From: Roseococcus microcysteis
GTDB lineage: Bacteria; Pseudomonadota; Alphaproteobacteria; Acetobacterales; Acetobacteraceae
Length of the DNA: 64,000 bases
Direction: 5' to 3'
NCBI RefSeq assembly: GCF_014764365.1
Contig: NZ_CP061718.1
Coordinates: forward strand, 1,054,001-1,118,000
A program made the translations under genes and the position numbers. Every line of letters starts with the position of its first letter. Position 1 is the first letter of the stretch. The notes under the pieces were generated by a model. That model had not been told where the DNA came from. It did not search any database and saw only the letters and a list, made by a program, of their open reading frames with translations. Of the stretch, positions 1 through 64,000 are shown piece after piece.

Positions 1-348
1 TGGGATCCGCCGCTGTTCCTGCACCTGCCGGTCTGGGCGATCCTGATGGGCCTGACCATGTTCGTGCAGCAGAAGCTGAACCCGCAGCCGCCCGACCCGA
101 TCCAGCAGAAGATCTTCGCCTGGCTGCCGGTGATCTTCACCTTCATGCTGGCGAGCTTCCCCGCGGGCCTGGTCATCTACTGGACCTGGAACAACCTGCT
201 CTCCATCGCGCAGCAGTGGTACATCATGCGGCTCGATGCGAAGGCCCAGGCGGCCAAGCCGCCCGCGCAAGGCGGCACCGGGGGCGCGCCCCCGCCCGCC
301 CCCAAGGGCGGCGGCAAGCTGGCCGGCCCGGCCGCGGCGAAGAAGTGA
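1..348 (+). CDS. yidC: Membrane protein insertase YidC, C-terminal fragment
   Basis: The 3' end of yidC; the reading frame is open from the first base, so the start lies outside the window. YidC inserts and folds inner-membrane proteins, alone or with SecYEG. About 115 codons remain, holding the last two membrane helices of the Oxa1/YidC core: the stretch from [17 protein letters not shown], then a helix ending in [16 protein letters not shown], the characteristic family ending. A Lys/Ala/Pro/Gly-rich cytoplasmic tail follows, typical of YidC C-termini. The stop overlaps the GTG start of yihA by four bases (GTGA), so the two are probably translationally coupled. The order yidC-yihA-argB is common in alphaproteobacteria, which supports the assignment. 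Confidence 0.95.
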
Positions 349-1013
349 CGGAGCTTCCCGCCGGCGGCCTGCTGGAGGCGCGCGACGAGGAGGAGCGCGC
401 CGCCCTCATCGAGGCCGGACGCCTGCTCTTCGCCCGCCCCTGCACCTTCTTCACCGCCGCCCAGGCGCTGGACCACCTGCCCCCGCCGGATGGCGTGGAG
501 GTGGCGCTGGCCGGGCGCTCGAATGTCGGCAAGTCCTCGCTGATGAACGCGCTGACGGGGCAGAACGCCCTCGCCCGCGTCTCGCACACGCCCGGGCGCA
601 CCAAGCAGTTGAACTTCTTCACCATCGAGGGCCGCCTGACCCTGGTGGACATGCCGGGCTATGGCTTCGCCAAGGCCGCCAAGTCGGTGAAGGAGGATTG
701 GCAGGGCCTGATGTTCAACTTCCTGCGCGGCCGGCCCAATTTGCGGCGCGTGCTGCTGCTGCTGGACGCGCGCATCGAGACCAAGGCCTCGGACCACGCG
801 GTGATGGACCTGCTCGACAAGGCCGCCGTCGCCTTCCAGCTCGTGCTCACCAAGGCCGATGATGTGAAGCCCGCCGCACTGGCCGCCCGCCAGGCCGAGG
901 TGGAAGGCCTGGCGCGCAAGCACCCCGCCGGCCACCCGCTGGTGCTCACCACCAGCAGCCGCACCGGCCGCGGCATGGAAGAGCTGCGCGCGGAACTCGC
1001 CGCCCTCGCTTGA
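345..1013 (+). CDS. yihA: Ribosome biogenesis GTP-binding protein YihA/YsxC (EngB)
   Basis: A TrmE-Era-EngA-EngB-Septin family GTPase, known in other bacteria for large-subunit ribosome assembly. I start it at the GTG overlapping the yidC stop, giving 222 residues, the usual size; an upstream ATG in the same frame lies deep inside yidC and gives a non-homologous N-terminus. Visible motifs: P-loop GRSNVGKSS (residues 57-65), the [13 protein letters not shown] switch region (80-92), DMPG (102-105), TKAD (169-172) and a TSSRTGRG segment near 203-210 at the G5 position. It is followed after 51 bases by argB. Confidence 0.95.
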
Positions 1014-1064
1014 CGGATCGCGCCCCGCGCCGGATAGCGCGGTCCAGGTTTCGAGGAATGCCAG

Positions 1065-1949
1065 ATGGCCGATGACGCGCTCACCCAGATGCAGACCCTG
1101 ATCGGCGCGCTGCCCTACCTGAAGCGCTATGACGACCAGATCGTCGTCGTGAAGTATGGCGGCCACGCCATGGGCGAGGAGCACGCCGCCGACCGCTTCG
1201 GCCGCGACATCGCGCTGCTGGAGCAGGTGGGCGTGAACCCCGTGGTGGTCCATGGCGGCGGGCCGCAGATCAACGCCATGCTGTCGCGGCTGGGTGTGAA
1301 GTCCACCTTCGTCCAGGGCCTGCGCGTGACCGATGCGCAGATGGTGGAGGTGGTCGAGATGGTCCTGGCCGGCACCGTCAACAAGCAGCTCGCTTCCGCC
1401 ATCACGCGGGCGGGCTGCATGGCCGTCGGCATCTCGGGCAAGGATGGCGGGCTGGTGCGCGCCCGCAAGGCCACGCGCACCATGAAGGACCCCGGCTCCA
1501 ACATCGAGCAGGTGCTGGACCTTGGCCTGGTGGGTGAGCCCGAGAGCGTGGACACCCGCGTCCTGGAATTGCTGATTGACGCCGACATCGTCCCCGTCAT
1601 CGCGCCCGTGGGCGTGGGGGCGGATGGGCAGACCTACAACATCAACGCCGACACCGTCTCGGGCGCCATCGCGGGGGCGCTGCGGGCCGAGCGCATGCTG
1701 ATGCTGACCGATGTCGCCGGCGTGATGGATGCGAACAAGAACTTCATCCCCGAGATGACGGTGGCCGAGGCCCGCGCCGGCATCGCGGCGGGCTGGATCG
1801 CGGGCGGCATGATCCCCAAGGTCGAGACCTGCATCCATGCGGTCGAGCAGGGGGTGAAGGGCGCCGTCATCCTGGATGGCCGCCTGCCCCACGCCGTGCT
1901 GCGCGAGCTGCTGACCGATGGCGGGGCCGGCACGCTGATCCGGCCCTGA
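1065..1949 (+). CDS. argB: Acetylglutamate kinase
   Basis: Phosphorylates N-acetyl-L-glutamate with ATP, the second step of arginine biosynthesis, in the cytoplasm. The 294-residue protein has the amino-acid-kinase fold: KYGGHAM (30-36) for nucleotide/phosphate binding, HGGGPQIN (63-70) for the acetylglutamate site, and a C-terminal [10 protein letters not shown] segment typical of ArgB. The N-terminal helix (residues 8-20, [14 protein letters not shown]) resembles the extra helix of arginine-inhibited, hexameric forms, so feedback inhibition by arginine is likely (inference). The ATG is preceded by GAGGA at about seven bases. No other arginine genes are nearby. Confidence 0.96.
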
Positions 1950-2112
1950 GGGTGTTCGGGAAGGCTTAACCCGCGGCCGACATTCTGGCAGGGCATGGCC
2001 GCTATGGGGGTGGCCATCCCCTGGCGGCCGCCAGGCGCCGCAGGAACCAGATGTTGCACCGCCGACGCGCCAGACCGACGGAGCCTCGCGCCTTCGCCGG
2101 TGCTGGCGCCAC

Positions 2113-3206
2113 ATGATGCTTCCCGGCCTGTTGGAGGAACCTGGCTGGGCCCTGCGTGCGGTCGGCCTGGTTGCCGTCGGCGTAGCGCTGGGCGCGGGGC
2201 TGGCCTTGGCCTGGACGCGCCCCCAACCCCGGCGCCCCCCTCCTCCCCTGACTATCGTCCCGTCGTTGCGGGCTTCGAAAGCAGCCCGCACGCCTTGGCC
2301 CTGTGGGATGGGCAAGGGCGGCTGCTGCGCTGCAACAGCCGGTATGGCGCGCTCTTCACCGACCCGCCGCCTCCGCCAGGCCCCAAGCCGCAGCCACAGC
2401 CCGATGGGCGCTGGGTGCTGGCCAGTGCGGCGACGTTGCCAGGCGGCTTCCGCCTGGGTCTCTACAGCGAAGTGCCGCCCCCCGCGGCGCCGCCCCCGCC
2501 CGCGGCCGCACCCGTGCCCCTGTCCCCGCCGCCCACGGCACCCTGGCCCAGCGGGCGGCTTCGGCTGCTGGGAGTGGATGATTCGCCCGCCAACCTCTCC
2601 GTCCTGCGCGCGCTGCTCTCCAATACGGGCTTCACGCTGGAGACGGTGACGGATGGCCCCGCGGCGCTGGAGGCCCTCACCGCCGCCGCCGCCAACGGGC
2701 AACCCTTCGACGCCGTGCTGATGGATGTGGTGATGCCGGGCATGGACGGGCTGGAATGCACGCGCCGGATCCGCGCCCTGCCCGGGGCGCTGGGGCAGGT
2801 GCCGGTCATCCCCGTCACCGCCAGCAGCTTCCCCGAGGACATCGCCGCCTGCCACGCGGCCGGCATGACGGGCCATGTACCCAAACCCGTCGAGCGGGTG
2901 GGGCTGATGCGCGGCATCGTCCTCGCCCTCGGCCAGGGCGACCTGCCGGAGGAGGAGGCGCTGCGGCCACTCTTCCGGGGCGAACTCGCCACCCGCCTGC
3001 GCGAGCTGGACGCCGCCCTGGTGGACAACCTGCCCCTGCTTGGCCCCGTCCACGCCATCGCGGGCACTGTGGGCCATCTGGGCGGGGCGGGCTTCGTGGA
3101 AGAGGCCCGTGCCGCCATGCGCGCGCTGCGCGACAACCACCCAGACGCCCGCCGCCAAGTGGCCGAGCTGCTGGACCGCCTGCGCGCGGCCTATCCGGAG
3201 GGGTAG
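2113..3206 (+). CDS. PAS-like/receiver/HPt signalling protein, apparent frameshift
   Basis: Domains in order: one predicted membrane helix (WALRAVGLVAVGVALGAGLALAW, about residues 12-34), a short PAS-like segment (ESSPHALALWDGQGRLLRCNSRYGAL), a Pro-rich linker, a receiver domain with the phospho-acceptor in VLMDVVMPGMDG and a conserved late lysine in PKPVERV, and a C-terminal HPt-like domain whose histidine sits in GPVHAIAGTVGHLGGAG. No HisKA or ATPase domain is present. The membrane helix and the rest lie in different frames; they join into WTRPQPRRPPSSPDYRP if one C is added to the C6 run at 2235-2240. Read as given, the downstream frame stays open back to an ATG at 1995, but that extension looks non-coding. 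Function is inferred as a phosphorelay intermediate. A similar receiver-HPt arrangement occurs at 42064-42819. Confidence 0.75.
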
Positions 3207-3236
3207 GTGGCGTGGGGCTGACCCCGTTCGATTCAG

Positions 3237-3312
3237 TGGGTATTCGGAGGGAGGGGCATGTTGTGCACTGGATCACGCGCGCGCCCGTGACGCCCCTCCC
3301 TCTGAATACCCA
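3237..3312. repeat. Long imperfect palindrome, dispersed repeat copy A
   Basis: Two 21-base arms (3237-3257 and 3292-3312) are inverted repeats matching at 20 of 21 positions and enclose a 34-base centre. Bases 3248-3286 match 63962-64000 at the far end of the window at 32 of 39 positions without gaps, so this belongs to a dispersed family. It lies between the converging ends of the receiver-HPt gene and tspO. No open frame of note lies inside and no clear target-site duplication flanks it. Confidence 0.75.
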
Positions 3313-3358
3313 TTAAGTCAAAAGGGTTCCGAGGGCCTGGGCCCTCGGCGGGAGCGGT

Positions 3359-3383
3359 CCGGGGAGGGCGGCGCCCTCCCCGG
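3359..3383. other. Strong GC hairpin between convergent genes
   Basis: A perfect 11-bp stem, CCGGGGAGGGC (3359-3369) against its complement (3373-3383), with a three-base loop. A smaller hairpin, GAGGGCC/GGCCCTC, lies at about 3331-3346. No T-run follows on either strand, so a classical terminator is not shown; its position between convergent genes suggests a transcript-end structure or REP-like element. Confidence 0.5.
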
Positions 3384-3410
3384 GGCGCCCCCACATCACC
3401 CACCCCCGGC

Positions 3411-3875
3411 TCAGGCCGGGCGGGGACCGTTCAGTCGCCACATGGTGAGGTTCAGGATGCCGGCGAAGCTCACCCAGGCCAGATAGGGCACGAACAGCCA
3501 GGCGGCGGCGGCGCTGATGGGCGCGAACAGGGCAATGCAGACAGCAATGCTCACCCAGAGCGCGCAGAGGTCCCAGAAGGCGAGGTCCGGCCGGCGCATC
3601 CCGAAGAACAGCGCGGACCAGGCGAAGTTCAGCACGAGCTGCACGCCATAGACCGCCAGCGCCAACCCAAACCCCACCTCCCGCCACACCAGCCAGCCGG
3701 CCACGGCGATGCAGCAGAACAACACCCCCCAGGCCGGGCCGAACAGCCAGTTGGGCGGGCGCCACCAGGGCTTGCGCAGCCCCTCATACCAGGCGCCGGG
3801 CGAGAAGATGGCGCCCGAGGCCGCGGTGGCGAAGCAGGCGGCGAAGAAGCCCAGCAGGGGAAGCCAATCGCTCAT
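3411..3875 (-). CDS. tspO: TspO/MBR (translocator protein) family membrane protein
   Basis: A five-helix membrane protein of the TspO/peripheral benzodiazepine receptor family, known to bind porphyrins and, in photosynthetic alphaproteobacteria, to affect tetrapyrrole-linked gene expression. The 154 residues carry the family's landmarks: an early KPWWRPPNWLFGPAWGVLF segment (the WxPP-F-P-W signature), NFAWSALFFGMRRPDLAF in the middle, and VPYLAWVSFAGILNLTMWRLN near the end. Its ATG overlaps the folP stop (ATGA), making it the last gene of the long minus-strand run. The physiological ligand here cannot be read from sequence. Confidence 0.93.
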   Translation of the reverse strand: MSDWLPLLGFFAACFATAASGAIFSPGAWYEGLRKPWWRPPNWLFGPAWGVLFCCIAVAGWLVWREVGFGLALAVYGVQLVLNFAWSALFFGMRRPDLAFWDLCALWVSIAVCIALFAPISAAAAWLFVPYLAWVSFAGILNLTMWRLNGPRPA

Positions 3876-4876
3876 TCGGTCCAGCCCATGGTCACGGCCT
3901 CCTGGATTTTCAGTGCCTCGACGGTGGCGCCCACATCATGCACCCGCAGGATATGGGCCCCGCGCCGCGCCGCCTCCAGGGCCAGGGCGACACTTCCCGC
4001 CACGCGGCGGGAAGGCTCGACCACGCCGGTGATGCGCCCGATGAAACCCTTGCGCGAGGCCCCCACCAGAATGGTGCAGCCCAAGGCGGCCAGAAGCGGC
4101 AGTCGCGCCACGAGGTCCAGATTGTCCCGCACCCGCTTGCCGAAGCCGATGCCGGGGTCCACCGCGATGCGCGCGCGGGGAATCCCCGCCGCCTCGCAGG
4201 CGGCGATGCGGGCGGCCAGATGCGCGGCCACCTCGCGCGCGGCGTCCGTGTAGGCGACGCCCTGCTGCATGGTGCGCGGGTCGAGCGTCCGCATGTGCAT
4301 CAGCACCACCGGGCAGCCGGCGGCGGCGACGGTGGCGAGGCTCTCCGGGTCATGCGCCAGCGCGCTGACATCGTTCACGATGCTGGCCCCGGCGGCGAGT
4401 GCGGCACCCATGGTGGCGGCGTGGCGCGTATCCACGCTGACAGGCCCGCCCGGCGCCAGGGCGGCGATGACCGGCAGGATGCGCGCCTGCTCCTCCTCGG
4501 GTGTCACGGGGGCGGCGCCGGGGCGGGTGCTCTCGCCCCCCACATCCAGGATGTCCGCGCCCTCGGCCCGCAGGGCATGGCCGTGGGCGATGGCGGCCGC
4601 GTGCGCCGCGCGCCCATCCCCCGAAAAGCTGTCCGGCGTGCAGTTGACGATGCCCATGACCAGCGGCCGAAAGCGGTGGCGCGCAAGGCCGGCGAAGGGC
4701 GGCGGCGAGGTGGTCATCGCGGCGGGTGCCGCGGCCAGCGGCAGGGGCGCGCCGGCGTGGTCGCGCAGCCCCGTGAAGGCAAAGGGCCCGCCCTGCAATG
4801 GCAGGGCGAGCCCCTCACGGATCGCCGCCTCCGCCGCCGGCCCGTCGAGCAGGCCGTGCGGCTCGATCAGCGTCAA
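3872..4876 (-). CDS. folP: Dihydropteroate synthase
   Basis: Condenses para-aminobenzoate with hydroxymethyl-dihydropterin diphosphate in folate synthesis; target of sulfonamides. The catalytic TIM barrel starts near residue 70 with VMGIVNCTPDSFSGDGR, followed by DILDVGGESTRPGA, VSVDTRHA, IVNDVSALA, VVLMHMR, IAVDPGIGFGKR and LVGASRKGFIG, all family signatures. The roughly 65-residue N-terminal extension before the barrel is longer than in the E. coli enzyme; similar extensions occur in some alphaproteobacteria. It starts two bases after the ftsH stop, the same ftsH-folP adjacency known from E. coli, and overlaps tspO by four bases. Confidence 0.96.
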   Translation of the reverse strand: MTLIEPHGLLDGPAAEAAIREGLALPLQGGPFAFTGLRDHAGAPLPLAAAPAAMTTSPPPFAGLARHRFRPLVMGIVNCTPDSFSGDGRAAHAAAIAHGHALRAEGADILDVGGESTRPGAAPVTPEEEQARILPVIAALAPGGPVSVDTRHAATMGAALAAGASIVNDVSALAHDPESLATVAAAGCPVVLMHMRTLDPRTMQQGVAYTDAAREVAAHLAARIAACEAAGIPRARIAVDPGIGFGKRVRDNLDLVARLPLLAALGCTILVGASRKGFIGRITGVVEPSRRVAGSVALALEAARRGAHILRVHDVGATVEALKIQEAVTMGWTE

Positions 4877-4878
4877 AC

Positions 4879-6816
<1,938 letters not shown>

Positions 6817-6896
6817 TCCCCTTCACCGGCGACCCTGGCCGGCTCGTCCTAGAGATAGTGTCTACGCCTGGTTCGGAAATGGCCGCCGGGAAAAAC

Positions 6897-8047
6897 TCAA
6901 CCCGCAAGCGGCCCGCCGAGGGGCGTGAAGCGCGCGGCGGACAAGCCCGCGCGCAACGTCTCACGGTAGGGGAGATGGGCGGCCTTGGCCAGCATTGCAT
7001 CCCCCCGCGCAGGACGGGAAGTGCCGCGAGGGCGAGGCTCGGCAAATGGCGGTGGCGGGCGCGCAGCCGTGCCGCCACGGCCGGGCCCAGGGCGGCCACC
7101 TGCGCATCTTCCAGGAAGGGGTCGCGGGGGAGGCGGAACCTCCCATCCCACAACGCGCCGGGCCGGGCCGGGATGGTGTGGGCGGTGGCCTCACGCGCCA
7201 GCCAGCCACCCCGCCAGACGCACCCGCCCAGGCTGCCCTGGCCCGCCACCAGCAGCCGCGCCACGGCGTCGGGGGAAGGCGCGTGCGGCCGCCCACCCAC
7301 CATCCGCACCAGGGCGGCCAGCAGGGCGCGGGCCGTGGCATCCCGGCCCAGGGCCGCGCGGTCGAGGAAGGCACAGCCCTCGGGCAGCAGGCGCAGGCAG
7401 GTCGCGGCGCGCGCCCGCACCGCCGCCTCCTCGCGCGCGCGCCGGGCGGAAAAGGCGGGGGCGGCAGCCAACAGGGCCTCCAGCGCGCCCACCTGCCGCA
7501 GCCGGGCACGGGCGAAGCGGGGGTCGGCATTGGAAGGATCGGTCACCGGACGCAGCCCCGCCGCCGCGCAGGTGGCGGCCAGCCGCGCTGGCGGCACGTC
7601 CAGCAAGGGCCGCAGCAGCAGGGCCTCGGCCGCCACGGAGAGCGGCGCCATGCCCGCGAGCCCACGCGCGCCACTCCCACGAAGGGCACGGAAGGCGATG
7701 GTCTCGGCCTGGTCGCGCGCGTGGTGGCCCAGCAGCAGATGGACGGCGCCGGCCGCGTGGCAGGCCTCCAGCAGCGCCGCCCGCCGCGCGGCCCGGGCGC
7801 GTTCCTGCAAGCCCGCGCCGCCCGGCAAGGACAGCGCCAGCACCCGCGCCGCGATGCCGTGTTCCGCCAGCTGCGCCGCGACGCCGGCCGCCTCGGCGGC
7901 GCTTTCCGGTCGCAGCCCATGGTCCACGATGAAGGCCACCGCCTTCCCGCCAGCCCAGCGATGGGCGAGCCAGGTCAGCGCCAGCGAATCCGGCCCGCCC
8001 GAGCAGGCGATGGCGATGGGAAAGACGAAGGGGCCGAGCGGCGCCAT
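6897..8047 (-). CDS. tilS: tRNA(Ile)-lysidine synthase TilS, apparent frameshift
   Basis: Converts C34 of the CAU-anticodon tRNA-Ile to lysidine so that it reads AUA codons. The PP-loop SGGPDS lies at residues 16-21 from the ATG, followed by IVDHGLR, LLGHHARDQAET and the RPLLD segment. As given, the frame leaves the family sequence after LPVLRGG and would run about 190 codons into ftsH (to 6320). Adding one base to the C6 run at 7001-7006 restores LRGGDAMLAKAAHLPY and a normal ending (TPLGGPLAG) at 6897. Conserved-looking residues (AEPIGAAEFAARM) extend upstream of the ATG, and the only start-like codon there is CTG at 8095, overlapping the cpoB stop. The tRNA substrate is probably the gene at 24221-24294. 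Confidence 0.88.
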
Positions 8048-8091
8048 CCGCGCGGCGAATTCCGCCGCGCCGATGGGCTCGGCCGGGGCCG

Positions 8092-8931
8092 TCAGCGGCA
8101 GCCGGCCCGCTGGCGCGCGGCCGCCGCCTGTTCGGAGAGCGGCGGGCGCAGGTTCGGGAACTGGCTGCGCAAGTCGTTCAGCGTGTCGCAGGCCTCGCGC
8201 CGGCTGTTCAGCGCGGTGAAGGAATTGGCGAGGCCGAGCAGCGCCTCGGGGGCGCGGGGGCCGGTGCGGGCGCGCACATAGGCCTCATTGTAGGCGATGG
8301 CCGCATTGGCGTGGTCACGCCGGCCGGACAACGCCTCGGCCAGCAGCAGCTGCGCCGCCACCTGCTGCGGCGCGGCGCGGCTCGCGATCACCTCGCGCGC
8401 GGCGGCCTCGGCGGTGGCGAAGTCACGACGCGCGAGCGCCGTCTGGCCTTCCTGCAACGCGCGCTCCGGCGTGCGGGGCGGACGGGCGGCCGGCTCGGCC
8501 GCGGCGGGTGCCGGCGCGGAGGGACGGGCGGGTGCGGCCGCCGGCGGGGCCGCGGCGGGCGCGCCCTGCTGGCTGAAGCGGAACTCCATGTCGCCCTGGA
8601 GCTTCTCCAGGTCCTCGCGCAGGCGGGTGTTCTGGTTTTCCAGCACATCGGTGCGGCCGCGCAGGCGGCGCACCTCCTCCTCCAGCACGTTCACCCGGTC
8701 GAGCAGCCGGGCCACGAGATCATTGGCGGAGCCCGTCATGGGCGGGGCCATGGAGGGCCCGGCCATCGGCGGGGCCGCCCCACGGCCACGCAGGGCCTGC
8801 TCCATCTCCTGCCGCAACTGCAGGATCTGGTTTTGCAGCGCGATCCCCTCGCGGCTTTCCATTTGCGCGGCCGCCGGCCCGGCCAGGAGGGTCAACCCCA
8901 GGATGAAGGTGGCGGCCACGCGCATGGTCAT
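8092..8931 (-). CDS. cpoB: Tol-Pal system protein CpoB/YbgF
   Basis: A periplasmic protein that coordinates peptidoglycan synthesis with Tol-driven outer-membrane constriction. The 279 residues show a signal peptide (hydrophobic 5-18, cleavage after AAAQ near 23), a coiled-coil segment (about 70-120, VARLLDRVNVLEEEVRRL onward), an Ala/Pro linker and C-terminal TPR repeats (about 165-265). There is an alternative ATG two codons in. It follows pal by two bases and precedes tilS, the usual end of the tol-pal operon. Confidence 0.92.
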   Translation of the reverse strand: MTMRVAATFILGLTLLAGPAAAQMESREGIALQNQILQLRQEMEQALRGRGAAPPMAGPSMAPPMTGSANDLVARLLDRVNVLEEEVRRLRGRTDVLENQNTRLREDLEKLQGDMEFRFSQQGAPAAAPPAAAPARPSAPAPAAAEPAARPPRTPERALQEGQTALARRDFATAEAAAREVIASRAAPQQVAAQLLLAEALSGRRDHANAAIAYNEAYVRARTGPRAPEALLGLANSFTALNSRREACDTLNDLRSQFPNLRPPLSEQAAAARQRAGCR

Positions 8932-8933
8932 GC

Positions 8934-9413
8934 TCAGCGCACCACGGTCACGGCGCGGCGGTTCTGCGCCCAGGCGTCCTCATTGGAGCCCAGCGCCTCC
9001 GGACGGTCCTTGCCGTAGCTGATGGTCTGGATGCGCGCGGGGGCGACGCCGCCGGCCACCAGCACGTCACGGGCGGAATTGGCGCGGCGCTGGCCGAGCG
9101 CCAGGTTGTACTCGCGCGTGCCGCGCTCGTCCGCATGACCTTCCACGGTCACCTGCACGGCGGCGTTCTGCTGCATCCAGGCCGCCTGGCGGTCCAGCAC
9201 GGTGCGCTGGTCGGCGCGGATGGTGCTGCGGTCGGTGTCGAAGAACACGCGATCGCCCACATTGGCGACGAGATCCTCCTGGCTGCCCGGGCGGATCTGG
9301 CCGGCGCCGCCGGCACCCGCACCGGCCGTCACGGCGGCCTGTTCGGTGTTCGAACAGGCCACCAGAAGGCCGGTGGCGGCCATCAGGGAGAGAAGGGTCT
9401 TGGCGGTGGACAT
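8934..9413 (-). CDS. pal: Peptidoglycan-associated lipoprotein Pal
   Basis: Outer-membrane lipoprotein that binds peptidoglycan and the Tol proteins. I start at the second of two adjacent ATGs (9413), six bases after AGGAG; the first (9416) would leave only three. The 159 residues carry a lipoprotein signal with lipobox LVAC (Cys20) and an OmpA-like domain with the diagnostic VEGHADERGTREYNLALGQRRA segment and conserved NRRAVTVVR ending. A 170-base gap separates it from the tolB stop, large for this run, and contains a hairpin. Confidence 0.96.
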   Translation of the reverse strand: MSTAKTLLSLMAATGLLVACSNTEQAAVTAGAGAGGAGQIRPGSQEDLVANVGDRVFFDTDRSTIRADQRTVLDRQAAWMQQNAAVQVTVEGHADERGTREYNLALGQRRANSARDVLVAGGVAPARIQTISYGKDRPEALGSNEDAWAQNRRAVTVVR

Positions 9414-9452
9414 CATGAACTCCTGTCTAGCAGCGCGGGGCTGCGCCACGCA

Positions 9453-9472
9453 CCCCCGGACCATCCCGGGGG
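9453..9472. other. GC hairpin between tolB and pal
   Basis: A 7-bp perfect stem CCCCCGG/CCGGGGG with a six-base loop in the 170-base gap upstream of pal. No T-run follows. It could set differential pal expression by pausing or RNA processing, or be incidental in GC-rich DNA. Confidence 0.35.
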
Positions 9473-9583
9473 CGGCGGCAGAAATGCGCGGCAACCTCTA
9501 ATCAATCGTGGCCAGTGGTGCGCGGGCGTGGCGCAAACATGGCGGGAAGACGGCAGCGTGCCGCGATTGTGTAACCATTGGTG

Positions 9584-10951
9584 TCAGCTCAGCAGCGGCG
9601 ACCAGGAGGGATCGGTCGCGTCATTGGGCGTCACCACCTGGCGCTCGTTGAAGCCGGCGATGTCAATGGAGGAGATGCGCGCCGAGAAGCCCGCGCCGCG
9701 CGCGTCACGCGCCGGCGTCTCGCGGTAGAACATCAGCACGCGGCCATTGGGGGCGAAGGTGGGGCTTTCCATGGCCCAGCCCTCGCTCAGGATGCGCTCG
9801 CCCGAACCGTCGGGCCGCATCACGCCGATGGCGAACTGCCCGCGCCCGATGCGCGTGAAGGCGATCAGGTCCCCGCGGGGCGACCACACGGGCGTGGCAT
9901 AGCGGCCATTGCCGAAGCTGATGCGCCGCACGCCGCCGCCATTGGCGTCCATGACGTAGAGCTGCTGGTCCCCGCCGCGATCCGAGTTGAACACGATCTG
10001 CTGCCCGTCGGGCGAGAAGCAGGGCGACACGTCCAGCCCCGCGGCGTTGGTCAGCTGCCGCTCCCGCCGCGAGGCCAGATCCACCACGAAGATGGAGGCA
10101 TCGCCGCCCCGGATCGCGGACAGGATCACCGACCGCCCATCGGGCGAGAAGCGCGGGCTCAGCGTCATGCCGCCGAAATTGCCCAGCACCTCCTGCCGCC
10201 CGGTCTGGAGGTTGAACAGGTACACCCGCGGCTCATTCCGCAGATAGGACATGAAGGCGATCTGCGTCGCGTTCGGGTGGAAGCGCGGCGTCAGGGCCTG
10301 GAACTGGCCATCCGTCAGGAAGCGGTGGTTCTCGCCATCCTGGTCCATGATGGCGAGGCGCCGGGTGCGACGGTCGCGCGGCCCGCTTTCGCTCACATAG
10401 GCGACGCGGGTGTTGAAATACCCGTCCTCGCCCAGGAGCCGCTTGTAGATATCATCCGAGATGATGTGCGCGATCTGCCGCCAGTTGGAGGCGGTGGCGT
10501 TGTAGGCAGTGCCCAGCGCCTGCTGCTCGGGCAGGATGTCCCACAGGCGGAACTCCACCCGCAGACGGTCACCCGACAGCTCCACCCGGCCCGTGGTCAG
10601 CGCCACGGCGCCCAGCACGCGCCAGTCCTGGAAACGCGGCGCCTGGGCGGCGGCCTCGGGCGTCTGGATGAAGGCCGCGCGCTCGATCGGCCGGAACAGG
10701 CCGGAGCTGCGCAGATTGTTCACGATGACGCGGGCGATGTTCTGCCCCATGCGCTGCGCGTCCGGCCCCGCGCCCGCCATGTCCGGCACGGCGATGGGAA
10801 TGGGCTCGGTGCGGGCGCGCGTGATGTCGATCACGGTGCCGCCCGTCCCCTGCGCCGCGGCGGGCAGCGGCGTGGACCAGATGCCTGGGGCCACCAGCGT
10901 GGCGGCCGCGCTGGCGAAGAGGGCACGGCGATGGATGGCGGGTGTCTTCAC
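9584..10951 (-). CDS. tolB: Tol-Pal system beta-propeller protein TolB
   Basis: Periplasmic protein linking TolA and Pal. The GTG at 10951 is preferred: it gives 455 residues beginning with a basic signal peptide ([18 protein letters not shown], cleavage near PAAAQ), whereas the open frame extends upstream to 11227 only as a shadow of tolA. An N-terminal alpha/beta domain is followed by a six-bladed WD/PD40 propeller with repeated FSPDG/SPDGQ-type motifs ([40 protein letters not shown]). The paired arginines in the signal region (HRRALFAS) raise the possibility of Tat export, not certain. A 112-base spacer lies after tolA. Confidence 0.95.
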
Positions 10952-11063
10952 CGGGACGGAACTCCAACCGCATTGATACTCCGCCCGCACTTCGGCCGGT
11001 CCAGGGCATGGGTCAAGGGGCGCGACTGTAACGCTTTCACGCAGACCCGGTTGCGGGCGCGCG

Positions 11064-12227
11064 TCAGCGCATGCCCACATCGCGCGGGTTGAAGCGGAAC
11101 ACGGCGTCGCGCAGCGCGGCCAGGCGGTCGGGCGGCAGGGGCATGGGGTTGCAGCGCGGGTCCAGCAGGGCGCGGCGGGCGGCCTCGAACACCATGCGGG
11201 CGCGCGGGTCGCTGGGCACCGCGCCATTGGGCGTCACCACGCGCACGATGCCCTGGGCGTCCACCTGCACGCGCAGCTCCACGATGATGTCGCGAAGATT
11301 GGGCGCGCCGGCATCCACCACCCAGCATTCGGCGATGCGGTCGGCGATGCCCGTGCGCTCACCGGCCGTGAGCGGCGCGGAGCCGGTGGGCGCGCCGCCA
11401 CCCCGCTGCGGGGCGCCCTGGGGCGGGCTCGGCCGGGCGCGGGGCGGTTCCTGCTGCTGCTGTTGCTGGCGCAGCCGTTCGAGGGTGTTCAGCACGCTCT
11501 GGCTGCGCTCCTCCGGCCGCGCCACGGGCGGCGTGCGGCCGGTGCCCGGCGTCTGCGCGGGCTGGGGCGGCGGCGGAGTCGGCGGCGGCGGCGTGGGCAG
11601 GGGCGGCGCGGGGGTGGGGCGCGCGGCGGCGGGCGGCGGCGGCGGGGTGGCCGGGCGCGGCGGGGTCGGCGCGGGGGTGGGCGGCGTGGGTTCCGGGCGC
11701 GGCGGCGTGGGCGCGGGCGGGGCCGGCGCGGGCGGCGGCGGCATGGGCAGCGCCTCCGCCACCTGCGCCGGAGCAGGCGCGGGCGTCGGCGGCGTGGGAG
11801 TCGCGGGCGTGGGCGGCGTCGCGGCCGGGGCGGGCGGCGTGGGCGTGGGCGGCGGCGGGGCCGGCAGCGCCACGGTCGGCGCGGGGGGCGTGGGCGCGGG
11901 CGGCGCGGCCGAAGCGGCAGGCGCGGGCGGCGGCGGAGGGGGTGGCGGCGGCGGGCTCGGTGTGGCTTGCGTCACCTCGGGCGCGGGCGGCTCCGGCGTG
12001 GGGGGCTGCGGGACGTTCTGCGGGGGCGCCGGGCTGGGCGCGGGCTCATCGCCCTGCGCCACCTGGGCGGGGGCGATGAGTTCCACCGCGATCGCCGTCT
12101 CACGCGGCTCCTCGAGCCGGCGCGAATCGAACTGGACCAAGGCGAGGCCGAGCAGCGCCAGGTGCAGGGCGAGCGACGCCCCCACCCACAGGCGAAACCG
12201 CCCCTCCTCCGTGGTCCCGAACGGCAT
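11064..12227 (-). CDS. tolA: Energy-transducing protein TolA (Pro-rich form)
   Basis: Couples the TolQR proton motor to Pal/TolB across the periplasm. The 387 residues contain one N-terminal membrane helix (about 14-27, [16 protein letters not shown]), a very long low-complexity region of repeated PxP, PPPP and APxP units (about 58-235), a short Gln/Arg-rich helix, and a C-terminal TonB/TolA-like domain (from about 285) with [11 protein letters not shown] and [16 protein letters not shown]. The central region is proline-rich like TonB rather than the Ala/Lys-rich helix of enterobacterial TolA. Position two bases after tolR and before tolB fixes the identity. Confidence 0.9.
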
Positions 12228-12229
12228 GA

Positions 12230-12691
12230 TCAGCGGCGCGGCGCCGGCGCGGCCTGCTGCTGCTCGGCCAGCAGCGCCACGCGGCTGAACCCGCCCGCGC
12301 TGATCGTGCCCATCACCTCCATGACGCGGCCATAGGAGATGGCACGGTCACCGCGGACGAAGATGCGCGGCTCCGGCGTGCCCTCCGGCCGCGCCTGGGC
12401 GATGGCCTGCAGCCGGGCCACGAGGCCATCCAGCGGCACCTCGGTTTCCTGGAGATAGATGGCGCCCTCGCTGTTGACCGAGATGGTCAGCGGTTCCTGC
12501 TCCTGGTTCAGCGGCTGGGCGGCGGTGCGGGGCAGGTCCACGGGCACGCCCGTGGTCATCATGGGCGCCGCCACCATGAAGATGATCAGCAGCACCAGCA
12601 TCACGTCCACGAAGGGCGTCACGTTGATGTCCGACATGGGGCGGTAGCGGGAGCGGCCACCGCCGCCGCGCTTCATCAGGGGGCCTGCCAT
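12230..12691 (-). CDS. tolR: Tol system biopolymer transporter TolR (ExbD family)
   Basis: A subunit of the inner-membrane proton channel TolQR that powers TolA. 153 residues: a short Arg/Gly-rich cytoplasmic N-terminus, SDINVTPFVDVMLVLLIIFM containing the single helix with its essential aspartate, and a periplasmic domain ending in the family's VMEVMGTISAGGFSRVAL segment. Located four bases after tolQ and two before tolA, the canonical order. Confidence 0.96.
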   Translation of the reverse strand: MAGPLMKRGGGGRSRYRPMSDINVTPFVDVMLVLLIIFMVAAPMMTTGVPVDLPRTAAQPLNQEQEPLTISVNSEGAIYLQETEVPLDGLVARLQAIAQARPEGTPEPRIFVRGDRAISYGRVMEVMGTISAGGFSRVALLAEQQQAAPAPRR

Positions 12692-12695
12692 GGCG

Positions 12696-13430
12696 TTATT
12701 CCGCCGCGGCCCGGGGCGCCTGGGCGGCGGCCTCGGTCTGGCGGGCGAGGATGGCGCCGAATTCGGCCGCGAAACCCTCCAGCCGCCCGGCGAACTTGGC
12801 CGATTCGGAGGAGAGGCTGTTGTACAGGATCACGGCCGGGATGGCGGCGACGAGGCCGATGGCGGTGGCCAGCAGCGCCTCCGCGATGCCCGGCGCCACC
12901 ACGGCCAGGTTCGTGCTCTGCATGCCCGCGATGGCGGTGAAGCTGTTCATGATGCCCCAGACCGTGCCGAAGAGGCCGACGAAGGGCGCGGCCGAGCCGG
13001 TGGAGGCCAGGAAGGTCATCCGCTTCTCGATGCGTTCCATCTCACGCTGGATGGTGACGGACATGGCGCGCTCGACGCGTTCCTTGGTGCCGACCACCAG
13101 GAAGGGGCTGGTGCCCGCCTCGGTGCTGCGCCGCCATTCGCCCATGCCGGCCGAGAACACCGCCGCCAGCGGGTGCGTCGGCGCCTCGCCATGGCGCTTG
13201 TAGAGCTCATCCACGCTGCCGCCCTTCCAGAACTCGTCCTCGAAGGTGTCGGCGTCGCGCTTGGCGCGGCGGAGCTGGCCGTATTTGTCGAAGGCGATGG
13301 CCCAGACGATGATGGAGGCCAGCAGCAGCCCGATCATGACCGTCTTCACGACCCAGTCGGCCATCATGAAGAGGCCGAGCACCGACATGTCGTGCGTGGC
13401 GCCGAGCGCTGCGGTGGTCACGTTGTTCAC
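12696..13430 (-). CDS. tolQ: Tol system protein TolQ (MotA/TolQ/ExbB proton channel)
   Basis: Forms the proton channel with TolR. 244 residues with three membrane helices: about 22-42 (WVVKTVMIGLLLASIIVWAIA), about 140-160 (APFVGLFGTVWGIMNSF) and about 175-195 (EALLATAIGLVAAIPAVILYN). The GLFGTVWGIMNSFTAI and ATAIGLVAAIPAV motifs are family signatures. The start overlaps the ybgC stop by four bases. Confidence 0.96.
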   Translation of the reverse strand: MNNVTTAALGATHDMSVLGLFMMADWVVKTVMIGLLLASIIVWAIAFDKYGQLRRAKRDADTFEDEFWKGGSVDELYKRHGEAPTHPLAAVFSAGMGEWRRSTEAGTSPFLVVGTKERVERAMSVTIQREMERIEKRMTFLASTGSAAPFVGLFGTVWGIMNSFTAIAGMQSTNLAVVAPGIAEALLATAIGLVAAIPAVILYNSLSSESAKFAGRLEGFAAEFGAILARQTEAAAQAPRAAAE

Positions 13431-13859
13431 GGCGCGAGGCCTCCTTCGGCGGGACAGTCGGATATGCGGGCGCGGAGCGCGCCCAGCCAGGGTTCGGGCA
13501 ACCGGCGCGCGGACAAGGTGGCCTGGTCCACGCAGGCCAGCTTCACCTCGATGCGCACCAGCCTCTCCTCCCCCCGCCAGGCCTGCTGGTCGAGCAGGAG
13601 CGAGGCGGCCGCGCGGCGGATCCGGGTGATGATCACCAGCGAATCGTCGAGCCGCGCGGGCCGCTCATACTCCAGCGCGGCCCGTTTCACCACCAGGAAG
13701 CAGCCATGTTCTTCCTGCATCCGCGAATGCGGCAGGCCCATGTCACGCAGGGCCTCGGTCCGCGCCCGTTCGGCGAACCGGAGGTAGGCGGCGTGATAGA
13801 CGATGCCGCCCGCATCCGTGTCCTCGTAATAGACGCGGAGCGGGTGGCGATGGGCGAAG

Positions 13860-13867
<8 letters not shown>
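13427..13867 (-). CDS. ybgC: Tol-Pal-associated acyl-CoA thioesterase YbgC
   Basis: A hot-dog-fold thioesterase encoded ahead of tolQ in most proteobacteria; the E. coli enzyme acts on acyl-CoA and associates with phospholipid-synthesis proteins. 146 residues, with the 4-hydroxybenzoyl-CoA thioesterase-type signature [21 protein letters not shown] near residues 14-33, where the aspartate and tyrosine/histidine are catalytic. It overlaps ruvB by eight bases upstream and tolQ by four downstream. Confidence 0.94.
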
Positions 13868-14881
<1,014 letters not shown>

Positions 14882-14885
<4 letters not shown>

Positions 14886-15502
14886 CGCGCGCTCTCCCTG
14901 AGCGCCAGTGTGATCAGCGCGTTCAGCTCAACCCCCTCCCCCAGCAGCGCCTTGGCTCGCGCCACGGCCCGCTCCGCCTCCGGCCGCTTGAGGCCGAGGT
15001 TGGACAGCGCGCTGACCGCATCGGCCTCCACGCCCTGCGCCGGCAGGGGCGCGGCCAGCGCGGCCTCGCCCCCTTCCTCCGGCGTCGCGCGGCCCACCGC
15101 CCATTTCTGCATGGCGGGCTCGTCAATGATGCGGTTGGCGGTGGTCGGCCCAACCCCCTTGGCGGCCGAGAGCGCCTTGCGGTCCTTGGCCGCGATCACC
15201 CGCGCCAATTGCTCGGGCGAAAGGGTGGACAGCACCGCCAGCGCCGTCTTGGCGGCCACGTTCTTCACCTCGTTCAGCGCGCGGAAGGCCTCGCGCTCGG
15301 CCGCGTCCAGGAAGCCGTAGAGGGTGAGGCCCGTCTCGGCGGCGAAGCGCGCCTCCACCAGCAGGCGCTGCGTGCCCTCGCGCGCCGTCAGCCTATCCAG
15401 CGTCTTGCGCGAACAGGCGACGAGGTAGCCCACGCCCTGCACGTCCAGCACGCAATGCCCCTCCCCCGCCGACTGCACGCTCCCGGTCAGCGAGGCGATC
15501 AT
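14882..15502 (-). CDS. ruvA: Holliday junction binding protein RuvA
   Basis: Tetrameric junction-binding protein that loads RuvB. 206 residues: N-terminal OB fold beginning MIASLTGSV, central helix-hairpin-helix motifs ([20 protein letters not shown] and [13 protein letters not shown]), and a C-terminal UBA-like domain ([19 protein letters not shown]) that contacts RuvB. Overlaps ruvB and ruvC by four bases on each side. Confidence 0.97.
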
Positions 15503-16011
15503 GGCAGGGCCGCCAGCCGGGCCATCGCGGCCCGCGTGCCGCGGTGATGCGCGTGGCAGATGGCGATGGCCAGCGCATCGGCCGCATCCGCACGCTTCAG
15601 CACCGCCCCCGGCAGCAGGCGCTTCACCATGTCCTGCACCTGGATCTTGTCGGCATGGCCGGTGCCGACGACCGCACGCTTCACCTCCATGGCCTGGTAT
15701 TCGGCCACCGGCAGGCCGGCCAGCGCGGGCGCCAGCAACACCACGCCCCGCGCCTGGCCGAGCTTCAGCGCCGCGGCGGGGTTCTTGTTCACATAGGTGT
15801 GTTCCACCGCGGCCTCATCCGGCGTCCATTCGCCAATCAGCGCCGCCAGCGCCCGGTGCAACACCACCAGCCGCGCGGAGAGTTCCTCCCCGGCGCTGGT
15901 GCTGATGGCGCCGGCCGCGATGAAGCGCAGATGCGAACCGGCACTCTCCACCACGCCCCAGCCCGTATGGGTGAGGCCAGGGTCGAGCCCCAGGATGCGA
16001 ACCCCCGCCAG
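15499..16011 (-). CDS. ruvC: Crossover junction endodeoxyribonuclease RuvC, apparent CTG start
   Basis: Resolves Holliday junctions by symmetric nicking. The first ATG or GTG in frame would remove the catalytic LGLDPG segment and the next strand. Reading upstream gives VRILGLDPGLTHTGWG, the normal RuvC N-terminus, and the only start-like codon between it and the preceding in-frame stop (shared with the end of yebC) is CTG at 16011. With that start the protein has 170 residues, a usual length. Other catalytic acids are in EHTYVNKNP (Glu), and in KRADAADALAIAICH near the C-terminus (Asp). It begins three bases after the yebC stop and overlaps ruvA. Confidence 0.92.
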   Translation of the reverse strand: MAGVRILGLDPGLTHTGWGVVESAGSHLRFIAAGAISTSAGEELSARLVVLHRALAALIGEWTPDEAAVEHTYVNKNPAAALKLGQARGVVLLAPALAGLPVAEYQAMEVKRAVVGTGHADKIQVQDMVKRLLPGAVLKRADAADALAIAICHAHHRGTRAAMARLAALP

Positions 16012-16014
16012 CGG

Positions 16015-16761
16015 TCAGCCTTCGGAGAGCTTGGCCATCACGGCGTCGCTCACCTCGAAATTGGCATAGACGTTCTGCACGTCGTCATGGTCGTCCAGCG
16101 CCTCGATCAGCTTGAAGACGGCGGCGGCCCCTTCTTCGTCCAGCGGGACGGTCAGGTTGGGGCGCCAGTCGAGCCGGGCGGATTGCGCCTCGCCGAAGCG
16201 GGCCTCCAGCGCGTCGCGCACCGTGTTGAGGTCTTCGGGGGCGGAAAGGATTTCATGCGCCTCCTCTCCGCTGATCACATCCTGCGCGCCGGCTTCGATG
16301 GCAGCCTCCAGCACCGTGTCGGCATCGGCCACGGAGGCCGGGTAGCGCACCACCCCCAGCCGGTCGAACTGGAAGGCCACCGTCTCGCCCAGCGCGCCGC
16401 CATGCTTGCTGAACATGGAGCGCACGTCGCTCGCCGTGCGGTTGCGGTTGTCGGTCAGGCCCTCGACGATCAGCGCCACGCCGGCCGGGCCGCGGCCCTC
16501 GTAGCGGACCTCGGTGTAGTCCTCGCCCTGGCCCGCGCCGCTGGCCTTCTTGATGGCCCGCTCCACCGCATCCTTGGTCATGTTCGCCTGGCGGGCGGCG
16601 ATGAGGGCGGCGCGCAGGCGCGGGTTGAAGGCGGGGTCGGGCTGGCCCATCCGGGCCGCGACCGTGATCTCGCGCCCCAGCTTGGAGAAGATGCGGGCGC
16701 GCTTCGCGTCCTGCGCCCCCTTGCGGTGCATGATGTTCTTGAATTGCGAATGGCCGGCCAT
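16015..16761 (-). CDS. yebC: YebC/PmpR family regulatory or translation factor
   Basis: 248 residues starting [22 protein letters not shown], the family's near-invariant N-terminus; the frame stays open further upstream but that part overlaps the divergent gene and is not homologous. YebC proteins have been described as DNA-binding regulators and more recently as factors that ease ribosome stalling at proline-rich stretches. That role would fit a neighbourhood containing the proline-rich TolA (inference). It is the first gene of the run yebC-ruvC-ruvA-ruvB, the same order as in E. coli. Confidence 0.96.
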
Positions 16762-16830
16762 GGCAAACTTCAGATATTGGTGGAAGAGATTGATATAGCG
16801 GCCCGCGCCCCATTGCGCCACCATGCGCCC

Positions 16831-17457
16831 ATGGACGCCCACATCCCCGACCCGCACCGCATCTCCACCCTGGCCGAGCTGGAGGCGCTCTACGGCCCCG
16901 TTTCCGAGATCGCGCAGAACAAGGTGACGGACCGGGTGGACGCCAAGACCGCCGCCTTCATCGCCGCCAGCCCCTTCGTGCTGCTGGGCACCAACGGGGC
17001 GCGCGGCCTGCACATCACGCCCCGCGGCGACGCGCCCGGCTTCGTGACGGTGGCGGACCCGCACACCCTCATCCTGCCCGACCGGCGCGGCAACAACCGC
17101 ATTGATGCCCTGCGCGACCTGATGGAGGACAACCGCGTCTCCCTGCTCTTCCTCGTGCCCGGGGTGGCGGAGACGCTGCGCGTCCATGGCACCGCCCACA
17201 TCACCACCGACCCCGCGCTGCGCGCCGCCCATATGGCCCAGGGGAAGGAGCCGGCAACGCTGCTGGTGATCGCGGTGCAGGACCTCTTCATGCAATGCGC
17301 CAAGGCGCTGATGCGCTCGAAGCTGTGGGATGGGCGCAAGCGGCCGGAGGGCGTGCCGACCATGGGGCAGTTGCTCGCCAGCCAGATGGCCGGCCGCGTG
17401 GCGGCGGATGAGGTGGACGCCAGCTATCCGGAGCGGATCAAGGCCACCATGTATTGA
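16831..17457 (+). CDS. Pyridoxamine 5'-phosphate oxidase-family flavoprotein
   Basis: 208 residues with the split-barrel flavin-reductase-like fold: [56 protein letters not shown] and [13 protein letters not shown] match the FMN-binding segments of PPOX-like proteins of the MSMEG_1061 type. It probably binds FMN; the substrate is not evident, and similar proteins are not true PdxH enzymes. The ATG at 16831 starts [24 protein letters not shown], typical of the subfamily. Transcribed divergently from yebC with 69 bases between, and converging on the MFS gene with one base between the stops. Confidence 0.85.
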
Positions 17458-17458
17458 G

Positions 17459-18649
17459 CTATCCCCGCGGCAGGAAGCGATACCCCGCCATGCCCGCCGC
17501 CAGCGCCGCCCCCAAAAGCAAAAAACCCGCCCGATAGCCGGCCGGCGTCAGGCCGAACCCGTCCAGCGCCACCCCCACCAGCACCGGCAGCAGCGCCGAG
17601 CCCAGCACCTGCGCCAGGTTGACCGTGGTGACGCCCCGCCCCACCCGATGCTCCGGAAACAGCCCCCTGCCCTGCGTCACCAGCAGGATGGGATAGGCCG
17701 AGAAGAAGCACACCCCCACCAGCAACCCCGCCGCCGGCCAGAGCGCCAGGCCGGGCCAGGCCAAGGCCAGCAGCGCCACCAGCGCGACCCCCGCCATGGC
17801 GAGCACCGTGCGCTCCCGCCCCAGCCGGCGCTCGATCAGGGGCAGGGCCAATTGCCCGGCCGGCACGGCCAGCCCCATGGCCAGCAGCACCGCCCCGCGC
17901 GCGGCGGGGTCGAGGCCATGCACATCGTTCAGATAGGGCCCGGCCCAGAGGGCCAGCAGCGTCGCCATCACGCCATAGCCCACCATGTGCAGCGCCAGGA
18001 TGCGCGGCAGGCCAGGCGTGGCCCAGACCTGGAACTGCCCGGCCAGCACTTCGGCCAGCGTCTCGCGCGGGGCCAGGCGGGGGGCCGTACCGGGCGGGTC
18101 ATCGGCCGCGAAGCGCCACCACAGCAGGCCCAGCATCAGGGTCAGCCCCGCCGACGCCCCATAGGCCCCGCGCCAGCCGATCACACCCGAGACCACCGCC
18201 AGCGGCGCCCCTGCGGCCAGGATGCCCAACTGGCTCCAGGCGAAGATGCGCGCCACCGCCCCCGTCATGGCCGGCCCCCGGTGCCAGCGCCCGGCCAGCA
18301 CCACCACCGACATGAAGCTGGCCGCGCAGCCCAGCCCCAGCAGGAAGCGCGCGGCGAGGAATTGCCCGCCATCCTGCGCCAGCGCCTGCAACAGCGCGGC
18401 CGGCACGGCCAGGGCGGTGAGCGCCAGCACGAGGCGCCGCGGCCCCATCCGGTCGAGCGCCACGCCCACCGGAATCTGCGCCAGCAGCAGCGCCCCGAAG
18501 AAGGCGGTGTTGGCGGCCCCCAGCGCACCGGGCCCCATGCCGAGATCGGCCGCCAGCTCCGGCGCCACCACCCCCACCGCCGCGCGATGGAACTGGGACA
18601 CCACCGTCATGCCCGCGAGCGCCACGCCCAGCCGCGCCGAAGGACTCAC
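17459..18649 (-). CDS. MFS transporter
   Basis: A 396-residue major facilitator superfamily protein with 12 predicted helices. The N-terminal half has [18 protein letters not shown] and [17 protein letters not shown], where the loop 2-3 motif (GxxxDRxGxRR) is clear. The GTG start at 18649 overlaps the stop of the ArsR-type gene (GTGA); an upstream in-frame ATG at 18700 lies within that gene and encodes an Arg-rich shadow. Co-expression with the regulator suggests an exported or imported effector, but the substrate is unknown. Confidence 0.85.
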
Positions 18650-19338
18650 GCCGCCAGCCCGAACTCGGCGGCGAGCGCCCGCCGCCCCTCGGGCGTGCAT
18701 TCCAGGCGGCGGCGGCGCAGGGCCTCGTCGGCGCGGGGCTCGATGCGGTTCAGCCAGCGGCGGCGCAGCAGCAGGGAGGTGACCTCGCGCCCCAGCCCGC
18801 CCGAGAGGTGTGGCCGGCGTTCGGACCAGTCCATGCAGTCACAGGCGAAGCGGGGGGCGGCGCGGGCGGCGGCGAGGTCCACGCCGAGTTCCGTGAAGCG
18901 CGCCTCGCCCCGCGCCGTGGTGGCCCAGCCGCCGGGGGCGGGTTCCAGCCAGCCATCTTCCGTCAGGCGGGCGTAGAGGGCCACGCCAAGCCGCCCCGCC
19001 AGGTGGTGCCAGCACAGGCGCCCCGTGCGGAAGGCCTCGCCATGCGGCCAGGGGGGCCGCACCGAAACGGCGGGGCGCGCGAGGCAGAGCAGGGTTTCCA
19101 GCGCCGCCGCCACCTCTTCCCCACCCAGCGCGAAATAGCGGTGGCGGCCCTGGGCATGGACGCGCAGCAGCCCCGCCTCGACCAGCGCCTTGAGGTGCGA
19201 GGAGGCCGCCGGCGCGCCGATGCCGGCCACGCGGGCGAGTTCGCCGGCCGTCAGCGCCTCGCCCGGGAGCAGGGCCTGGAGCATGGCGGCGCGGGAGGGG
19301 TCGCCGATCAGGGCGGCGATGGCGGCGAGGCTGGACAT
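18646..19338 (-). CDS. ArsR-type winged-helix regulator with C-terminal extension
   Basis: 230 residues. The N-terminal 90 form an ArsR/SmtB-like winged helix: LIGDPSRAAMLQALL, GELARVAGIGAPAASSHLKALVEAGLL with the recognition helix, and RHRYFALGGEEV. The remaining 140 residues hold no catalytic motif I recognise; they include a DCMDWSERRPHLSGGLG segment found in longer regulators of this group, and no obvious metal-binding cysteine pair. Coupled to the downstream MFS transporter by a four-base overlap, so it probably controls that transporter and itself. The inducer is unknown. Confidence 0.85.
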   Translation of the reverse strand: MSSLAAIAALIGDPSRAAMLQALLPGEALTAGELARVAGIGAPAASSHLKALVEAGLLRVHAQGRHRYFALGGEEVAAALETLLCLARPAVSVRPPWPHGEAFRTGRLCWHHLAGRLGVALYARLTEDGWLEPAPGGWATTARGEARFTELGVDLAAARAAPRFACDCMDWSERRPHLSGGLGREVTSLLLRRRWLNRIEPRADEALRRRRLECTPEGRRALAAEFGLAA

Positions 19339-19390
19339 GTGCGGAGGATAGGATGCGCCCCGCGCATCGGTTTCGGCCAGCCCCGAAGGG

Positions 19391-19909
19391 TCAGGCCAGG
19401 CTCTCGTAGACCAGCATGTTGTGGCCGCGATGCGGGAATTCGGCGCAGAGCGTCATCCCGCAATCGGTGAGCACCGCGCGCGAGGCGAGGTTGGTCTCCC
19501 GCGCCACGCCGATGATGCGGGGCAGGCCCGCCGCATGCCCGAAATCCAGCGCCGCGCGGGCCGCTTCGCGCGCATAGCCCTTGCCGCGGCAATGCGGCCA
19601 GAGGGCGAAGCGCACGGCCACGCCGCGCCCGTCCGGCCGTTCCATCAACCCCGTGATGCCCAGGAATTCGCCCGTGCCGCGCTCGAAGACCGACCAGGTG
19701 CCGTAGCCGCGCACCTGCCAGAAATCCATGTCGTCCTCGAGTTCCTCGCGCGTGCGCTCGGGCGAGCGGGTGCCGTGCAGCATGTAGCCGAACACGGCCT
19801 CATCCCCCTTGAGGCGAATGAGGTCCGGCAAATGCTCCGGCCCCGGCGGCAGCAGGGACAGGCGCGGCGTCGTGACCGTGCGCGGCGCACGGAAAAGCTG
19901 GTGCGTCAT
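19391..19909 (-). CDS. GNAT-family N-acetyltransferase (RimJ/RimL-like)
   Basis: 172 residues starting MTHQLFRAPRTVTTPRLSLLPP, the typical entry of RimJ/RimL-like acetyltransferases. The acetyl-CoA pyrophosphate-binding motif is WPHCRGKGYAREAARAALDFG, followed by RIIGVARETNLASRAVLTDCGM. It transfers acetyl from acetyl-CoA to an amine, possibly a protein N-terminus or small molecule; the substrate is not shown. A longer frame upstream to 20038 lacks homology. Separate from ettA by 161 bases containing a hairpin. Confidence 0.87.
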   Translation of the reverse strand: MTHQLFRAPRTVTTPRLSLLPPGPEHLPDLIRLKGDEAVFGYMLHGTRSPERTREELEDDMDFWQVRGYGTWSVFERGTGEFLGITGLMERPDGRGVAVRFALWPHCRGKGYAREAARAALDFGHAAGLPRIIGVARETNLASRAVLTDCGMTLCAEFPHRGHNMLVYESLA

Positions 19910-19971
19910 GACGTCCCCAGAGGAACAGAAAAGAACAGGCGCGCCCCACCCACGCGCCCGCGTGCCAAGGC

Positions 19972-19990
19972 GGCGCGGCTTTGCCGCGCC
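19972..19990. terminator. Possible terminator hairpin downstream of ettA
   Basis: Stem GGCGCGG (19972-19978) and CCGCGCC (19984-19990) with a five-base loop, located about 80 bases beyond the ettA stop on the minus strand. No strong T-run follows, so factor-independent termination is uncertain. Confidence 0.35.
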
Positions 19991-20070
19991 AACTGGTGCG
20001 CCTGCGCAGGAAAGGCGCCAAGACCGGGGCCCCCGCAAAGGCGCCGAAGGCGACTTTGTGGGGAGAACGC

Positions 20071-21750
20071 CTAGCGCTCCAGAGGACGATACTTGATCCG
20101 GTGCGGCTGGTCCGCATCCTTGCCCAGGCGCCGCTTCTTGTCCGCCTCATAGGCCTGGAAGTTGCCCTCGAACCATTCGACATGGCTGTCGCCCTCGAAG
20201 GCCAGGATATGCGTGGCGAGACGATCGAGGAACCAGCGGTCGTGGCTGATGACGACCACGCAGCCGGCGAACTCCATCAGCGCCTCTTCCAAGGCGCGCA
20301 GCGTGTCCACGTCGAGGTCGTTGGTCGGCTCGTCGAGCAGCAGCACGTTGTGCGGCGTGCGCAGCATCTTGGCCAGGTGCACCCGGTTGCGCTCACCGCC
20401 CGAGAGCACCCCCACGCGCTTCTGCTGGTCCGCGCCCTTGAAGTTGAAGGCGGCGGTGTAGGCGCGCGACGGGATGGAGCGCTTGCCGATGTTGATCACA
20501 TCATCGCCGCCCGAGATTTCCTGCCAGACCGACTTCTTGTCATCCAGGCTGTCGCGCGACTGGTCCACATAGCCGAGCTGCACCGTCTCGCCGATGCGCA
20601 AGGACCCGGCATCGGGCTCCTCATTGCCCGTGATCATGCGGAAGAGCGTGGTCTTGCCCGCGCCGTTCGGCCCGATGACGCCCACGATGCCACCGGGCGG
20701 CAGCTTGAAGGAGAGGTCGTCAATCAGCAGGCGGTTGCCATAGGCCTTCCGCAGCCCCTCGGCCTCGATGACGGTGTTGCCCAGGCGCGGCGGCGGCGAG
20801 ATGAGGATTTCGAGCTCCCCGGGGCCACGCTCCTGGCTCTTTTCCAGCAGTTCCTCGTAGCGCTGGATGCGCGCCTTGCTCTTGGCCTGGCGGGCGGAGG
20901 GGCTGCGCCCGATCCACTCCTGCTCCTGCGCGAGCGCCCGGATGCGGGCCTGGTCCTCGCGGTTCTCCTGCTCCAGCCGCTTGCGCTTCTGGTCGAGATA
21001 GGCCGAGTAGTTGCCCTGGTAGGGGAAGCCGCGGCCGCGATCCACTTCCAGGATCCAGTTGGTCACATTGTCCAGGAAGTAGCGGTCGTGGGTAACCACC
21101 AGCACCGCGCCCGGATATTCCCGCAGCGTGGTCTCCAGCCAGGACACGCTTTCGGCGTCCAGGTGGTTGGTGGGCTCGTCCAGCAGCAGCAGGTCGGGCT
21201 TTTCCAGCAGCAGCCGGCACAGCGCCACGCGCCGGCGCTCGCCGCCCGAGAGGTTGGTCACGGCGCTGTCCGCCGGCGGGCAGCGCAGCGCGTCCAGCGC
21301 GATGTCCACGCGGCGATCGATGTCCCAGCCATCGGCGGCGTCGATCGCCTCCTGCAGGCGGCCCTGCTCGGCGAGGAGGTCGTTCATCTCGTCCTCCTCC
21401 ATCGGCTCGGCGAATTTTTCCGAAATCTCGTTGAAGCGCTTGAGCTGGGCTTCAAGCTCGGTGAAGGCGGCGCGGACGTTCTCGCCCACCGTCTTGTCGG
21501 GGTCGAGCTGCGGCTCCTGGCTGAGGTAGCCCACGCGCGCGCCCTCGGCCGCCCAGGCCTCGCCGCCGTAATCCGTGTCCTGCCCGGCCATGATGCGCAT
21601 GAGCGTGGACTTGCCGGCCCCGTTCGGGCCGAGCACGCCGATCTTGGCGTCGGGGAGGAAGGAGAGGGTGATGCCTTTGAACACCTCGCGCCCACCGGGA
21701 TAGCTCTTGGTGAGGTCCTTCATCACATAGACATACTGGTAGGCGGGCAT
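20071..21750 (-). CDS. ettA: Energy-dependent translational throttle protein EttA (ABC-F)
   Basis: An ABC-F ATPase that binds the ribosomal E site and gates entry into elongation according to ATP/ADP ratio in E. coli. 559 residues, full length, with two ABC modules and no membrane helices. First Walker A GPNGAGKST (41-49), ABC signature LSGGERRRVAL, Walker B LLLLDEPTNHLD; second Walker A GPNGAGKTT, signature LSGGERNRVHL and VLLLDEPTNDLD. The start MPAYQYVYVMKDLTKSYPGG is the family's usual beginning. It stands alone on the minus strand. Confidence 0.95.
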   Translation of the reverse strand: MPAYQYVYVMKDLTKSYPGGREVFKGITLSFLPDAKIGVLGPNGAGKSTLMRIMAGQDTDYGGEAWAAEGARVGYLSQEPQLDPDKTVGENVRAAFTELEAQLKRFNEISEKFAEPMEEDEMNDLLAEQGRLQEAIDAADGWDIDRRVDIALDALRCPPADSAVTNLSGGERRRVALCRLLLEKPDLLLLDEPTNHLDAESVSWLETTLREYPGAVLVVTHDRYFLDNVTNWILEVDRGRGFPYQGNYSAYLDQKRKRLEQENREDQARIRALAQEQEWIGRSPSARQAKSKARIQRYEELLEKSQERGPGELEILISPPPRLGNTVIEAEGLRKAYGNRLLIDDLSFKLPPGGIVGVIGPNGAGKTTLFRMITGNEEPDAGSLRIGETVQLGYVDQSRDSLDDKKSVWQEISGGDDVINIGKRSIPSRAYTAAFNFKGADQQKRVGVLSGGERNRVHLAKMLRTPHNVLLLDEPTNDLDVDTLRALEEALMEFAGCVVVISHDRWFLDRLATHILAFEGDSHVEWFEGNFQAYEADKKRRLGKDADQPHRIKYRPLER

Positions 21751-21788
21751 GGCAATTCCTGTCGGCGCGAAGGGGGGTTGGCGCCGTT

Positions 21789-22313
21789 CTACAGCCCGGG
21801 GGGTGGGGCTTCAATGGCAGCCGGGGGCCGGTCCCAGACGCCGTCATGCAGGGCGGCCGCCTCGGGGTCATCTTCCAGCAGGGGGCCGATCACCTCCACG
21901 GGCCGCTGGCCGCTTGCCAGCACCACGCGGCAGGGCAAATCGAGCGTCAGATTGTCGGGGTGCGGGCCGATGATGCGCTTCAGCTTCTCCTCGCTCATCG
22001 CATAGACGAGGCGGCCGATGCCGGCCCAGTAGAGGGAACCCGCGCACATGGCGCAGGGCTCGGCGCTCACATACATGGTGGTTCGCGCCAACTCCTCGGC
22101 GCTGTAGGCGGCGCAGGCGCGGCGGCTCAGCACCGTCTCGGCATGGCCCGTGCGGCCTTCCGTGTCGAAGGCGTTTTCCTGCTCCATCAGCACGCGGCCC
22201 TGTTCGTCCACCAGGGTGGCGCCAAAGGGGTGCTTGCCGTTCGCCCGCGCGCGGCGGGCGACGGTGAAGGCGTGGCGGAGATGGGCGATGTGGTCGGGGT
22301 CCGGCATGGCCAT
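21789..22313 (-). CDS. Nucleoside/guanine-type deaminase (CDA fold)
   Basis: A zinc-dependent deaminase of the cytidine-deaminase-like superfamily, 174 residues from the ATG at 22313. Zinc and proton-shuttle motifs: GRTGHAETVLSRRA (HAE) and SAEPCAMCAGSLYWAGIGRLVYAM (PCxxC). The sequence resembles small-molecule guanine or cytosine deaminases (GuaD/CodA-unrelated) rather than tRNA adenosine deaminase TadA, which is usually shorter and differs after the PCxxC helix; the substrate remains open. It follows the NmrA-like gene by 28 bases on the same strand, so the two may be co-transcribed. Confidence 0.85.
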   Translation of the reverse strand: MAMPDPDHIAHLRHAFTVARRARANGKHPFGATLVDEQGRVLMEQENAFDTEGRTGHAETVLSRRACAAYSAEELARTTMYVSAEPCAMCAGSLYWAGIGRLVYAMSEEKLKRIIGPHPDNLTLDLPCRVVLASGQRPVEVIGPLLEDDPEAAALHDGVWDRPPAAIEAPPPGL

Positions 22314-22341
22314 CAGGCTGCCATGCCGGCGCGGCGCCCCG

Positions 22342-23199
22342 CTACACCCAGTCGCGCATGGTCTGGGAGAGGGTGGTGGGGCCGGTGCGCAGCGGCGCGG
22401 CACCGCTGAAGCCCAGATGCCCGGAATTGATGCCGTCATAGAGGCCGATCAGCAGCCTCGTGTAGTCGGCGCCCAGCCCGGCGCCACGCAGGATGCCCTC
22501 CCAGGCCTCGCGCGGCGGGCGCACCACCTGGACCGGGCGGCCCAGAACCTGGGCCGCGGCGGCGGCGGCATCGGCGTCGGTGGCCTGGATGGCGCTGGTG
22601 AACTCCACCACGGGGGGCGTCGTGGCTTCGGTCAGCAGCCGCGCGGCCTCGGCGCCGATGTCGCGCGTGGCCACCATGCCGCGCGGCGGCGCCTCCGCCG
22701 GGTGGAAGGAGGGCAGCACCCCCTCATGCCGCGCCGCGTCGAAGACGCCGCGCCAATTTTCCTGGAAATAGGAAGGCCGCAGGAAGGTGACGCTGGGCGC
22801 CGCATCGGCCAGCAGCGCCTCGGCCACATGCAGCGCCCGCACGGCGCCGGTGCCCGAGGCCAGGTGCGCGCCCTCCGAGGAGAGGAAGACAAGGCGCCGC
22901 AGCCCCGCCGCCCGCGCCGCCGCGCGGATGCTGGTGGCGATCGTGATGTAGTCGCCGATCACATCCTCCGCCTGGATGGGGGCGGCGATCAGCAGATAGG
23001 CCCCCGCCACGCCGCGCATGGCCTCGGTCAGCGCCGCGGTGTCGCGCAGATCGGCCGTGGCGAGTTCGACGCCGCGCGCGGCCCAGCCCGCCGCGCGGGA
23101 GGGGTCGCGGACCAGGCCGCGCACCTGGTGGCCCGCGTCGAGCAGCGTCCGGGCGGCGGCGGCGCCCGTGTTTCCGGTGAGTCCGGCGATGAGGAACAT
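22342..23199 (-). CDS. NmrA-like NAD(P)-binding protein
   Basis: 285 residues of the atypical short-chain dehydrogenase/NmrA group. The N-terminus MFLIAGLTGNTGAAAARTLL carries the dinucleotide-binding glycine motif GLTGNTG; GVELATADLRDTAAL and RLVFLSSEGAHLASGTG follow. Members act as NAD(P)H:quinone oxidoreductases or redox-sensing regulators; the catalytic Tyr-Lys pair of classical SDRs is not obvious. The ATG is preceded by AGGAGA at nine bases. Transcribed divergently from a LysR regulator whose probable operator lies in the 78-base gap. Confidence 0.87.
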   Translation of the reverse strand: MFLIAGLTGNTGAAAARTLLDAGHQVRGLVRDPSRAAGWAARGVELATADLRDTAALTEAMRGVAGAYLLIAAPIQAEDVIGDYITIATSIRAAARAAGLRRLVFLSSEGAHLASGTGAVRALHVAEALLADAAPSVTFLRPSYFQENWRGVFDAARHEGVLPSFHPAEAPPRGMVATRDIGAEAARLLTEATTPPVVEFTSAIQATDADAAAAAAQVLGRPVQVVRPPREAWEGILRGAGLGADYTRLLIGLYDGINSGHLGFSGAAPLRTGPTTLSQTMRDWV

Positions 23200-23245
23200 G
23201 GCTTGGGTTCTCCTGTGCTGGTGACAGGAATGCCGGAAGGCTGGA

Positions 23246-23280
23246 CATGTTCCCAATGCATGTTCGTTAATCTGAACATG
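23246..23280. promoter_or_regulatory. Probable LysR operator, CATGTTC/GAACATG repeats
   Basis: The divergent gap contains CATGTTC at 23246-23252 and 23259-23265 and GAACATG at 23274-23280. The last two form a perfect 7-bp inverted repeat with an eight-base spacer. Another GAACATG (23194-23200) overlaps the start of the NmrA-like gene. The repeat touches the LysR start codon, consistent with autorepression plus control of the divergent gene. Confidence 0.65.
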
Positions 23281-24207
23281 CACGAAGTGAAACTGCGCGG
23301 CGTGGACCTCAACCTGCTGACGGTGCTGGGCGCCCTGCTGCGCCACGCCTCCGTCACCCGCGCGGCGGAGGAACTGGGCATGAGCCAGCCCGCCGTCTCA
23401 CGCGCGCTGGGCCGGCTGCGCGGCCTGCTGGGCGATGCGCTGCTGGTGCGTGGCCCATCAGGCGCCCTCATCCCCACCCCGCGCGCCCAGGCGCTGGCAC
23501 CCCGCCTCGCCGCCCTGCTGGCCGAGACGGCGGAGCTGGTCTCGCGCGAGGGCTTCGACCCCGCGCGCCTGCAGACCGTGATGCGCATCGCCGCCACCGA
23601 CCATGACACGCTGATGCTGCTGCCCCGCCTGGTGCCGCTTCTGGCCGCCGAGGCGCCGGGCCTCGCGCTGCGCGTGCTGCCCATCACGGGCAGCACGGTG
23701 GAGGAATTGGCGGCGGGGCGGCTCGACCTGGCCTTTTCGGTGATGGGGGCGCCGCTGCCGGCCAGCCTGCGGCAATTGCCCCTCTACCAGGACCGGCTGG
23801 TGACGGTGCTGCGCGCGGGCCACCCCGCCCTGGACGAGTGGTCGCTGGAGGGGTTTTGCGCGCTGGACCACATCCTCGTCTCCATCACCGGGCGCGGGAC
23901 GGGGGCGGTGGATGACGCGCTGGCCGCGCTGGGCCGGCGGCGGCGGGTGGCGCTCTGGCTGCCGCATTTCCACGCGGCGCTGCGGATGGTGGCGCAGACG
24001 GCGATGGCGGTGACCCTGCCGCGCAGCCTGGCCCTGGAACACGGGCCGGCGCTGGGGCTGGAGCTGCGCGAGGCGCCGCTGCCCCTGCCCGGCTTCACCA
24101 CGACCGCGCTCTGGCCCGAGGTGCTGGGCGGTGCCCCCGCCCATCGCTGGCTGCGCGGGCGGGTGGCGGCGGCGGCGCGTGGCCTGCCGCATGTCGCACC
24201 GCCATAG
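23278..24207 (+). CDS. LysR-family transcriptional regulator
   Basis: 309 residues. The N-terminal winged helix-turn-helix reads LRGVDLNLLTVLGALLRHASVTRAAEELGMSQ followed by PAVSRALGRLRGLLGDALLVR, the classical LysR pattern. The effector domain (from about 90) begins TVMRIAATDHDTLMLLP. I use the ATG at 23278; an in-frame ATG at 23260 is also possible and neither has a convincing ribosome-binding site. It is divergent from the NmrA-like gene, which it likely controls, as is usual for LysR proteins. The inducer is unknown. Confidence 0.9.
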   Translation: MHEVKLRGVDLNLLTVLGALLRHASVTRAAEELGMSQPAVSRALGRLRGLLGDALLVRGPSGALIPTPRAQALAPRLAALLAETAELVSREGFDPARLQTVMRIAATDHDTLMLLPRLVPLLAAEAPGLALRVLPITGSTVEELAAGRLDLAFSVMGAPLPASLRQLPLYQDRLVTVLRAGHPALDEWSLEGFCALDHILVSITGRGTGAVDDALAALGRRRRVALWLPHFHAALRMVAQTAMAVTLPRSLALEHGPALGLELREAPLPLPGFTTTALWPEVLGGAPAHRWLRGRVAAAARGLPHVAPP

Positions 24208-24220
24208 AAGAGAAATGACT

Positions 24221-24294
24221 TGCGCCCGGCAGGACTTGAACCCGCAACCAAGCCGTTATGAGCGGCCCGCTCTAACCAATTGAGCTACGGGCGC
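24221..24294 (-). tRNA. tRNA with CAU anticodon, probably tRNA-Ile2 (lysidine-modified)
   Basis: A complete cloverleaf on the minus strand: seven-base acceptor stem GCGCCCG/CGGGCGC, D arm with GCTCAATTGGTTAGAGC, anticodon arm GGCCG-CTCATAA-CGGCT with anticodon CAT, and T arm GCGGG-TTCAAGT-CCTGC. The loop CTCATAA and the following CTTGGT variable region resemble E. coli ileX/ileY tRNA-Ile(CAT) more than elongator tRNA-Met, so this is probably the AUA-reading isoleucine tRNA that TilS modifies. It has an internal A-T rich T-loop and no encoded 3' CCA (discriminator A, then AGT). The isotype call is inference. Confidence 0.88.
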
Positions 24295-24342
24295 ATGGGG
24301 GCGCGAAGATGCAGAGAGCCGCGCGCCCCGTCCAGTGGCGCC

Positions 24343-24909
24343 TCAGGGCGTGGGCTTGCGCCGCTCGTGCATGGGCCAGGAGGCTTCCTTGCCGCGCTCG
24401 ATGGATTCGAGGATGTAGCGCTTGGCCTCCTCGGCATCGCCCCAGCCCGTGATCTTCACCCACTTGCCGGGCTCCAGATCCTTGTAGTGCTCGAAGAAGT
24501 GCCGGATCTGCTCGATCGTGATCTTGGGCAGGTCCGTGTAGTTGAACACGTTCTCGTAGCGCTTGGTCAGCTTGGGCGAGGGCACGGCGATGATCTTCTC
24601 GTCCATGCCGCCGTCATCCTCCATCTTCAGCACGCCCACCGGGCGCACATTGATGACGGCGCCGGGCGCGATGGGGCGGGTATTGGCCACCAGCACGTCC
24701 AGCGGGTCGCCATCGCCGCACAGGGTGTGGGGCACGAAGCCGTAATTCCCGGGGTAGCGCATGGGGGTGTAGAGGAAGCGGTCCACGAAGAGCGTGCCGG
24801 CATCCTTGTCCAGCTCGTACTTCACCGGCTCCCCGCCCACGCCCACCTCGATGATGACGTTCAGGTCCTCGGGCGGGTTCTTGCCGATGGGGATGGCGTC
24901 AATACGCAT
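24343..24909 (-). CDS. ppa: Inorganic pyrophosphatase (family I, soluble)
   Basis: Hydrolyses pyrophosphate to phosphate in the cytoplasm, pulling biosynthetic reactions forward. 188 residues from ATG 24909. Family I motifs: KYELDKDAG (30-38), [17 protein letters not shown] (44-60) and DGDPLDVLV (66-74), where the aspartates bind metal. The extended frame upstream (to 25017) encodes unrelated residues. Divergent from hppA, whose product handles the same substrate at the membrane, with a 218-base gap in which I see no convincing promoter. Confidence 0.96.
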
Positions 24910-25127
24910 GGACTCTGGGCTCCGGTTTGGGAAGGCCCGGCTTTCCACCACAAAATCCGTGCCGGCGCGAGGGGGGATGCGCGAGGCCTGCCGCCATCCC
25001 CCGGGAAAATACCGCAAAACCCGCCCGGGAGGGCTTGCAGGGCCGTGGACGCTGGCCGTGCGATAGTTCTAGGCTTTCAAAACGATCGCCGATTACCGCG
25101 ACGCAACAATAAACATGGGAGAGCAAA

Positions 25128-27245
25128 GTGATCACAGCGACGTTGCTGCTGGTCCTCCTGCTGGGCGCAACTTCCATCGCCTATGGCTGGATCACGACCA
25201 AGGAAATCATGGCGAAACCGGCGGGCGATGCCCGCATGCAGGAAATCGCCCGCGCCATCCAGGAAGGCGCCTCCGCCTATCTTCGCCGGCAATACATCAC
25301 CATCGGGGGCGTGGGCGTGGTGCTCATGGCCCTGGTGTGGGTGCTGCTGGGCGGGCCGGTGGCCATCGGCTTCCTGATCGGCGCGCTGCTGTCGGGGGCC
25401 GCGGGCTTCATCGGGATGAACGTCTCGGTGCGCGCCAATGTCCGCACGGCGGAAGCGAGCCGGCTGGGCCTGGCGGCGGGGCTCGACCTCGCCTTCAAGT
25501 CGGGCGCCATCACCGGCATGCTGGTGGCGGGCCTCGCCCTGATGGGGGTCGCGGGCTATTTCTTCATCCTGGTCGTCATCGGCGGGCACGCCATCAATTC
25601 CCGCCTCGTGATCGACAGCCTGGTGGCGCTGGGCTTCGGCGCCAGCCTCATCTCCATCTTCGCGCGGCTGGGCGGCGGCATCTTCACCAAGGGCGCCGAT
25701 GTGGGCGGCGACATGGTGGGCAAGGTCGAGGCCGGCATCCCCGAGGACGACCCCCGCAACCCCGCCACCATCGCCGACAACGTCGGTGACAATGTGGGCG
25801 ACTGCGCGGGCATGGCCGCCGACCTCTTCGAGACCTATGCCGTGACCGCCGTCGCCACCATGGTGCTGGCCGCCATCAGCTTCACCGATGCGGGCCGCGC
25901 CTCGGGCATGCTGTTCCCGCTGGCCATCGGCGCGGTCTGCGTCATCACCTCCATCGTCGGCACCTATTATGTGAAGCTGCCGGCCAACAACTCCATCATG
26001 GGGGCCATGTATCGCGGCCTGATGGTGACGGGGGCGCTGTCGCTGGTCGCGATCCTGCCGCTCGCCTTCATCTTCTTCGGCTTCTCGGGGGTGGAGGCCG
26101 GGGGCCGCACCGTCGGCGCCTTCGGGCTTTGGCTCTGCGCGGCCGTGGGGCTGGCGGTCACCGCCGCCATCGTCTGGGTGACGGAATACTACACGGGCAC
26201 GGGCTTCCGCCCGGTGCGCTCCATCGCCGAGGCCTCGCAGACCGGCCATGGCACCAACGTGATCCGGGGCCTCGCGGTCTCCATGGAGAGCACGGCGCTG
26301 CCCGCGCTCATCATCATCGCGGGCGTCATTTCCACCCACGCGCTGGCGGGCCTCTATGGGATTGCCATCGCCACCACCACCATGCTGGCGCTGGCCGGCA
26401 TGATCGTGGCGCTCGATGCCTTCGGCCCCGTCACCGACAATGCCGGCGGCATCGCGGAAATGGCGGGCCTGCCGGCCGAGACGCGCGTCACCACCGACGC
26501 GCTGGACGCGGTCGGCAACACCACCAAGGCCGTGACGAAGGGCTATGCCATCGGCTCGGCGGGCCTCGGTGCCCTGGTGCTGTTCGCGGCCTACACGCAG
26601 GACCTGAACTACTTCATCGCCCGGCCCGAGGCCTACCCGTACTTCGCGGGCCTGGGGGCGATCGATTTCAGCCTGGCCAACCCCTATGTCGTGGTGGGCC
26701 TGCTGTTCGGCGGCCTGCTGCCCTACCTCTTCGGCGGCATGTCCATGACGGCGGTGGGCCGCGCGGCGCAATCCGTGGTCGAGGAAGTCCGCCGCCAGTT
26801 CCGCGAGAAGCCCGGCATCATGGCCGGCACCGAGAAGCCCGATTACGGCCGGGCGGTGGACATGCTGACCAAATCCGCCATCCGGGAAATGATCCTGCCC
26901 TCGCTGCTGCCGGTGCTCAGCCCCGTGGTGTGTTACTTCGTGGTGCTGATGATCGCGGGGAAGGCCGCGGCCTTCTCGGCGCTGGGGGCGATGCTGCTGG
27001 GCGTCATCGTGACGGGCCTCTTCGTCGCCATCTCGATGACGACGGGCGGCGGCGCCTGGGACAATGCCAAGAAGTACATCGAGGAGGGCCATTACGGCGG
27101 CAAGGGCAGCGATGCCCACAAGGCCGCCGTGACGGGCGACACGGTGGGCGACCCCTACAAGGACACCTCCGGGCCGGCCGTGAACCCGATGATCAAGATC
27201 ACCAACATCGTGGCGCTGCTGCTGCTGGCGATTTTGGCGGCGTAG
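25128..27245 (+). CDS. hppA: Proton-pumping membrane pyrophosphatase (K+-independent type)
   Basis: Couples pyrophosphate hydrolysis to proton export across the inner membrane. 705 residues, about 16 helices. The substrate loop is near residue 190: [13 protein letters not shown] followed by [22 protein letters not shown] second acidic cluster occurs late ([20 protein letters not shown]). The residue that sorts subtypes is lysine in GNTTKA (about 464), the form of K+-independent H+-pumping enzymes; K+-dependent ones have alanine. The GTG start is six bases after GGAGA. Directly divergent from the soluble ppa. Confidence 0.96.
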
Positions 27246-27251
27246 CCGCCT

Positions 27252-27284
27252 CCCCAAGAAATCGCGAAGTGCGATTTCTTGGGG
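27252..27284. terminator. Long hairpin after hppA
   Basis: A perfect 14-bp stem, CCCCAAGAAATCGC (27252-27265) and its complement (27271-27284), with a five-base loop, starting six bases after the hppA stop. There is no T-run, but position and strength suit transcript termination or 3'-end protection. Confidence 0.6.
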
Positions 27285-27321
27285 GCCCCGGTTGGGTGCC
27301 CATCCTGCGCGTTGGGCACCG

Positions 27322-27346
27322 CCTCCCGTGGCGAAGCCACGGGAGG
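27322..27346. other. Second hairpin in the hppA-dsbD gap
   Basis: A perfect 11-bp stem, CCTCCCGTGGC (27322-27332) and its complement (27336-27346), with loop GAA. A smaller GGTGCCC/GGGCACC pair lies between it and the hairpin above. Together they fill the 173-base gap upstream of the DsbD-like gene. Confidence 0.5.
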
Positions 27347-27418
27347 GCTCCAGGGGGCCACCCTTCCATGCGTGGTTTGCCCTTGTGCCGGCTGGGGTTT
27401 GGGGCCTTTTATCCCCGC

Positions 27419-29449
27419 ATGGCCCGCCTGCTTTTCGTTCTGCTGCTGACGTTTTTCGCCCTGCCGGCGCGGGCCGCCGATTCCGCGCCCGTGGTGTCGC
27501 CGCGCGCCACCGTCACCCTCCACGCCGACCGCGCGGCCATCGCCCCGGGCGAGGAGTTCCGCGCCCTGCTTCGCATCCGCCTCGCCCCCGGCTGGCACAC
27601 CTATTGGTCCAATGCGGGCGATGCCGGCGCGCCGCCCGAACTCGACCTGGCGCTGCCCGAGGGCTGGCAATCCACGCCGCTGCAATTCCCCGCCCCCAGC
27701 CGCATCCCCTTCGGCCCGCTGATGAATTTCGGCTATCTGAACGAGGCCGCCTTCCCCTTCACCCTCACCGCACCCACTACGCTGCGCCCAGGCGAGACCG
27801 TCACCCTGGACGCCACCGGGACCTGGCTGGCCTGCGCCGACATCTGCATCCCGGAGGAAGGCGCCTTCCGCCTCACCCTGCCCGTGGAAGCGAGCCCCCG
27901 CCCGGCCAACCTGCCCCTCTTCCTCGCGGCCGAGGCCGCCCTGCCCCGCCCCGCCCCCTTCACCGCCCGCTTCGCCCGCGAGGGCGCCCGCGCCGCCCTG
28001 ACGGTGGAGGGCGAAGGCCTGAACCCCGCCAGCCTGCGCGAGGCCGCCTTCTTCCCCTTCGCCCAGAACCTGATCGAGAACGCCCCCGCCCAGCCACTGA
28101 CGGTGCGCGAGGGCGCGCTGACCCTGGCGCTGCCCCCCGCCGAAGCCCCCTGGCCCACGCGCGTCGAGGGCGTGCTGACGCTCACCGACGCGGCCGGCGT
28201 CCGCGGCGCCTACCTCATCTCGGCCGAACCGGGCGGCACCCTCCCCGCCACCGGCCTGCCGCTCTGGCAGGTGCTGGGCCTCGCTTTGCTGGGCGGGCTG
28301 ATCCTGAACCTGATGCCCTGCGTCTTCCCCGTGCTGGCCATGAAGGCCATGGCGCTGGCGAAGCTGGGTGGTGCCGCCCGCTCCGCCGTGCGGGCCGAGG
28401 CCGCGGGCTACACCGCCGGCGTGCTGGTGACCTTCCTCGCCATCGGCGGGCTGATGCTGGGGCTGCGCGCGGCGGGGCTCGCCGCCGGCTGGGGGTTCCA
28501 ATTCACCTGGGCGCCCTTCGTGGCCGGCATGGCCTGGCTGATGCTGGCGGTGGGGCTGAACCTCTCGGGCGTCTTCGCGGTGCGGGGGCCGGTGCTGTCG
28601 GGCCATGCGGGCGGCAGCTTCGGCACGGGCGTGCTGGCCGTGCTGGTGGCCACCCCCTGCACGGCGCCCTTCATGGCGACGGCCATCGGCGCCTCGCTCA
28701 CATTGCCCCCGGCCGCGACGCTGGGCGTCTTCGCGGCGCTGGGCCTGGGCCTTGCCCTGCCCTATGCGCTGCTGGGCGTCTTCCCCGCCCTGGCCCGCGC
28801 CCTGCCACGCCCGGGCGCCTGGATGGAGCGGTTGCGGCAATTCCTGGCCTTCCCCATGTATGGCGCGGCCGCCTGGCTGGTTTGGGTGCTGGCCCAGCAG
28901 GCGGGGCCCGATGGCGTGCTGATGGTGCTGGCCGGCGGCGTGCTGGTGGCGCTGGCCGCCTGGGCCTTCGGGCTGGCGCAGCAGGCCGGCCGGGCGCCGC
29001 GCCGCGTGGGGCAGGCCACCGCCGCGCTGGCCCTGGTGGCGGCCCTCGCCCTGCTGCCCTTGCTGGGCAATGCCACCGCCTCCACCCCCGCCCCCGCCAC
29101 GACCGGCGCGGCCGAGCCCTGGTCCGCCGCCCGCCTCGCGGAACTGCGCGCCGAGGGCCGCCCGGTCTTCGTGAACCTCACCGCCGCCTGGTGCATCTCC
29201 TGCAAGGTGAATGAGCGCATTGCGCTCCACACCGACGCCACCCAGGCCCGCATGCGCGCGGGCGACGTCGCGCAATTGACGGGCGACTGGACGCGCGGCG
29301 ACGCCGCCATCACCGCCCTGCTGCGGGAGCATGGGCGGGATGGCGTGCCGCTCTATCTGCTCTACCCGCCGGGCGGCGGCGCGCCGGTGGTGCTGCCGCA
29401 GATCCTCACCGAGGGGATGATGCTGCGCGCGCTCGACGCCGCGCTGTAG
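27419..29449 (+). CDS. DsbD-family thiol:disulfide interchange protein (ScsB-like)
   Basis: Passes reducing power from cytoplasmic thioredoxin across the membrane to periplasmic partners. 676 residues from ATG 27419, with a signal peptide (ARLLFVLLLTFFALPARAA). Periplasmic N-terminal domain carries a CADIC pair near residues 139-143. The eight-helix DsbD core holds the two membrane cysteines in NLMPCVFPVLAMK (about 300) and ATPCTAPFMATA (about 413). The C-terminal thioredoxin-like domain has WCISC (about 591). The large N-terminal domain resembles ScsB-type proteins, which often serve copper or oxidative stress resistance; that role is inference. No scs partner genes are adjacent. Confidence 0.9.
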   Translation: MARLLFVLLLTFFALPARAADSAPVVSPRATVTLHADRAAIAPGEEFRALLRIRLAPGWHTYWSNAGDAGAPPELDLALPEGWQSTPLQFPAPSRIPFGPLMNFGYLNEAAFPFTLTAPTTLRPGETVTLDATGTWLACADICIPEEGAFRLTLPVEASPRPANLPLFLAAEAALPRPAPFTARFAREGARAALTVEGEGLNPASLREAAFFPFAQNLIENAPAQPLTVREGALTLALPPAEAPWPTRVEGVLTLTDAAGVRGAYLISAEPGGTLPATGLPLWQVLGLALLGGLILNLMPCVFPVLAMKAMALAKLGGAARSAVRAEAAGYTAGVLVTFLAIGGLMLGLRAAGLAAGWGFQFTWAPFVAGMAWLMLAVGLNLSGVFAVRGPVLSGHAGGSFGTGVLAVLVATPCTAPFMATAIGASLTLPPAATLGVFAALGLGLALPYALLGVFPALARALPRPGAWMERLRQFLAFPMYGAAAWLVWVLAQQAGPDGVLMVLAGGVLVALAAWAFGLAQQAGRAPRRVGQATAALALVAALALLPLLGNATASTPAPATTGAAEPWSAARLAELRAEGRPVFVNLTAAWCISCKVNERIALHTDATQARMRAGDVAQLTGDWTRGDAAITALLREHGRDGVPLYLLYPPGGGAPVVLPQILTEGMMLRALDAAL

Positions 29450-29622
29450 CGCCCCCTTGAAGCCCGGGCGCGGCGGGGCCATTCCTGCTGTCGTGGTTCG
29501 GGCCCCTCTGGCGCCGATGTCTCCTGTGTGGGGGCCGGCGCGATGTCGAACCCTCCGTCACGGAATGAGGGAACCGCCATGGCATCGCACATCACCACCC
29601 CGCGCCGGCGCGAGGCCGCGCC

Positions 29623-29919
29623 GTGCTGAACGACATCCTGGCCTTCCTGCTCAGCACCTTCCTCATCGCGCCGCTGCAATCGGAACTCGCCGCGCGCCTC
29701 GAAAACGCGCCGCGCCAGGTGGTGACCGACGTCACGGCCTGCGTCACACAGGCCACACCTGCCCTGCTGGCACGCGCCACGCAGGACCCCTGGTGGGCCA
29801 TCAGCACCGGCATCGGCATCTGGATCGGCCGCCTGCCGGCCGAATCCACCCTGCGTGATGCGGCGCCAGGCTGCGGCCCGGCGCTGAACGCGGCCCGGCC
29901 CTTCCTGAACCGGACCTGA
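29623..29919 (+). CDS. Small membrane or exported protein of unknown function
   Basis: 98 residues from a GTG start, not recognised. The N-terminus MLNDILAFLLSTFLIAPLQSELAARL looks like a membrane helix or signal sequence; two cysteines occur at about 40 and 84 (VTACVTQ and APGCGPAL), so a disulfide is possible. A WWAISTGIGIWIG hydrophobic stretch lies at about 57-69. A 16-codon frame (29579-29629) starting ATGGCATCGC overlaps this start and may couple translation. It follows the DsbD-like gene by 173 bases and converges on a GNAT gene with no gap. Confidence 0.55.
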   Translation: MLNDILAFLLSTFLIAPLQSELAARLENAPRQVVTDVTACVTQATPALLARATQDPWWAISTGIGIWIGRLPAESTLRDAAPGCGPALNAARPFLNRT

Positions 29920-30489
29920 TCAGCCCCGCACTCGCTCCGGAATGGGCAGGCCCAAGCGGTCGGGGATGGGCCATTCCTCGCGCAGCGTCCGCAGCACCCG
30001 GAATCCCGCCTTCACATAGTTGGGCAGGGCGCGCGGATGGTCCGCCGTGCAGGTGTTGACCGTGAGCGCGCTGCACCCCTCGGCCCAGGCGGTGCGGATG
30101 GCATGGTGCAGGAAGGCGATGCCCACCCCGCGCCCGATCGCCGCCGGCATCAGCCCGAAATAGGCCAGGTTGATGTGCGGCCAGTTGCGCCGGTCCAGCT
30201 CGTAGAAGCCCAACTCCTCGCCTCGGTCATGCAGCAGGTGGATGCTGATGGCGCGGTCGGCCAGCACCGCGTCCAACTCGGCATCGGAGAGGGTGCGGCG
30301 CAGCCACCACAGATAGTCATGGCCCACGCCGTCATAGAGGCGGCGATATTGCGCCACCTCGCAGCGCGGCCGCAGCCACTCGACGGCCAGCGGGGCCGGC
30401 AAGGCGGGGCCGGGCTCCACGGGGGCCCGATCCATCCGCAGGAAGGTGACATCCACCGTGACCTGGGTGGATGGCTCCTTGGTCCACAT
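29920..30489 (-). CDS. GNAT-family N-acetyltransferase
   Basis: 189 residues. The fold is recognisable from [39 protein letters not shown], where IGRGVGIAF is the acetyl-CoA loop (Q/RxxGxG/A), followed by [25 protein letters not shown], the usual strand-helix pair after the substrate site. Substrate unknown. It starts nine bases after the rpoD stop on the same strand and may be co-transcribed with rpoD at low level. Confidence 0.86.
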
Positions 30490-30498
30490 CGCCGGCCG

Positions 30499-32406
<1,908 letters not shown>

Positions 32407-32459
32407 GCCTCACTCCATGCTTGCGGGGAGAAAAACCCCCCTACCCTATGCCACCGCCC

Positions 32460-34241
32460 TCAGGCGGGGGAGAATTCATCCTCGACCTCACCCCGGCGCA
32501 GCGCATCCAGCGCGGCGCGGAGGCGGATCAGCCGCGCCTGGGCGGCCGGGTCGTTCGACCCCGCGAAGGCGGCCTCCGCCGCCCGCGCATCCTCCGCCAG
32601 CTCCGCCTCGCCGCGGAGAAAGCCGAAAATCTGCCAGAAGGCGTCCAGCGCCTCCTTCGGTTGGGCCCCGGAACGGGCTTCCATGGGCAGCCCCGCAGGG
32701 CGGAGCACCCAGGCGCTGGCGGCCGAGACGGGACTCTGTGCGAGGTGGGCGATCAACTCCACGGAGTCAAGGCGTTCGGCCCGCGGAATCCAGGCCAGGA
32801 GGGCATCCCTGACCTGCTTCGCCGGCCCCTCGGGCAATTCGAGCAGCGCCAAGGGCTCCTCAACCTCGCGTAGCAGGTCCGGATGGTGGAGGCATATCGC
32901 CAGCAGCAGCCGCGCCCGCTGCGCCTGGATGGCAGCCGCATCCGGCACGGGGCGCGGGTGGCGGGGGGCCGCGCGGGCATCGGGGCGGCGGGATTGCGAG
33001 AAGAAGCGGTTGAACAGCGCGCCGCGGAATTCGGCGGCCAAGGCCTTGTCCGGAATGGCCGCGGCGGCGGCGGCCAGGCGGTTGCGGATGGCGGCGCGCG
33101 CCTCCGGCCCCGTGGGCAGCTTCGCCCCCGCGATCAGGCCGAACAGGGCGTCGGCCAGGGGTTGCGCGTCGTCCAGCCGCGCCTGCATCCCGCCCGGGCC
33201 GGATTTGCGGATCAGCGTGTCCGGGTCATCGCCCGGCGGCAGGGTGGCGAAGCGCAGCGTGCGTTCGGGCGTCAGCAAAGGCAGGGCCACCTCGGCCGCG
33301 CGACCGGCGGCGCGGCTGCCGGCGGCATCCCCGTCGAAGCAGAGCACGGGTTCGGGACTGACGCGCCACAGGGCTTCCAGCTGCTCGGCCGTCAGCGCGG
33401 TGCCGAGGGGGGCCACGGCCCCCGTGAAGCCCGCCTGGTGCAGGGCGATCACGTCCATGTAGCCCTCGGCCACGATGAGGGTGGCGCCGCGGAACACCCC
33501 CTCCCGCGCCAGGTCGAGGCCATAGAGGTTGCGGCGCTTGGAAAACAGCGCCGTCTCCGGCCCGTTCACATATTTGGGCTGGCCATCCCCCAGCATGCGG
33601 CCGCCGAAGCTGATGGTGCGGCCGCGCCGGTCGCGGATGGGGAACATGACGCGGTTGAAGAAGAGGTCGGAGGCGCCGCCCTCATCGCGCGGCTGCATCA
33701 GCCCGGCCTCGATGAGTTGCGCGGGCGTGATGCCCAGCTCCCGCAATTCCGCCGCCAGCGCCCCGCGCCCGCCGCCGGACCAGCCCAGGCCGAAGCGCGC
33801 GATGGTGTCGTCGGTCAGGCCGCGCTTGCGCAGATAGGCGAGGCCCTCCGCGCCCTCGGCGCTGTGCAGGCGGCGGCGATAGGCGGCCTCGGCCGCTTCC
33901 AGCACGCCGTAGAGGTCGCGCGCCCGGGCCTCGCGCGCCGCGGCCTCGGGGGTGGCCTTCGGGACATCGAGCCCGGCCTCGCCCGAGAGGCGCTCCACCG
34001 CCTCCATGAAGCCCAGGCCTTCGGCCCGCATGACGAAGGCGAAGGCATCGCCATGCGCGCCGCAGCCGAAGCAGTGGAAGCTGTCCTCATACACATAGAA
34101 GGACGGGGATTTCTCGTTGTGGAACGGGCACAGCCCCTTCCAGTTCCGCCCGGATTTGGCCAGCCGCACCCGCCGCCCCACCAGCGAGGGCATGGGGGTG
34201 CGGGCGCGGAGCTCGTCCAGGAAGGAGGGCGGGAGGGCCAT
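32460..34241 (-). CDS. dnaG: DNA primase DnaG
   Basis: Makes RNA primers for replication. 593 residues from ATG 34241. N-terminal zinc-binding domain: CPFHNEKSPSFYVYED with Cys38 and His41, and HCFGCGAHGDA with Cys57 and Cys60. Toprim core follows with NRVMFPIRDRRGRTISFGGR, IVAEGYMDVIALHQAG and CFDGDAAGSRAA. The last 170 residues are the variable DnaB-interacting region. The frame extends 13 codons upstream but MALPPSFLDELRART is the natural start. Confidence 0.96.
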   Translation of the reverse strand: MALPPSFLDELRARTPMPSLVGRRVRLAKSGRNWKGLCPFHNEKSPSFYVYEDSFHCFGCGAHGDAFAFVMRAEGLGFMEAVERLSGEAGLDVPKATPEAAAREARARDLYGVLEAAEAAYRRRLHSAEGAEGLAYLRKRGLTDDTIARFGLGWSGGGRGALAAELRELGITPAQLIEAGLMQPRDEGGASDLFFNRVMFPIRDRRGRTISFGGRMLGDGQPKYVNGPETALFSKRRNLYGLDLAREGVFRGATLIVAEGYMDVIALHQAGFTGAVAPLGTALTAEQLEALWRVSPEPVLCFDGDAAGSRAAGRAAEVALPLLTPERTLRFATLPPGDDPDTLIRKSGPGGMQARLDDAQPLADALFGLIAGAKLPTGPEARAAIRNRLAAAAAAIPDKALAAEFRGALFNRFFSQSRRPDARAAPRHPRPVPDAAAIQAQRARLLLAICLHHPDLLREVEEPLALLELPEGPAKQVRDALLAWIPRAERLDSVELIAHLAQSPVSAASAWVLRPAGLPMEARSGAQPKEALDAFWQIFGFLRGEAELAEDARAAEAAFAGSNDPAAQARLIRLRAALDALRRGEVEDEFSPA

Positions 34242-34306
34242 GAAGCGCCGGCTATAGCGCGGCGCGCAAGGCGCCGGCAAAAATCCCCGCCTAACACGCT
34301 TGTCAT

Positions 34307-34322
34307 TTCAGAAATTCCTGAA
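34307..34322. promoter_or_regulatory. Pseudo-palindromic operator before the GbsR-type gene
   Basis: TTCAGAAATTCCTGAA, matching its own reverse complement at 14 of 16 positions, 13 bases before the ATG of the regulator. It sits in the divergent gap with dnaG. Its AT-rich symmetry in a GC-rich region makes it a good candidate for a MarR/GbsR-family site controlling this gene and the cio genes. Confidence 0.65.
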
Positions 34323-34335
34323 CATATCGTCCTCC

Positions 34336-34914
34336 ATGGACCTGCCCCCCTCCACCACCGCCTTCGTCCTCCATTTCGGCGAGATGGGCTCGCGATGGGG
34401 CATCAACCGCACGGTGGGGCAGATCTATGCCCTGCTCTTCCTCTCCGACCGCCCCCTGCCGGCGGACGAGATCGCGCAGTCGCTGGGCTTCTCCCGCTCC
34501 AACGTCTCCATGGGGCTGAAGGAGCTGGAGAACTGGCGCCTCATCAAGCTCCAGCACCTCCCCGGCGACCGGCGCGAGCATTTCACGACGCCCGATGACG
34601 TCTGGGCCATCGTCCGCACGCTGGCCGAGGAGCGGCGCAAGCGCGAGGTGGACCCCACCCTGACCCTGCTGCGCGACACGCTGATGCAGACGCCCCGCAG
34701 CGACGCCGAGCGCCACGCCCACAAGCGCATGGAGAGCCTGCACGAGGTCATCTCGCTGCTCACCGGCTGGATGGATGACGTGCAGAAGCTGCCCGACGAA
34801 CGGCTGGTGGCGCTGCTCAAGCTCGGCGGGCGCGTGGCCCGCGTGCTGGAGGCCACGGACCGCTTCCACGAGATCGTCACCCGCAAGCCCCGCCGCAAGG
34901 CACAGGAAGGCTGA
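34336..34914 (+). CDS. GbsR/MarR-family transcriptional regulator
   Basis: 192 residues from ATG 34336 (an in-frame TTG at 34300 would put the operator inside the gene). Winged helix-turn-helix: WGINRTVGQIYALLFLSDRPLPADEIAQSLGFSRSN followed by VSMGLKELENWRLIKLQHLPGDRREHF, the pattern of GbsR-type regulators. A C-terminal helical part (about 95-185) probably dimerises. It lies six bases before cioA, so it likely regulates the terminal oxidase. A ligand is not evident. Confidence 0.88.
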   Translation: MDLPPSTTAFVLHFGEMGSRWGINRTVGQIYALLFLSDRPLPADEIAQSLGFSRSNVSMGLKELENWRLIKLQHLPGDRREHFTTPDDVWAIVRTLAEERRKREVDPTLTLLRDTLMQTPRSDAERHAHKRMESLHEVISLLTGWMDDVQKLPDERLVALLKLGGRVARVLEATDRFHEIVTRKPRRKAQEG

Positions 34915-34920
34915 GCCGCC

Positions 34921-36279
34921 ATGGACATGGACCCGATCCTCCTCGCCCGCATCCAGTTCGCGGCGAACATCTCCTTCCACATCCTGTTCCCCACCATCAC
35001 CATCGCGCTGGGCTGGGTGCTGCTGTTCTTCAAGCTGCGCTTCAACGCGACGGGCGATGCGGCCTGGATGGACGCCTACAAATTCTGGGTGAAGGTCTTC
35101 GCGCTGAGCTTCGCGCTCGGCGTCGTCTCGGGCGTCGTCATGTCCTTCCAGTTCGGCACCAACTGGCCGGGCTTCATGGAGCGCGTGGGCAATGTGGCCG
35201 GCCCGCTCCTGGCCTATGAGGTCATCACAGCCTTCTTCCTGGAGGCCTCCTTCCTCGCGATCATGCTCTTCGGCTATGGACGCGTGTCCAACCGCATCCA
35301 CACGCTGGCGACCGTGCTGGTGGCGGGCGGCACCACCCTCTCCGCCTTCTGGATCCTGGTGCTGAATTCCTGGATGCACACGCCGGCGGGGCATGAGATC
35401 CGCGACGGCATCGTGCATGCGGTGGATTGGTGGGCCATCGTCTTCAACCCCTCCATGCCCTATCGCCTGGCGCATATGCTGCTGGCCTCGGGGCTGACCG
35501 TGGCCTTCCTGGTGGCGGGCCTCTCCGCCTGGCGCTGGCTGCGTGGCGACCGCGCGCCGGGCGTGCTCAAGGCGCTGCGGACGGGCGTGGTGATGGGCGC
35601 GGTGCTGATCCCCGCGCAGATCCTGGCGGGCGACCTGCATGGGCTGAACACCCTGCAGCACCAGCCCGCCAAGGTCGCCGCCATGGAGGGCATCTGGGAG
35701 ACCGAGCAGGGGGCCGCGCTGCGCCTCTTCGCCATCCCGGACGAGACCACCCGCAGCAACCGCATGGAGATCGCGATCCCGGGCGTGGCGTCCTTCATCC
35801 TGACCCATGACTGGCAGGGCGAGGTGCGCGGCCTCAACGAATTCATGGGCGAGCACCCGCCCGTGGCGCCGGTCTTCTACGCCTTCCGCGTGATGGTGGG
35901 CATCGGCATGCTGATGCTGGTGGTGTCCTGGTGGGGCGCCTACACGCTCTGGCGCCGCGGCATCACCCCCTGGCTGGCGCGTGCCCTGGTGGGCATGACC
36001 TTCTCCGGCTGGGTGGCGACGCCGGCCGGCTGGTATGTGACCGAAATCGGCCGCCAGCCCTGGCTCGTCACCGGCATCCTGCGCACGGGCGAGGCGGCGG
36101 GGCCGGTCGCGGCCACCACCATCATGGGCTCGCTGCTCATGTACCTGCTGATCTATGTGGCGCTGCTGGCCGCCTATATCGGCACGCTGATGCACCTGGC
36201 CCGCCGCCCCACCGCGCCGGAGCCCGAGGAACTCGGGCCGCGCGACCCGATGCGACCCACCATCGCCCCCGCGGAGTGA
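34921..36279 (+). CDS. cioA: Cytochrome bd-type quinol oxidase subunit I (CioA-like)
   Basis: Oxidises ubiquinol and reduces oxygen to water in the inner membrane. 452 residues, nine helices. Haem ligands by family position: His in SFHILFPTITIALGW near residue 20, His in PYRLAHMLLASGL, Met in FRVMVGIGMLMLVV. The periplasmic Q-loop is short, as in cyanide-insensitive oxidases (CIO) rather than E. coli CydA. The WQ-bearing segment LAGDLHGLNTLQHQPAKVAAMEG, with the glutamate of the quinol site, is intact. Operon with cioB five bases later. Confidence 0.93.
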   Translation: MDMDPILLARIQFAANISFHILFPTITIALGWVLLFFKLRFNATGDAAWMDAYKFWVKVFALSFALGVVSGVVMSFQFGTNWPGFMERVGNVAGPLLAYEVITAFFLEASFLAIMLFGYGRVSNRIHTLATVLVAGGTTLSAFWILVLNSWMHTPAGHEIRDGIVHAVDWWAIVFNPSMPYRLAHMLLASGLTVAFLVAGLSAWRWLRGDRAPGVLKALRTGVVMGAVLIPAQILAGDLHGLNTLQHQPAKVAAMEGIWETEQGAALRLFAIPDETTRSNRMEIAIPGVASFILTHDWQGEVRGLNEFMGEHPPVAPVFYAFRVMVGIGMLMLVVSWWGAYTLWRRGITPWLARALVGMTFSGWVATPAGWYVTEIGRQPWLVTGILRTGEAAGPVAATTIMGSLLMYLLIYVALLAAYIGTLMHLARRPTAPEPEELGPRDPMRPTIAPAE

Positions 36280-36284
36280 CGCCC

Positions 36285-37295
36285 ATGGAAACCCTCCCCG
36301 ACGGCGCCTGGCTGCCCATCACCTTCGCGGTGCTGATGGCCGTCGCGATGCTGCTCTACGCCATCCTGGACGGCTATGACCTCGGCGTGGGCGTGCTGCT
36401 GCGCGCCACCGGCGAGGAGGCGCAGCGCGACAGGATGATCGCCTCCATCGGCCCCTTCTGGGACGCGAACGAGACCTGGCTGGTGCTGGGCGTGGGGCTG
36501 CTGCTGGTGGCCTTCCCCGTGGCCCATGGCATGATCCTGACGGCGCTCTACATCCCCGTGGCGCTGATGCTGGCCGGCCTGATCCTGCGCGGGGTGGCCT
36601 TCGAGTTCCGCGCCAAGGCGCCCGAGCCGCAAAAGCCCAAATGGGATGTGGCCTTCCAGCTGGGCTCCATCATGGCCGCCTTCAGCCAGGGCTGGATGCT
36701 GGGCAGCTACATCCTGGGCTTCGACCCCTCCTGGGCCGCCTTCGCCTTCTCGCTGCTGGTGGGGGTCTTCACGGTGGCGGGCTACACGCTGGTCGGCGCC
36801 TGCTGGCTGGTCTGGCGGGCCGAGGGCGAGTTGCAGCTGCGCGCCGCGCGTTGGGCGCGGGGGGCGCTCTATGCCACCTGGGCGGGCGTGCTGGTGGTGA
36901 GTGCCGCGACCCCGCTGGCCTCCCCCCGCATCTTCGAGCGCTGGTTCTCCATGCCCGAGGCGCTGATGCTGGCGCCCATCCCGCTGGCCACCGGCGCGCT
37001 GTTCCTGGTGCTGCACATCTTCCTGCGCCGCTTCCCCCGCGTGGACCACAGCCTGGATTGGGTGCCCTTCGCCGCCACCGCCGCCATCTTCGTGCTGTGC
37101 TTCCAGGGGCTGGCCTATTCCTTCTGGCCCTATGTGGTGCCCGAGCAGGTGACGATCTTCGAGGCGGCCTCGGCACCGGAATCGCTGCTGATCATCCTGT
37201 TCGGCGCGGCGGCGGTGCTGCCGATGATCTTTCTCTACACCTTCTATGTGTGGCGGGTGTTCGGCGGGAAGGCGCGGGACCTCAAGTATTACTGA
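36285..37295 (+). CDS. cioB: Cytochrome bd-type quinol oxidase subunit II (CioB-like)
   Basis: Partner of the preceding subunit. 336 residues with eight helices; WDANETWLVLGVGLLLVAFPVAHG and YDLGVGVLLRATG are family signatures, and GSYILGFDPSWAAFAFSLLVGVF lies mid-protein. No CydX-like small protein is evident in the 93 bases after it. Located five bases after cioA; the GbsR regulator precedes both. Confidence 0.93.
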   Translation: METLPDGAWLPITFAVLMAVAMLLYAILDGYDLGVGVLLRATGEEAQRDRMIASIGPFWDANETWLVLGVGLLLVAFPVAHGMILTALYIPVALMLAGLILRGVAFEFRAKAPEPQKPKWDVAFQLGSIMAAFSQGWMLGSYILGFDPSWAAFAFSLLVGVFTVAGYTLVGACWLVWRAEGELQLRAARWARGALYATWAGVLVVSAATPLASPRIFERWFSMPEALMLAPIPLATGALFLVLHIFLRRFPRVDHSLDWVPFAATAAIFVLCFQGLAYSFWPYVVPEQVTIFEAASAPESLLIILFGAAAVLPMIFLYTFYVWRVFGGKARDLKYY

Positions 37296-37388
37296 GCCCT
37301 CATGGCGCCCGTGGCGGCGGGGGGTTTTCACCGCCCCCCGCCCGGTCCATCTCTTGGGACAATGATTTCCGTCCCTGGAGGACCCCTC

Positions 37389-38369
37389 ATGAGCGAAGCC
37401 ACCCGCGCGCCCGTCCCCGTCACCGTGCTCACCGGCTATCTCGGCGCCGGCAAGACCACCCTGCTGAACCGCATCCTCACCGAAAACCACGGCAAGAAAT
37501 TCGCCGTGATCATCAACGAGTTCGGGGAGCTGGGGGTGGACAATGACCTCGTCGTGGATGCCGACGAGGAAGTGTTCGAGATGAACAACGGCTGCATCTG
37601 CTGCACCGTCCGCGGCGACATGATCCGCATCCTCTCGGGCCTGATGAAGCGGCGCGACAAGTTTGACGGCATCATCCTGGAAACCACGGGCCTCGCCGAC
37701 CCCGCCCCCGTCGCCCAGACCTTCTTCGTGGATGAGGATGTGAAGAAGGCCACGCGTCTGGATTCCATCGTGACCGTGGTGGACGCCAAGCACCTCTCCG
37801 CCCGCCTGAACGACAGCAAGGAAGCCGAGGAGCAGATCGCCTTCGCCGACCTCATCCTGCTCAACAAGATGGACCTCGTATCGGAGGAGGAGGCCAAGGC
37901 GGTCGAGGCGAAGATCCGCGCCATCAACCCCATGGCTGAGCTGGTCCGCAGCACCAAGTCCAACGTGGACATCGGCAGCGTCATCGGCCGCGACGCCTTC
38001 AACCTGGAACGCATCCTGGCCCGCGAACCCGACTTCCTCTCGGGCGAGGACGACCACGAGCACGACAGCGAGGTGAACTCCGTCAGCTTCGAGGTGGAGC
38101 GCCCCATCGACCCCGAGAAGTTCAACACCTGGATGACGGACCTTCTCGCCGCCAAGGGCCAGGACCTGCTGCGGACCAAGGGCATCCTGGCCTATCCCGG
38201 CGAGGACCGTCGCTTCGCCTTCCAGGCCGTCCACATGATCGCGGATGGCGACTACATCTCGCCCTGGAAGGAAGGCGACCCCCGCCGCTCCAAGATCGTC
38301 TTCATCGGGCGGGACCTGAACCGGCCCCAGCTGCGCCGCGGCTTCGAGGCCTGCCAGGTCCCGGCCTGA
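37389..38369 (+). CDS. CobW-family GTPase metal chaperone (ZNG1/YjiA-like)
   Basis: A G3E-family P-loop GTPase, 326 residues from ATG 37389, eight bases after GGAGGA. Walker A GYLGAGKTT (16-24), CxCC metal motif in NNGCICCTVRGD (Cys69, Cys71, Cys72), Walker B LETTGLADP, and NKMD near 166. A short acidic/His stretch (GEDDHEHDSE) could bind metal. Family members deliver or insert zinc or cobalt; no cobalamin genes are adjacent, though metH lies 8 kb away. The start of the WD40 gene overlaps its stop by one base (TGATG), so they are translationally coupled. Confidence 0.92.
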   Translation: MSEATRAPVPVTVLTGYLGAGKTTLLNRILTENHGKKFAVIINEFGELGVDNDLVVDADEEVFEMNNGCICCTVRGDMIRILSGLMKRRDKFDGIILETTGLADPAPVAQTFFVDEDVKKATRLDSIVTVVDAKHLSARLNDSKEAEEQIAFADLILLNKMDLVSEEEAKAVEAKIRAINPMAELVRSTKSNVDIGSVIGRDAFNLERILAREPDFLSGEDDHEHDSEVNSVSFEVERPIDPEKFNTWMTDLLAAKGQDLLRTKGILAYPGEDRRFAFQAVHMIADGDYISPWKEGDPRRSKIVFIGRDLNRPQLRRGFEACQVPA

Positions 38370-39394
38370 TGCAGGACGAGGATATCGCCTATCTGCTCGA
38401 CAGCCGCGGCGTCTCGCGGGAGCTGGGCGCCTGGGTGGTCGGCATCGCCTTCGGCCGCGAGGGGCGCAGCCTCGCCTTCGGCCTGGGCGATGGCAGCGTC
38501 CACATGACGACCGCCGCCGGCGCCGAATGGCGAAGTGTGGCGGCGCATGAGGGCGCCTGTCTCGACCTCTGCGCCGACATCCGCGAGGGCGTGCTGACAG
38601 GCGGCGATGATGGCCGGCTGATGCAGGTGGCCCCCGACGGCACCGCCACCGAACTCGCCCGCTTCGGCCGGAAATGGGTGGAGCATGTGGCCGCCCATGA
38701 AGGGGGCTTCCGCGCCGCCTCCGTCGCCAAGGCCGTGCATGTGCTGGACGCGAAGGGCGAGGCGGTGAAGTCGCTGGCCCATCCCTCCACCGTGGGCGGG
38801 CTGTGCTTCGACGCCAAGGGCAAGCGCCTCGCCGTCAGCCACTACAACGGCGCCTCCCTCTGGTTCGTGAACGCGAAGGAGGACAAGCCGCGCGTGCTCG
38901 AATGGAAGGGCAGCCACCACGCCATCGCCTTCAGCCCGGACGGCACCCATGTCGTCACCGCCATGCAGGAGATGTCGCTGCATGGCTGGCGCCTCGCCGA
39001 TGGCCAGCACATGCGCATGTCGGGCTACCCCACCAAGACGCACAGCCTCAGCTTCAGCGCCAAGGGGAAGTGGCTCGCCACCAGCGGGGCCGAGGCCGTG
39101 GTGCTCTGGCCCTTCTTCGGCGGCGGGCCCATGGGCAAGGCGCCCACCGAACTCGCCGGCGGCGACCAGGTGATGTGCACGCGCGTGGCCTGCCACCCGC
39201 AGCACGAGATGGTGGCGGCGGGCTTCGAGGACGGGCTGGTGCTTCTGGCCGAGGTCGGTTCGGGCCGGGTGCTGCCGCTGGCCCCGCCCGGGCATGGCGG
39301 CGTCTCGGCATTGGCCTGGAACGCCACCGGGACCCACCTCGCCTTCGGCACGGAGACGGGTTTCGCCGGCTTGATTGACCTCTCCAAGCGCTAG
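38369..39394 (+). CDS. WD40-repeat protein coupled to CobW GTPase
   Basis: 341 residues forming a predicted seven-bladed propeller; repeats are visible as GRSLAFGLGDGSVHM, AFSPDGTHVVTAMQEMSLHGWRL, SFSAKGKWLATSGAEAVVLWPF and AWNATGTHLAFGTETGFAGLI. There is no signal peptide, so it is cytoplasmic. Its start overlaps the CobW stop by one base. A scaffold or client of the metal chaperone is a reasonable inference; catalytic motifs are absent. Confidence 0.85.
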   Translation: MQDEDIAYLLDSRGVSRELGAWVVGIAFGREGRSLAFGLGDGSVHMTTAAGAEWRSVAAHEGACLDLCADIREGVLTGGDDGRLMQVAPDGTATELARFGRKWVEHVAAHEGGFRAASVAKAVHVLDAKGEAVKSLAHPSTVGGLCFDAKGKRLAVSHYNGASLWFVNAKEDKPRVLEWKGSHHAIAFSPDGTHVVTAMQEMSLHGWRLADGQHMRMSGYPTKTHSLSFSAKGKWLATSGAEAVVLWPFFGGGPMGKAPTELAGGDQVMCTRVACHPQHEMVAAGFEDGLVLLAEVGSGRVLPLAPPGHGGVSALAWNATGTHLAFGTETGFAGLIDLSKR

Positions 39395-39454
39395 GATTTC
39401 CCCTCCCCGCCTGATTCGCCGCTGCCGATCACGCGCCACCAGGAGCGACGCCGC

Positions 39455-40285
39455 ATGGGCCAGAGCCCCGTCATCACCACCCCGCACATGTCCATGCCGC
39501 GCCTCGGCCTCGGCACCTGGCCGTTGAAGGGCGCCGAAGGCCAGGCGGCGGTGGAATCCGCACTCGGCCTCGGCTACCGCCATGTGGACACGGCCGAGAT
39601 GTATGGCAACGAAGTGGAGGTGGGGGCCGCGATCCGCGCCAGCGGCGTCGCGCGCGGGGACATCTTCCTCACCACCAAGGTCTGGTTCGACAAGCCCGAC
39701 GGGCCGCGCTTCCGCGAAGCCGCGCTGGCCTGCCTCGACCGCCTCGCCACGCCCTATGTGGACCTGCTGCTGGTCCATTGGCCCTCGCCGCAGCTTAACC
39801 TCCCCTCGGTGCTGGAGGCGCTGGAGGCGCTGCGCCAGGGCGGGCAGGCGCGTGCGGTGGGCGTCTCCAACTTCCCGCCCGGCCTGCTGCGCCAGGCGCT
39901 GAACCTCAAGATCACGCCGCTGGCCTGCCTGCAGGTGGAGCACCATGTCCTGCTGGACCAGTCGGCGCTGCTGGCCATCACCGGCCCGGCCGGCATGGTG
40001 CTGACCAGCTACACGCCTCTGGGCAAGGGAAAGGCCGCGGAAGGGCCTGAGATCGCCTCCATCGCCGCCCGGCATGGGGTGACGCCCGCGCAGGTGGCGC
40101 TGGCCTATCTCCTCGCCAAGGGCGATGTCTCGGCCATTCCCAAGGCGGCCAGCGCCGCGCGCCAGAAGGAGAACCTGGGCGCGCTGGACGTGACGCTCTC
40201 GGCGGCCGACATCGCGGCGCTGGACGCCCTGCCCAAGGGGCGGCGCCTCGTGAACCCCGACTTCGCGCCCGACTGGGCGGCCTAG
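39455..40285 (+). CDS. Aldo/keto reductase
   Basis: 276 residues, TIM-barrel NADPH-dependent reductase resembling 2,5-diketo-D-gluconate reductase. Motifs: GLGYRHVDTAEMYGNEVEVG (Asp and Tyr of the tetrad), LTTKVWF (Lys), YVDLLLVHWPSP (His), and the cofactor-binding IPKAASAARQKENLGAL. The physiological carbonyl substrate is not shown. Its TAG stop is part of a palindromic repeat, and it converges on the FkbM gene. Confidence 0.93.
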   Translation: MGQSPVITTPHMSMPRLGLGTWPLKGAEGQAAVESALGLGYRHVDTAEMYGNEVEVGAAIRASGVARGDIFLTTKVWFDKPDGPRFREAALACLDRLATPYVDLLLVHWPSPQLNLPSVLEALEALRQGGQARAVGVSNFPPGLLRQALNLKITPLACLQVEHHVLLDQSALLAITGPAGMVLTSYTPLGKGKAAEGPEIASIAARHGVTPAQVALAYLLAKGDVSAIPKAASAARQKENLGALDVTLSAADIAALDALPKGRRLVNPDFAPDWAA

Positions 40286-40383
40286 AGCATGCTGCGTTCA
40301 CATGCGTTCACGCAGCCTGCTCTCACCTTTGTTGAGAGCGGGATTCAGCGTTTTCGGTGATTCCACCTCAACGCATCCCGCTC
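40285..40383. repeat. Compound palindromic repeat between convergent genes
   Basis: Two adjacent inverted repeats. First: GAGCATGCTGCGT (40285-40297) against 40310-40322, matching at 12 of 13 positions. Second: GAGCGGGAT (40336-40344) and ATCCCGCTC (40375-40383), perfect, with a 30-base centre. The first arm begins inside the stop codon of the aldo/keto reductase. Elements of this look recur in related genomes as dispersed intergenic palindromes (from memory, unchecked); it may also serve as a two-way terminator. Confidence 0.65.
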
Positions 40384-40390
40384 CAAGGCC

Positions 40391-41542
40391 TCAGACCCAG
40401 CGCTTCACCCAGTCGAGGTCGAAGCACAGCACGATGTCGTCATGCCGACCCGGCGACATCAGGATATCGTGCACCATCTTGCTCCGCGCATGCACGCCCT
40501 CGACGGGGCGCGGGCCGGCCTCGGTGAAGTGCACGACATGCGGGAACCACTTCGCCCATGTCTCGATCACGCGCAGCGGGTTGACGCCGGCGAAGCGCAG
40601 CTGCGTCCAGATGTTCAGCTCCACATAGACGGCCGTGCGCAGGCGCCGCAGGCTCCGGAGACCGCCCTTGATGGCCTGGGTCTCCGAGCCCTCGATGTCC
40701 AGCTTCACGAGGTCCAGGCGCGCCAGAGGCCGCGCGAGTTCGTCCAGCGTCAGCCCCGGGACGACATGCCGCGCGCCGCTGCCCACGCCATTCTCGGCCG
40801 CGGTCACGAAGGCCACCGACGCACTCGCGGGGTCGTGCAGCAGCACCTCGCCCGGGGTGGCCACCAGCGCGGCCTGATGGACCTCGGCGCGCGCCAGCCC
40901 ATTCCGGGCCAAATTGTCCCGCAGAAGGGCACTCAGCCGCGGATTGGGCTCGATGGCGAGCAGCCGGGCGTGGCGCGGCGCGCCGGCCGCCATGGCCAGC
41001 GCGCTCAGCCCCAGATTCGCCCCGCCATCGAGCAGCACCGCGCCCTCGCCGCCATCGGGCAGCAGGGCGCGCGTGAGCCGGACGAGGCGCTGCAGCATGG
41101 CCGCCTCGTTCGGCGCGTTTCGCAGATAGGGGTCGCCCGCGATGCCGCGCACCCAATGCGGCCTGCCATCCACCTCCACCAGCACCGCATCGGGCGGGAC
41201 CTCCGGCAGCGTGTCCCAGCCATGCAGCAGCGCCTCGCGCAGGGTGAGGAAGGGGGGCACGGGCCCCGTCTCCCGGGGCGCCGGCCGTCCATGGCGCAGC
41301 CAGTGCCAGGCATCGAGCGCCTCCGCGTCGGGCGGCACCAAGCTCTCGGGCGCCAGGCCGCGGCCGGCACGGGTCTGGCGGAATTCGGCGCTGTCCATGA
41401 AATGTCGCACCAGCGCTGGCGCATCGCCCAGCGACTGCCATTGCCGAATGACTTCCTTGCTCTCGGCATCACGGCCTAGAATGAGGCGGTAGGCCCAGAT
41501 GACGACATGCGCCGGAAGTTCGGGGCCAGGGGTGGCGGACAT
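40391..41542 (-). CDS. FkbM-family methyltransferase with N-terminal DUF4214-like segment
   Basis: 383 residues from ATG 41542. The N-terminal 50 residues (VIWAYRLILGRDAESKEVIRQW, RHFMDSAEFRQT) resemble the DUF4214-type motif often attached to glycan-modifying enzymes. The C-terminal SAM-dependent methyltransferase has VLLDGGANLGLSALAMA (motif I), LLAIEPNPRLSALLRDNL, and DLVKLDIEGSETQAIKGG, the FkbM signature. The substrate is probably a sugar or polysaccharide O-position (inference). It is isolated from other glycan genes. Confidence 0.88.
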   Translation of the reverse strand: MSATPGPELPAHVVIWAYRLILGRDAESKEVIRQWQSLGDAPALVRHFMDSAEFRQTRAGRGLAPESLVPPDAEALDAWHWLRHGRPAPRETGPVPPFLTLREALLHGWDTLPEVPPDAVLVEVDGRPHWVRGIAGDPYLRNAPNEAAMLQRLVRLTRALLPDGGEGAVLLDGGANLGLSALAMAAGAPRHARLLAIEPNPRLSALLRDNLARNGLARAEVHQAALVATPGEVLLHDPASASVAFVTAAENGVGSGARHVVPGLTLDELARPLARLDLVKLDIEGSETQAIKGGLRSLRRLRTAVYVELNIWTQLRFAGVNPLRVIETWAKWFPHVVHFTEAGPRPVEGVHARSKMVHDILMSPGRHDDIVLCFDLDWVKRWV

Positions 41543-41636
41543 GCACGCCCCCTCCCCGGAGCAACCGGATGCGTGGCCCCATGGGTGGCACACCGGGCGC
41601 ACAAGACGCCCGTAACGCGGACGAGGAAGACTTAGC

Positions 41637-42050
41637 ATGGCAGTCGAAGAGAACGAAGACGGCGAGGTGGACCTGGGCATCAGCCTCGAGGTGGTGGCCA
41701 CGGTGGTGGACCTGGCCCGCGCCGTCCAGGAAGCCGAGGAGGCCGAGGCCGGCCGCGCCGATGACGACGAGGAGCTGGACGACGACCTCGAGGACGAGAT
41801 CACCGAGGAAATGCTGACCGACTACCTCGATGAGCTGAACGAGGAGCAGCAGGTGGCGCTGATCGCGCTGGCCTGGGTGGGCCGCGGCGACCATGAGCCG
41901 GAAGAGTGGAACGAGGCCCTGAAGCTCGCGACCGAGCGCAACGCGGCCGGCTCGGCCAGCGCCTACCTGGCCGGCATGGAAGGCCTGGGCGACCTGCTGG
42001 CCGAGGGCGTGGCCGCCTTCGGGCTCAGCGTGGAGGAAGTGGACCGGTAG
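41637..42050 (+). CDS. DUF3775 domain-containing acidic protein
   Basis: 137 residues, very acidic in the first half (DDDEELDDDLEDEITEEM). The second half, LNEEQQVALIALAWVGRGDHEPEEWNEALKLA then AAGSASAYLAGMEGLGDLLAEGVAAFG, matches the DUF3775 pattern seen widely in alphaproteobacteria. No function is established and no catalytic residues are apparent. Divergent from the FkbM gene and convergent on the sensor kinase block. Confidence 0.85.
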   Translation: MAVEENEDGEVDLGISLEVVATVVDLARAVQEAEEAEAGRADDDEELDDDLEDEITEEMLTDYLDELNEEQQVALIALAWVGRGDHEPEEWNEALKLATERNAAGSASAYLAGMEGLGDLLAEGVAAFGLSVEEVDR

Positions 42051-42063
42051 CGTCCGGCCCGCC

Positions 42064-42819
42064 CTACTTCGCCACCGCGGAAGGCCCCAGCGCCTTCTCC
42101 AGCGCGGCGCGCAGCCGCGGCAACTCGGCGCGCAGGGCGGGACGCAGCCCGGCCAGGACGGCGGGGGCGGCCTCGCCCTCGCGCAGGCGGCGCTGGGCGG
42201 CTTCCAGCGCCGCGATCACGGGCCGGTCGCCCAGGCTGGCGGCGGCGCCCTGGCCGCGATGGATGAGCGCGTTCAGGATCTGGCCCGACACGCCCGGCAC
42301 CTCCAGCGCGGCCGCCACCTCGTCCAGTTCGTCCATGAAGCCGTGCAGCAGGGGAAGCGCCGCCTCGCCCAGCTCGGCGCGCAGCGCGGCCACGGGGTCG
42401 GGCGGGACGGCCTCGGCGGGCGGGGCCTCGGGCCCGGCGGTGATGCGCGCGAGCAACGCCAGCAGCACCGCCCGGTCCACGGGCTTGGCCACATGCGTGT
42501 CCATGCCCGCGGCGCGGCATTCCGCGATCTCCTCCGGCAAGGCCGAGGCCGTCACCGCGATCACGGGCAGGCGGGCCTCGGGCCCCGGCAGGGCGCGCAG
42601 GCGCCGCGTGGCCTCCAGCCCGTCCATGCCGGGCATCCGCACATCCATCAGCACCGCGTCGAAAGGCTGGGACTGGACGGCGGCCAGCGCCTCGGCACCA
42701 TCCGTCACCACCGTCACCTCATGGCCGGCCGCGCCCAGCAGGGCGCGCATCAGCAGGCGGTTGGGCGCGATGTCGTCCGCCACCAGAAGGCGCAGCGGCC
42801 GCACCGCGCCGCCGGCCAT
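42064..42819 (-). CDS. Receiver-HPt module, probable C-terminal part of hybrid kinase
   Basis: 251 residues if read from its own ATG. Receiver domain with acidic pocket VADD (13-16), phospho-acceptor Asp59 in VLMDVRMPGMDG and Lys in HVAKPVDR; then a helical HPt-like domain with ILNALIHRGQGAAASLGD. It overlaps the end of the upstream kinase in another frame. Adding one base to the G6 run (plus strand 42842-42847) joins the two as ...TPPREPAQPGMAGGAVRPLRLL, a natural HisKA-ATPase-receiver-HPt hybrid. I think the separate gene is an artefact or a recent break. Confidence 0.8.
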   Translation of the reverse strand: MAGGAVRPLRLLVADDIAPNRLLMRALLGAAGHEVTVVTDGAEALAAVQSQPFDAVLMDVRMPGMDGLEATRRLRALPGPEARLPVIAVTASALPEEIAECRAAGMDTHVAKPVDRAVLLALLARITAGPEAPPAEAVPPDPVAALRAELGEAALPLLHGFMDELDEVAAALEVPGVSGQILNALIHRGQGAAASLGDRPVIAALEAAQRRLREGEAAPAVLAGLRPALRAELPRLRAALEKALGPSAVAK

Positions 42820-44864
42820 GCCCGGCTGCGCCGGCTCGCGCGGGGGGTCGCCTCGGCGAGCGGCACCTCCACCCAGAACATCGCCCCCTGGCCTGGTTCA
42901 CTCTCCACGCCGATCCTCCCCTGCATGAGCGCCACCAGCCGCGCGGTGATGGCAAGGCCGAGGCCCGTTCCCGGGCTCTCGGGATCGCCCAGCTCACCCA
43001 GCTGGGTGAAGTCCTGGAACAGCAGATGGCGCTTCTCACGCGGCACGCCCGGGCCGCTGTCCTGCACCTCGACGCGGATGCCGCCCGAGATGGGGCGCAC
43101 CCGCAGCTCCACCCGCCCGCCCACGGGGGTGAACTTCACCGCGTTGGACAGCAGGTTCAGGATCATCTGCCGCAGCCGGGTCGCATCTCCCAGCACGCCC
43201 GCCGGCAGGTCCGGGTCGGCCACCATGCGCAGCGTGATCTGCTTGCGCCGCGCATCCGGGCTGAGGAAGCCCAGGCACCCCTCCAGGAGCGGCGTGAGCG
43301 CGAGCGGCGCCTGTTCCAGCTCCAGCTTGCCGGCATTGATCTTGGCGAGGTCCAGCAACCCGTTCACCAGCTCCCGCACATGGGACCCCGCCTCGTGCAG
43401 CAGGCGCAGCTGCTCGTAATGGGCGGGCGTCATGGTGCGGTCCGACAGCAACAGCCCGGCGAAGCCCAGGATGGCGTTCAGCGGCGTGCGGAGCTCATGC
43501 GACATGCGGGCCAGGAACATGCTCTTGGCCTCGGCCGCGGCCTCGACCTCGCGCACGGCCTCCTTCAGCGCGGTGATGTCGGTGCGGATGCCCACCGTGC
43601 CGCCATCGGGGGTGGGGCGTTCCGTGATCAGGATCCACCGGCCATCGGGCAGCAGCCGCTCGATCGGCGCGCCGCCCGAGCGGCGCCAGACCTTCAGCTC
43701 GGCGATGAAGCCGTCCACGTCGCCCTCGAACTGCGGGTACTGCCCGTTGGCGATGCCGCCGCGAATGATGTCGTCGAAGAAGGCGCCCTCCTCGATGAAG
43801 GGCGCGCTCTCGGCGTAGAATTCACGGTAGCGCTGGTTGCAGATGACCAGGCGGTCCTCGGCGTCGAACATGACGAAGCCGTCGGTCATGCTCTCCAGCG
43901 CGTTCTCCAGCGTGCGGCGCCAGCGCAGGCGCTCCTCGTCCACGCGCGCGCGCTGGCGCAGCGCCACCAGCATGGCGGCCACCACCGCCAGCACCAGCAG
44001 CGTCAGCGCCGTCGCCACCACCGCCGCACGGTCGCGCTGGACCCGCCACGCGGCGAGCGCCACATCGCGGTCGAGCGAAACACTGATGGCGAGCGAAGGG
44101 TAGAGCGTGGGCCGTTCGACCCCGATCACCGCCGTGCCGTCGAAGCGCGAGACGCTGACCAGCCCCTGCCCCGCGGCGCGGTCCAGGCGCTGGCCCATGC
44201 GCGTCTCATCGGGCGGCAGGGTGGCCAGCAAGGTGCCGTCGCGCATCTCGAGGCTGACGCGCAGCCCCTCGGGCTCCCCGCCCGCGCCCAGCAGGCCGGT
44301 GACGACGGCGACCGGCATCTCCGCCACGGCCATCATCGCCCCCAGGCCCTGGATGTTGACGTTCCGCGCGAAGAAGAGAGACCATTCGCCCGTGCCCGGG
44401 TTCCGCACCGGCCCGGCCAGTTGCAGCCCCGCCCCCGGAAGCCCCGCGGGGCGAAGGTCCCGCGTCAGGTCTATGGGCAGGGCGCGGCGGCGCGAGACGG
44501 TCAGGCCCGAGACCTCCGGCCCGCCTGGCCCCACCAGCAGGATGTCGCGGACGGTCAGGTTCTGGTTGTTCAGCTCCCGTAGCAGCCGCCCCGCCGCGGC
44601 GCGGTCGAAGCTGCCCCCGGGCCCCCAGCCTTCGAAGGGGCCAAGCAGCGTGGGCAGGCCGAGCAGGAGGCTGTCCACCTGCAGGAAGGCGCGGTTCATC
44701 GTCGCCTCGACCGAGCGCGCCACGCGGGTCACGGTCTCCTCGGCGTTGTCGAGCGCGCTGCGATGCGCACGCTCGGTCAGCAGCAGGTTGGCCGCGATCT
44801 GGGCCAGCAGGATGATGAGGCCCGCCGCGACCACCGCGGCGCGCAGAAGGCGGCCGGTCTGCAT
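42750..44864 (-). CDS. Membrane sensor histidine kinase (dCache-PAS-HisKA-HATPase)
   Basis: Domains: helix 1 (about 8-28), periplasmic Cache-like sensor (about 30-275, including ERAHRSALDNAEETVTRVARSVEATM), helix 2 (about 280-303), PAS with FVMFDAEDRLVICNQRYREFYAE, HisKA with His about 456 in MSHELRTPLNAILGFAG, and HATPase_c with NLLSNAVKFTP (N box), DSGPGVP (G1) and GTGLGLAI (G2). After FWVEVPLAEATP the frame becomes Arg-rich and non-homologous, ending inside the receiver module at 42750; the true C-terminus is probably 42064 after correcting one base. It starts immediately after the binding protein stop, so binding protein and kinase are one operon. Confidence 0.9.
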   Translation of the reverse strand: MQTGRLLRAAVVAAGLIILLAQIAANLLLTERAHRSALDNAEETVTRVARSVEATMNRAFLQVDSLLLGLPTLLGPFEGWGPGGSFDRAAAGRLLRELNNQNLTVRDILLVGPGGPEVSGLTVSRRRALPIDLTRDLRPAGLPGAGLQLAGPVRNPGTGEWSLFFARNVNIQGLGAMMAVAEMPVAVVTGLLGAGGEPEGLRVSLEMRDGTLLATLPPDETRMGQRLDRAAGQGLVSVSRFDGTAVIGVERPTLYPSLAISVSLDRDVALAAWRVQRDRAAVVATALTLLVLAVVAAMLVALRQRARVDEERLRWRRTLENALESMTDGFVMFDAEDRLVICNQRYREFYAESAPFIEEGAFFDDIIRGGIANGQYPQFEGDVDGFIAELKVWRRSGGAPIERLLPDGRWILITERPTPDGGTVGIRTDITALKEAVREVEAAAEAKSMFLARMSHELRTPLNAILGFAGLLLSDRTMTPAHYEQLRLLHEAGSHVRELVNGLLDLAKINAGKLELEQAPLALTPLLEGCLGFLSPDARRKQITLRMVADPDLPAGVLGDATRLRQMILNLLSNAVKFTPVGGRVELRVRPISGGIRVEVQDSGPGVPREKRHLLFQDFTQLGELGDPESPGTGLGLAITARLVALMQGRIGVESEPGQGAMFWVEVPLAEATPRASRRSRAWPAARCGRCAFWWRTTSRPTAC

Positions 44865-45956
44865 TCACTCGCCCACGGCGCGGAAGCCGGTCACGGGTGC
44901 GAGATGGCGGTTCCAGACCTCGGCGCAGTCATCGCCGCAACGGCTGATCCAGCGCGGCACCACCGTCTCGCGCAGCAGGCGGTCGCGCAGCGCCGTGTCC
45001 GCGGGCGAGACGGGGACGATCTGCATGCGGCCCGGCGTGCCGCGCTCGCAGCCCGGGCGGCCCGCATTGCAGGCCAGGCCCTCGCCCGTCTCGCGGTCGG
45101 CGCCGTCCCAGATGTCGCGCTCCAAGCCCGCCACCGCCTCGCGCAGCAGCGCCTGGATGTCGGGCGGCAGGGCGGCCCAGGCCCCGCGCGAGGCGCCGAA
45201 GGCCGAGAGCCCCCAGGAGATGGCCATGGCGTGGACATGCCCCGTCACCTCGTGCAGCCCGATGGCATTGCCCGAAAGGGTGCCCGTGATGGCGCATTCC
45301 ACGAGGTTGTTGCGGACCGCGGGAACGATCTCGGCGAAGGGGATCACGACGGGGGTGGCGCCCAGCGCCTCCACCAGTTCCGACTGCGCGACGCCCGAGG
45401 TGCGGATGCGCCGCCCCCGCAGGTCGCCCAGCCCGTTGAAGGGCCGGCGGCAGAACAGGACCTGGGCGGGGTAGGTGTAGAGGCCCAGCACCTCGACATT
45501 GTGCCGGTCGCGCAGGAGGGCTTCCACATAGGGCCGCACCCGCGCCACGTTGCGGCGCAGCGTGGCGAAGTCGGGGCTCAGCGCCGGCAGGTCCAGCACG
45601 TTGAACTCGGGCTCATCCGCCGCGGCCGCGCCCAGCAGCACGGTGCCGAAGGGCACGACGCCGAGGCGGAGCATGGCCAGCAATTCGGGCGCGCGCAGCC
45701 CGCTCTCGTCGAAGGGGGCGATCTGCGCGGTGATCCGCCCGCCCGAGAGGGCCTGGATCCTCTGTTCCCAGAAGGGTTTCTCGAAGCGAACATACTGGCT
45801 GATGCTGGCCAGCCCGCCCACCACGCGCAGATGCACGGTGCCGGGCGTGGCCGCCGTGCCGGCCGGCTGCGCCGCGGCGGGCGAAGCGGCGGCGATCATG
45901 GCGAAGCCCAGCGAGACCAGGACCGCCAGGGCCGCCATTCGCATCCGTCGCCCCAT
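44865..45956 (-). CDS. TRAP-type (DctP-like) periplasmic solute-binding protein
   Basis: 363 residues from ATG 45956 with GAGG at seven bases. Signal peptide with hydrophobic core ALAVLVSLGFAMIAAASPAAAQ. The mature part follows the DctP pattern: RFEKPFWEQRI, GGRITAQIAPFDESGLRAPELLAMLRLGVVPFG, EVLGLYTYPAQVLFCRRPFNGLGDLRGRRIRTSG, and NNLVECAITGTLSGNAIGLHEV. No TRAP permease subunits (DctQ/DctM) are near. Its stop abuts the start of the sensor kinase, so it more likely presents a ligand to that kinase than to a transporter (inference). Four cysteines near the C-terminus may form disulfides. Confidence 0.87.
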   Translation of the reverse strand: MGRRMRMAALAVLVSLGFAMIAAASPAAAQPAGTAATPGTVHLRVVGGLASISQYVRFEKPFWEQRIQALSGGRITAQIAPFDESGLRAPELLAMLRLGVVPFGTVLLGAAAADEPEFNVLDLPALSPDFATLRRNVARVRPYVEALLRDRHNVEVLGLYTYPAQVLFCRRPFNGLGDLRGRRIRTSGVAQSELVEALGATPVVIPFAEIVPAVRNNLVECAITGTLSGNAIGLHEVTGHVHAMAISWGLSAFGASRGAWAALPPDIQALLREAVAGLERDIWDGADRETGEGLACNAGRPGCERGTPGRMQIVPVSPADTALRDRLLRETVVPRWISRCGDDCAEVWNRHLAPVTGFRAVGE

Positions 45957-46096
45957 TCCACCACCTCTCTCATCGCCCGAACGCAACCAAAGGTTACAAA
46001 CGCGCGTGCCAGAAGGGGCGCGGTGCAACCGCGCGACAATGCCCCAGCAGGGGGTTCCGGGCCAAGGGGCATGATGGCCCCCGGCAGGTAGCACCA

Positions 46097-49000
46097 TCAC
46101 ACCGTGAAGTATTTCGCCCGCGGGTGGTGCAGGACGATGGCGCTGGTGCTCTGCTCGGGGTGGAGCTGCCACTCGTCGCTGATCTCGACGCCGATACGTT
46201 CCGCCTGGAGCAGCTTCAGCAGCGGCACCTGGTCCTCCAGCCGCGGGCAGGCCGGATAGCCGAAGGAATAACGCCCGCCGCGATAGCCCTGGGCGAGCAT
46301 CTTCTCCATGTCGCGCGCATCCTCGCCGGCGAAGCCCAGCTCGGCGCGGATGCGCTTGTGGACGTATTCCGCCAGCGCCTCCGCCATCTCGACCGAGAGA
46401 CCGTGGAGGTAGAGGTAGTCCTGGTAGCGGTTCCCGTCGAACCACTCCCGCGCCATGTCGGAAGCCTTCTGGCCCACCGTCACCACCTGCAGGCCGATCA
46501 CGTCGCGCTCGGCATCGTCCACGTCGCGGACGAAGTCGGCGATGCAATCCCCGTCATCCTTCGGTTGTCGCGGAAGGTGGAAGCGGGCGGCCTCGGTGGT
46601 GCCGTCCTCCTCGAAGAGGATCAGCTCATTGCCCTGCCCCGCGCACTTCCAATAGCCGTAGATGGCCTGGGGCTTGAGGATGTCCTGTTCCTGCGCCAGC
46701 GCCAGCATGCGCTTGAGCACCGGGCGCAGCTCCTGCTTCGCCCAGCCCAGGAAATCCTCCAGGCTGCGGCCGGCTTTCCGGAAGCCCCACTGGAACTGAT
46801 ACAGGCTGCGTTCGTTGATGAAGGGCACCAGCGCCTTGGGGTCCGCCTCCATGAGGCGCGCGCCCCAGAAGGGCGGCGTGGGCACGGGCAGGCCGGCGGT
46901 CTCGCGCCGGCGGCGGGCCTGGGCATAGGCCAGGTCCACGGGGGCGAAGCCGCGCGGGTCGGCGGTGCCGAGCGTGCGCTTCTCGTTCTTCGACTTGCCC
47001 GAGCGCTTCTGCTGGATGGCGCCCAGATAGCCGTCGAAGTCGTTGCCCATCACCTTGTCCATCAGGTGCAGGCCGTCGAAGGCGTCACGCGCATAGACGA
47101 CGCGGCCGCTCGCATAGGCCTGCACGCAGTCCTCCTCGACATAGTTGCGTGTCAGCGCCGCGCCGCCCAGCAGCACGGGGATGTCCACGCCCTGGCGGGA
47201 CATCTCCTCCAGGTTCTCGCGCATCACGACGGTGGACTTCACCAGCAGCCCGGACATGCCGATGGCATGCGCCTTGTGCTCCCGCGCCGCGTCCACGATC
47301 TGCTGCAAGGGCACCTTGATGCCGAGGTTCACCACCTTGTAGCCGTTGTTGGTGAGGATGATGTCCACCAGGTTCTTGCCGATGTCGTGCACGTCGCCGC
47401 GCACGGTGCCCAGCACGATGATGCCCTTCTCCTGGCCCTCCACGCGCTCCATGTGCGGTTCGAGGTAAGCCACCGCCGCCTTCATCGTCTCCGCCGATTG
47501 CAGCACGAAGGGCAGCTGCATCTTGCCGGCGCCGAACAGTTCCCCCACCACCTTCATGCCGTCCAGCAGCACGTCGTTGATGATGGCGAGCGGCGTCATG
47601 CCTTCCGCCATTGCGGCGGCAAGCTCGTCCTCCAGCCCCTTGCGGTCGCCATCCACGATGCGGTCCTTGAGGCGACCCTGCACGGTGGCGGCCTTCACCT
47701 TGGCCACATTGTCCGCGGCCTTGCGGCCGGAGAACATCTCCAGGACCTTCTGCAGGGGGTCATATCCCTCGCGCCGGCGGTCGTAGATCAGATCCTCCAT
47801 CACCTGCACCTCCTCCGGCGGGATCTGGTGCAGGGGCTTGATCTTGGAGACATGCACGATCGCCCCCGTCATGCCGGCCTTCACGGCATGGTCGAGGAAC
47901 ACGCTGTTCAGCACATGCCGCGCGGCCGGGTTCAGGCCGAAGGAGATGTTGGACAGGCCCAGGATGATCTGGATGTCCGGGAACTTCTCCCGGATCATCC
48001 GGATGCCATCCAGCGTCCAGACGCCGAGCTTGCGGTCATCCTCGTTGCCGGTCGCGATGGTGAAGGTCAGCGGATCGATCATCAGATCGGATTGCGGCAG
48101 GCCGTATTGCGTGCAGGCGAAATCCACCAGCCGCTCGGCGATGCGCAGCTTGTCCTCCGCCGTCTTGGCCATGCCGACTTCGTCAATCGTCAGCGCGATG
48201 ACGGCCGCGCCGAACTTCTTGGCGAGCTTCATGCGGTCATGCGCCGCGCCCTCGCCTTCCTCGAAGTTGATCGAGTTGATGATGGGCTTACCGCCATGCA
48301 GCTTCAGCGAGGCCTCGATGACATTCGTCTCGGTGCTGTCGATCACCAGCGGCGCGTTCACGCTGGAGGTGAAGCGGGTGATGACCTCGCTCATCTCCGC
48401 CATCTCGTCGCGGCCCACGAAGGCCGTGCAGATGTCGAGCGAGTTGGAGCCCTCGGCCACCTGCTCGCGCCCGATCGCCAGGCACCCGTCCCAGTCATGC
48501 GCCGCCTGACGCTCGCGCCAAGCCTTGGAACCGTTGGCGTTGCAGCGCTCGCCGATGGAGAAGTAGCTGTTCTCTTGCCGCAGCGAGACGGAAGAGTAGA
48601 GCGAGGCCACGCTCGGCACCCAGTGATACTTGCGCTTCACGGGCGCGGGGCGGTGCTTGTCCCCGCCCAGCCGGCGCAGCATCGCGTCCTGCGCCGCGAT
48701 GTGCGGCGTGGAGGTGCCGCAGCAGCCGCCGATGAGGTTGAAGCCGTCCTCCACGACGAAGCGCTCCATCCAGGTCGCCATCTCCTCGGCGCCCAGCGGG
48801 TAGTGCGTCTTGCCGTCCACCAGCTCGGGCAGGCCCGCATTGGGCTGCACGCTCAGCAGGCCGGGCCAGTTCTGGCTGAGCCAGCGCACATGCTCCGCCA
48901 TCTCCTGCGGGCCGGTCGCGCAGTTCAGGCCGATCAGCGGCACGTCCAGCGAATGGATCACGGCCGCGGCGGCCGCGATGTCGGGGCCCACCAGCAGCGT

Positions 49001-49594
49001 GCCCGTCGTCTCCACCGTCACCTGCACGAAGATGGGGATGTCGGACTTGGTCTTCGCCTTCGCGATCTTGGCCGCGTTGACGGCGGCCTTGATGTAGAGC
49101 GTGTCCTGGTTCGTCTCGGTCAGGATCGCGTCCGCCCCGCCGGCGATGAGGCCGAGGCATTGCTCGGTCAGCGCCGCCTCCAGCGCGTCATAGGTGACGT
49201 GCCCCAGGCTCGGCAGCTTCGTGCCGGGTCCGATATCTCCCACCACCCAGCGGTGGCGACCATCGGCGAAGCTCTCCGCCGCCTCGCGCGCCAGCTCCAC
49301 GCCCACCTTGTTGATCTCGAAGGCGCGATCGCCGAGTTCGAATTCCTCCAGCGTGATGGGGCTGCCGCCGAAGGTGTTGGTCAGCACCATGTCGGCGCCG
49401 GCCTCGTAGTAGCCACGATGGATCTCGCGGATGAGCTCGGGCCGCGAGAGGGACAGCACCTCCGTGCAATTCTCCTTGTCCCAGAAATCCTTCACGATAT
49501 CGAGCGTCAGCGCCTGCACGCGGCTGCCCATGCCGCCATCGCAGAGCAGGACGCGGTCGCGCAGGGCATCGAGGAGGTGCGGTCTGGAGGCCAT
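46097..49594 (-). CDS. metH: Cobalamin-dependent methionine synthase MetH
   Basis: Transfers methyl from 5-methyltetrahydrofolate to homocysteine. 1165 residues, all four modules. Homocysteine domain (1-330) with zinc ligands in GLNCATGP and IGGCCGTSTPH; pterin domain (about 345-620) with FSIGERCNANGSKAWRE, DLMIDPLTFTIATG; cobalamin domain with helical cap (about 640-720) and the cobalt-ligating His near 735 in GDVHDIGKN, then GMSGLLVKSTV; AdoMet-activation domain (about 900-1165) with YFSFGYPACPRLEDQ-like GYRGGRYSFGYPACP. Preceded by an ArsR-methyltransferase regulator 32 bases upstream. I see no riboswitch or metF nearby. Confidence 0.97.
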   Translation of the reverse strand: MASRPHLLDALRDRVLLCDGGMGSRVQALTLDIVKDFWDKENCTEVLSLSRPELIREIHRGYYEAGADMVLTNTFGGSPITLEEFELGDRAFEINKVGVELAREAAESFADGRHRWVVGDIGPGTKLPSLGHVTYDALEAALTEQCLGLIAGGADAILTETNQDTLYIKAAVNAAKIAKAKTKSDIPIFVQVTVETTGTLLVGPDIAAAAAVIHSLDVPLIGLNCATGPQEMAEHVRWLSQNWPGLLSVQPNAGLPELVDGKTHYPLGAEEMATWMERFVVEDGFNLIGGCCGTSTPHIAAQDAMLRRLGGDKHRPAPVKRKYHWVPSVASLYSSVSLRQENSYFSIGERCNANGSKAWRERQAAHDWDGCLAIGREQVAEGSNSLDICTAFVGRDEMAEMSEVITRFTSSVNAPLVIDSTETNVIEASLKLHGGKPIINSINFEEGEGAAHDRMKLAKKFGAAVIALTIDEVGMAKTAEDKLRIAERLVDFACTQYGLPQSDLMIDPLTFTIATGNEDDRKLGVWTLDGIRMIREKFPDIQIILGLSNISFGLNPAARHVLNSVFLDHAVKAGMTGAIVHVSKIKPLHQIPPEEVQVMEDLIYDRRREGYDPLQKVLEMFSGRKAADNVAKVKAATVQGRLKDRIVDGDRKGLEDELAAAMAEGMTPLAIINDVLLDGMKVVGELFGAGKMQLPFVLQSAETMKAAVAYLEPHMERVEGQEKGIIVLGTVRGDVHDIGKNLVDIILTNNGYKVVNLGIKVPLQQIVDAAREHKAHAIGMSGLLVKSTVVMRENLEEMSRQGVDIPVLLGGAALTRNYVEEDCVQAYASGRVVYARDAFDGLHLMDKVMGNDFDGYLGAIQQKRSGKSKNEKRTLGTADPRGFAPVDLAYAQARRRRETAGLPVPTPPFWGARLMEADPKALVPFINERSLYQFQWGFRKAGRSLEDFLGWAKQELRPVLKRMLALAQEQDILKPQAIYGYWKCAGQGNELILFEEDGTTEAARFHLPRQPKDDGDCIADFVRDVDDAERDVIGLQVVTVGQKASDMAREWFDGNRYQDYLYLHGLSVEMAEALAEYVHKRIRAELGFAGEDARDMEKMLAQGYRGGRYSFGYPACPRLEDQVPLLKLLQAERIGVEISDEWQLHPEQSTSAIVLHHPRAKYFTV

Positions 49595-49626
49595 GTGTCA
49601 GAGTTCTCTGGTGTCGGTGTGAAGAT

Positions 49627-50565
49627 TCAGGCAACGGCGAGGGCATGGGCCGGCAGGCGCGTCGCGCACCACAGCCGCACCTCGAGCGGACCCGGGAGTT
49701 GGGCGGTGCCGGCCAGCGCGCAACCCGCCCCGCCCAGCCAGCCGGCCATGGCGGCATCATCGAAGCCCGGCCAGCGATGGGCGAAGCGGGACAGCACCTC
49801 GGCGCGGTCATGCGGGGCGAGGTCCAGCACCAGCAGGCTGCCCCCCGGCGCCAGCACCCGCGCGGCCTCGGCCAGCGCAGCGGCGGGGTCTTCGGCGTAG
49901 TGCAGCACCATCTGCAGCGTCACCACGTCGAAGCGCGCATCGGCCAGCGGCAGGCGGTACATGTCGGCCAGGCGCACGGAGCAGCGCTCCGCCAGGCCGC
50001 GTTCGGACAGCCGCGCGCGGGCCAGCGCCAGCATCTCGCGGCTGGCATCCACGCCCAGCGCCCGGCGCGCGCGGTCGGCCAGCAATTCCAGCAGCCGGCC
50101 CGTGCCGGTGCCGATGTCGAGCAGATGCTCCACGCTGGGCGGCAGGGCATCGAGCAGCGCCGCCTCGATGGCGCCGGCATCGAGACCGAGCGCGCGGATT
50201 TCATCCCAATCCATGCCGTCGCGGCGGAAGGCCTCGGAGGCGGCGCGGGCCCGCTCCGCCGCGATGCGGGCGGCCTGGCGGCGGTCGGCCTGGAGCACGG
50301 GCTCGTCCTCCGGCAGGCGGGCCAGGATCAGCCGGGCGAGGTCGGCGCCGGCGGGAAGCTGGAAATAGACATGCGGGCCCTCGGGCAGGCGCTCCAGCAA
50401 ATTCGCCTCGGCCAGCAGCTTCAGGTGGCGCGAAAGGCGCGGCTGCGACTGCCCCAGCACCGCGCAAAGCTCGGACACGTTGAAGGCCCCCCGCGCGCAG
50501 AGGGCCAGCAGCCGCAGCCGTGTCGGCTCGGCCGCGGCGCGCAATTGCGTGAGGAGGTCTTCCAT
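49627..50565 (-). CDS. ArsR-SAM methyltransferase fusion regulator (SahR-type)
   Basis: 312 residues: N-terminal ArsR winged helix (PTRLRLLALCARGAFNVSELCAVLGQSQ, then PRLSRHLKLLAEANLLERLPEG) and a C-terminal class I methyltransferase-like domain (HLLDIGTGTGRLLELLA, motif I; RLADMYRLPLADARFDVVTLQMVLHYAEDP; GGSLLVLDLAPH). Proteins of this architecture upstream of methionine genes are known as SahR, which senses S-adenosylhomocysteine. With metH 32 bases downstream the same role is likely. A palindrome in its promoter gap is a candidate operator. Confidence 0.88.
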   Translation of the reverse strand: MEDLLTQLRAAAEPTRLRLLALCARGAFNVSELCAVLGQSQPRLSRHLKLLAEANLLERLPEGPHVYFQLPAGADLARLILARLPEDEPVLQADRRQAARIAAERARAASEAFRRDGMDWDEIRALGLDAGAIEAALLDALPPSVEHLLDIGTGTGRLLELLADRARRALGVDASREMLALARARLSERGLAERCSVRLADMYRLPLADARFDVVTLQMVLHYAEDPAAALAEAARVLAPGGSLLVLDLAPHDRAEVLSRFAHRWPGFDDAAMAGWLGGAGCALAGTAQLPGPLEVRLWCATRLPAHALAVA

Positions 50566-50579
50566 GGGCTTGCAAATGG

Positions 50580-50597
50580 CATAAACATATCCTTATG
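50580..50597. promoter_or_regulatory. Candidate operator of the SahR-type regulator
   Basis: CATAA (50580-50584) and TTATG (50593-50597) are inverted around ACATATCC, an AT-rich island in the 40-base gap between the divergent regulator and the 118-residue gene. The position suits autorepression of the regulator-metH operon and shared control of the divergent gene. Confidence 0.5.
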
Positions 50598-50605
50598 TCC
50601 AGCGC

Positions 50606-50962
50606 ATGACGTGGTCCATTGACGCCCGAATCCCGGTCCACCTGCTGGCGAATGAGGACAACCTCGCGCTGGCCCTCTCGCGCGGGAAACCCGCCGCCGT
50701 GCTGACGGTGGGCGGCGAGGCCGCGCCCGATGGCGCGGTGGCCATCACCGCCTTCAAGCCTGGCGAGGCGCCCCACGCCGCCGCCTGCGGCTGCTGCCTG
50801 GGCCGGGGCGAGGCGGCGAAGGCGCTGGACATGCTCTTCCAGGGGCGCGTGCGCGGCACCGTGCCCTGGTTCGACCGCGTGCTGGCGCTGGACCCGCATG
50901 GGGACGTGGCGGCCGCGCTGCGCGAGGATGCGCTGACGGCGGCGCGCTACCGGCGGGCCTGA
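50606..50962 (+). CDS. Conserved hypothetical protein with CxCC motif
   Basis: 118 residues, not recognised. It contains PHAAACGCCLGRGEAAKALDMLF, with three cysteines within five residues (Cys61, Cys63, Cys64 by rough count), suggesting metal or thiol chemistry, and ends DALTAARYRRA. No signal peptide is visible. Transcribed divergently from the ArsR-methyltransferase regulator with 40 bases between, sharing its operator region; a link to methionine or cobalamin/metal metabolism is speculative. The CxCC arrangement echoes that of the CobW GTPase at 37389. Confidence 0.7.
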   Translation: MTWSIDARIPVHLLANEDNLALALSRGKPAAVLTVGGEAAPDGAVAITAFKPGEAPHAAACGCCLGRGEAAKALDMLFQGRVRGTVPWFDRVLALDPHGDVAAALREDALTAARYRRA

Positions 50963-50992
50963 CCAGGAAGGTGGCGGCCCCTGCCGGGGTGC

Positions 50993-51436
50993 TCAGCCAG
51001 GGCGGACCAGCCCGCCAATCTGCGCGAGCAAGCCGAATTCCTCGAGGCTGTTCCACTCCTCCACGATCTTCCCACCCTCGAACCGGTAGATGTCGGTCGC
51101 GCTGAACCGCACCGGAAGGTGAGTGGCAGGATAGATCCGGCCAGGATCGAGCATGTCCTGGAAATCGCCGGCATGGACGCCCTGGGCATTCCAGCGCGCC
51201 ACCACACGGTCGCCTTCCCCCACCAGATGCTCGATGCGGTAGGTGGCCGGGAAGGCGCGGAGGAAGGCGCCGATCGCACGCTTGCAGGCCTCGAGGCCCA
51301 CGATGGGCTCCAGCGCGGGGAAGCGGCAGATGTAGCTTTCCCCAAAGGCCACATCCATGACGCCAAGGTCGTTGTTGCTGAAGCCTTCCTCGTACACCCA
51401 GCGGATCAGCGCCTTGTTCTTCGCGACGTCTTCCAT
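50993..51436 (-). CDS. SnoaL-like ester cyclase family protein
   Basis: 147 residues with the NTF2/SnoaL fold: NKALIRWVYEEGFSNNDLGVMDVAFGESYICRFP, GLEACKRAIGAFLRAFPATYRIEHLVGEGDRVVARWNAQGVHAGDF and FEGGKIVEEWNSLEEFGLLAQIG. Such small proteins are polyketide cyclases or lyase-like enzymes of unassigned substrate; the family's catalytic aspartate region is present in RWNAQGVHAGDF. GGGGAGA lies five bases before the ATG. Upstream is a nested palindrome, then an MBL-fold gene on the same strand. Confidence 0.83.
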   Translation of the reverse strand: MEDVAKNKALIRWVYEEGFSNNDLGVMDVAFGESYICRFPALEPIVGLEACKRAIGAFLRAFPATYRIEHLVGEGDRVVARWNAQGVHAGDFQDMLDPGRIYPATHLPVRFSATDIYRFEGGKIVEEWNSLEEFGLLAQIGGLVRPG

Positions 51437-51471
51437 GTGGTCTCCCCTGCCCTTCCGTGATGCCGGCCGCT

Positions 51472-51540
51472 GGCTGGAGCCGCGTCCCGTCTGGCGGAAC
51501 GGCGCGCGGTTCCGCCAGATGGGAAAAGGCTGCTCCAGCC
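51472..51540. promoter_or_regulatory. Nested palindrome upstream of the SnoaL-like gene
   Basis: Outer arms GGCTGGAGC (51472-51480) and GCTCCAGCC (51532-51540); inner arms TCTGGCGGAAC (51490-51500) and GTTCCGCCAGA (51509-51519) with an eight-base loop. Both pairs are perfect. It fills the 162-base gap between an MBL-fold gene and the SnoaL-like gene and could be the terminator of the former or a regulatory structure for the latter. Confidence 0.5.
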
Positions 51541-51598
51541 ATTACAGTTTCTGAAGCAAGTGGTCGGACCGGATCATGCCGTCCGGCCGGACATTGCT

Positions 51599-52576
51599 CT
51601 AGAGGGCGGTGCTCCAATCCGCGGGCACGAAGATGAACCCTTCGCCGACCCGCCGGACATGCCCGTTTGCCGGGAAGGGGAAATGGTAGGCCGTCATCCG
51701 CGCCCGCTCGGCGGCGATACGGTCGAAGAGGCGGAAGCGCGTCGCGGACGCCGTCACCGGGTCGATGTCATAGCTGTGATGCCATTCCGGGTGGCGCAGG
51801 AAAAGCTCCGGCCGTGAGGCCGTATCGCCCATGATGAAAAGCTGGTCCGCACCCTCCGCCACGTGGAAGACCGTGTGGCCGGGCGTGTGGCCGGGCGCCG
51901 CCACGGCGCGCACCCCGGGCAGGATCTCGGCGCCCGGAGCGAAGCGCTCCACCCGGCCGCGATAGGGGGCGAGACGTCGCGGGATGTTGGCGAAGTTGTT
52001 GCGCTGGTAATCCGGCACGCGCGCCTCATTCGACGCATCGGTCCAGAAGTTCCATTCCGCCTCGGGCAGCAGGATCCGCGCATTGGGAAAGACCGCCACG
52101 TTGTCGGGCGTGGTGAGACCGGTGATGTGGTCCAGGTGGCAATGGCTCAGCACGACGCGCTCGACGCGCGCGGGATCCACGCCGGCCGCCGCGAGGCTCG
52201 CGGGCAGCATGCCGGCGGTGGGAACAAGCTGCCCCCCCGTGCCGCTGTCGAAGAGGGTGAGGCCCGCCGGCGTCTCCAGCAGCGTCAGCGCGAACAGGTC
52301 GTTGATCTGTGCGGGCGGCAGCATGGCATCCCGCAGCGCCCCCTCCACGGCCGCGCGGTCGGCGTTCACGACGAGGCTCGTCGCGGGGTCCACCCAGGGC
52401 GAGAACCCGTCCAGCAAGGTCGTGACGGTGAAGCTGCCCACCCGGAAGCGGAAGAAGCCCGGCGTCTGCATGCGGGGCGCCGCGGCGGTCCCGGATTGCG
52501 CTGCGGCGCGGCCGATGAGCGCGGGCGTGGCGAGAGCCGTCCCCATGGCAAGGGTTGCGAGTCGACGACGATCCAT
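51599..52576 (-). CDS. Exported MBL-fold metallo-hydrolase
   Basis: 325 residues from ATG 52576. The N-terminus MDRRRLATLAMGTALATPALIG ending in RAAAQ looks like a Tat signal peptide. Metallo-beta-lactamase motifs are complete: VLSHCHLDHITG (HxHxDH), AAPGHTPGHTVFH, and IMGDTASRPELF. Resembles quorum-quenching lactonase-like or PNGM-type hydrolases exported to the periplasm; the substrate is unknown. It lies 75 bases after the MarR gene on the same strand but upstream context (MarR 52652-53119) does not force co-transcription. Confidence 0.88.
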   Translation of the reverse strand: MDRRRLATLAMGTALATPALIGRAAAQSGTAAAPRMQTPGFFRFRVGSFTVTTLLDGFSPWVDPATSLVVNADRAAVEGALRDAMLPPAQINDLFALTLLETPAGLTLFDSGTGGQLVPTAGMLPASLAAAGVDPARVERVVLSHCHLDHITGLTTPDNVAVFPNARILLPEAEWNFWTDASNEARVPDYQRNNFANIPRRLAPYRGRVERFAPGAEILPGVRAVAAPGHTPGHTVFHVAEGADQLFIMGDTASRPELFLRHPEWHHSYDIDPVTASATRFRLFDRIAAERARMTAYHFPFPANGHVRRVGEGFIFVPADWSTAL

Positions 52577-52651
52577 GAATGCCCTTGCCTTTCCAAAGCA
52601 CATCCTGAGGTTGAGACTACGCGCTCCGCCCGCCGATTCAAGTGATATTGG

Positions 52652-53119
52652 TCAATCCACCCCCTCCCCCGGAAACCGCTCCGCGATCCGCCCCAGCGCC
52701 GCGTGCAGCACCGCCAATTCCTCGGCGGTCAGGCCCTGCACCACCTCGGCCTCCATTTCGCGCGCCATGGGGACGATGGCCCCATGGACGCCCTGTCCGG
52801 CCTTGGACAATGCCAGCCAGTGCAGCCGCGCATCGGCCGCATCGGCCGCGCGCTCCAGGAAGCCGCGCGCCTCCAGCTGCCGCACCGCGCGGCTCACCTT
52901 CACCTTGTCCATGGCCGTGCGCGCCGTGATCTCGCGCGCCGGCAGCCGGCCGAAGCGGCCCAGCACCGCCATCACCCGCCATTCCGGAATGGACAGCCCG
53001 AAGGCCGCGCCATAGCGGTCCGCGAAGCGGCGCGAGACGCGGTTGGCCGCCACCGACAGCCGGTAGGGCAGGAAATCCTCCAGGCGGAAATCGGGCGCTT
53101 CGCTTGACATCAGTTGCAT
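52652..53119 (-). CDS. MarR-family transcriptional regulator
   Basis: 155 residues (or 152 from the ATG at 53110). MarR fold: YRLSVAANRVSRRFADRYGAAFGLSIPEWRVMAVLGRFGRLPAREI, then TARTAMDKVKVSRAVRQLEARGFLERAADAADARLHWLALSKAG with the winged helix. Likely repressor of the divergent catabolic genes starting with the homogentisate-dioxygenase-like gene, relieved by an aromatic ligand (inference). A palindromic operator overlaps its start. Confidence 0.9.
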   Translation of the reverse strand: MQLMSSEAPDFRLEDFLPYRLSVAANRVSRRFADRYGAAFGLSIPEWRVMAVLGRFGRLPAREITARTAMDKVKVSRAVRQLEARGFLERAADAADARLHWLALSKAGQGVHGAIVPMAREMEAEVVQGLTAEELAVLHAALGRIAERFPGEGVD

Positions 53120-53127
53120 TTGAAACT
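53112..53127. promoter_or_regulatory. MarR-type operator at the divergent promoter
   Basis: AGTTGCATTTGAAACT, matching its reverse complement at 12 of 16 positions. It overlaps the first ATG of the marR gene and lies 38 bases before the start of the dioxygenase gene. TTGCA/TGCAA half-sites recur at about 53115 and 53135. Confidence 0.6.
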
Positions 53128-53164
53128 ACCTGGGCTGCAATCGCAAGGCAGGGGAAACGGCACC

Positions 53165-54307
53165 ATGGCCAGCAAGCAATACATCGCCTTCCCGCGCAGC
53201 GAGGGCCTTTCCTCGCGCCAGGCCCATGCCGACCTCCCCCAGGGCACCTATGAGCGTGAGATGGGCAAGGAGGGCTTCTTCGGCCCCGCCACCCACATGT
53301 ATCATGCGAACCCGCCCACCGGCTGGACGCGCTGGGAAGGCCCGCTCCGCCCCCGCGCCTTCGACCTCGCCCGCATCAACGCCGAGCAGCCGAGCCCCTG
53401 GGACGCGGCCGACATCCTGCACAACGCCCATTGCCGCCTGCGCTTCTGGCGGGCGCCGGCCGCCATGGACCACCTGGCGCGCAACGCCGATGGCGATGAG
53501 CTTCTGTTCATCCACACAGGGGCTGGCCGCCTGTTCTGCGACTACGGCCACATGCCCTTCCGCGCCGGCGACTACATCCTGCTGCCGCGCAGCACCATGT
53601 GGCGCATCGAATGCGATGCGCCCGTCGCCGCCCTGCTCATCGAGGCCACCGGCAGCACCTACCAGCTGCCCGACCGCGGCATCCTGGGCAAGCACGCGCA
53701 GTTCGACCCGGCGGTGCTGGCCACGCCGGCGATAGACGACGCCTTCCGCGCCCAGCAAGGCGCCCGCGAAACCCGCGTGGTGATCAAGCGGCGCGACGCG
53801 CTCTCCACCGTCACCTACCCCTTCAACCCGCTGGACGCGGTGGGCTGGCATGGGGACCTCGCCCCCGTGAAGCTGAACGTGGAGGACATCCGCCCGCTGA
53901 TGTCCCACCGCTACCACCTGCCGCCCAGCGCCCACACCACCTTCGTGGCCAACCGCTTCGTGGTCTGCACCTTCACCCCCCGCCCCTTCGAGACGGATCC
54001 GGGCGCGCTGAAGGTGCCGTTCTTCCACAACAATGACGACTACGACGAGGTGCTGTTCTACCACGCGGGCGACTTCTTCAGCCGCGACAACATCCATGCC
54101 GGCATGATGACGCTGCACCCCTGCGGCTTCACCCATGGCCCGCACCCCAAGGCGCTGGGCAACGCCTTCACGCCGAAGAAGCCCGCGACCGACGAATACG
54201 CCGTGATGCTCGACACGCGCGACGCACTGGACATGGGCGAGGCCGCGCGCCAGGTGGAATGGGAGGATTATGCCTATTCCTGGGGCGTGAAGCCCCAGCC
54301 CCGATGA
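53165..54307 (+). CDS. Homogentisate 1,2-dioxygenase-family ring-cleavage dioxygenase
   Basis: 380 residues from ATG 53165. The double-stranded beta-helix family segments are present: GDELLFIHTGAGRLFCDYGHMPFRAGDYILLPRSTMWRI and the iron-site region HNNDDYDEVLFYHAGDFFSR followed by AGMMTLHPCGFTHGPHPKAL with the expected His/Glu/His residues. True HmgA enzymes are longer (about 430-440), and the neighbours are not the usual fumarylacetoacetase and maleylacetoacetate isomerase, so the aromatic substrate may differ from homogentisate. First gene of a five-gene plus-strand cluster and divergent from marR. Confidence 0.87.
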   Translation: MASKQYIAFPRSEGLSSRQAHADLPQGTYEREMGKEGFFGPATHMYHANPPTGWTRWEGPLRPRAFDLARINAEQPSPWDAADILHNAHCRLRFWRAPAAMDHLARNADGDELLFIHTGAGRLFCDYGHMPFRAGDYILLPRSTMWRIECDAPVAALLIEATGSTYQLPDRGILGKHAQFDPAVLATPAIDDAFRAQQGARETRVVIKRRDALSTVTYPFNPLDAVGWHGDLAPVKLNVEDIRPLMSHRYHLPPSAHTTFVANRFVVCTFTPRPFETDPGALKVPFFHNNDDYDEVLFYHAGDFFSRDNIHAGMMTLHPCGFTHGPHPKALGNAFTPKKPATDEYAVMLDTRDALDMGEAARQVEWEDYAYSWGVKPQPR

Positions 54308-54379
54308 AGGCCCGGGACTGTTGCTGTCCAGCGATGGGGACTGGGCTATGGTGCCGCACAGTAAATTGAAGGAAAACCC

Positions 54380-55498
54380 ATGGCCACGAAGCGACGCAGC
54401 CGGTCCCGCAACAACCGGATGGTGCCCGCCAAGGCGGCGCCGCAGCCCGCCTCCATGGGGGCCGCGGCCGTGACTTCCACTGACGCCCCGCCGGCCCCCG
54501 CGCCCTCGCCCGCACCCCGGGCCGCGGGCTTCGCCTCAAGCCAGGATCTCGGCGAGAAGCGCATCTCCTTCGACGAGCTGGGCGCGGGCCTCTACGCCTA
54601 CACCGCCGAGGGCGACCCGAATTCCGGCGTCGTCGTGGGCGACAAGGGCGTCATCGTGGTGGACGCCCAGGCCACGCCGCTGCTGGCGCGCGAGGTCCAG
54701 TCGCGGATCGCGGGCGTCACCTCGCTGCCCGTCCAGAAGGTGGTGCTCACCCATTACCATGCGGTGCGGGTGCTGGGTGCCTCCGCCTATGAGGGGGCCG
54801 CGATCATCGCCTCCGATGCCACGCGCGACCTGATCAAGGAGCGCGGCCAGCAGGACATGGACAGCGAGATCGGCCGCTTCCCCCGCCTCTTCCGCGGGCG
54901 GGAGGAGGTGCCGGGCCTCACCTGGCCCACCGAGACCTTCCGCGCCCGCATGTCGCTGTGGCAGGCCAAGCGCGAGGTGCAGATCATCCAGATCGGCCGC
55001 AGCCACACCTCGGGCGACACGGTGGTCTGGCTGCCGAAGGAGAAGGTGCTCTTCGCCGGCGACACGGTGGAGGCCGGCGCGACCCCCTATTGCGGCGACG
55101 CCTGGTTCAACGACTGGTCCGCCACCATCGCCGCCCTCCGCCGCCTGCGCCCCGAGAAGCTCGTCCCCGGCCGCGGCCCCGCCCTGACCACGAGGGCCGA
55201 TTGCGAGCAGGCGCTGCACGATACGGCCACCTATGTGGAGACGCTCTTCGCCATGGCCCTGGCCGCGGTGGAGAAGGGCTGGTCACTCAAGCAGTTCTAC
55301 GACGAGGCCATGGAGAAGATGCGCCCGCGCTACGGCCATTGGGTGATCTTCGACCACTGCATGCCCTTCAACGTCTCCCGCGCCTATGACGAGGCGAGCG
55401 GCATCGTGAAGCCGCGCATCTGGACGGCGGAGCGCGACCTCGAGATGTGGCAGGCGCTCGAACAGGACGCGCCGCCCAAGCCGGCCGACGCGCCCTGA
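54380..55498 (+). CDS. MBL-fold protein with degenerate metal site
   Basis: 372 residues. The MBL fold is visible (GVIVVDAQATPLLAREV, VLTHYHAVRVLGASAY, GRSHTSGDTVVWLPKEKVLFAGDTVEAG), but the usual HxHxDH reads HYHAVR and the late PGHG reads PGRG, so only some zinc ligands remain (two His, one His in GRSHTSGD, one Asp in AGDT). The first 50 residues are a basic then Pro/Ala-rich extension starting MATKRRSRSRNNR; a good Shine-Dalgarno (AAGGA at seven bases) supports the ATG at 54380. Located between the dioxygenase and the flavin monooxygenase, one base before the latter. Confidence 0.85.
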   Translation: MATKRRSRSRNNRMVPAKAAPQPASMGAAAVTSTDAPPAPAPSPAPRAAGFASSQDLGEKRISFDELGAGLYAYTAEGDPNSGVVVGDKGVIVVDAQATPLLAREVQSRIAGVTSLPVQKVVLTHYHAVRVLGASAYEGAAIIASDATRDLIKERGQQDMDSEIGRFPRLFRGREEVPGLTWPTETFRARMSLWQAKREVQIIQIGRSHTSGDTVVWLPKEKVLFAGDTVEAGATPYCGDAWFNDWSATIAALRRLRPEKLVPGRGPALTTRADCEQALHDTATYVETLFAMALAAVEKGWSLKQFYDEAMEKMRPRYGHWVIFDHCMPFNVSRAYDEASGIVKPRIWTAERDLEMWQALEQDAPPKPADAP

Positions 55499-55499
55499 C

Positions 55500-57023
55500 A
55501 TGCGCTTCCCCGCCGCGCCCCCCGGCCCGTCCGGTGAAACCGCCCCGGTGGTGGTGGCGGGCGGGGGCCTGGTGGGGCTGACGGCGGCGCTGGACCTTGC
55601 CCGGCGCGGCCTGCGCGTCGTTCTGCTCGATGAGGACGACCAGGTCAGCGAGGGCAGTCGCGCCATCTGCTTCGCCAAGCGCACGCTGGAAATCTATGGC
55701 CGCCTTGGCCTCGGCCAGCGCTTCCTCGACAAGGGCATCACCTGGAATCGCGGCCGCGTCTTCCGCCAGGACCGCGAGGCCTACAGCTTCGACCTGCTGC
55801 CCGAGCAGGGCCACGAATACCCCGCCTTCGTGAACTTGCAGCAGTATTACGCGGAGCAGTGGCTGGTGGAGGCCTGCGAGGCCACGGGCCTTGTGGATCT
55901 GCGCTGGCGCCACCGGGTGGTGGGGGTGGAGAACGGCGCGGAGGGCGCGCGCCTCGCCATCGAGACCCCCGGCGGGAACTACACGCTGCATGCCCAATGG
56001 CTGCTGGCCTGCGATGGGGCGCGCAGCTTCATCCGCCGCGCCATGGACCTGCCCTTCGAGGGGCAGGTCTTCCGCGACCGCTTCCTCATCGCCGACGTCA
56101 CCATGCGGGCGAATTTCCCGACCGAACGCTGGTTCTGGTTCGACCCGCCCTTCCACCCCGGACAATCCGTGCTGCTGCACCGCCAGCCCGATGATGTGTG
56201 GCGGATAGACTTCCAGCTCGGCTGGGATGCGGACCCGGAGGCGGAGCGCGACCCCGAACGCGTGCGTGCCCGCGTCGCCGCCATGCTGGGGCCGGAGGTG
56301 CCCTTCGAGATCGAATGGATCAGCATCTACACCTTCCGCTGCCGGCGCCTCGAACGCTTCCGCCATGGCCGCACGATCTTCCTGGGCGATGCGGCGCACC
56401 AGGTCTCGCCCTTCGGCGCTCGCGGCGGCAATGGCGGGGTGCAGGATGCGGACAATCTCTGCTGGCGGCTCGCCGCCGTGCTGGGGGGCGAGGCGCCCGA
56501 GACCCTGCTCGATTTCTATGACGCCGAGCGCATCCCGGCGGCGGAGGAGAACATCCTCCACTCCACCCGCGCCACCGACTTCATCACGCCCAAGAACGCC
56601 GCCGCGGCGGCCTACAGGGATGCCGTGCTGGAACTGGCGGAGGACCAAGCCTTTGCCCGTCCCTTCGTGAATTCCGGCCGCCTCTCCCGCCCCTGGTCCG
56701 GGCAGGAGGTGGCGGCGGACGCGCCGGTGCTGCGCGACGACACCCCGGATTGGCTGCTGCGCCATATCGGCGCCGATGGCCGCTTCACGCTCGTGGCGCG
56801 CGACGCCGTGCCGCCCGCCCTTCCCGGCATCACGACCATCCTGCTGGCCGATGCGCCGCGGTCGGGCGCGCTGCTGGACCATTCGGGGCTCGCCGCCGCG
56901 CGCCTGGGCCTGGCGCCCGGCGAGGCCGCGCTGTTCCGGCCCGACCAGGTGCTCGCCGCCCGCCTGCCGGCGACAGAGGCCGCGCCCATCCTCGCCGCGC
57001 ATGACAGGGCGCTCGGCCGATGA
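55500..57023 (+). CDS. FAD-dependent aromatic hydroxylase (PheA/TfdB family)
   Basis: A class A flavoprotein monooxygenase, 507 residues. FAD motif VVVAGGGLVGLTAALDLARRGLRVVLLDED near 20-46, LLACDGARSFIRRAM (DG motif, about 165) and GDAAHQVSPFGARGGNGGVQDADNLCWRLA (GD motif, about 295-325), all in the right order. The sequence resembles 3-(3-hydroxyphenyl)propionate or phenol-type hydroxylases. It would hydroxylate a phenolic substrate to feed the ring-cleavage dioxygenase upstream. Overlaps the DUF2783 gene by four bases. Confidence 0.92.
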   Translation: MRFPAAPPGPSGETAPVVVAGGGLVGLTAALDLARRGLRVVLLDEDDQVSEGSRAICFAKRTLEIYGRLGLGQRFLDKGITWNRGRVFRQDREAYSFDLLPEQGHEYPAFVNLQQYYAEQWLVEACEATGLVDLRWRHRVVGVENGAEGARLAIETPGGNYTLHAQWLLACDGARSFIRRAMDLPFEGQVFRDRFLIADVTMRANFPTERWFWFDPPFHPGQSVLLHRQPDDVWRIDFQLGWDADPEAERDPERVRARVAAMLGPEVPFEIEWISIYTFRCRRLERFRHGRTIFLGDAAHQVSPFGARGGNGGVQDADNLCWRLAAVLGGEAPETLLDFYDAERIPAAEENILHSTRATDFITPKNAAAAAYRDAVLELAEDQAFARPFVNSGRLSRPWSGQEVAADAPVLRDDTPDWLLRHIGADGRFTLVARDAVPPALPGITTILLADAPRSGALLDHSGLAAARLGLAPGEAALFRPDQVLAARLPATEAAPILAAHDRALGR

Positions 57024-57226
57024 CGCACCTCCGCACCGAGCCACGCCTGGCCGATCCCGATGCGCTCTACGCCCTGTTGATGGAGGCGCATCGCGGGCTG
57101 GACGACGCCGCCTCGCGCCGGCTGGATGCCAAGCTCGTGCTGATCCTGGCCAACCATATCGGTGATGCGGAAGTGCTGCGGGAGGCCATTGCCTTGGCCA
57201 CGCAGGGGCGCAACTCTGGGGCATGA
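57020..57226 (+). CDS. DUF2783 domain-containing small protein
   Basis: 68 residues: DPDALYALLMEAHRGLDDAASRRLDAKLVLILANHIGDAEVLREAIALA fits the DUF2783 pattern, a small protein almost always next to a flavin monooxygenase in such clusters. No catalytic residue is evident; it may be a partner or stabiliser of the hydroxylase (inference from co-occurrence recalled, unchecked). Overlaps both neighbours by four bases, so it is translationally coupled on each side. Confidence 0.85.
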   Translation: MTHLRTEPRLADPDALYALLMEAHRGLDDAASRRLDAKLVLILANHIGDAEVLREAIALATQGRNSGA

Positions 57227-58383
57227 GCACCCCAGTCGAACAGATCTCCGCCTGGCAGGAGGAGTTCACCTCCATCCGCCGCGACATCCACGCCCACCCG
57301 GAACTCGGGCTGGAGGAACACCGCACCGCCGCACTCGTCGCCGCCAAGCTGCGCGAATGGGGCATCGAGGTGCATGAGGGCGTGGGCCAGACCGGCGTGG
57401 TCGGCGTGATCCGCAACGGCAACGGCCCCGCCATCGGCCTGCGCGCGGATATGGACGCGCTGGCCATGACCGAAGCGAACGGCTTCGCCCATGCCAGCAC
57501 CATCCCGGGCCGCATGCATGCCTGCGGCCATGACGGCCACACCACCATGCTGCTGGCCGCCGCCAAATACCTGGCCGCGACGAAGAACTTCAACGGCACC
57601 GTGAACCTGATCTTCCAGCCCGGCGAGGAGGGTGCCGGCGGCGCGCTGGCCATGCTGGAGGACGGTCTCTTCACCCGCTTCCCCTGCGATGCGGTCTACG
57701 GCATCCACAACCGCCCCGGCATGCCGCTGGGTGAATTCGGCCTGCGCGCGGGCCCGATGATGGCGGGTGTCGCCTTCTACGACATGGTCATCACCGGCAA
57801 GGGCGGCCATGGCGCGCGGCCGGAGGCCACGAACGACCCCGTGGTGATGGGTGCCGCCGTCGTGCAGGCGCTGCAATCCGTCGTCGCGCGCAACGTGCCG
57901 GCCGCCGAGCGCGCCGTGCTCTCCGTCACCCGCTTCGACGCCGGCCAGGCCTACAACGTGATCCCGAACGAGGTGCGCCTGGGCGGCACCGTCCGCGCCT
58001 TCTCCAACGAGATCATGGGCCTGGTGGAAAGCCGCATGCGCGCGATCGGCGAGGGTGTGGCGGCGGGCCTGGGCGGTTCGGCCGTGCTGGATTTCCGCGT
58101 CATCACCACGCCGCTGGTGAACGACGCGGCCGAGGCCGAGGCGCTGGGCGATGCCGCCGCCGCCCTGGTGGGCGAGGGCCGGCTGAAGCGCGAATTCCCC
58201 GCGGTCATGGGCGGCGAGGATTTCGCCTACATGCTGGAGAAGTGCCCCGGCGCCTACATCGTCTGCGGCAATGGCGACAGCGCCGAGGTCCACAACCCCC
58301 GCTTCGATTTCAACGACCAGGCCATCCCCTATGGCGCGGGCGTCCTGGCCGCGGTGGTGGAGCGGAAGCTGAAGGGCCTCTGA
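57223..58383 (+). CDS. M20-family amidohydrolase (hippurate hydrolase-like)
   Basis: 386 residues. Metal and catalytic motifs: MHACGHDGHTTMLL (about 98-111), IFQPGEEGAGGAL (acidic pair), GIHNRPGMP, GKGGHGARPEATNDPVV (dimerisation/substrate) and MGGEDFAYML near the end. Family members release amino acids from N-acyl or aroyl amides such as hippurate; in this cluster it may free an aromatic acid from its amino-acid conjugate, which the hydroxylase and dioxygenase could then degrade (inference). Start overlaps DUF2783 by four bases. Confidence 0.92.
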   Translation: MSTPVEQISAWQEEFTSIRRDIHAHPELGLEEHRTAALVAAKLREWGIEVHEGVGQTGVVGVIRNGNGPAIGLRADMDALAMTEANGFAHASTIPGRMHACGHDGHTTMLLAAAKYLAATKNFNGTVNLIFQPGEEGAGGALAMLEDGLFTRFPCDAVYGIHNRPGMPLGEFGLRAGPMMAGVAFYDMVITGKGGHGARPEATNDPVVMGAAVVQALQSVVARNVPAAERAVLSVTRFDAGQAYNVIPNEVRLGGTVRAFSNEIMGLVESRMRAIGEGVAAGLGGSAVLDFRVITTPLVNDAAEAEALGDAAAALVGEGRLKREFPAVMGGEDFAYMLEKCPGAYIVCGNGDSAEVHNPRFDFNDQAIPYGAGVLAAVVERKLKGL

Positions 58384-59062
58384 AAGGGCGGGGGGCCTCA
58401 GCCCCCAGATGCCGCGCGAAGAATTCCAGCGTGCGGCGCTGCGCCACCTCGGCATCGCCCTCCACATAGCTGCCGCGTTCCTCGCAGCCGAAGCCGTGGC
58501 CGGCGCCCTTGTAGACGAAGACCTCCACCTCCGGCCGCGCCTGTTCGATGGCATGGACGTCGGTGAGCGGGATGGAGGCGTCCACCTCCCCGAAATGCAG
58601 CTGCACCGGGCAGCGCGGGGCCTCGTCCTTGGCCGCCGCGATGCCGCCGCCATACCAGCCGACCGAAGCCTGGAAGGCGCTGCTGCGGGTCGCGCCATGC
58701 CAGGCGACGGTGCCGCCCCAGCAATAACCCACGATGCCGCGCGCGGCCCCCGCCGGCAGGGCGCCGGCCGCGGCCAGGATGTCCAGCAGCGTCTTGTGCT
58801 CGTCAATCTGGCCGCGCAGCGCACGGCCGCGCGTCACGTCGTCGCCGGTATAGCCGAGTTCCACGCCGCGCTCCGTGCGGTCGAACAGGGCGGGCACCAC
58901 CACCGCATAGCCCTCGGCCGCGAAGCTGTCGGCCACGCGGCGCATGTGGCGGTTCACGCCGAAGATCTCCTGCACGATGACCAAAGCGCGGGTCGCATCC
59001 TCGGGGCCCGCCTTGTAGGCGGCGAGGCGGTGGCCGTCGGCGGCGGTGAGCGCGATGTTCAT
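58310..59062 (-). CDS. Dienelactone hydrolase family protein
   Basis: Alpha/beta hydrolase, 250 residues as read. Nucleophile Cys in IVGYCWGGTVAWHGA (GxCxGG), Asp in HFGEVDASIP and His in YKGAGHGFGC complete the triad of dienelactone hydrolases, which open lactone rings in aromatic degradation. The last 30 residues after FFARHLG are Pro/Arg-rich and run 74 bases into the convergent M20 gene; adding one base to the C5 run at 58402-58406 would end the protein at HLGG (58398) without overlap. Lies at the end of the catabolic cluster and may serve it. Confidence 0.88.
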   Translation of the reverse strand: MNIALTAADGHRLAAYKAGPEDATRALVIVQEIFGVNRHMRRVADSFAAEGYAVVVPALFDRTERGVELGYTGDDVTRGRALRGQIDEHKTLLDILAAAGALPAGAARGIVGYCWGGTVAWHGATRSSAFQASVGWYGGGIAAAKDEAPRCPVQLHFGEVDASIPLTDVHAIEQARPEVEVFVYKGAGHGFGCEERGSYVEGDAEVAQRRTLEFFARHLGAEAPRPFRGPSASAPPPRPGRPRHRGWPGR

Positions 59063-59113
59063 GGGCAGGGCCTTTCCTGGACGGGTCGCGGGCGTTTCCT
59101 GTAGCTTCGCAGC

Positions 59114-59305
59114 ATGGCCGAGGTCGTGAACCTGCGAAAGTGGCGCGCCGCCAAGGCGAAGATGGAGGCCGAGGCCCAGGCCGCCGCCAACCGCGTCGCC
59201 TTCGGCCGCACCAAGGGGCAGAAGGCGCGCGACGCCGCGGAGGAAGCCCGCCGTCGCACCCTGCTCGACCAGGCGCGGCGCGAGGACGACCCGCCAGGCG
59301 CATAG
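59114..59305 (+). CDS. DUF4169 family small protein
   Basis: 63 residues, strongly basic and helical: MAEVVNLRKWRAAKAKMEAEAQAAANRVAFGRTKGQKARDAAEE is the usual DUF4169 sequence found in alphaproteobacteria. Function unknown. It is divergent from the dienelactone hydrolase with 51 bases between and 35 bases ahead of the VIT-like gene. Confidence 0.85.
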   Translation: MAEVVNLRKWRAAKAKMEAEAQAAANRVAFGRTKGQKARDAAEEARRRTLLDQARREDDPPGA

Positions 59306-59340
59306 CGCGCAATCGGCGCGAATTCGCTATGCTGCGCGCC

Positions 59341-60075
59341 ATGGACCAGCCCGCCCCCCACCCGTATCGCGACGGATTGCCGCCCGCCCCGCCCGGCCCG
59401 CCCGAGGGCGAGCAGCACGCCCTGCTGCGCGCCGCCCAGGTGCCGCTGCTGGCGGGCTTGGCCCAGGGCCCGCTGCTGCCGGTGGCGCTGGTGGTGGCGC
59501 TGCTGGCGGCCGGCACCCCCGCCACGGCCGCACTCGCGGGCGGGCTCGCGGCACTCGCCGCCGGCGCCATCCTGGCCGGGCTTGGCCGCTATTTCGCGGT
59601 GCTGGGCGCGGCCGAACGCTACGCCGCCGAACGCCGCCGCGAGGAGGAGGAAACCCACCTCTACCCCGAGCGCGAACGCTGGGAGGTGGCGGCCATCCTC
59701 CACCGCTACGGGCTGCGCGGCGACACCCTGGCCCGCGCGGTGGAGGGCATCGCCGCCGACCGCCGGCGCTGGGTGGACTTCATGATGCGCTTCGAGCTGG
59801 ACCTGATCGAACCCCAACCCGCCCATGCGATGCGCGAGGCGCTGCTGCTGGTGCTGGGTTTCCTGGCTGGCGGCGTGCTGGCGCTGCTGCCGCTCTGGCT
59901 CGCGCCCGAACTGGGCTGGCCGTGGCCTGTCGCCCTGGGCGCGGCGGTCATGCTGGGCGCGGGCTGGGGCCTGGCCGCGGCGAAGGGCCAGGTGCGCGCG
60001 GGGGGGGCGGCGCGCGCGCTGGCGCTGGGTGTCGCGGGCGCGCTCGCCGCGCTGCTGGCCAGCATGCTGGCCTGA
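59341..60075 (+). CDS. VIT1/CCC1-family membrane protein
   Basis: 244 residues from ATG 59341 (an in-frame ATG four codons upstream is also possible). Four to five hydrophobic segments (LLAGLAQGPLLPVALVVALLAAG; AALAGGLAALAAGAILAGLG; LLLVLGFLAGGVLALLPLW; ALGAAVMLGAGWGLAAAKG) surround a cytoplasmic helical loop, YPERERWEVAAILHRYGLRGDTLARAVEGIAADRRRWVDFMM, that matches the VIT/CCC1 motif with acidic residues for metal. Family members move iron or manganese; the ion here is unproven. Confidence 0.8.
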   Translation: MDQPAPHPYRDGLPPAPPGPPEGEQHALLRAAQVPLLAGLAQGPLLPVALVVALLAAGTPATAALAGGLAALAAGAILAGLGRYFAVLGAAERYAAERRREEEETHLYPERERWEVAAILHRYGLRGDTLARAVEGIAADRRRWVDFMMRFELDLIEPQPAHAMREALLLVLGFLAGGVLALLPLWLAPELGWPWPVALGAAVMLGAGWGLAAAKGQVRAGGAARALALGVAGALAALLASMLA

Positions 60076-60130
60076 GCGTGGTCAGGCTTCGTTAAGCTTC
60101 GGCCGCCCATCATGAGGGGTGGAGACCCTC

Positions 60131-62353
60131 ATGCGCCCTCGCCGCCGCCGCCCTGCCACGCTGCCCTGGCCTTTCCCTGATGTCATTTCGGCCCCTCTCC
60201 CGGCGCGGCCCGCGCCGCGCGGCCGGCTGGCGCCTCTCCTGACGGCGGGATTCCTGGCGGGGGCGATGCTCGGTGCGCTGATGGGCTGGCCCTGGCGGGG
60301 CGCGGTGGCGTCGGGGCTGCTGGGCAGCCTCCTCACCTGGGTCGCCCTGCGCGAGATCGCGCTGCGGGACGCCCTGGCCGTGCTGCGCGTCATGCCCTGC
60401 CATGCCTTGGTGATGCGGCCGGACCGCCGGCCGCTCTGGCAGGCGGGCAGCGGTCCGAGCTTCACCGGGGCGGACACCACGGGCCGCGAGGAGGATCGCC
60501 TCAGGACCGCGCATGGCCACCTGCCGCCCCATGCGCGGGAGGCCATGGTCAATGCCGGCCTCGACGCCCATCTGCGCGCCGACGGCACGCCGCAGCGCGT
60601 GCAGGACGCGCAGGGGCGCTGGTTCGAGCGGCGGCAATTCCGCCTGCCCAGCGGGGGAACCGTGTGCTTCTCGGCCGAGATCACGGAGGCGCGACAGCGC
60701 GAGCAATCCCTCGCCAGTTCGGAGGCGCGGCTGCTCGCCCTACTGGAACACGCCCCGGTCGGGCTGTGGAAGCTGGACGCCCACGGCCGCACGCTCTTCA
60801 CCAACGCCAGGCTGCGTCGCCTCTTCCAGGGCGAGGTGCCGTCCCGCTTCCCCCGCCCCACGCTGCCCCAGCCAACCCCGACGGAAGGTGTCGAGACCCT
60901 GATGCCCCTGCCGGACGGCACCGAACGCCCCGTGCTGCTGGGTGTCGTCCCCTGGGACCCGCCCGGCGGGGCGCCGCAGGGGCGGCTGCTCTCGGTGCTC
61001 GACCTCGGCGCGCTGCGCCATGCCCAGGCGCGCCTTGCCCATCTTTCCGAACATGACCCGCTGACGGGCCTCGCCAACCGCGCGACCTTCCAGGCCGCCC
61101 TAGCCGCCATGGCGGAGGACCCGCGGGGCGGGGTGGTGATGCTGGTGGATCTCGACGCCTTCGCCCAGCACAATGACCGCCACGGCCATGCGGTGGGCGA
61201 TGCGCTGCTGCGCGAGGCGGCGCACCGGCTGCGCGGCGCCCTCTGCCCCTCGGACCTGGTGTGCCGGACGCGGGGCGACGAATTCGCGGTGCTGGCCTTC
61301 GAGGCCGGGGCCCATGCGGCGCCGGCGCTCGCCGGGCGGGTGCGGGCCGCGCTGCGCACGCCGCTGCGGGCCGAGGGAAGGGAGGTGCCGGTCACCGCCT
61401 CCATCGGACTCGCGGTGGCGCCCCAGCATGGCGGCGACCCGGCCACGCTGCTGCGCGCCGCGGGCCTCGCCGTCATCGAGGCCAAGGAGATGGGCGGCGA
61501 CACCGTCAGCCTCTTCACCCACGCCCTGCGCGAAAGGGACGAGCAGCGCGCGCGGCTGCGCGAGGCGCTGGCGGCCGCGCTGGAGGCGGAGGAGCTGGAA
61601 CTGCACCTCCAGCCGCAGCGGAACCTGGAGGACGGCAGCCTCGCCGGGGTGGAGGCGCTGCTGCGCTGGAACAGCCCGCGCCTGGGCCGCTGGGTCGCGC
61701 CCGCCGAAATCCTGTCCGCGGCGGCCGAGCTGGGGCTGGTGGGGCGGCTGGACCGCCAGGTGCTGCGCCGCGCCGTCCAGCTGCTGGCCGGCTGGCCTGG
61801 CCCGCCGCCCTGCCTCGCCATCAACATCTCCGTCAGCACCCTGCACGACCAGGGCTTCGCCGGGGAGGTCCAGGACGTGCTGCACGCCGCCGGGGTGGCG
61901 CCCGGGCGGCTCGAAATCGAAATCCCGGAGGACCTGGCGGTGCGCGACCTGCCCGCCGTCCACCAGACACTGACGGCCCTGCGCGAGGTGGGGGTGACGC
62001 TCGCCCTCGATGATTTCGGCAGCGGGCATTCGGGCCTGCCCCATGTGGTGCGGCTGCCGGTGCAGCGCCTCAAGCTCGACCGCTCCATCGTCGCGCAACT
62101 GCCCGAGGACGCGAAGGCCCTGGCCGTGCTGCGCGCCACCATGGCGCTGGCGAGGGGGATGGGAATCGAGGTGGTGGGCGAGGGGGTGGAGACCGAGGCC
62201 CAGGCCGCTGCCCTGCGCGAGGCCGGTTGCCAGGTCATCCAGGGTTGGCTTGTGGCGCGGCCCATGCCGGTGGAAGCCTTCCTGGCCTCGCTGCCGCCGC
62301 CCCTGCTGCTGCCCGCCCCGGCCCAAACAGCCCGCGCCGGCGCCGGAATGTAA
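60131..62353 (+). CDS. Membrane GGDEF-EAL protein, degenerate GGDEF
   Basis: About 740 residues from ATG 60131 (GGAG at six bases; a GTG at 60119 is less likely). Two hydrophobic segments (LLTAGFLAGAMLGALMGWPW and GAVASGLLGSLLTWVALREIAL), a PAS-like region (EHAPVGLWKLDAHGRTLFTNARL), a GGDEF domain whose signature reads TRGDEF (about residue 382) instead of GGDEF, and an EAL domain with EALLRW (about 507), NISVSTL, LEIEIPE, DDFGSGHS, LKLDRS, EGVET and QGWLVARPMP, all key residues for cyclic-di-GMP phosphodiesterase present. Arg at the first GGDEF position suggests loss of cyclase activity or a GTP-sensing role. Confidence 0.9.
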   Translation: MRPRRRRPATLPWPFPDVISAPLPARPAPRGRLAPLLTAGFLAGAMLGALMGWPWRGAVASGLLGSLLTWVALREIALRDALAVLRVMPCHALVMRPDRRPLWQAGSGPSFTGADTTGREEDRLRTAHGHLPPHAREAMVNAGLDAHLRADGTPQRVQDAQGRWFERRQFRLPSGGTVCFSAEITEARQREQSLASSEARLLALLEHAPVGLWKLDAHGRTLFTNARLRRLFQGEVPSRFPRPTLPQPTPTEGVETLMPLPDGTERPVLLGVVPWDPPGGAPQGRLLSVLDLGALRHAQARLAHLSEHDPLTGLANRATFQAALAAMAEDPRGGVVMLVDLDAFAQHNDRHGHAVGDALLREAAHRLRGALCPSDLVCRTRGDEFAVLAFEAGAHAAPALAGRVRAALRTPLRAEGREVPVTASIGLAVAPQHGGDPATLLRAAGLAVIEAKEMGGDTVSLFTHALRERDEQRARLREALAAALEAEELELHLQPQRNLEDGSLAGVEALLRWNSPRLGRWVAPAEILSAAAELGLVGRLDRQVLRRAVQLLAGWPGPPPCLAINISVSTLHDQGFAGEVQDVLHAAGVAPGRLEIEIPEDLAVRDLPAVHQTLTALREVGVTLALDDFGSGHSGLPHVVRLPVQRLKLDRSIVAQLPEDAKALAVLRATMALARGMGIEVVGEGVETEAQAAALREAGCQVIQGWLVARPMPVEAFLASLPPPLLLPAPAQTARAGAGM

Positions 62354-62472
62354 CGGGAAATCCTTGGTTGTTCCGCGACATATGGCGATAATTTCGCCTT
62401 GCGGCGCAGGGTCGTGATGGTTAGGCAAAGGGCCATGGCCCGTCGGAAGGCCGTGGGGAAAATACACACCGC

Positions 62473-63867
62473 ATGATGAAGTTGCGCCGCGCGACAAGCT
62501 TGCTGCTGCCCGCCCTCCTGTTGCTGCCCGCCGTGCATTTCGCATGGCCGACAGCGGAACAGGTGAACGTGGAAGCCGCGGCCTTACCCGACGCGGCGCT
62601 GGCCCCCGCCCCGATGGCCCCCTTCGCGGAGGAGCCGGCCGTCGGGGAACTGGCCGAAGCACCCCTCACCCTCGATGCGCCCGAGGCCGCGCTGGTCGAG
62701 GCCGTGCCCTATGCGGCCCCCGGCACCCCGGACCCGGAGCCCGAGCCCGCCTTCACGGAGCAGAGCGTGACGGTCGCTTCCGGTGATACGCTGCTCGGCC
62801 TGCTCACCGAGGCGGGCGTGCCCAGCGGCGACGCCCATGCGGCGCTGGCCGAATTGCTGCCTCTCTTCCCGGCCAACCGCCTCCGCCCCGGGCAGGAATT
62901 GCTCCTGCGCTTCGACGTCGAGGACGAGACGCGCCTCATGGCGCTGGAGATCAACCCCGGACCCGGCCACACGGTTGCAGTGGAACGCCAGGGCGAAGGC
63001 TGGCAGGCCGATGAGGCCCGCCTGCCCGAGCACCCGCACCTCGCCCAGGTGGAGGCGGTGGTGACGGGCGGCGTCTTCCCGGCGCTGGTGAATGCGGGCC
63101 TTCCGCCCCAGCTCGCCTATTCGATCGTGCGCGCCTATTCGCACCGCGTGGACTTCCAGCGCGACCTGCGCGCGGGCGACCGCGTGGCCGTGGCCTTCGA
63201 GCGCATGCGCAGCGAGGATGGCACGCTGCTGCGGCACGGGCGCGTGCTCTACGCCGCCCTCACCCTCTCCGGCCAGACCCAGGAAATCTGGCGCCACGAA
63301 GGCCCGGATGGCGAGGTGGGCTGGTATGACGCGGCCGGCCGGCCGCTCGCCGGCGGCTTCCTGCGCACGCCGCTGAACGGGGCGCGCATGTCCTCGGGCT
63401 TCGGCCCGCGGCGGCACCCCATCCTGGGCTACAACCGCATGCATCGCGGCGTGGATTTCGCGGCCCCCACCGGCACGCCCATCTACGCGGCCGCCGATGG
63501 CGTGGTGCATTCCGTGCGGCGTGAGCGCGGCTATGGCAACGTCATCCGCGTCCGTCACCCGAACAATGTCATGACCCTCTACGCCCACCTCTCGCGCTTC
63601 GCGCCCGGCATGGCGGCCGGCACCCGCGTCCGCCAGGGGCAGACCATCGGCCGCGTGGGCTCCACCGGCATGTCCACCGGCCCCCACCTGCACTACGAGC
63701 TGCACGTGAACGGCCAGGCGGTGAACCCCGCCACCAGCCGCCTGCCCGCCCCGCCCGCCCTGGCCGGCCGCGCCCTGCTGCAATACCAGACCGCCCGCGC
63801 CGACCTGAACCGCCAACGCGCCCGCCTGGCCCGCGGCCTGACCGAAGTGGCCCTGGCGCCGCAATAG
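62473..63867 (+). CDS. M23-family peptidoglycan endopeptidase
   Basis: 464 residues with an N-terminal membrane/signal segment (ATSLLLPALLLLPAVHFAWP). A LysM/OapA-like domain follows (SVTVASGDTLLGLLTEAGVPSGDAHAALAELLPLF; LRPGQELLLRF). The C-terminal LytM domain has zinc ligands HRGVDFAAPTGTPIYAAADG (His about 325, Asp about 329) and HLHYELHVNG (about 405), with GRVGSTGMSTGPHLHYEL complete, so it is probably an active hydrolase rather than an EnvC-type activator. It may cut peptide cross-links for growth or division. Final gene of the window. Confidence 0.93.
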   Translation: MMKLRRATSLLLPALLLLPAVHFAWPTAEQVNVEAAALPDAALAPAPMAPFAEEPAVGELAEAPLTLDAPEAALVEAVPYAAPGTPDPEPEPAFTEQSVTVASGDTLLGLLTEAGVPSGDAHAALAELLPLFPANRLRPGQELLLRFDVEDETRLMALEINPGPGHTVAVERQGEGWQADEARLPEHPHLAQVEAVVTGGVFPALVNAGLPPQLAYSIVRAYSHRVDFQRDLRAGDRVAVAFERMRSEDGTLLRHGRVLYAALTLSGQTQEIWRHEGPDGEVGWYDAAGRPLAGGFLRTPLNGARMSSGFGPRRHPILGYNRMHRGVDFAAPTGTPIYAAADGVVHSVRRERGYGNVIRVRHPNNVMTLYAHLSRFAPGMAAGTRVRQGQTIGRVGSTGMSTGPHLHYELHVNGQAVNPATSRLPAPPALAGRALLQYQTARADLNRQRARLARGLTEVALAPQ

Positions 63868-63918
63868 GGCGAGGGTGCGCCCTGGCAGGGGCTGCCGCCC
63901 CCGCCAGACCACCCCCGC

Positions 63919-63937
63919 CAGGGGCCATGGGCCCCTG
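63919..63937. terminator. Hairpin downstream of the M23 gene
   Basis: Stem CAGGGGCC (63919-63926) and its complement (63930-63937) with loop ATG, about 50 bases after the peptidase stop. No T-run. Confidence 0.4.
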
Positions 63938-63961
63938 ACCCCATGTGTGATGGCCATTTGC

Positions 63962-64000
63962 AGGGAGGGGCATGACGTGTCCGTGATCACGGGCGCGCCC
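63962..64000. repeat. Dispersed repeat copy B, cut by window end
   Basis: Matches 3248-3286 at 32 of 39 positions without gaps, including the identical 13-base AGGGAGGGGCATG and GATCACG-CGCGCCC core. Copy A continues into an inverted arm; here the window ends before the second arm would be reached. Confidence 0.65.

Follow-up and report, generated by a model that had tools for sequence, protein, structure and literature searches.

Frame breaks at G/C runs in the Roseococcus microcysteis assembly are very probably homopolymer under-calls

The window analysed here, a 64,000-nucleotide stretch of Roseococcus microcysteis DNA (C1:1054001-1118000 of an assembly that consists of a single contig of 4,208,010 bases), contains three genes whose reading frames change at a six-base run of C or G: a receiver-domain gene, tilS and a gene for a hybrid histidine kinase (Table 1). 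The original prediction placed the breaks at these runs and proposed that one added base repairs each of them; the runs are present where claimed, and alignment of the DNA to Roseococcus suduntuyensis DSM 19979 returns a single one-base gap at all three sites, with R. microcysteis the shorter. Comparison with the two nearest relatives available, R. suduntuyensis and R. thiosulfatophilus RB-3 (Alphaproteobacteria), gives a consistent picture: each is one base longer at every one of the three sites, and R. thiosulfatophilus has seven C/G at two of them and, at 2235, a sequence that is not one uninterrupted run. Runs of six or more, taken with one flanking base, make up 0.47% of the window, and the chance of finding three randomly placed breaks all within them is ~1e-7.

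Table 1. Coordinates of the frame breaks, the genes at the three six-base runs, and one run in register, in window positions
Feature	Position	Strand	Remarks
C6 run, frame change in receiver-domain gene	2235..2240	+	One base shorter than in R. suduntuyensis (C7) and than in R. thiosulfatophilus
Receiver-domain gene, split at 2235-2240	2113..3206	+	Frame of ORF 2113-2649 for the N-terminal part and of ORF 1995-3206 for the C-terminal part
C6 run (G6 on the gene strand) in tilS	7001..7006	-	Both relatives have C7, one base more
tilS, one copy found	6897..8047	-	Last ~35 codons lost by frame change; true start may be upstream; 3' fragment 6897-6995
G6 run (+ strand) in hybrid kinase gene	42842..42847	-	One base shorter than in both relatives
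Hybrid histidine kinase gene	42067..44864	-	Two frames in the window, joining at the run; one frame of 933 codons in both relatives
G5 run, fourth frame break	21823..21827	-	Near the 3' end of deaminase gene 21789-22313; window frame passes the relatives' stop
C5 run, fifth frame break	58402..58406	-	At the 3' end of the gene for dienelactone hydrolase (58310-59062), whose product ends at ...ARHLGG in the relatives
G8 run, contrast case	60000..60007	+	In register with both relatives

For the receiver-domain gene, a tblastn search with the R. suduntuyensis protein matched the downstream frame only, over residues 27-363 of 366 and across the break at about residue 40. This search found no separate match for the upstream part, and the N-terminal ~40 codons therefore rest on the DNA alignment and the open reading frame at 2113-2649. 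The PAS-receiver-HPt architecture proposed for this gene was recovered in part: the receiver domain is present (Pfam Response_reg), but neither PAS nor HPt was found by Pfam at an E value of 0.001, and the N-terminal frame has no Pfam family match. TilS, for which the R. microcysteis genome contains a single match, continues in frame for ~35 residues to ...GGPLAG in both relatives; the R. microcysteis frame is lost at the C6 run. Residues 1-674 of the R. suduntuyensis kinase match one frame of the window and residues 674-933 (of 933) match the next, with the junction inside the G6 run.

The breaks had been described as lying at exactly six-base runs, which is true of these three; two further breaks that had been overlooked lie at five-base runs near the 3' ends of genes, and “exactly six” is therefore no rule. 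One is in a gene for a cytidine/deoxycytidylate-type deaminase (Pfam), whose product ends at ...PPGCH and ...PPGSH in the relatives while the window frame continues. The other is in a dienelactone hydrolase gene, also identified by Pfam; at its C5 run the R. thiosulfatophilus sequence reads seven G on the gene strand, and that of R. suduntuyensis seven C on the opposite one. The window also carries a substitution adjoining this run. The window has 37 G/C runs of at least six bases, of which 30 are in register with R. suduntuyensis and three are the sites first reported; of the remaining four, two could not be aligned to that genome and two (32436 and 58390) lie within gapped stretches. The run of eight G, claimed to be in frame, is indeed in register, although the R. 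suduntuyensis sequence at that position is G6-T-G and not eight G.

We extended the comparison with R. suduntuyensis to the window plus 200 kb on either side (464 kb, G+C 71%; 438,583 bases aligned) and to three distant samples (A at 2.2 Mb, B at 3.4 Mb and C at 0.4 Mb; 136,351 bases aligned), so that ~575 kb of R. microcysteis DNA was aligned in total. Mean identity of the aligned DNA is 93.6% between R. microcysteis and R. suduntuyensis, 93.1% between R. microcysteis and R. thiosulfatophilus, and 92.0% between the two relatives. Coding status and frame changes were taken from a codon-usage gene map made in the present analysis, which gives 455 genes in the 464 kb of R. microcysteis and 451 in 480 kb of R. 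suduntuyensis; with numbers so close, gene counts alone scarcely reveal fragmentation.

Frame changes within genes are strongly one-sided: relative to R. suduntuyensis, 26 are net -1 and 2 are net +1 (sign test, p 3e-6). These counts exclude multi-base clusters (net +5, -8, +53, -59 and -25, all near the window) and breaks no more than 24 bases from a gene end, and it is for the latter reason that the two breaks at five-base runs are absent from the 26. Near the window, 25 clusters lie within R. suduntuyensis genes, comprising 19 net -1 changes, 1 net +1 change and the five multi-base clusters; the distant samples add 7 net -1 changes (0 in A, 3 in B and 4 in C) and 1 net +1 change. All 19 net -1 changes near the window lie at most 12 bases from an R. 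microcysteis G/C run of length five to seven, and inspection of the alignments by eye places 17 of the gaps in or touching the run and the other 2 no more than two bases away. Of the 7 in the distant samples, 6 are in or touching a G/C run of five or more. Overall, 25 of the 26 gaps are associated with such runs (23 in or touching a run of five or more in R. microcysteis itself, 2 within two bases), which make up 2.1% of bases; one net -1 change is remote from any G/C run. By simple scaling of 26 in 575 kb, the genome as a whole would contain roughly 190 false frameshifts.

Run lengths were then compared directly, in tables restricted to G/C runs whose flanks match between genomes. The rate at which R. 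microcysteis is one base shorter climbs with the length of the run in R. suduntuyensis: 2 of 583 at length five (near the window), 10 of 132 at length six (with 1 longer and 121 equal) and 11 of 30 at length seven (with 19 equal), the last two counts combining the near-window and distant samples. The shortening is thus partial in its penetrance, as most sixes and sevens are equal in the two genomes. Shortened runs appear in the assembly as lengths five, six and seven. The two relatives, a more diverged pair that serves as our control, show one-base differences in 0 of 72 runs at lengths six and seven; all 13 sevens are equal, as are 58 of the 59 sixes, and the single unequal six is a three-base difference. 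The excess of shortening between R. microcysteis and R. suduntuyensis over this control is significant for sixes and sevens together (Fisher, p 0.0004) and for sevens alone (p 0.019). R. microcysteis is likewise one base shorter than R. thiosulfatophilus in 6 of 15 runs of seven and 2 of 67 runs of six. Eight of the G/C runs that could be compared across the three species differ, and in these R. microcysteis is the short one in five, the long one in one and not the odd one in two.

The direction of change also depends on length. Among conserved G/C runs of five or more, R. microcysteis is one base shorter in 23 and longer in 3; runs of three and four differ the opposite way (longer in 5, one base shorter in 0), which makes the loss of a base a property of the longer runs. 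A/T runs are too few for judgement (shortened in 1 of 19 at five and 0 of 5 at six or seven).

Shortening is not confined to genes. Over the near-window and distant samples, shortening of sixes and sevens affects 8 of 32 non-coding runs versus 13 of 130 coding ones (p 0.037), and both shortened fives are non-coding; near the window only, the coding and non-coding fractions are 6/83 vs. 3/22 for sixes and 5/20 vs. 2/4 for sevens (p 0.39 and 0.55). Coding runs by themselves exceed the control (13 of 130 vs. 0 of 72 between the relatives, p 0.005). Since non-coding runs are shortened more often than coding ones, some of the non-coding losses may be real, and we read the sequence comparisons as pointing to artefacts throughout together with some genuine length change between genes.

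The genes affected are of many kinds. We named those among the 19 near the window (18 from the intact R. suduntuyensis proteins and the hybrid kinase from the window). Matches above the NCBIfam cut-offs identify YidC, TilS, PurD, a PBP1A-family protein and a Na+/H+ antiporter; Pfam identifies LpxI, OmpH-like, TctC, TauE and DUF6311 proteins; NCBIfam matches below cut-off include an MsbA-like ABC transporter, a TonB-dependent receptor, a glycosyltransferase and others; and one of the proteins named from R. suduntuyensis has no family match in Pfam or NCBIfam. The N-terminal model of YidC matches two pieces of yidC in different frames, and no second yidC copy was found in the R. microcysteis genome. 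PurD has one strong match, which starts at model position 10, in agreement with a break in the first codons. The breaks in purD, lpxI and the deaminase and hydrolase genes all lie within a few codons of the start or end of the gene, where a real change could be tolerable. Across the 19 genes, 541 of 715 substitutions relative to R. suduntuyensis fall at third codon positions after the breaks, compared with 414 of 554 before them; because this bias is unchanged, translation of the stretches past the breaks either continues or ceased only very recently.

Taken together, our comparisons suggest that the frame breaks are very probably sequencing or assembly artefacts, in which certain G/C runs that are truly six bases or longer are reported one base short: R. 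microcysteis shows a one-base deficit against its relatives, with a dependence on run length and a one-way direction at runs of at least five; the deficit occurs in several parts of the genome, and it affects both coding and non-coding runs as well as core genes found once. A systematic under-call of C7 runs had been proposed; systematic under-calling of G/C homopolymers is the best account, but the proposed specificity to C7 does not hold, as runs of true length six and up are affected. On this account, the consensus would shorten some of these runs by one base with a chance that grows with run length, and a gene containing a shortened run would appear frameshifted; the fault would have arisen at the base-calling or consensus step, probably from incompletely polished long reads. 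In the living bacterium the three genes are most likely intact, and the breaks are most likely not a biological feature. Several observations count against an artefact, namely the partial penetrance, the non-coding excess, the opposite trend at runs of three and four, the lack of net -1 changes in sample A, the two net +1 changes and the one net -1 change remote from G/C runs.

It is conceivable, but very unlikely, that the deletions are real: slippage in a mutator, be it the lineage or the culture that was sequenced, would recently have removed single bases from many G/C runs. The length dependence would fit real slippage as well, the restriction to the R. microcysteis lineage would also follow, the non-coding excess is the remainder expected after selection, and the unchanged third-position bias permits very recent breaks. 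However, slippage yields both gains and losses, and the changes are nearly all losses; mutS and mutL have open frames that score above the curated cut-off, as in the relatives; and the ~190 broken genes obtained by scaling would include tilS and yidC, each found once, without whose products a viable cell is not expected. A related reading, to which we give even less weight, is that the runs are truly shorter in the cell, through a genome-wide and mostly one-directional contraction of G/C homopolymers, and that the lineage tolerates broken core genes, tilS and yidC among them, or suppresses the breaks by efficient slippage during expression; if the runs proved real, suppression of frame breaks on a genome-wide scale would be startling.

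Readings that make the runs functional are the least credible. Slipped-strand phase variation, in which the runs would act as switches in contingency genes, caught by the assembly in the off state, shares with simple contingency loci the frame changes at homopolymers, and two of the three genes first reported encode signalling proteins; but runs of six to seven bases are short for a switch, they are constant between the two relatives, the changes are nearly all losses, and the affected genes have no common theme and include core functions. The original prediction had ranked phase variation second to error, and that ranking is upheld; we regard phase variation as extremely improbable. Equally hard to credit is programmed ribosomal frameshifting or transcriptional slippage that restores the full protein at the runs: the frames downstream of the breaks are conserved, as it would predict, but the kinase and tilS are each a single open frame in both relatives, the sites have no visible common feature except being G/C runs, and non-coding runs are shortened too. 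A mixture, in which most breaks are artefacts and one of the three is a real pseudogene or marks a later start, is also unlikely, though less so than any of the foregoing. It would most plausibly concern the receiver-domain gene, where the break lies near the N-terminus, in a frame without a Pfam match, and the upstream part has no separate protein match; yet this site follows the common pattern, one base short of the C7 of R. suduntuyensis and of the R. thiosulfatophilus sequence.

Under-calling of G/C runs, the reading we prefer, agrees with descriptions of long-read errors in two papers. The first describes such errors as mainly short indels tied to homopolymers and, in its main example, most indel errors as false deletions, commonest in A/T runs (PMC12007338); the second describes the errors that remain after polishing tools as mainly homopolymer indels that shift reading frames (PMC8011154). 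The R. microcysteis breaks resemble these consensus errors in being mostly single-base losses that split genes left unbroken in relatives (PMC12007338, PMC8011154), and differ from the A/T-dominated main example of PMC12007338 in lying nearly all at G/C runs, A/T runs being too few for comparison in a 71% G+C genome. Another paper includes a Roseococcus genome from a community sequenced with PacBio HiFi and Illumina, which nothing connects with the present assembly (PMC12416818).

In conclusion, because this assembly very probably tends to shorten G/C runs of six or more by one base, its split genes should not be read as biology. For users of the genome, the genes described here and an estimated 190 others are not to be counted as pseudogenes, and length-resolved shortening rates, with relatives as the control, offer an easy test of single-contig assemblies from other bacteria with high G+C.

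Directly upstream of the window, yidC, whose end lies inside the window, is read in two frames, with the change falling at a run of five C near window coordinate -1131. Across the 464 kb compared with Roseococcus suduntuyensis (the window plus 200 kb on each side), runs of three and four bases showed one-base differences in which the R. microcysteis assembly was longer in five cases and shorter in none, a direction that is the reverse of that at longer runs.

Coordinates of the features described (window coordinates unless prefixed)
Feature	Coordinates
Stretch around yidC break	G000:C1:1052493-1053634
Intragenic repetitive stretch	11640-11790
Intergenic elements	20020-20070; 27228-27290
Extra DNA in both relatives	34242-34280
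Extra DNA in R. suduntuyensis	37295-37314
SnoaL-like/metallo-beta-lactamase segment	50961-52653

In the compared stretches of both R. suduntuyensis and R. thiosulfatophilus, the corresponding place lacks the segment of about 1.7 kb, which carries one SnoaL-like gene and one with a metallo-beta-lactamase fold. Extra DNA was found in the relatives at one site in both (about 3.6 kb in R. suduntuyensis and about 4.7 kb in R. thiosulfatophilus) and at another in R. suduntuyensis (about 2.5 kb); both also carry 37 extra bases at window 27265. The two intergenic elements are short and palindromic-looking, and the intragenic stretch is G/C-rich, with many gaps in its alignment to R. suduntuyensis. Elements of about 105 bases occur at L114:10941-11336, within a query sequence from about 3.41 Mb of the R. 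microcysteis genome; R. suduntuyensis has 43 further listed matches to the query, 36 of which map to this part of it, and the elements constitute a dispersed repeat family.
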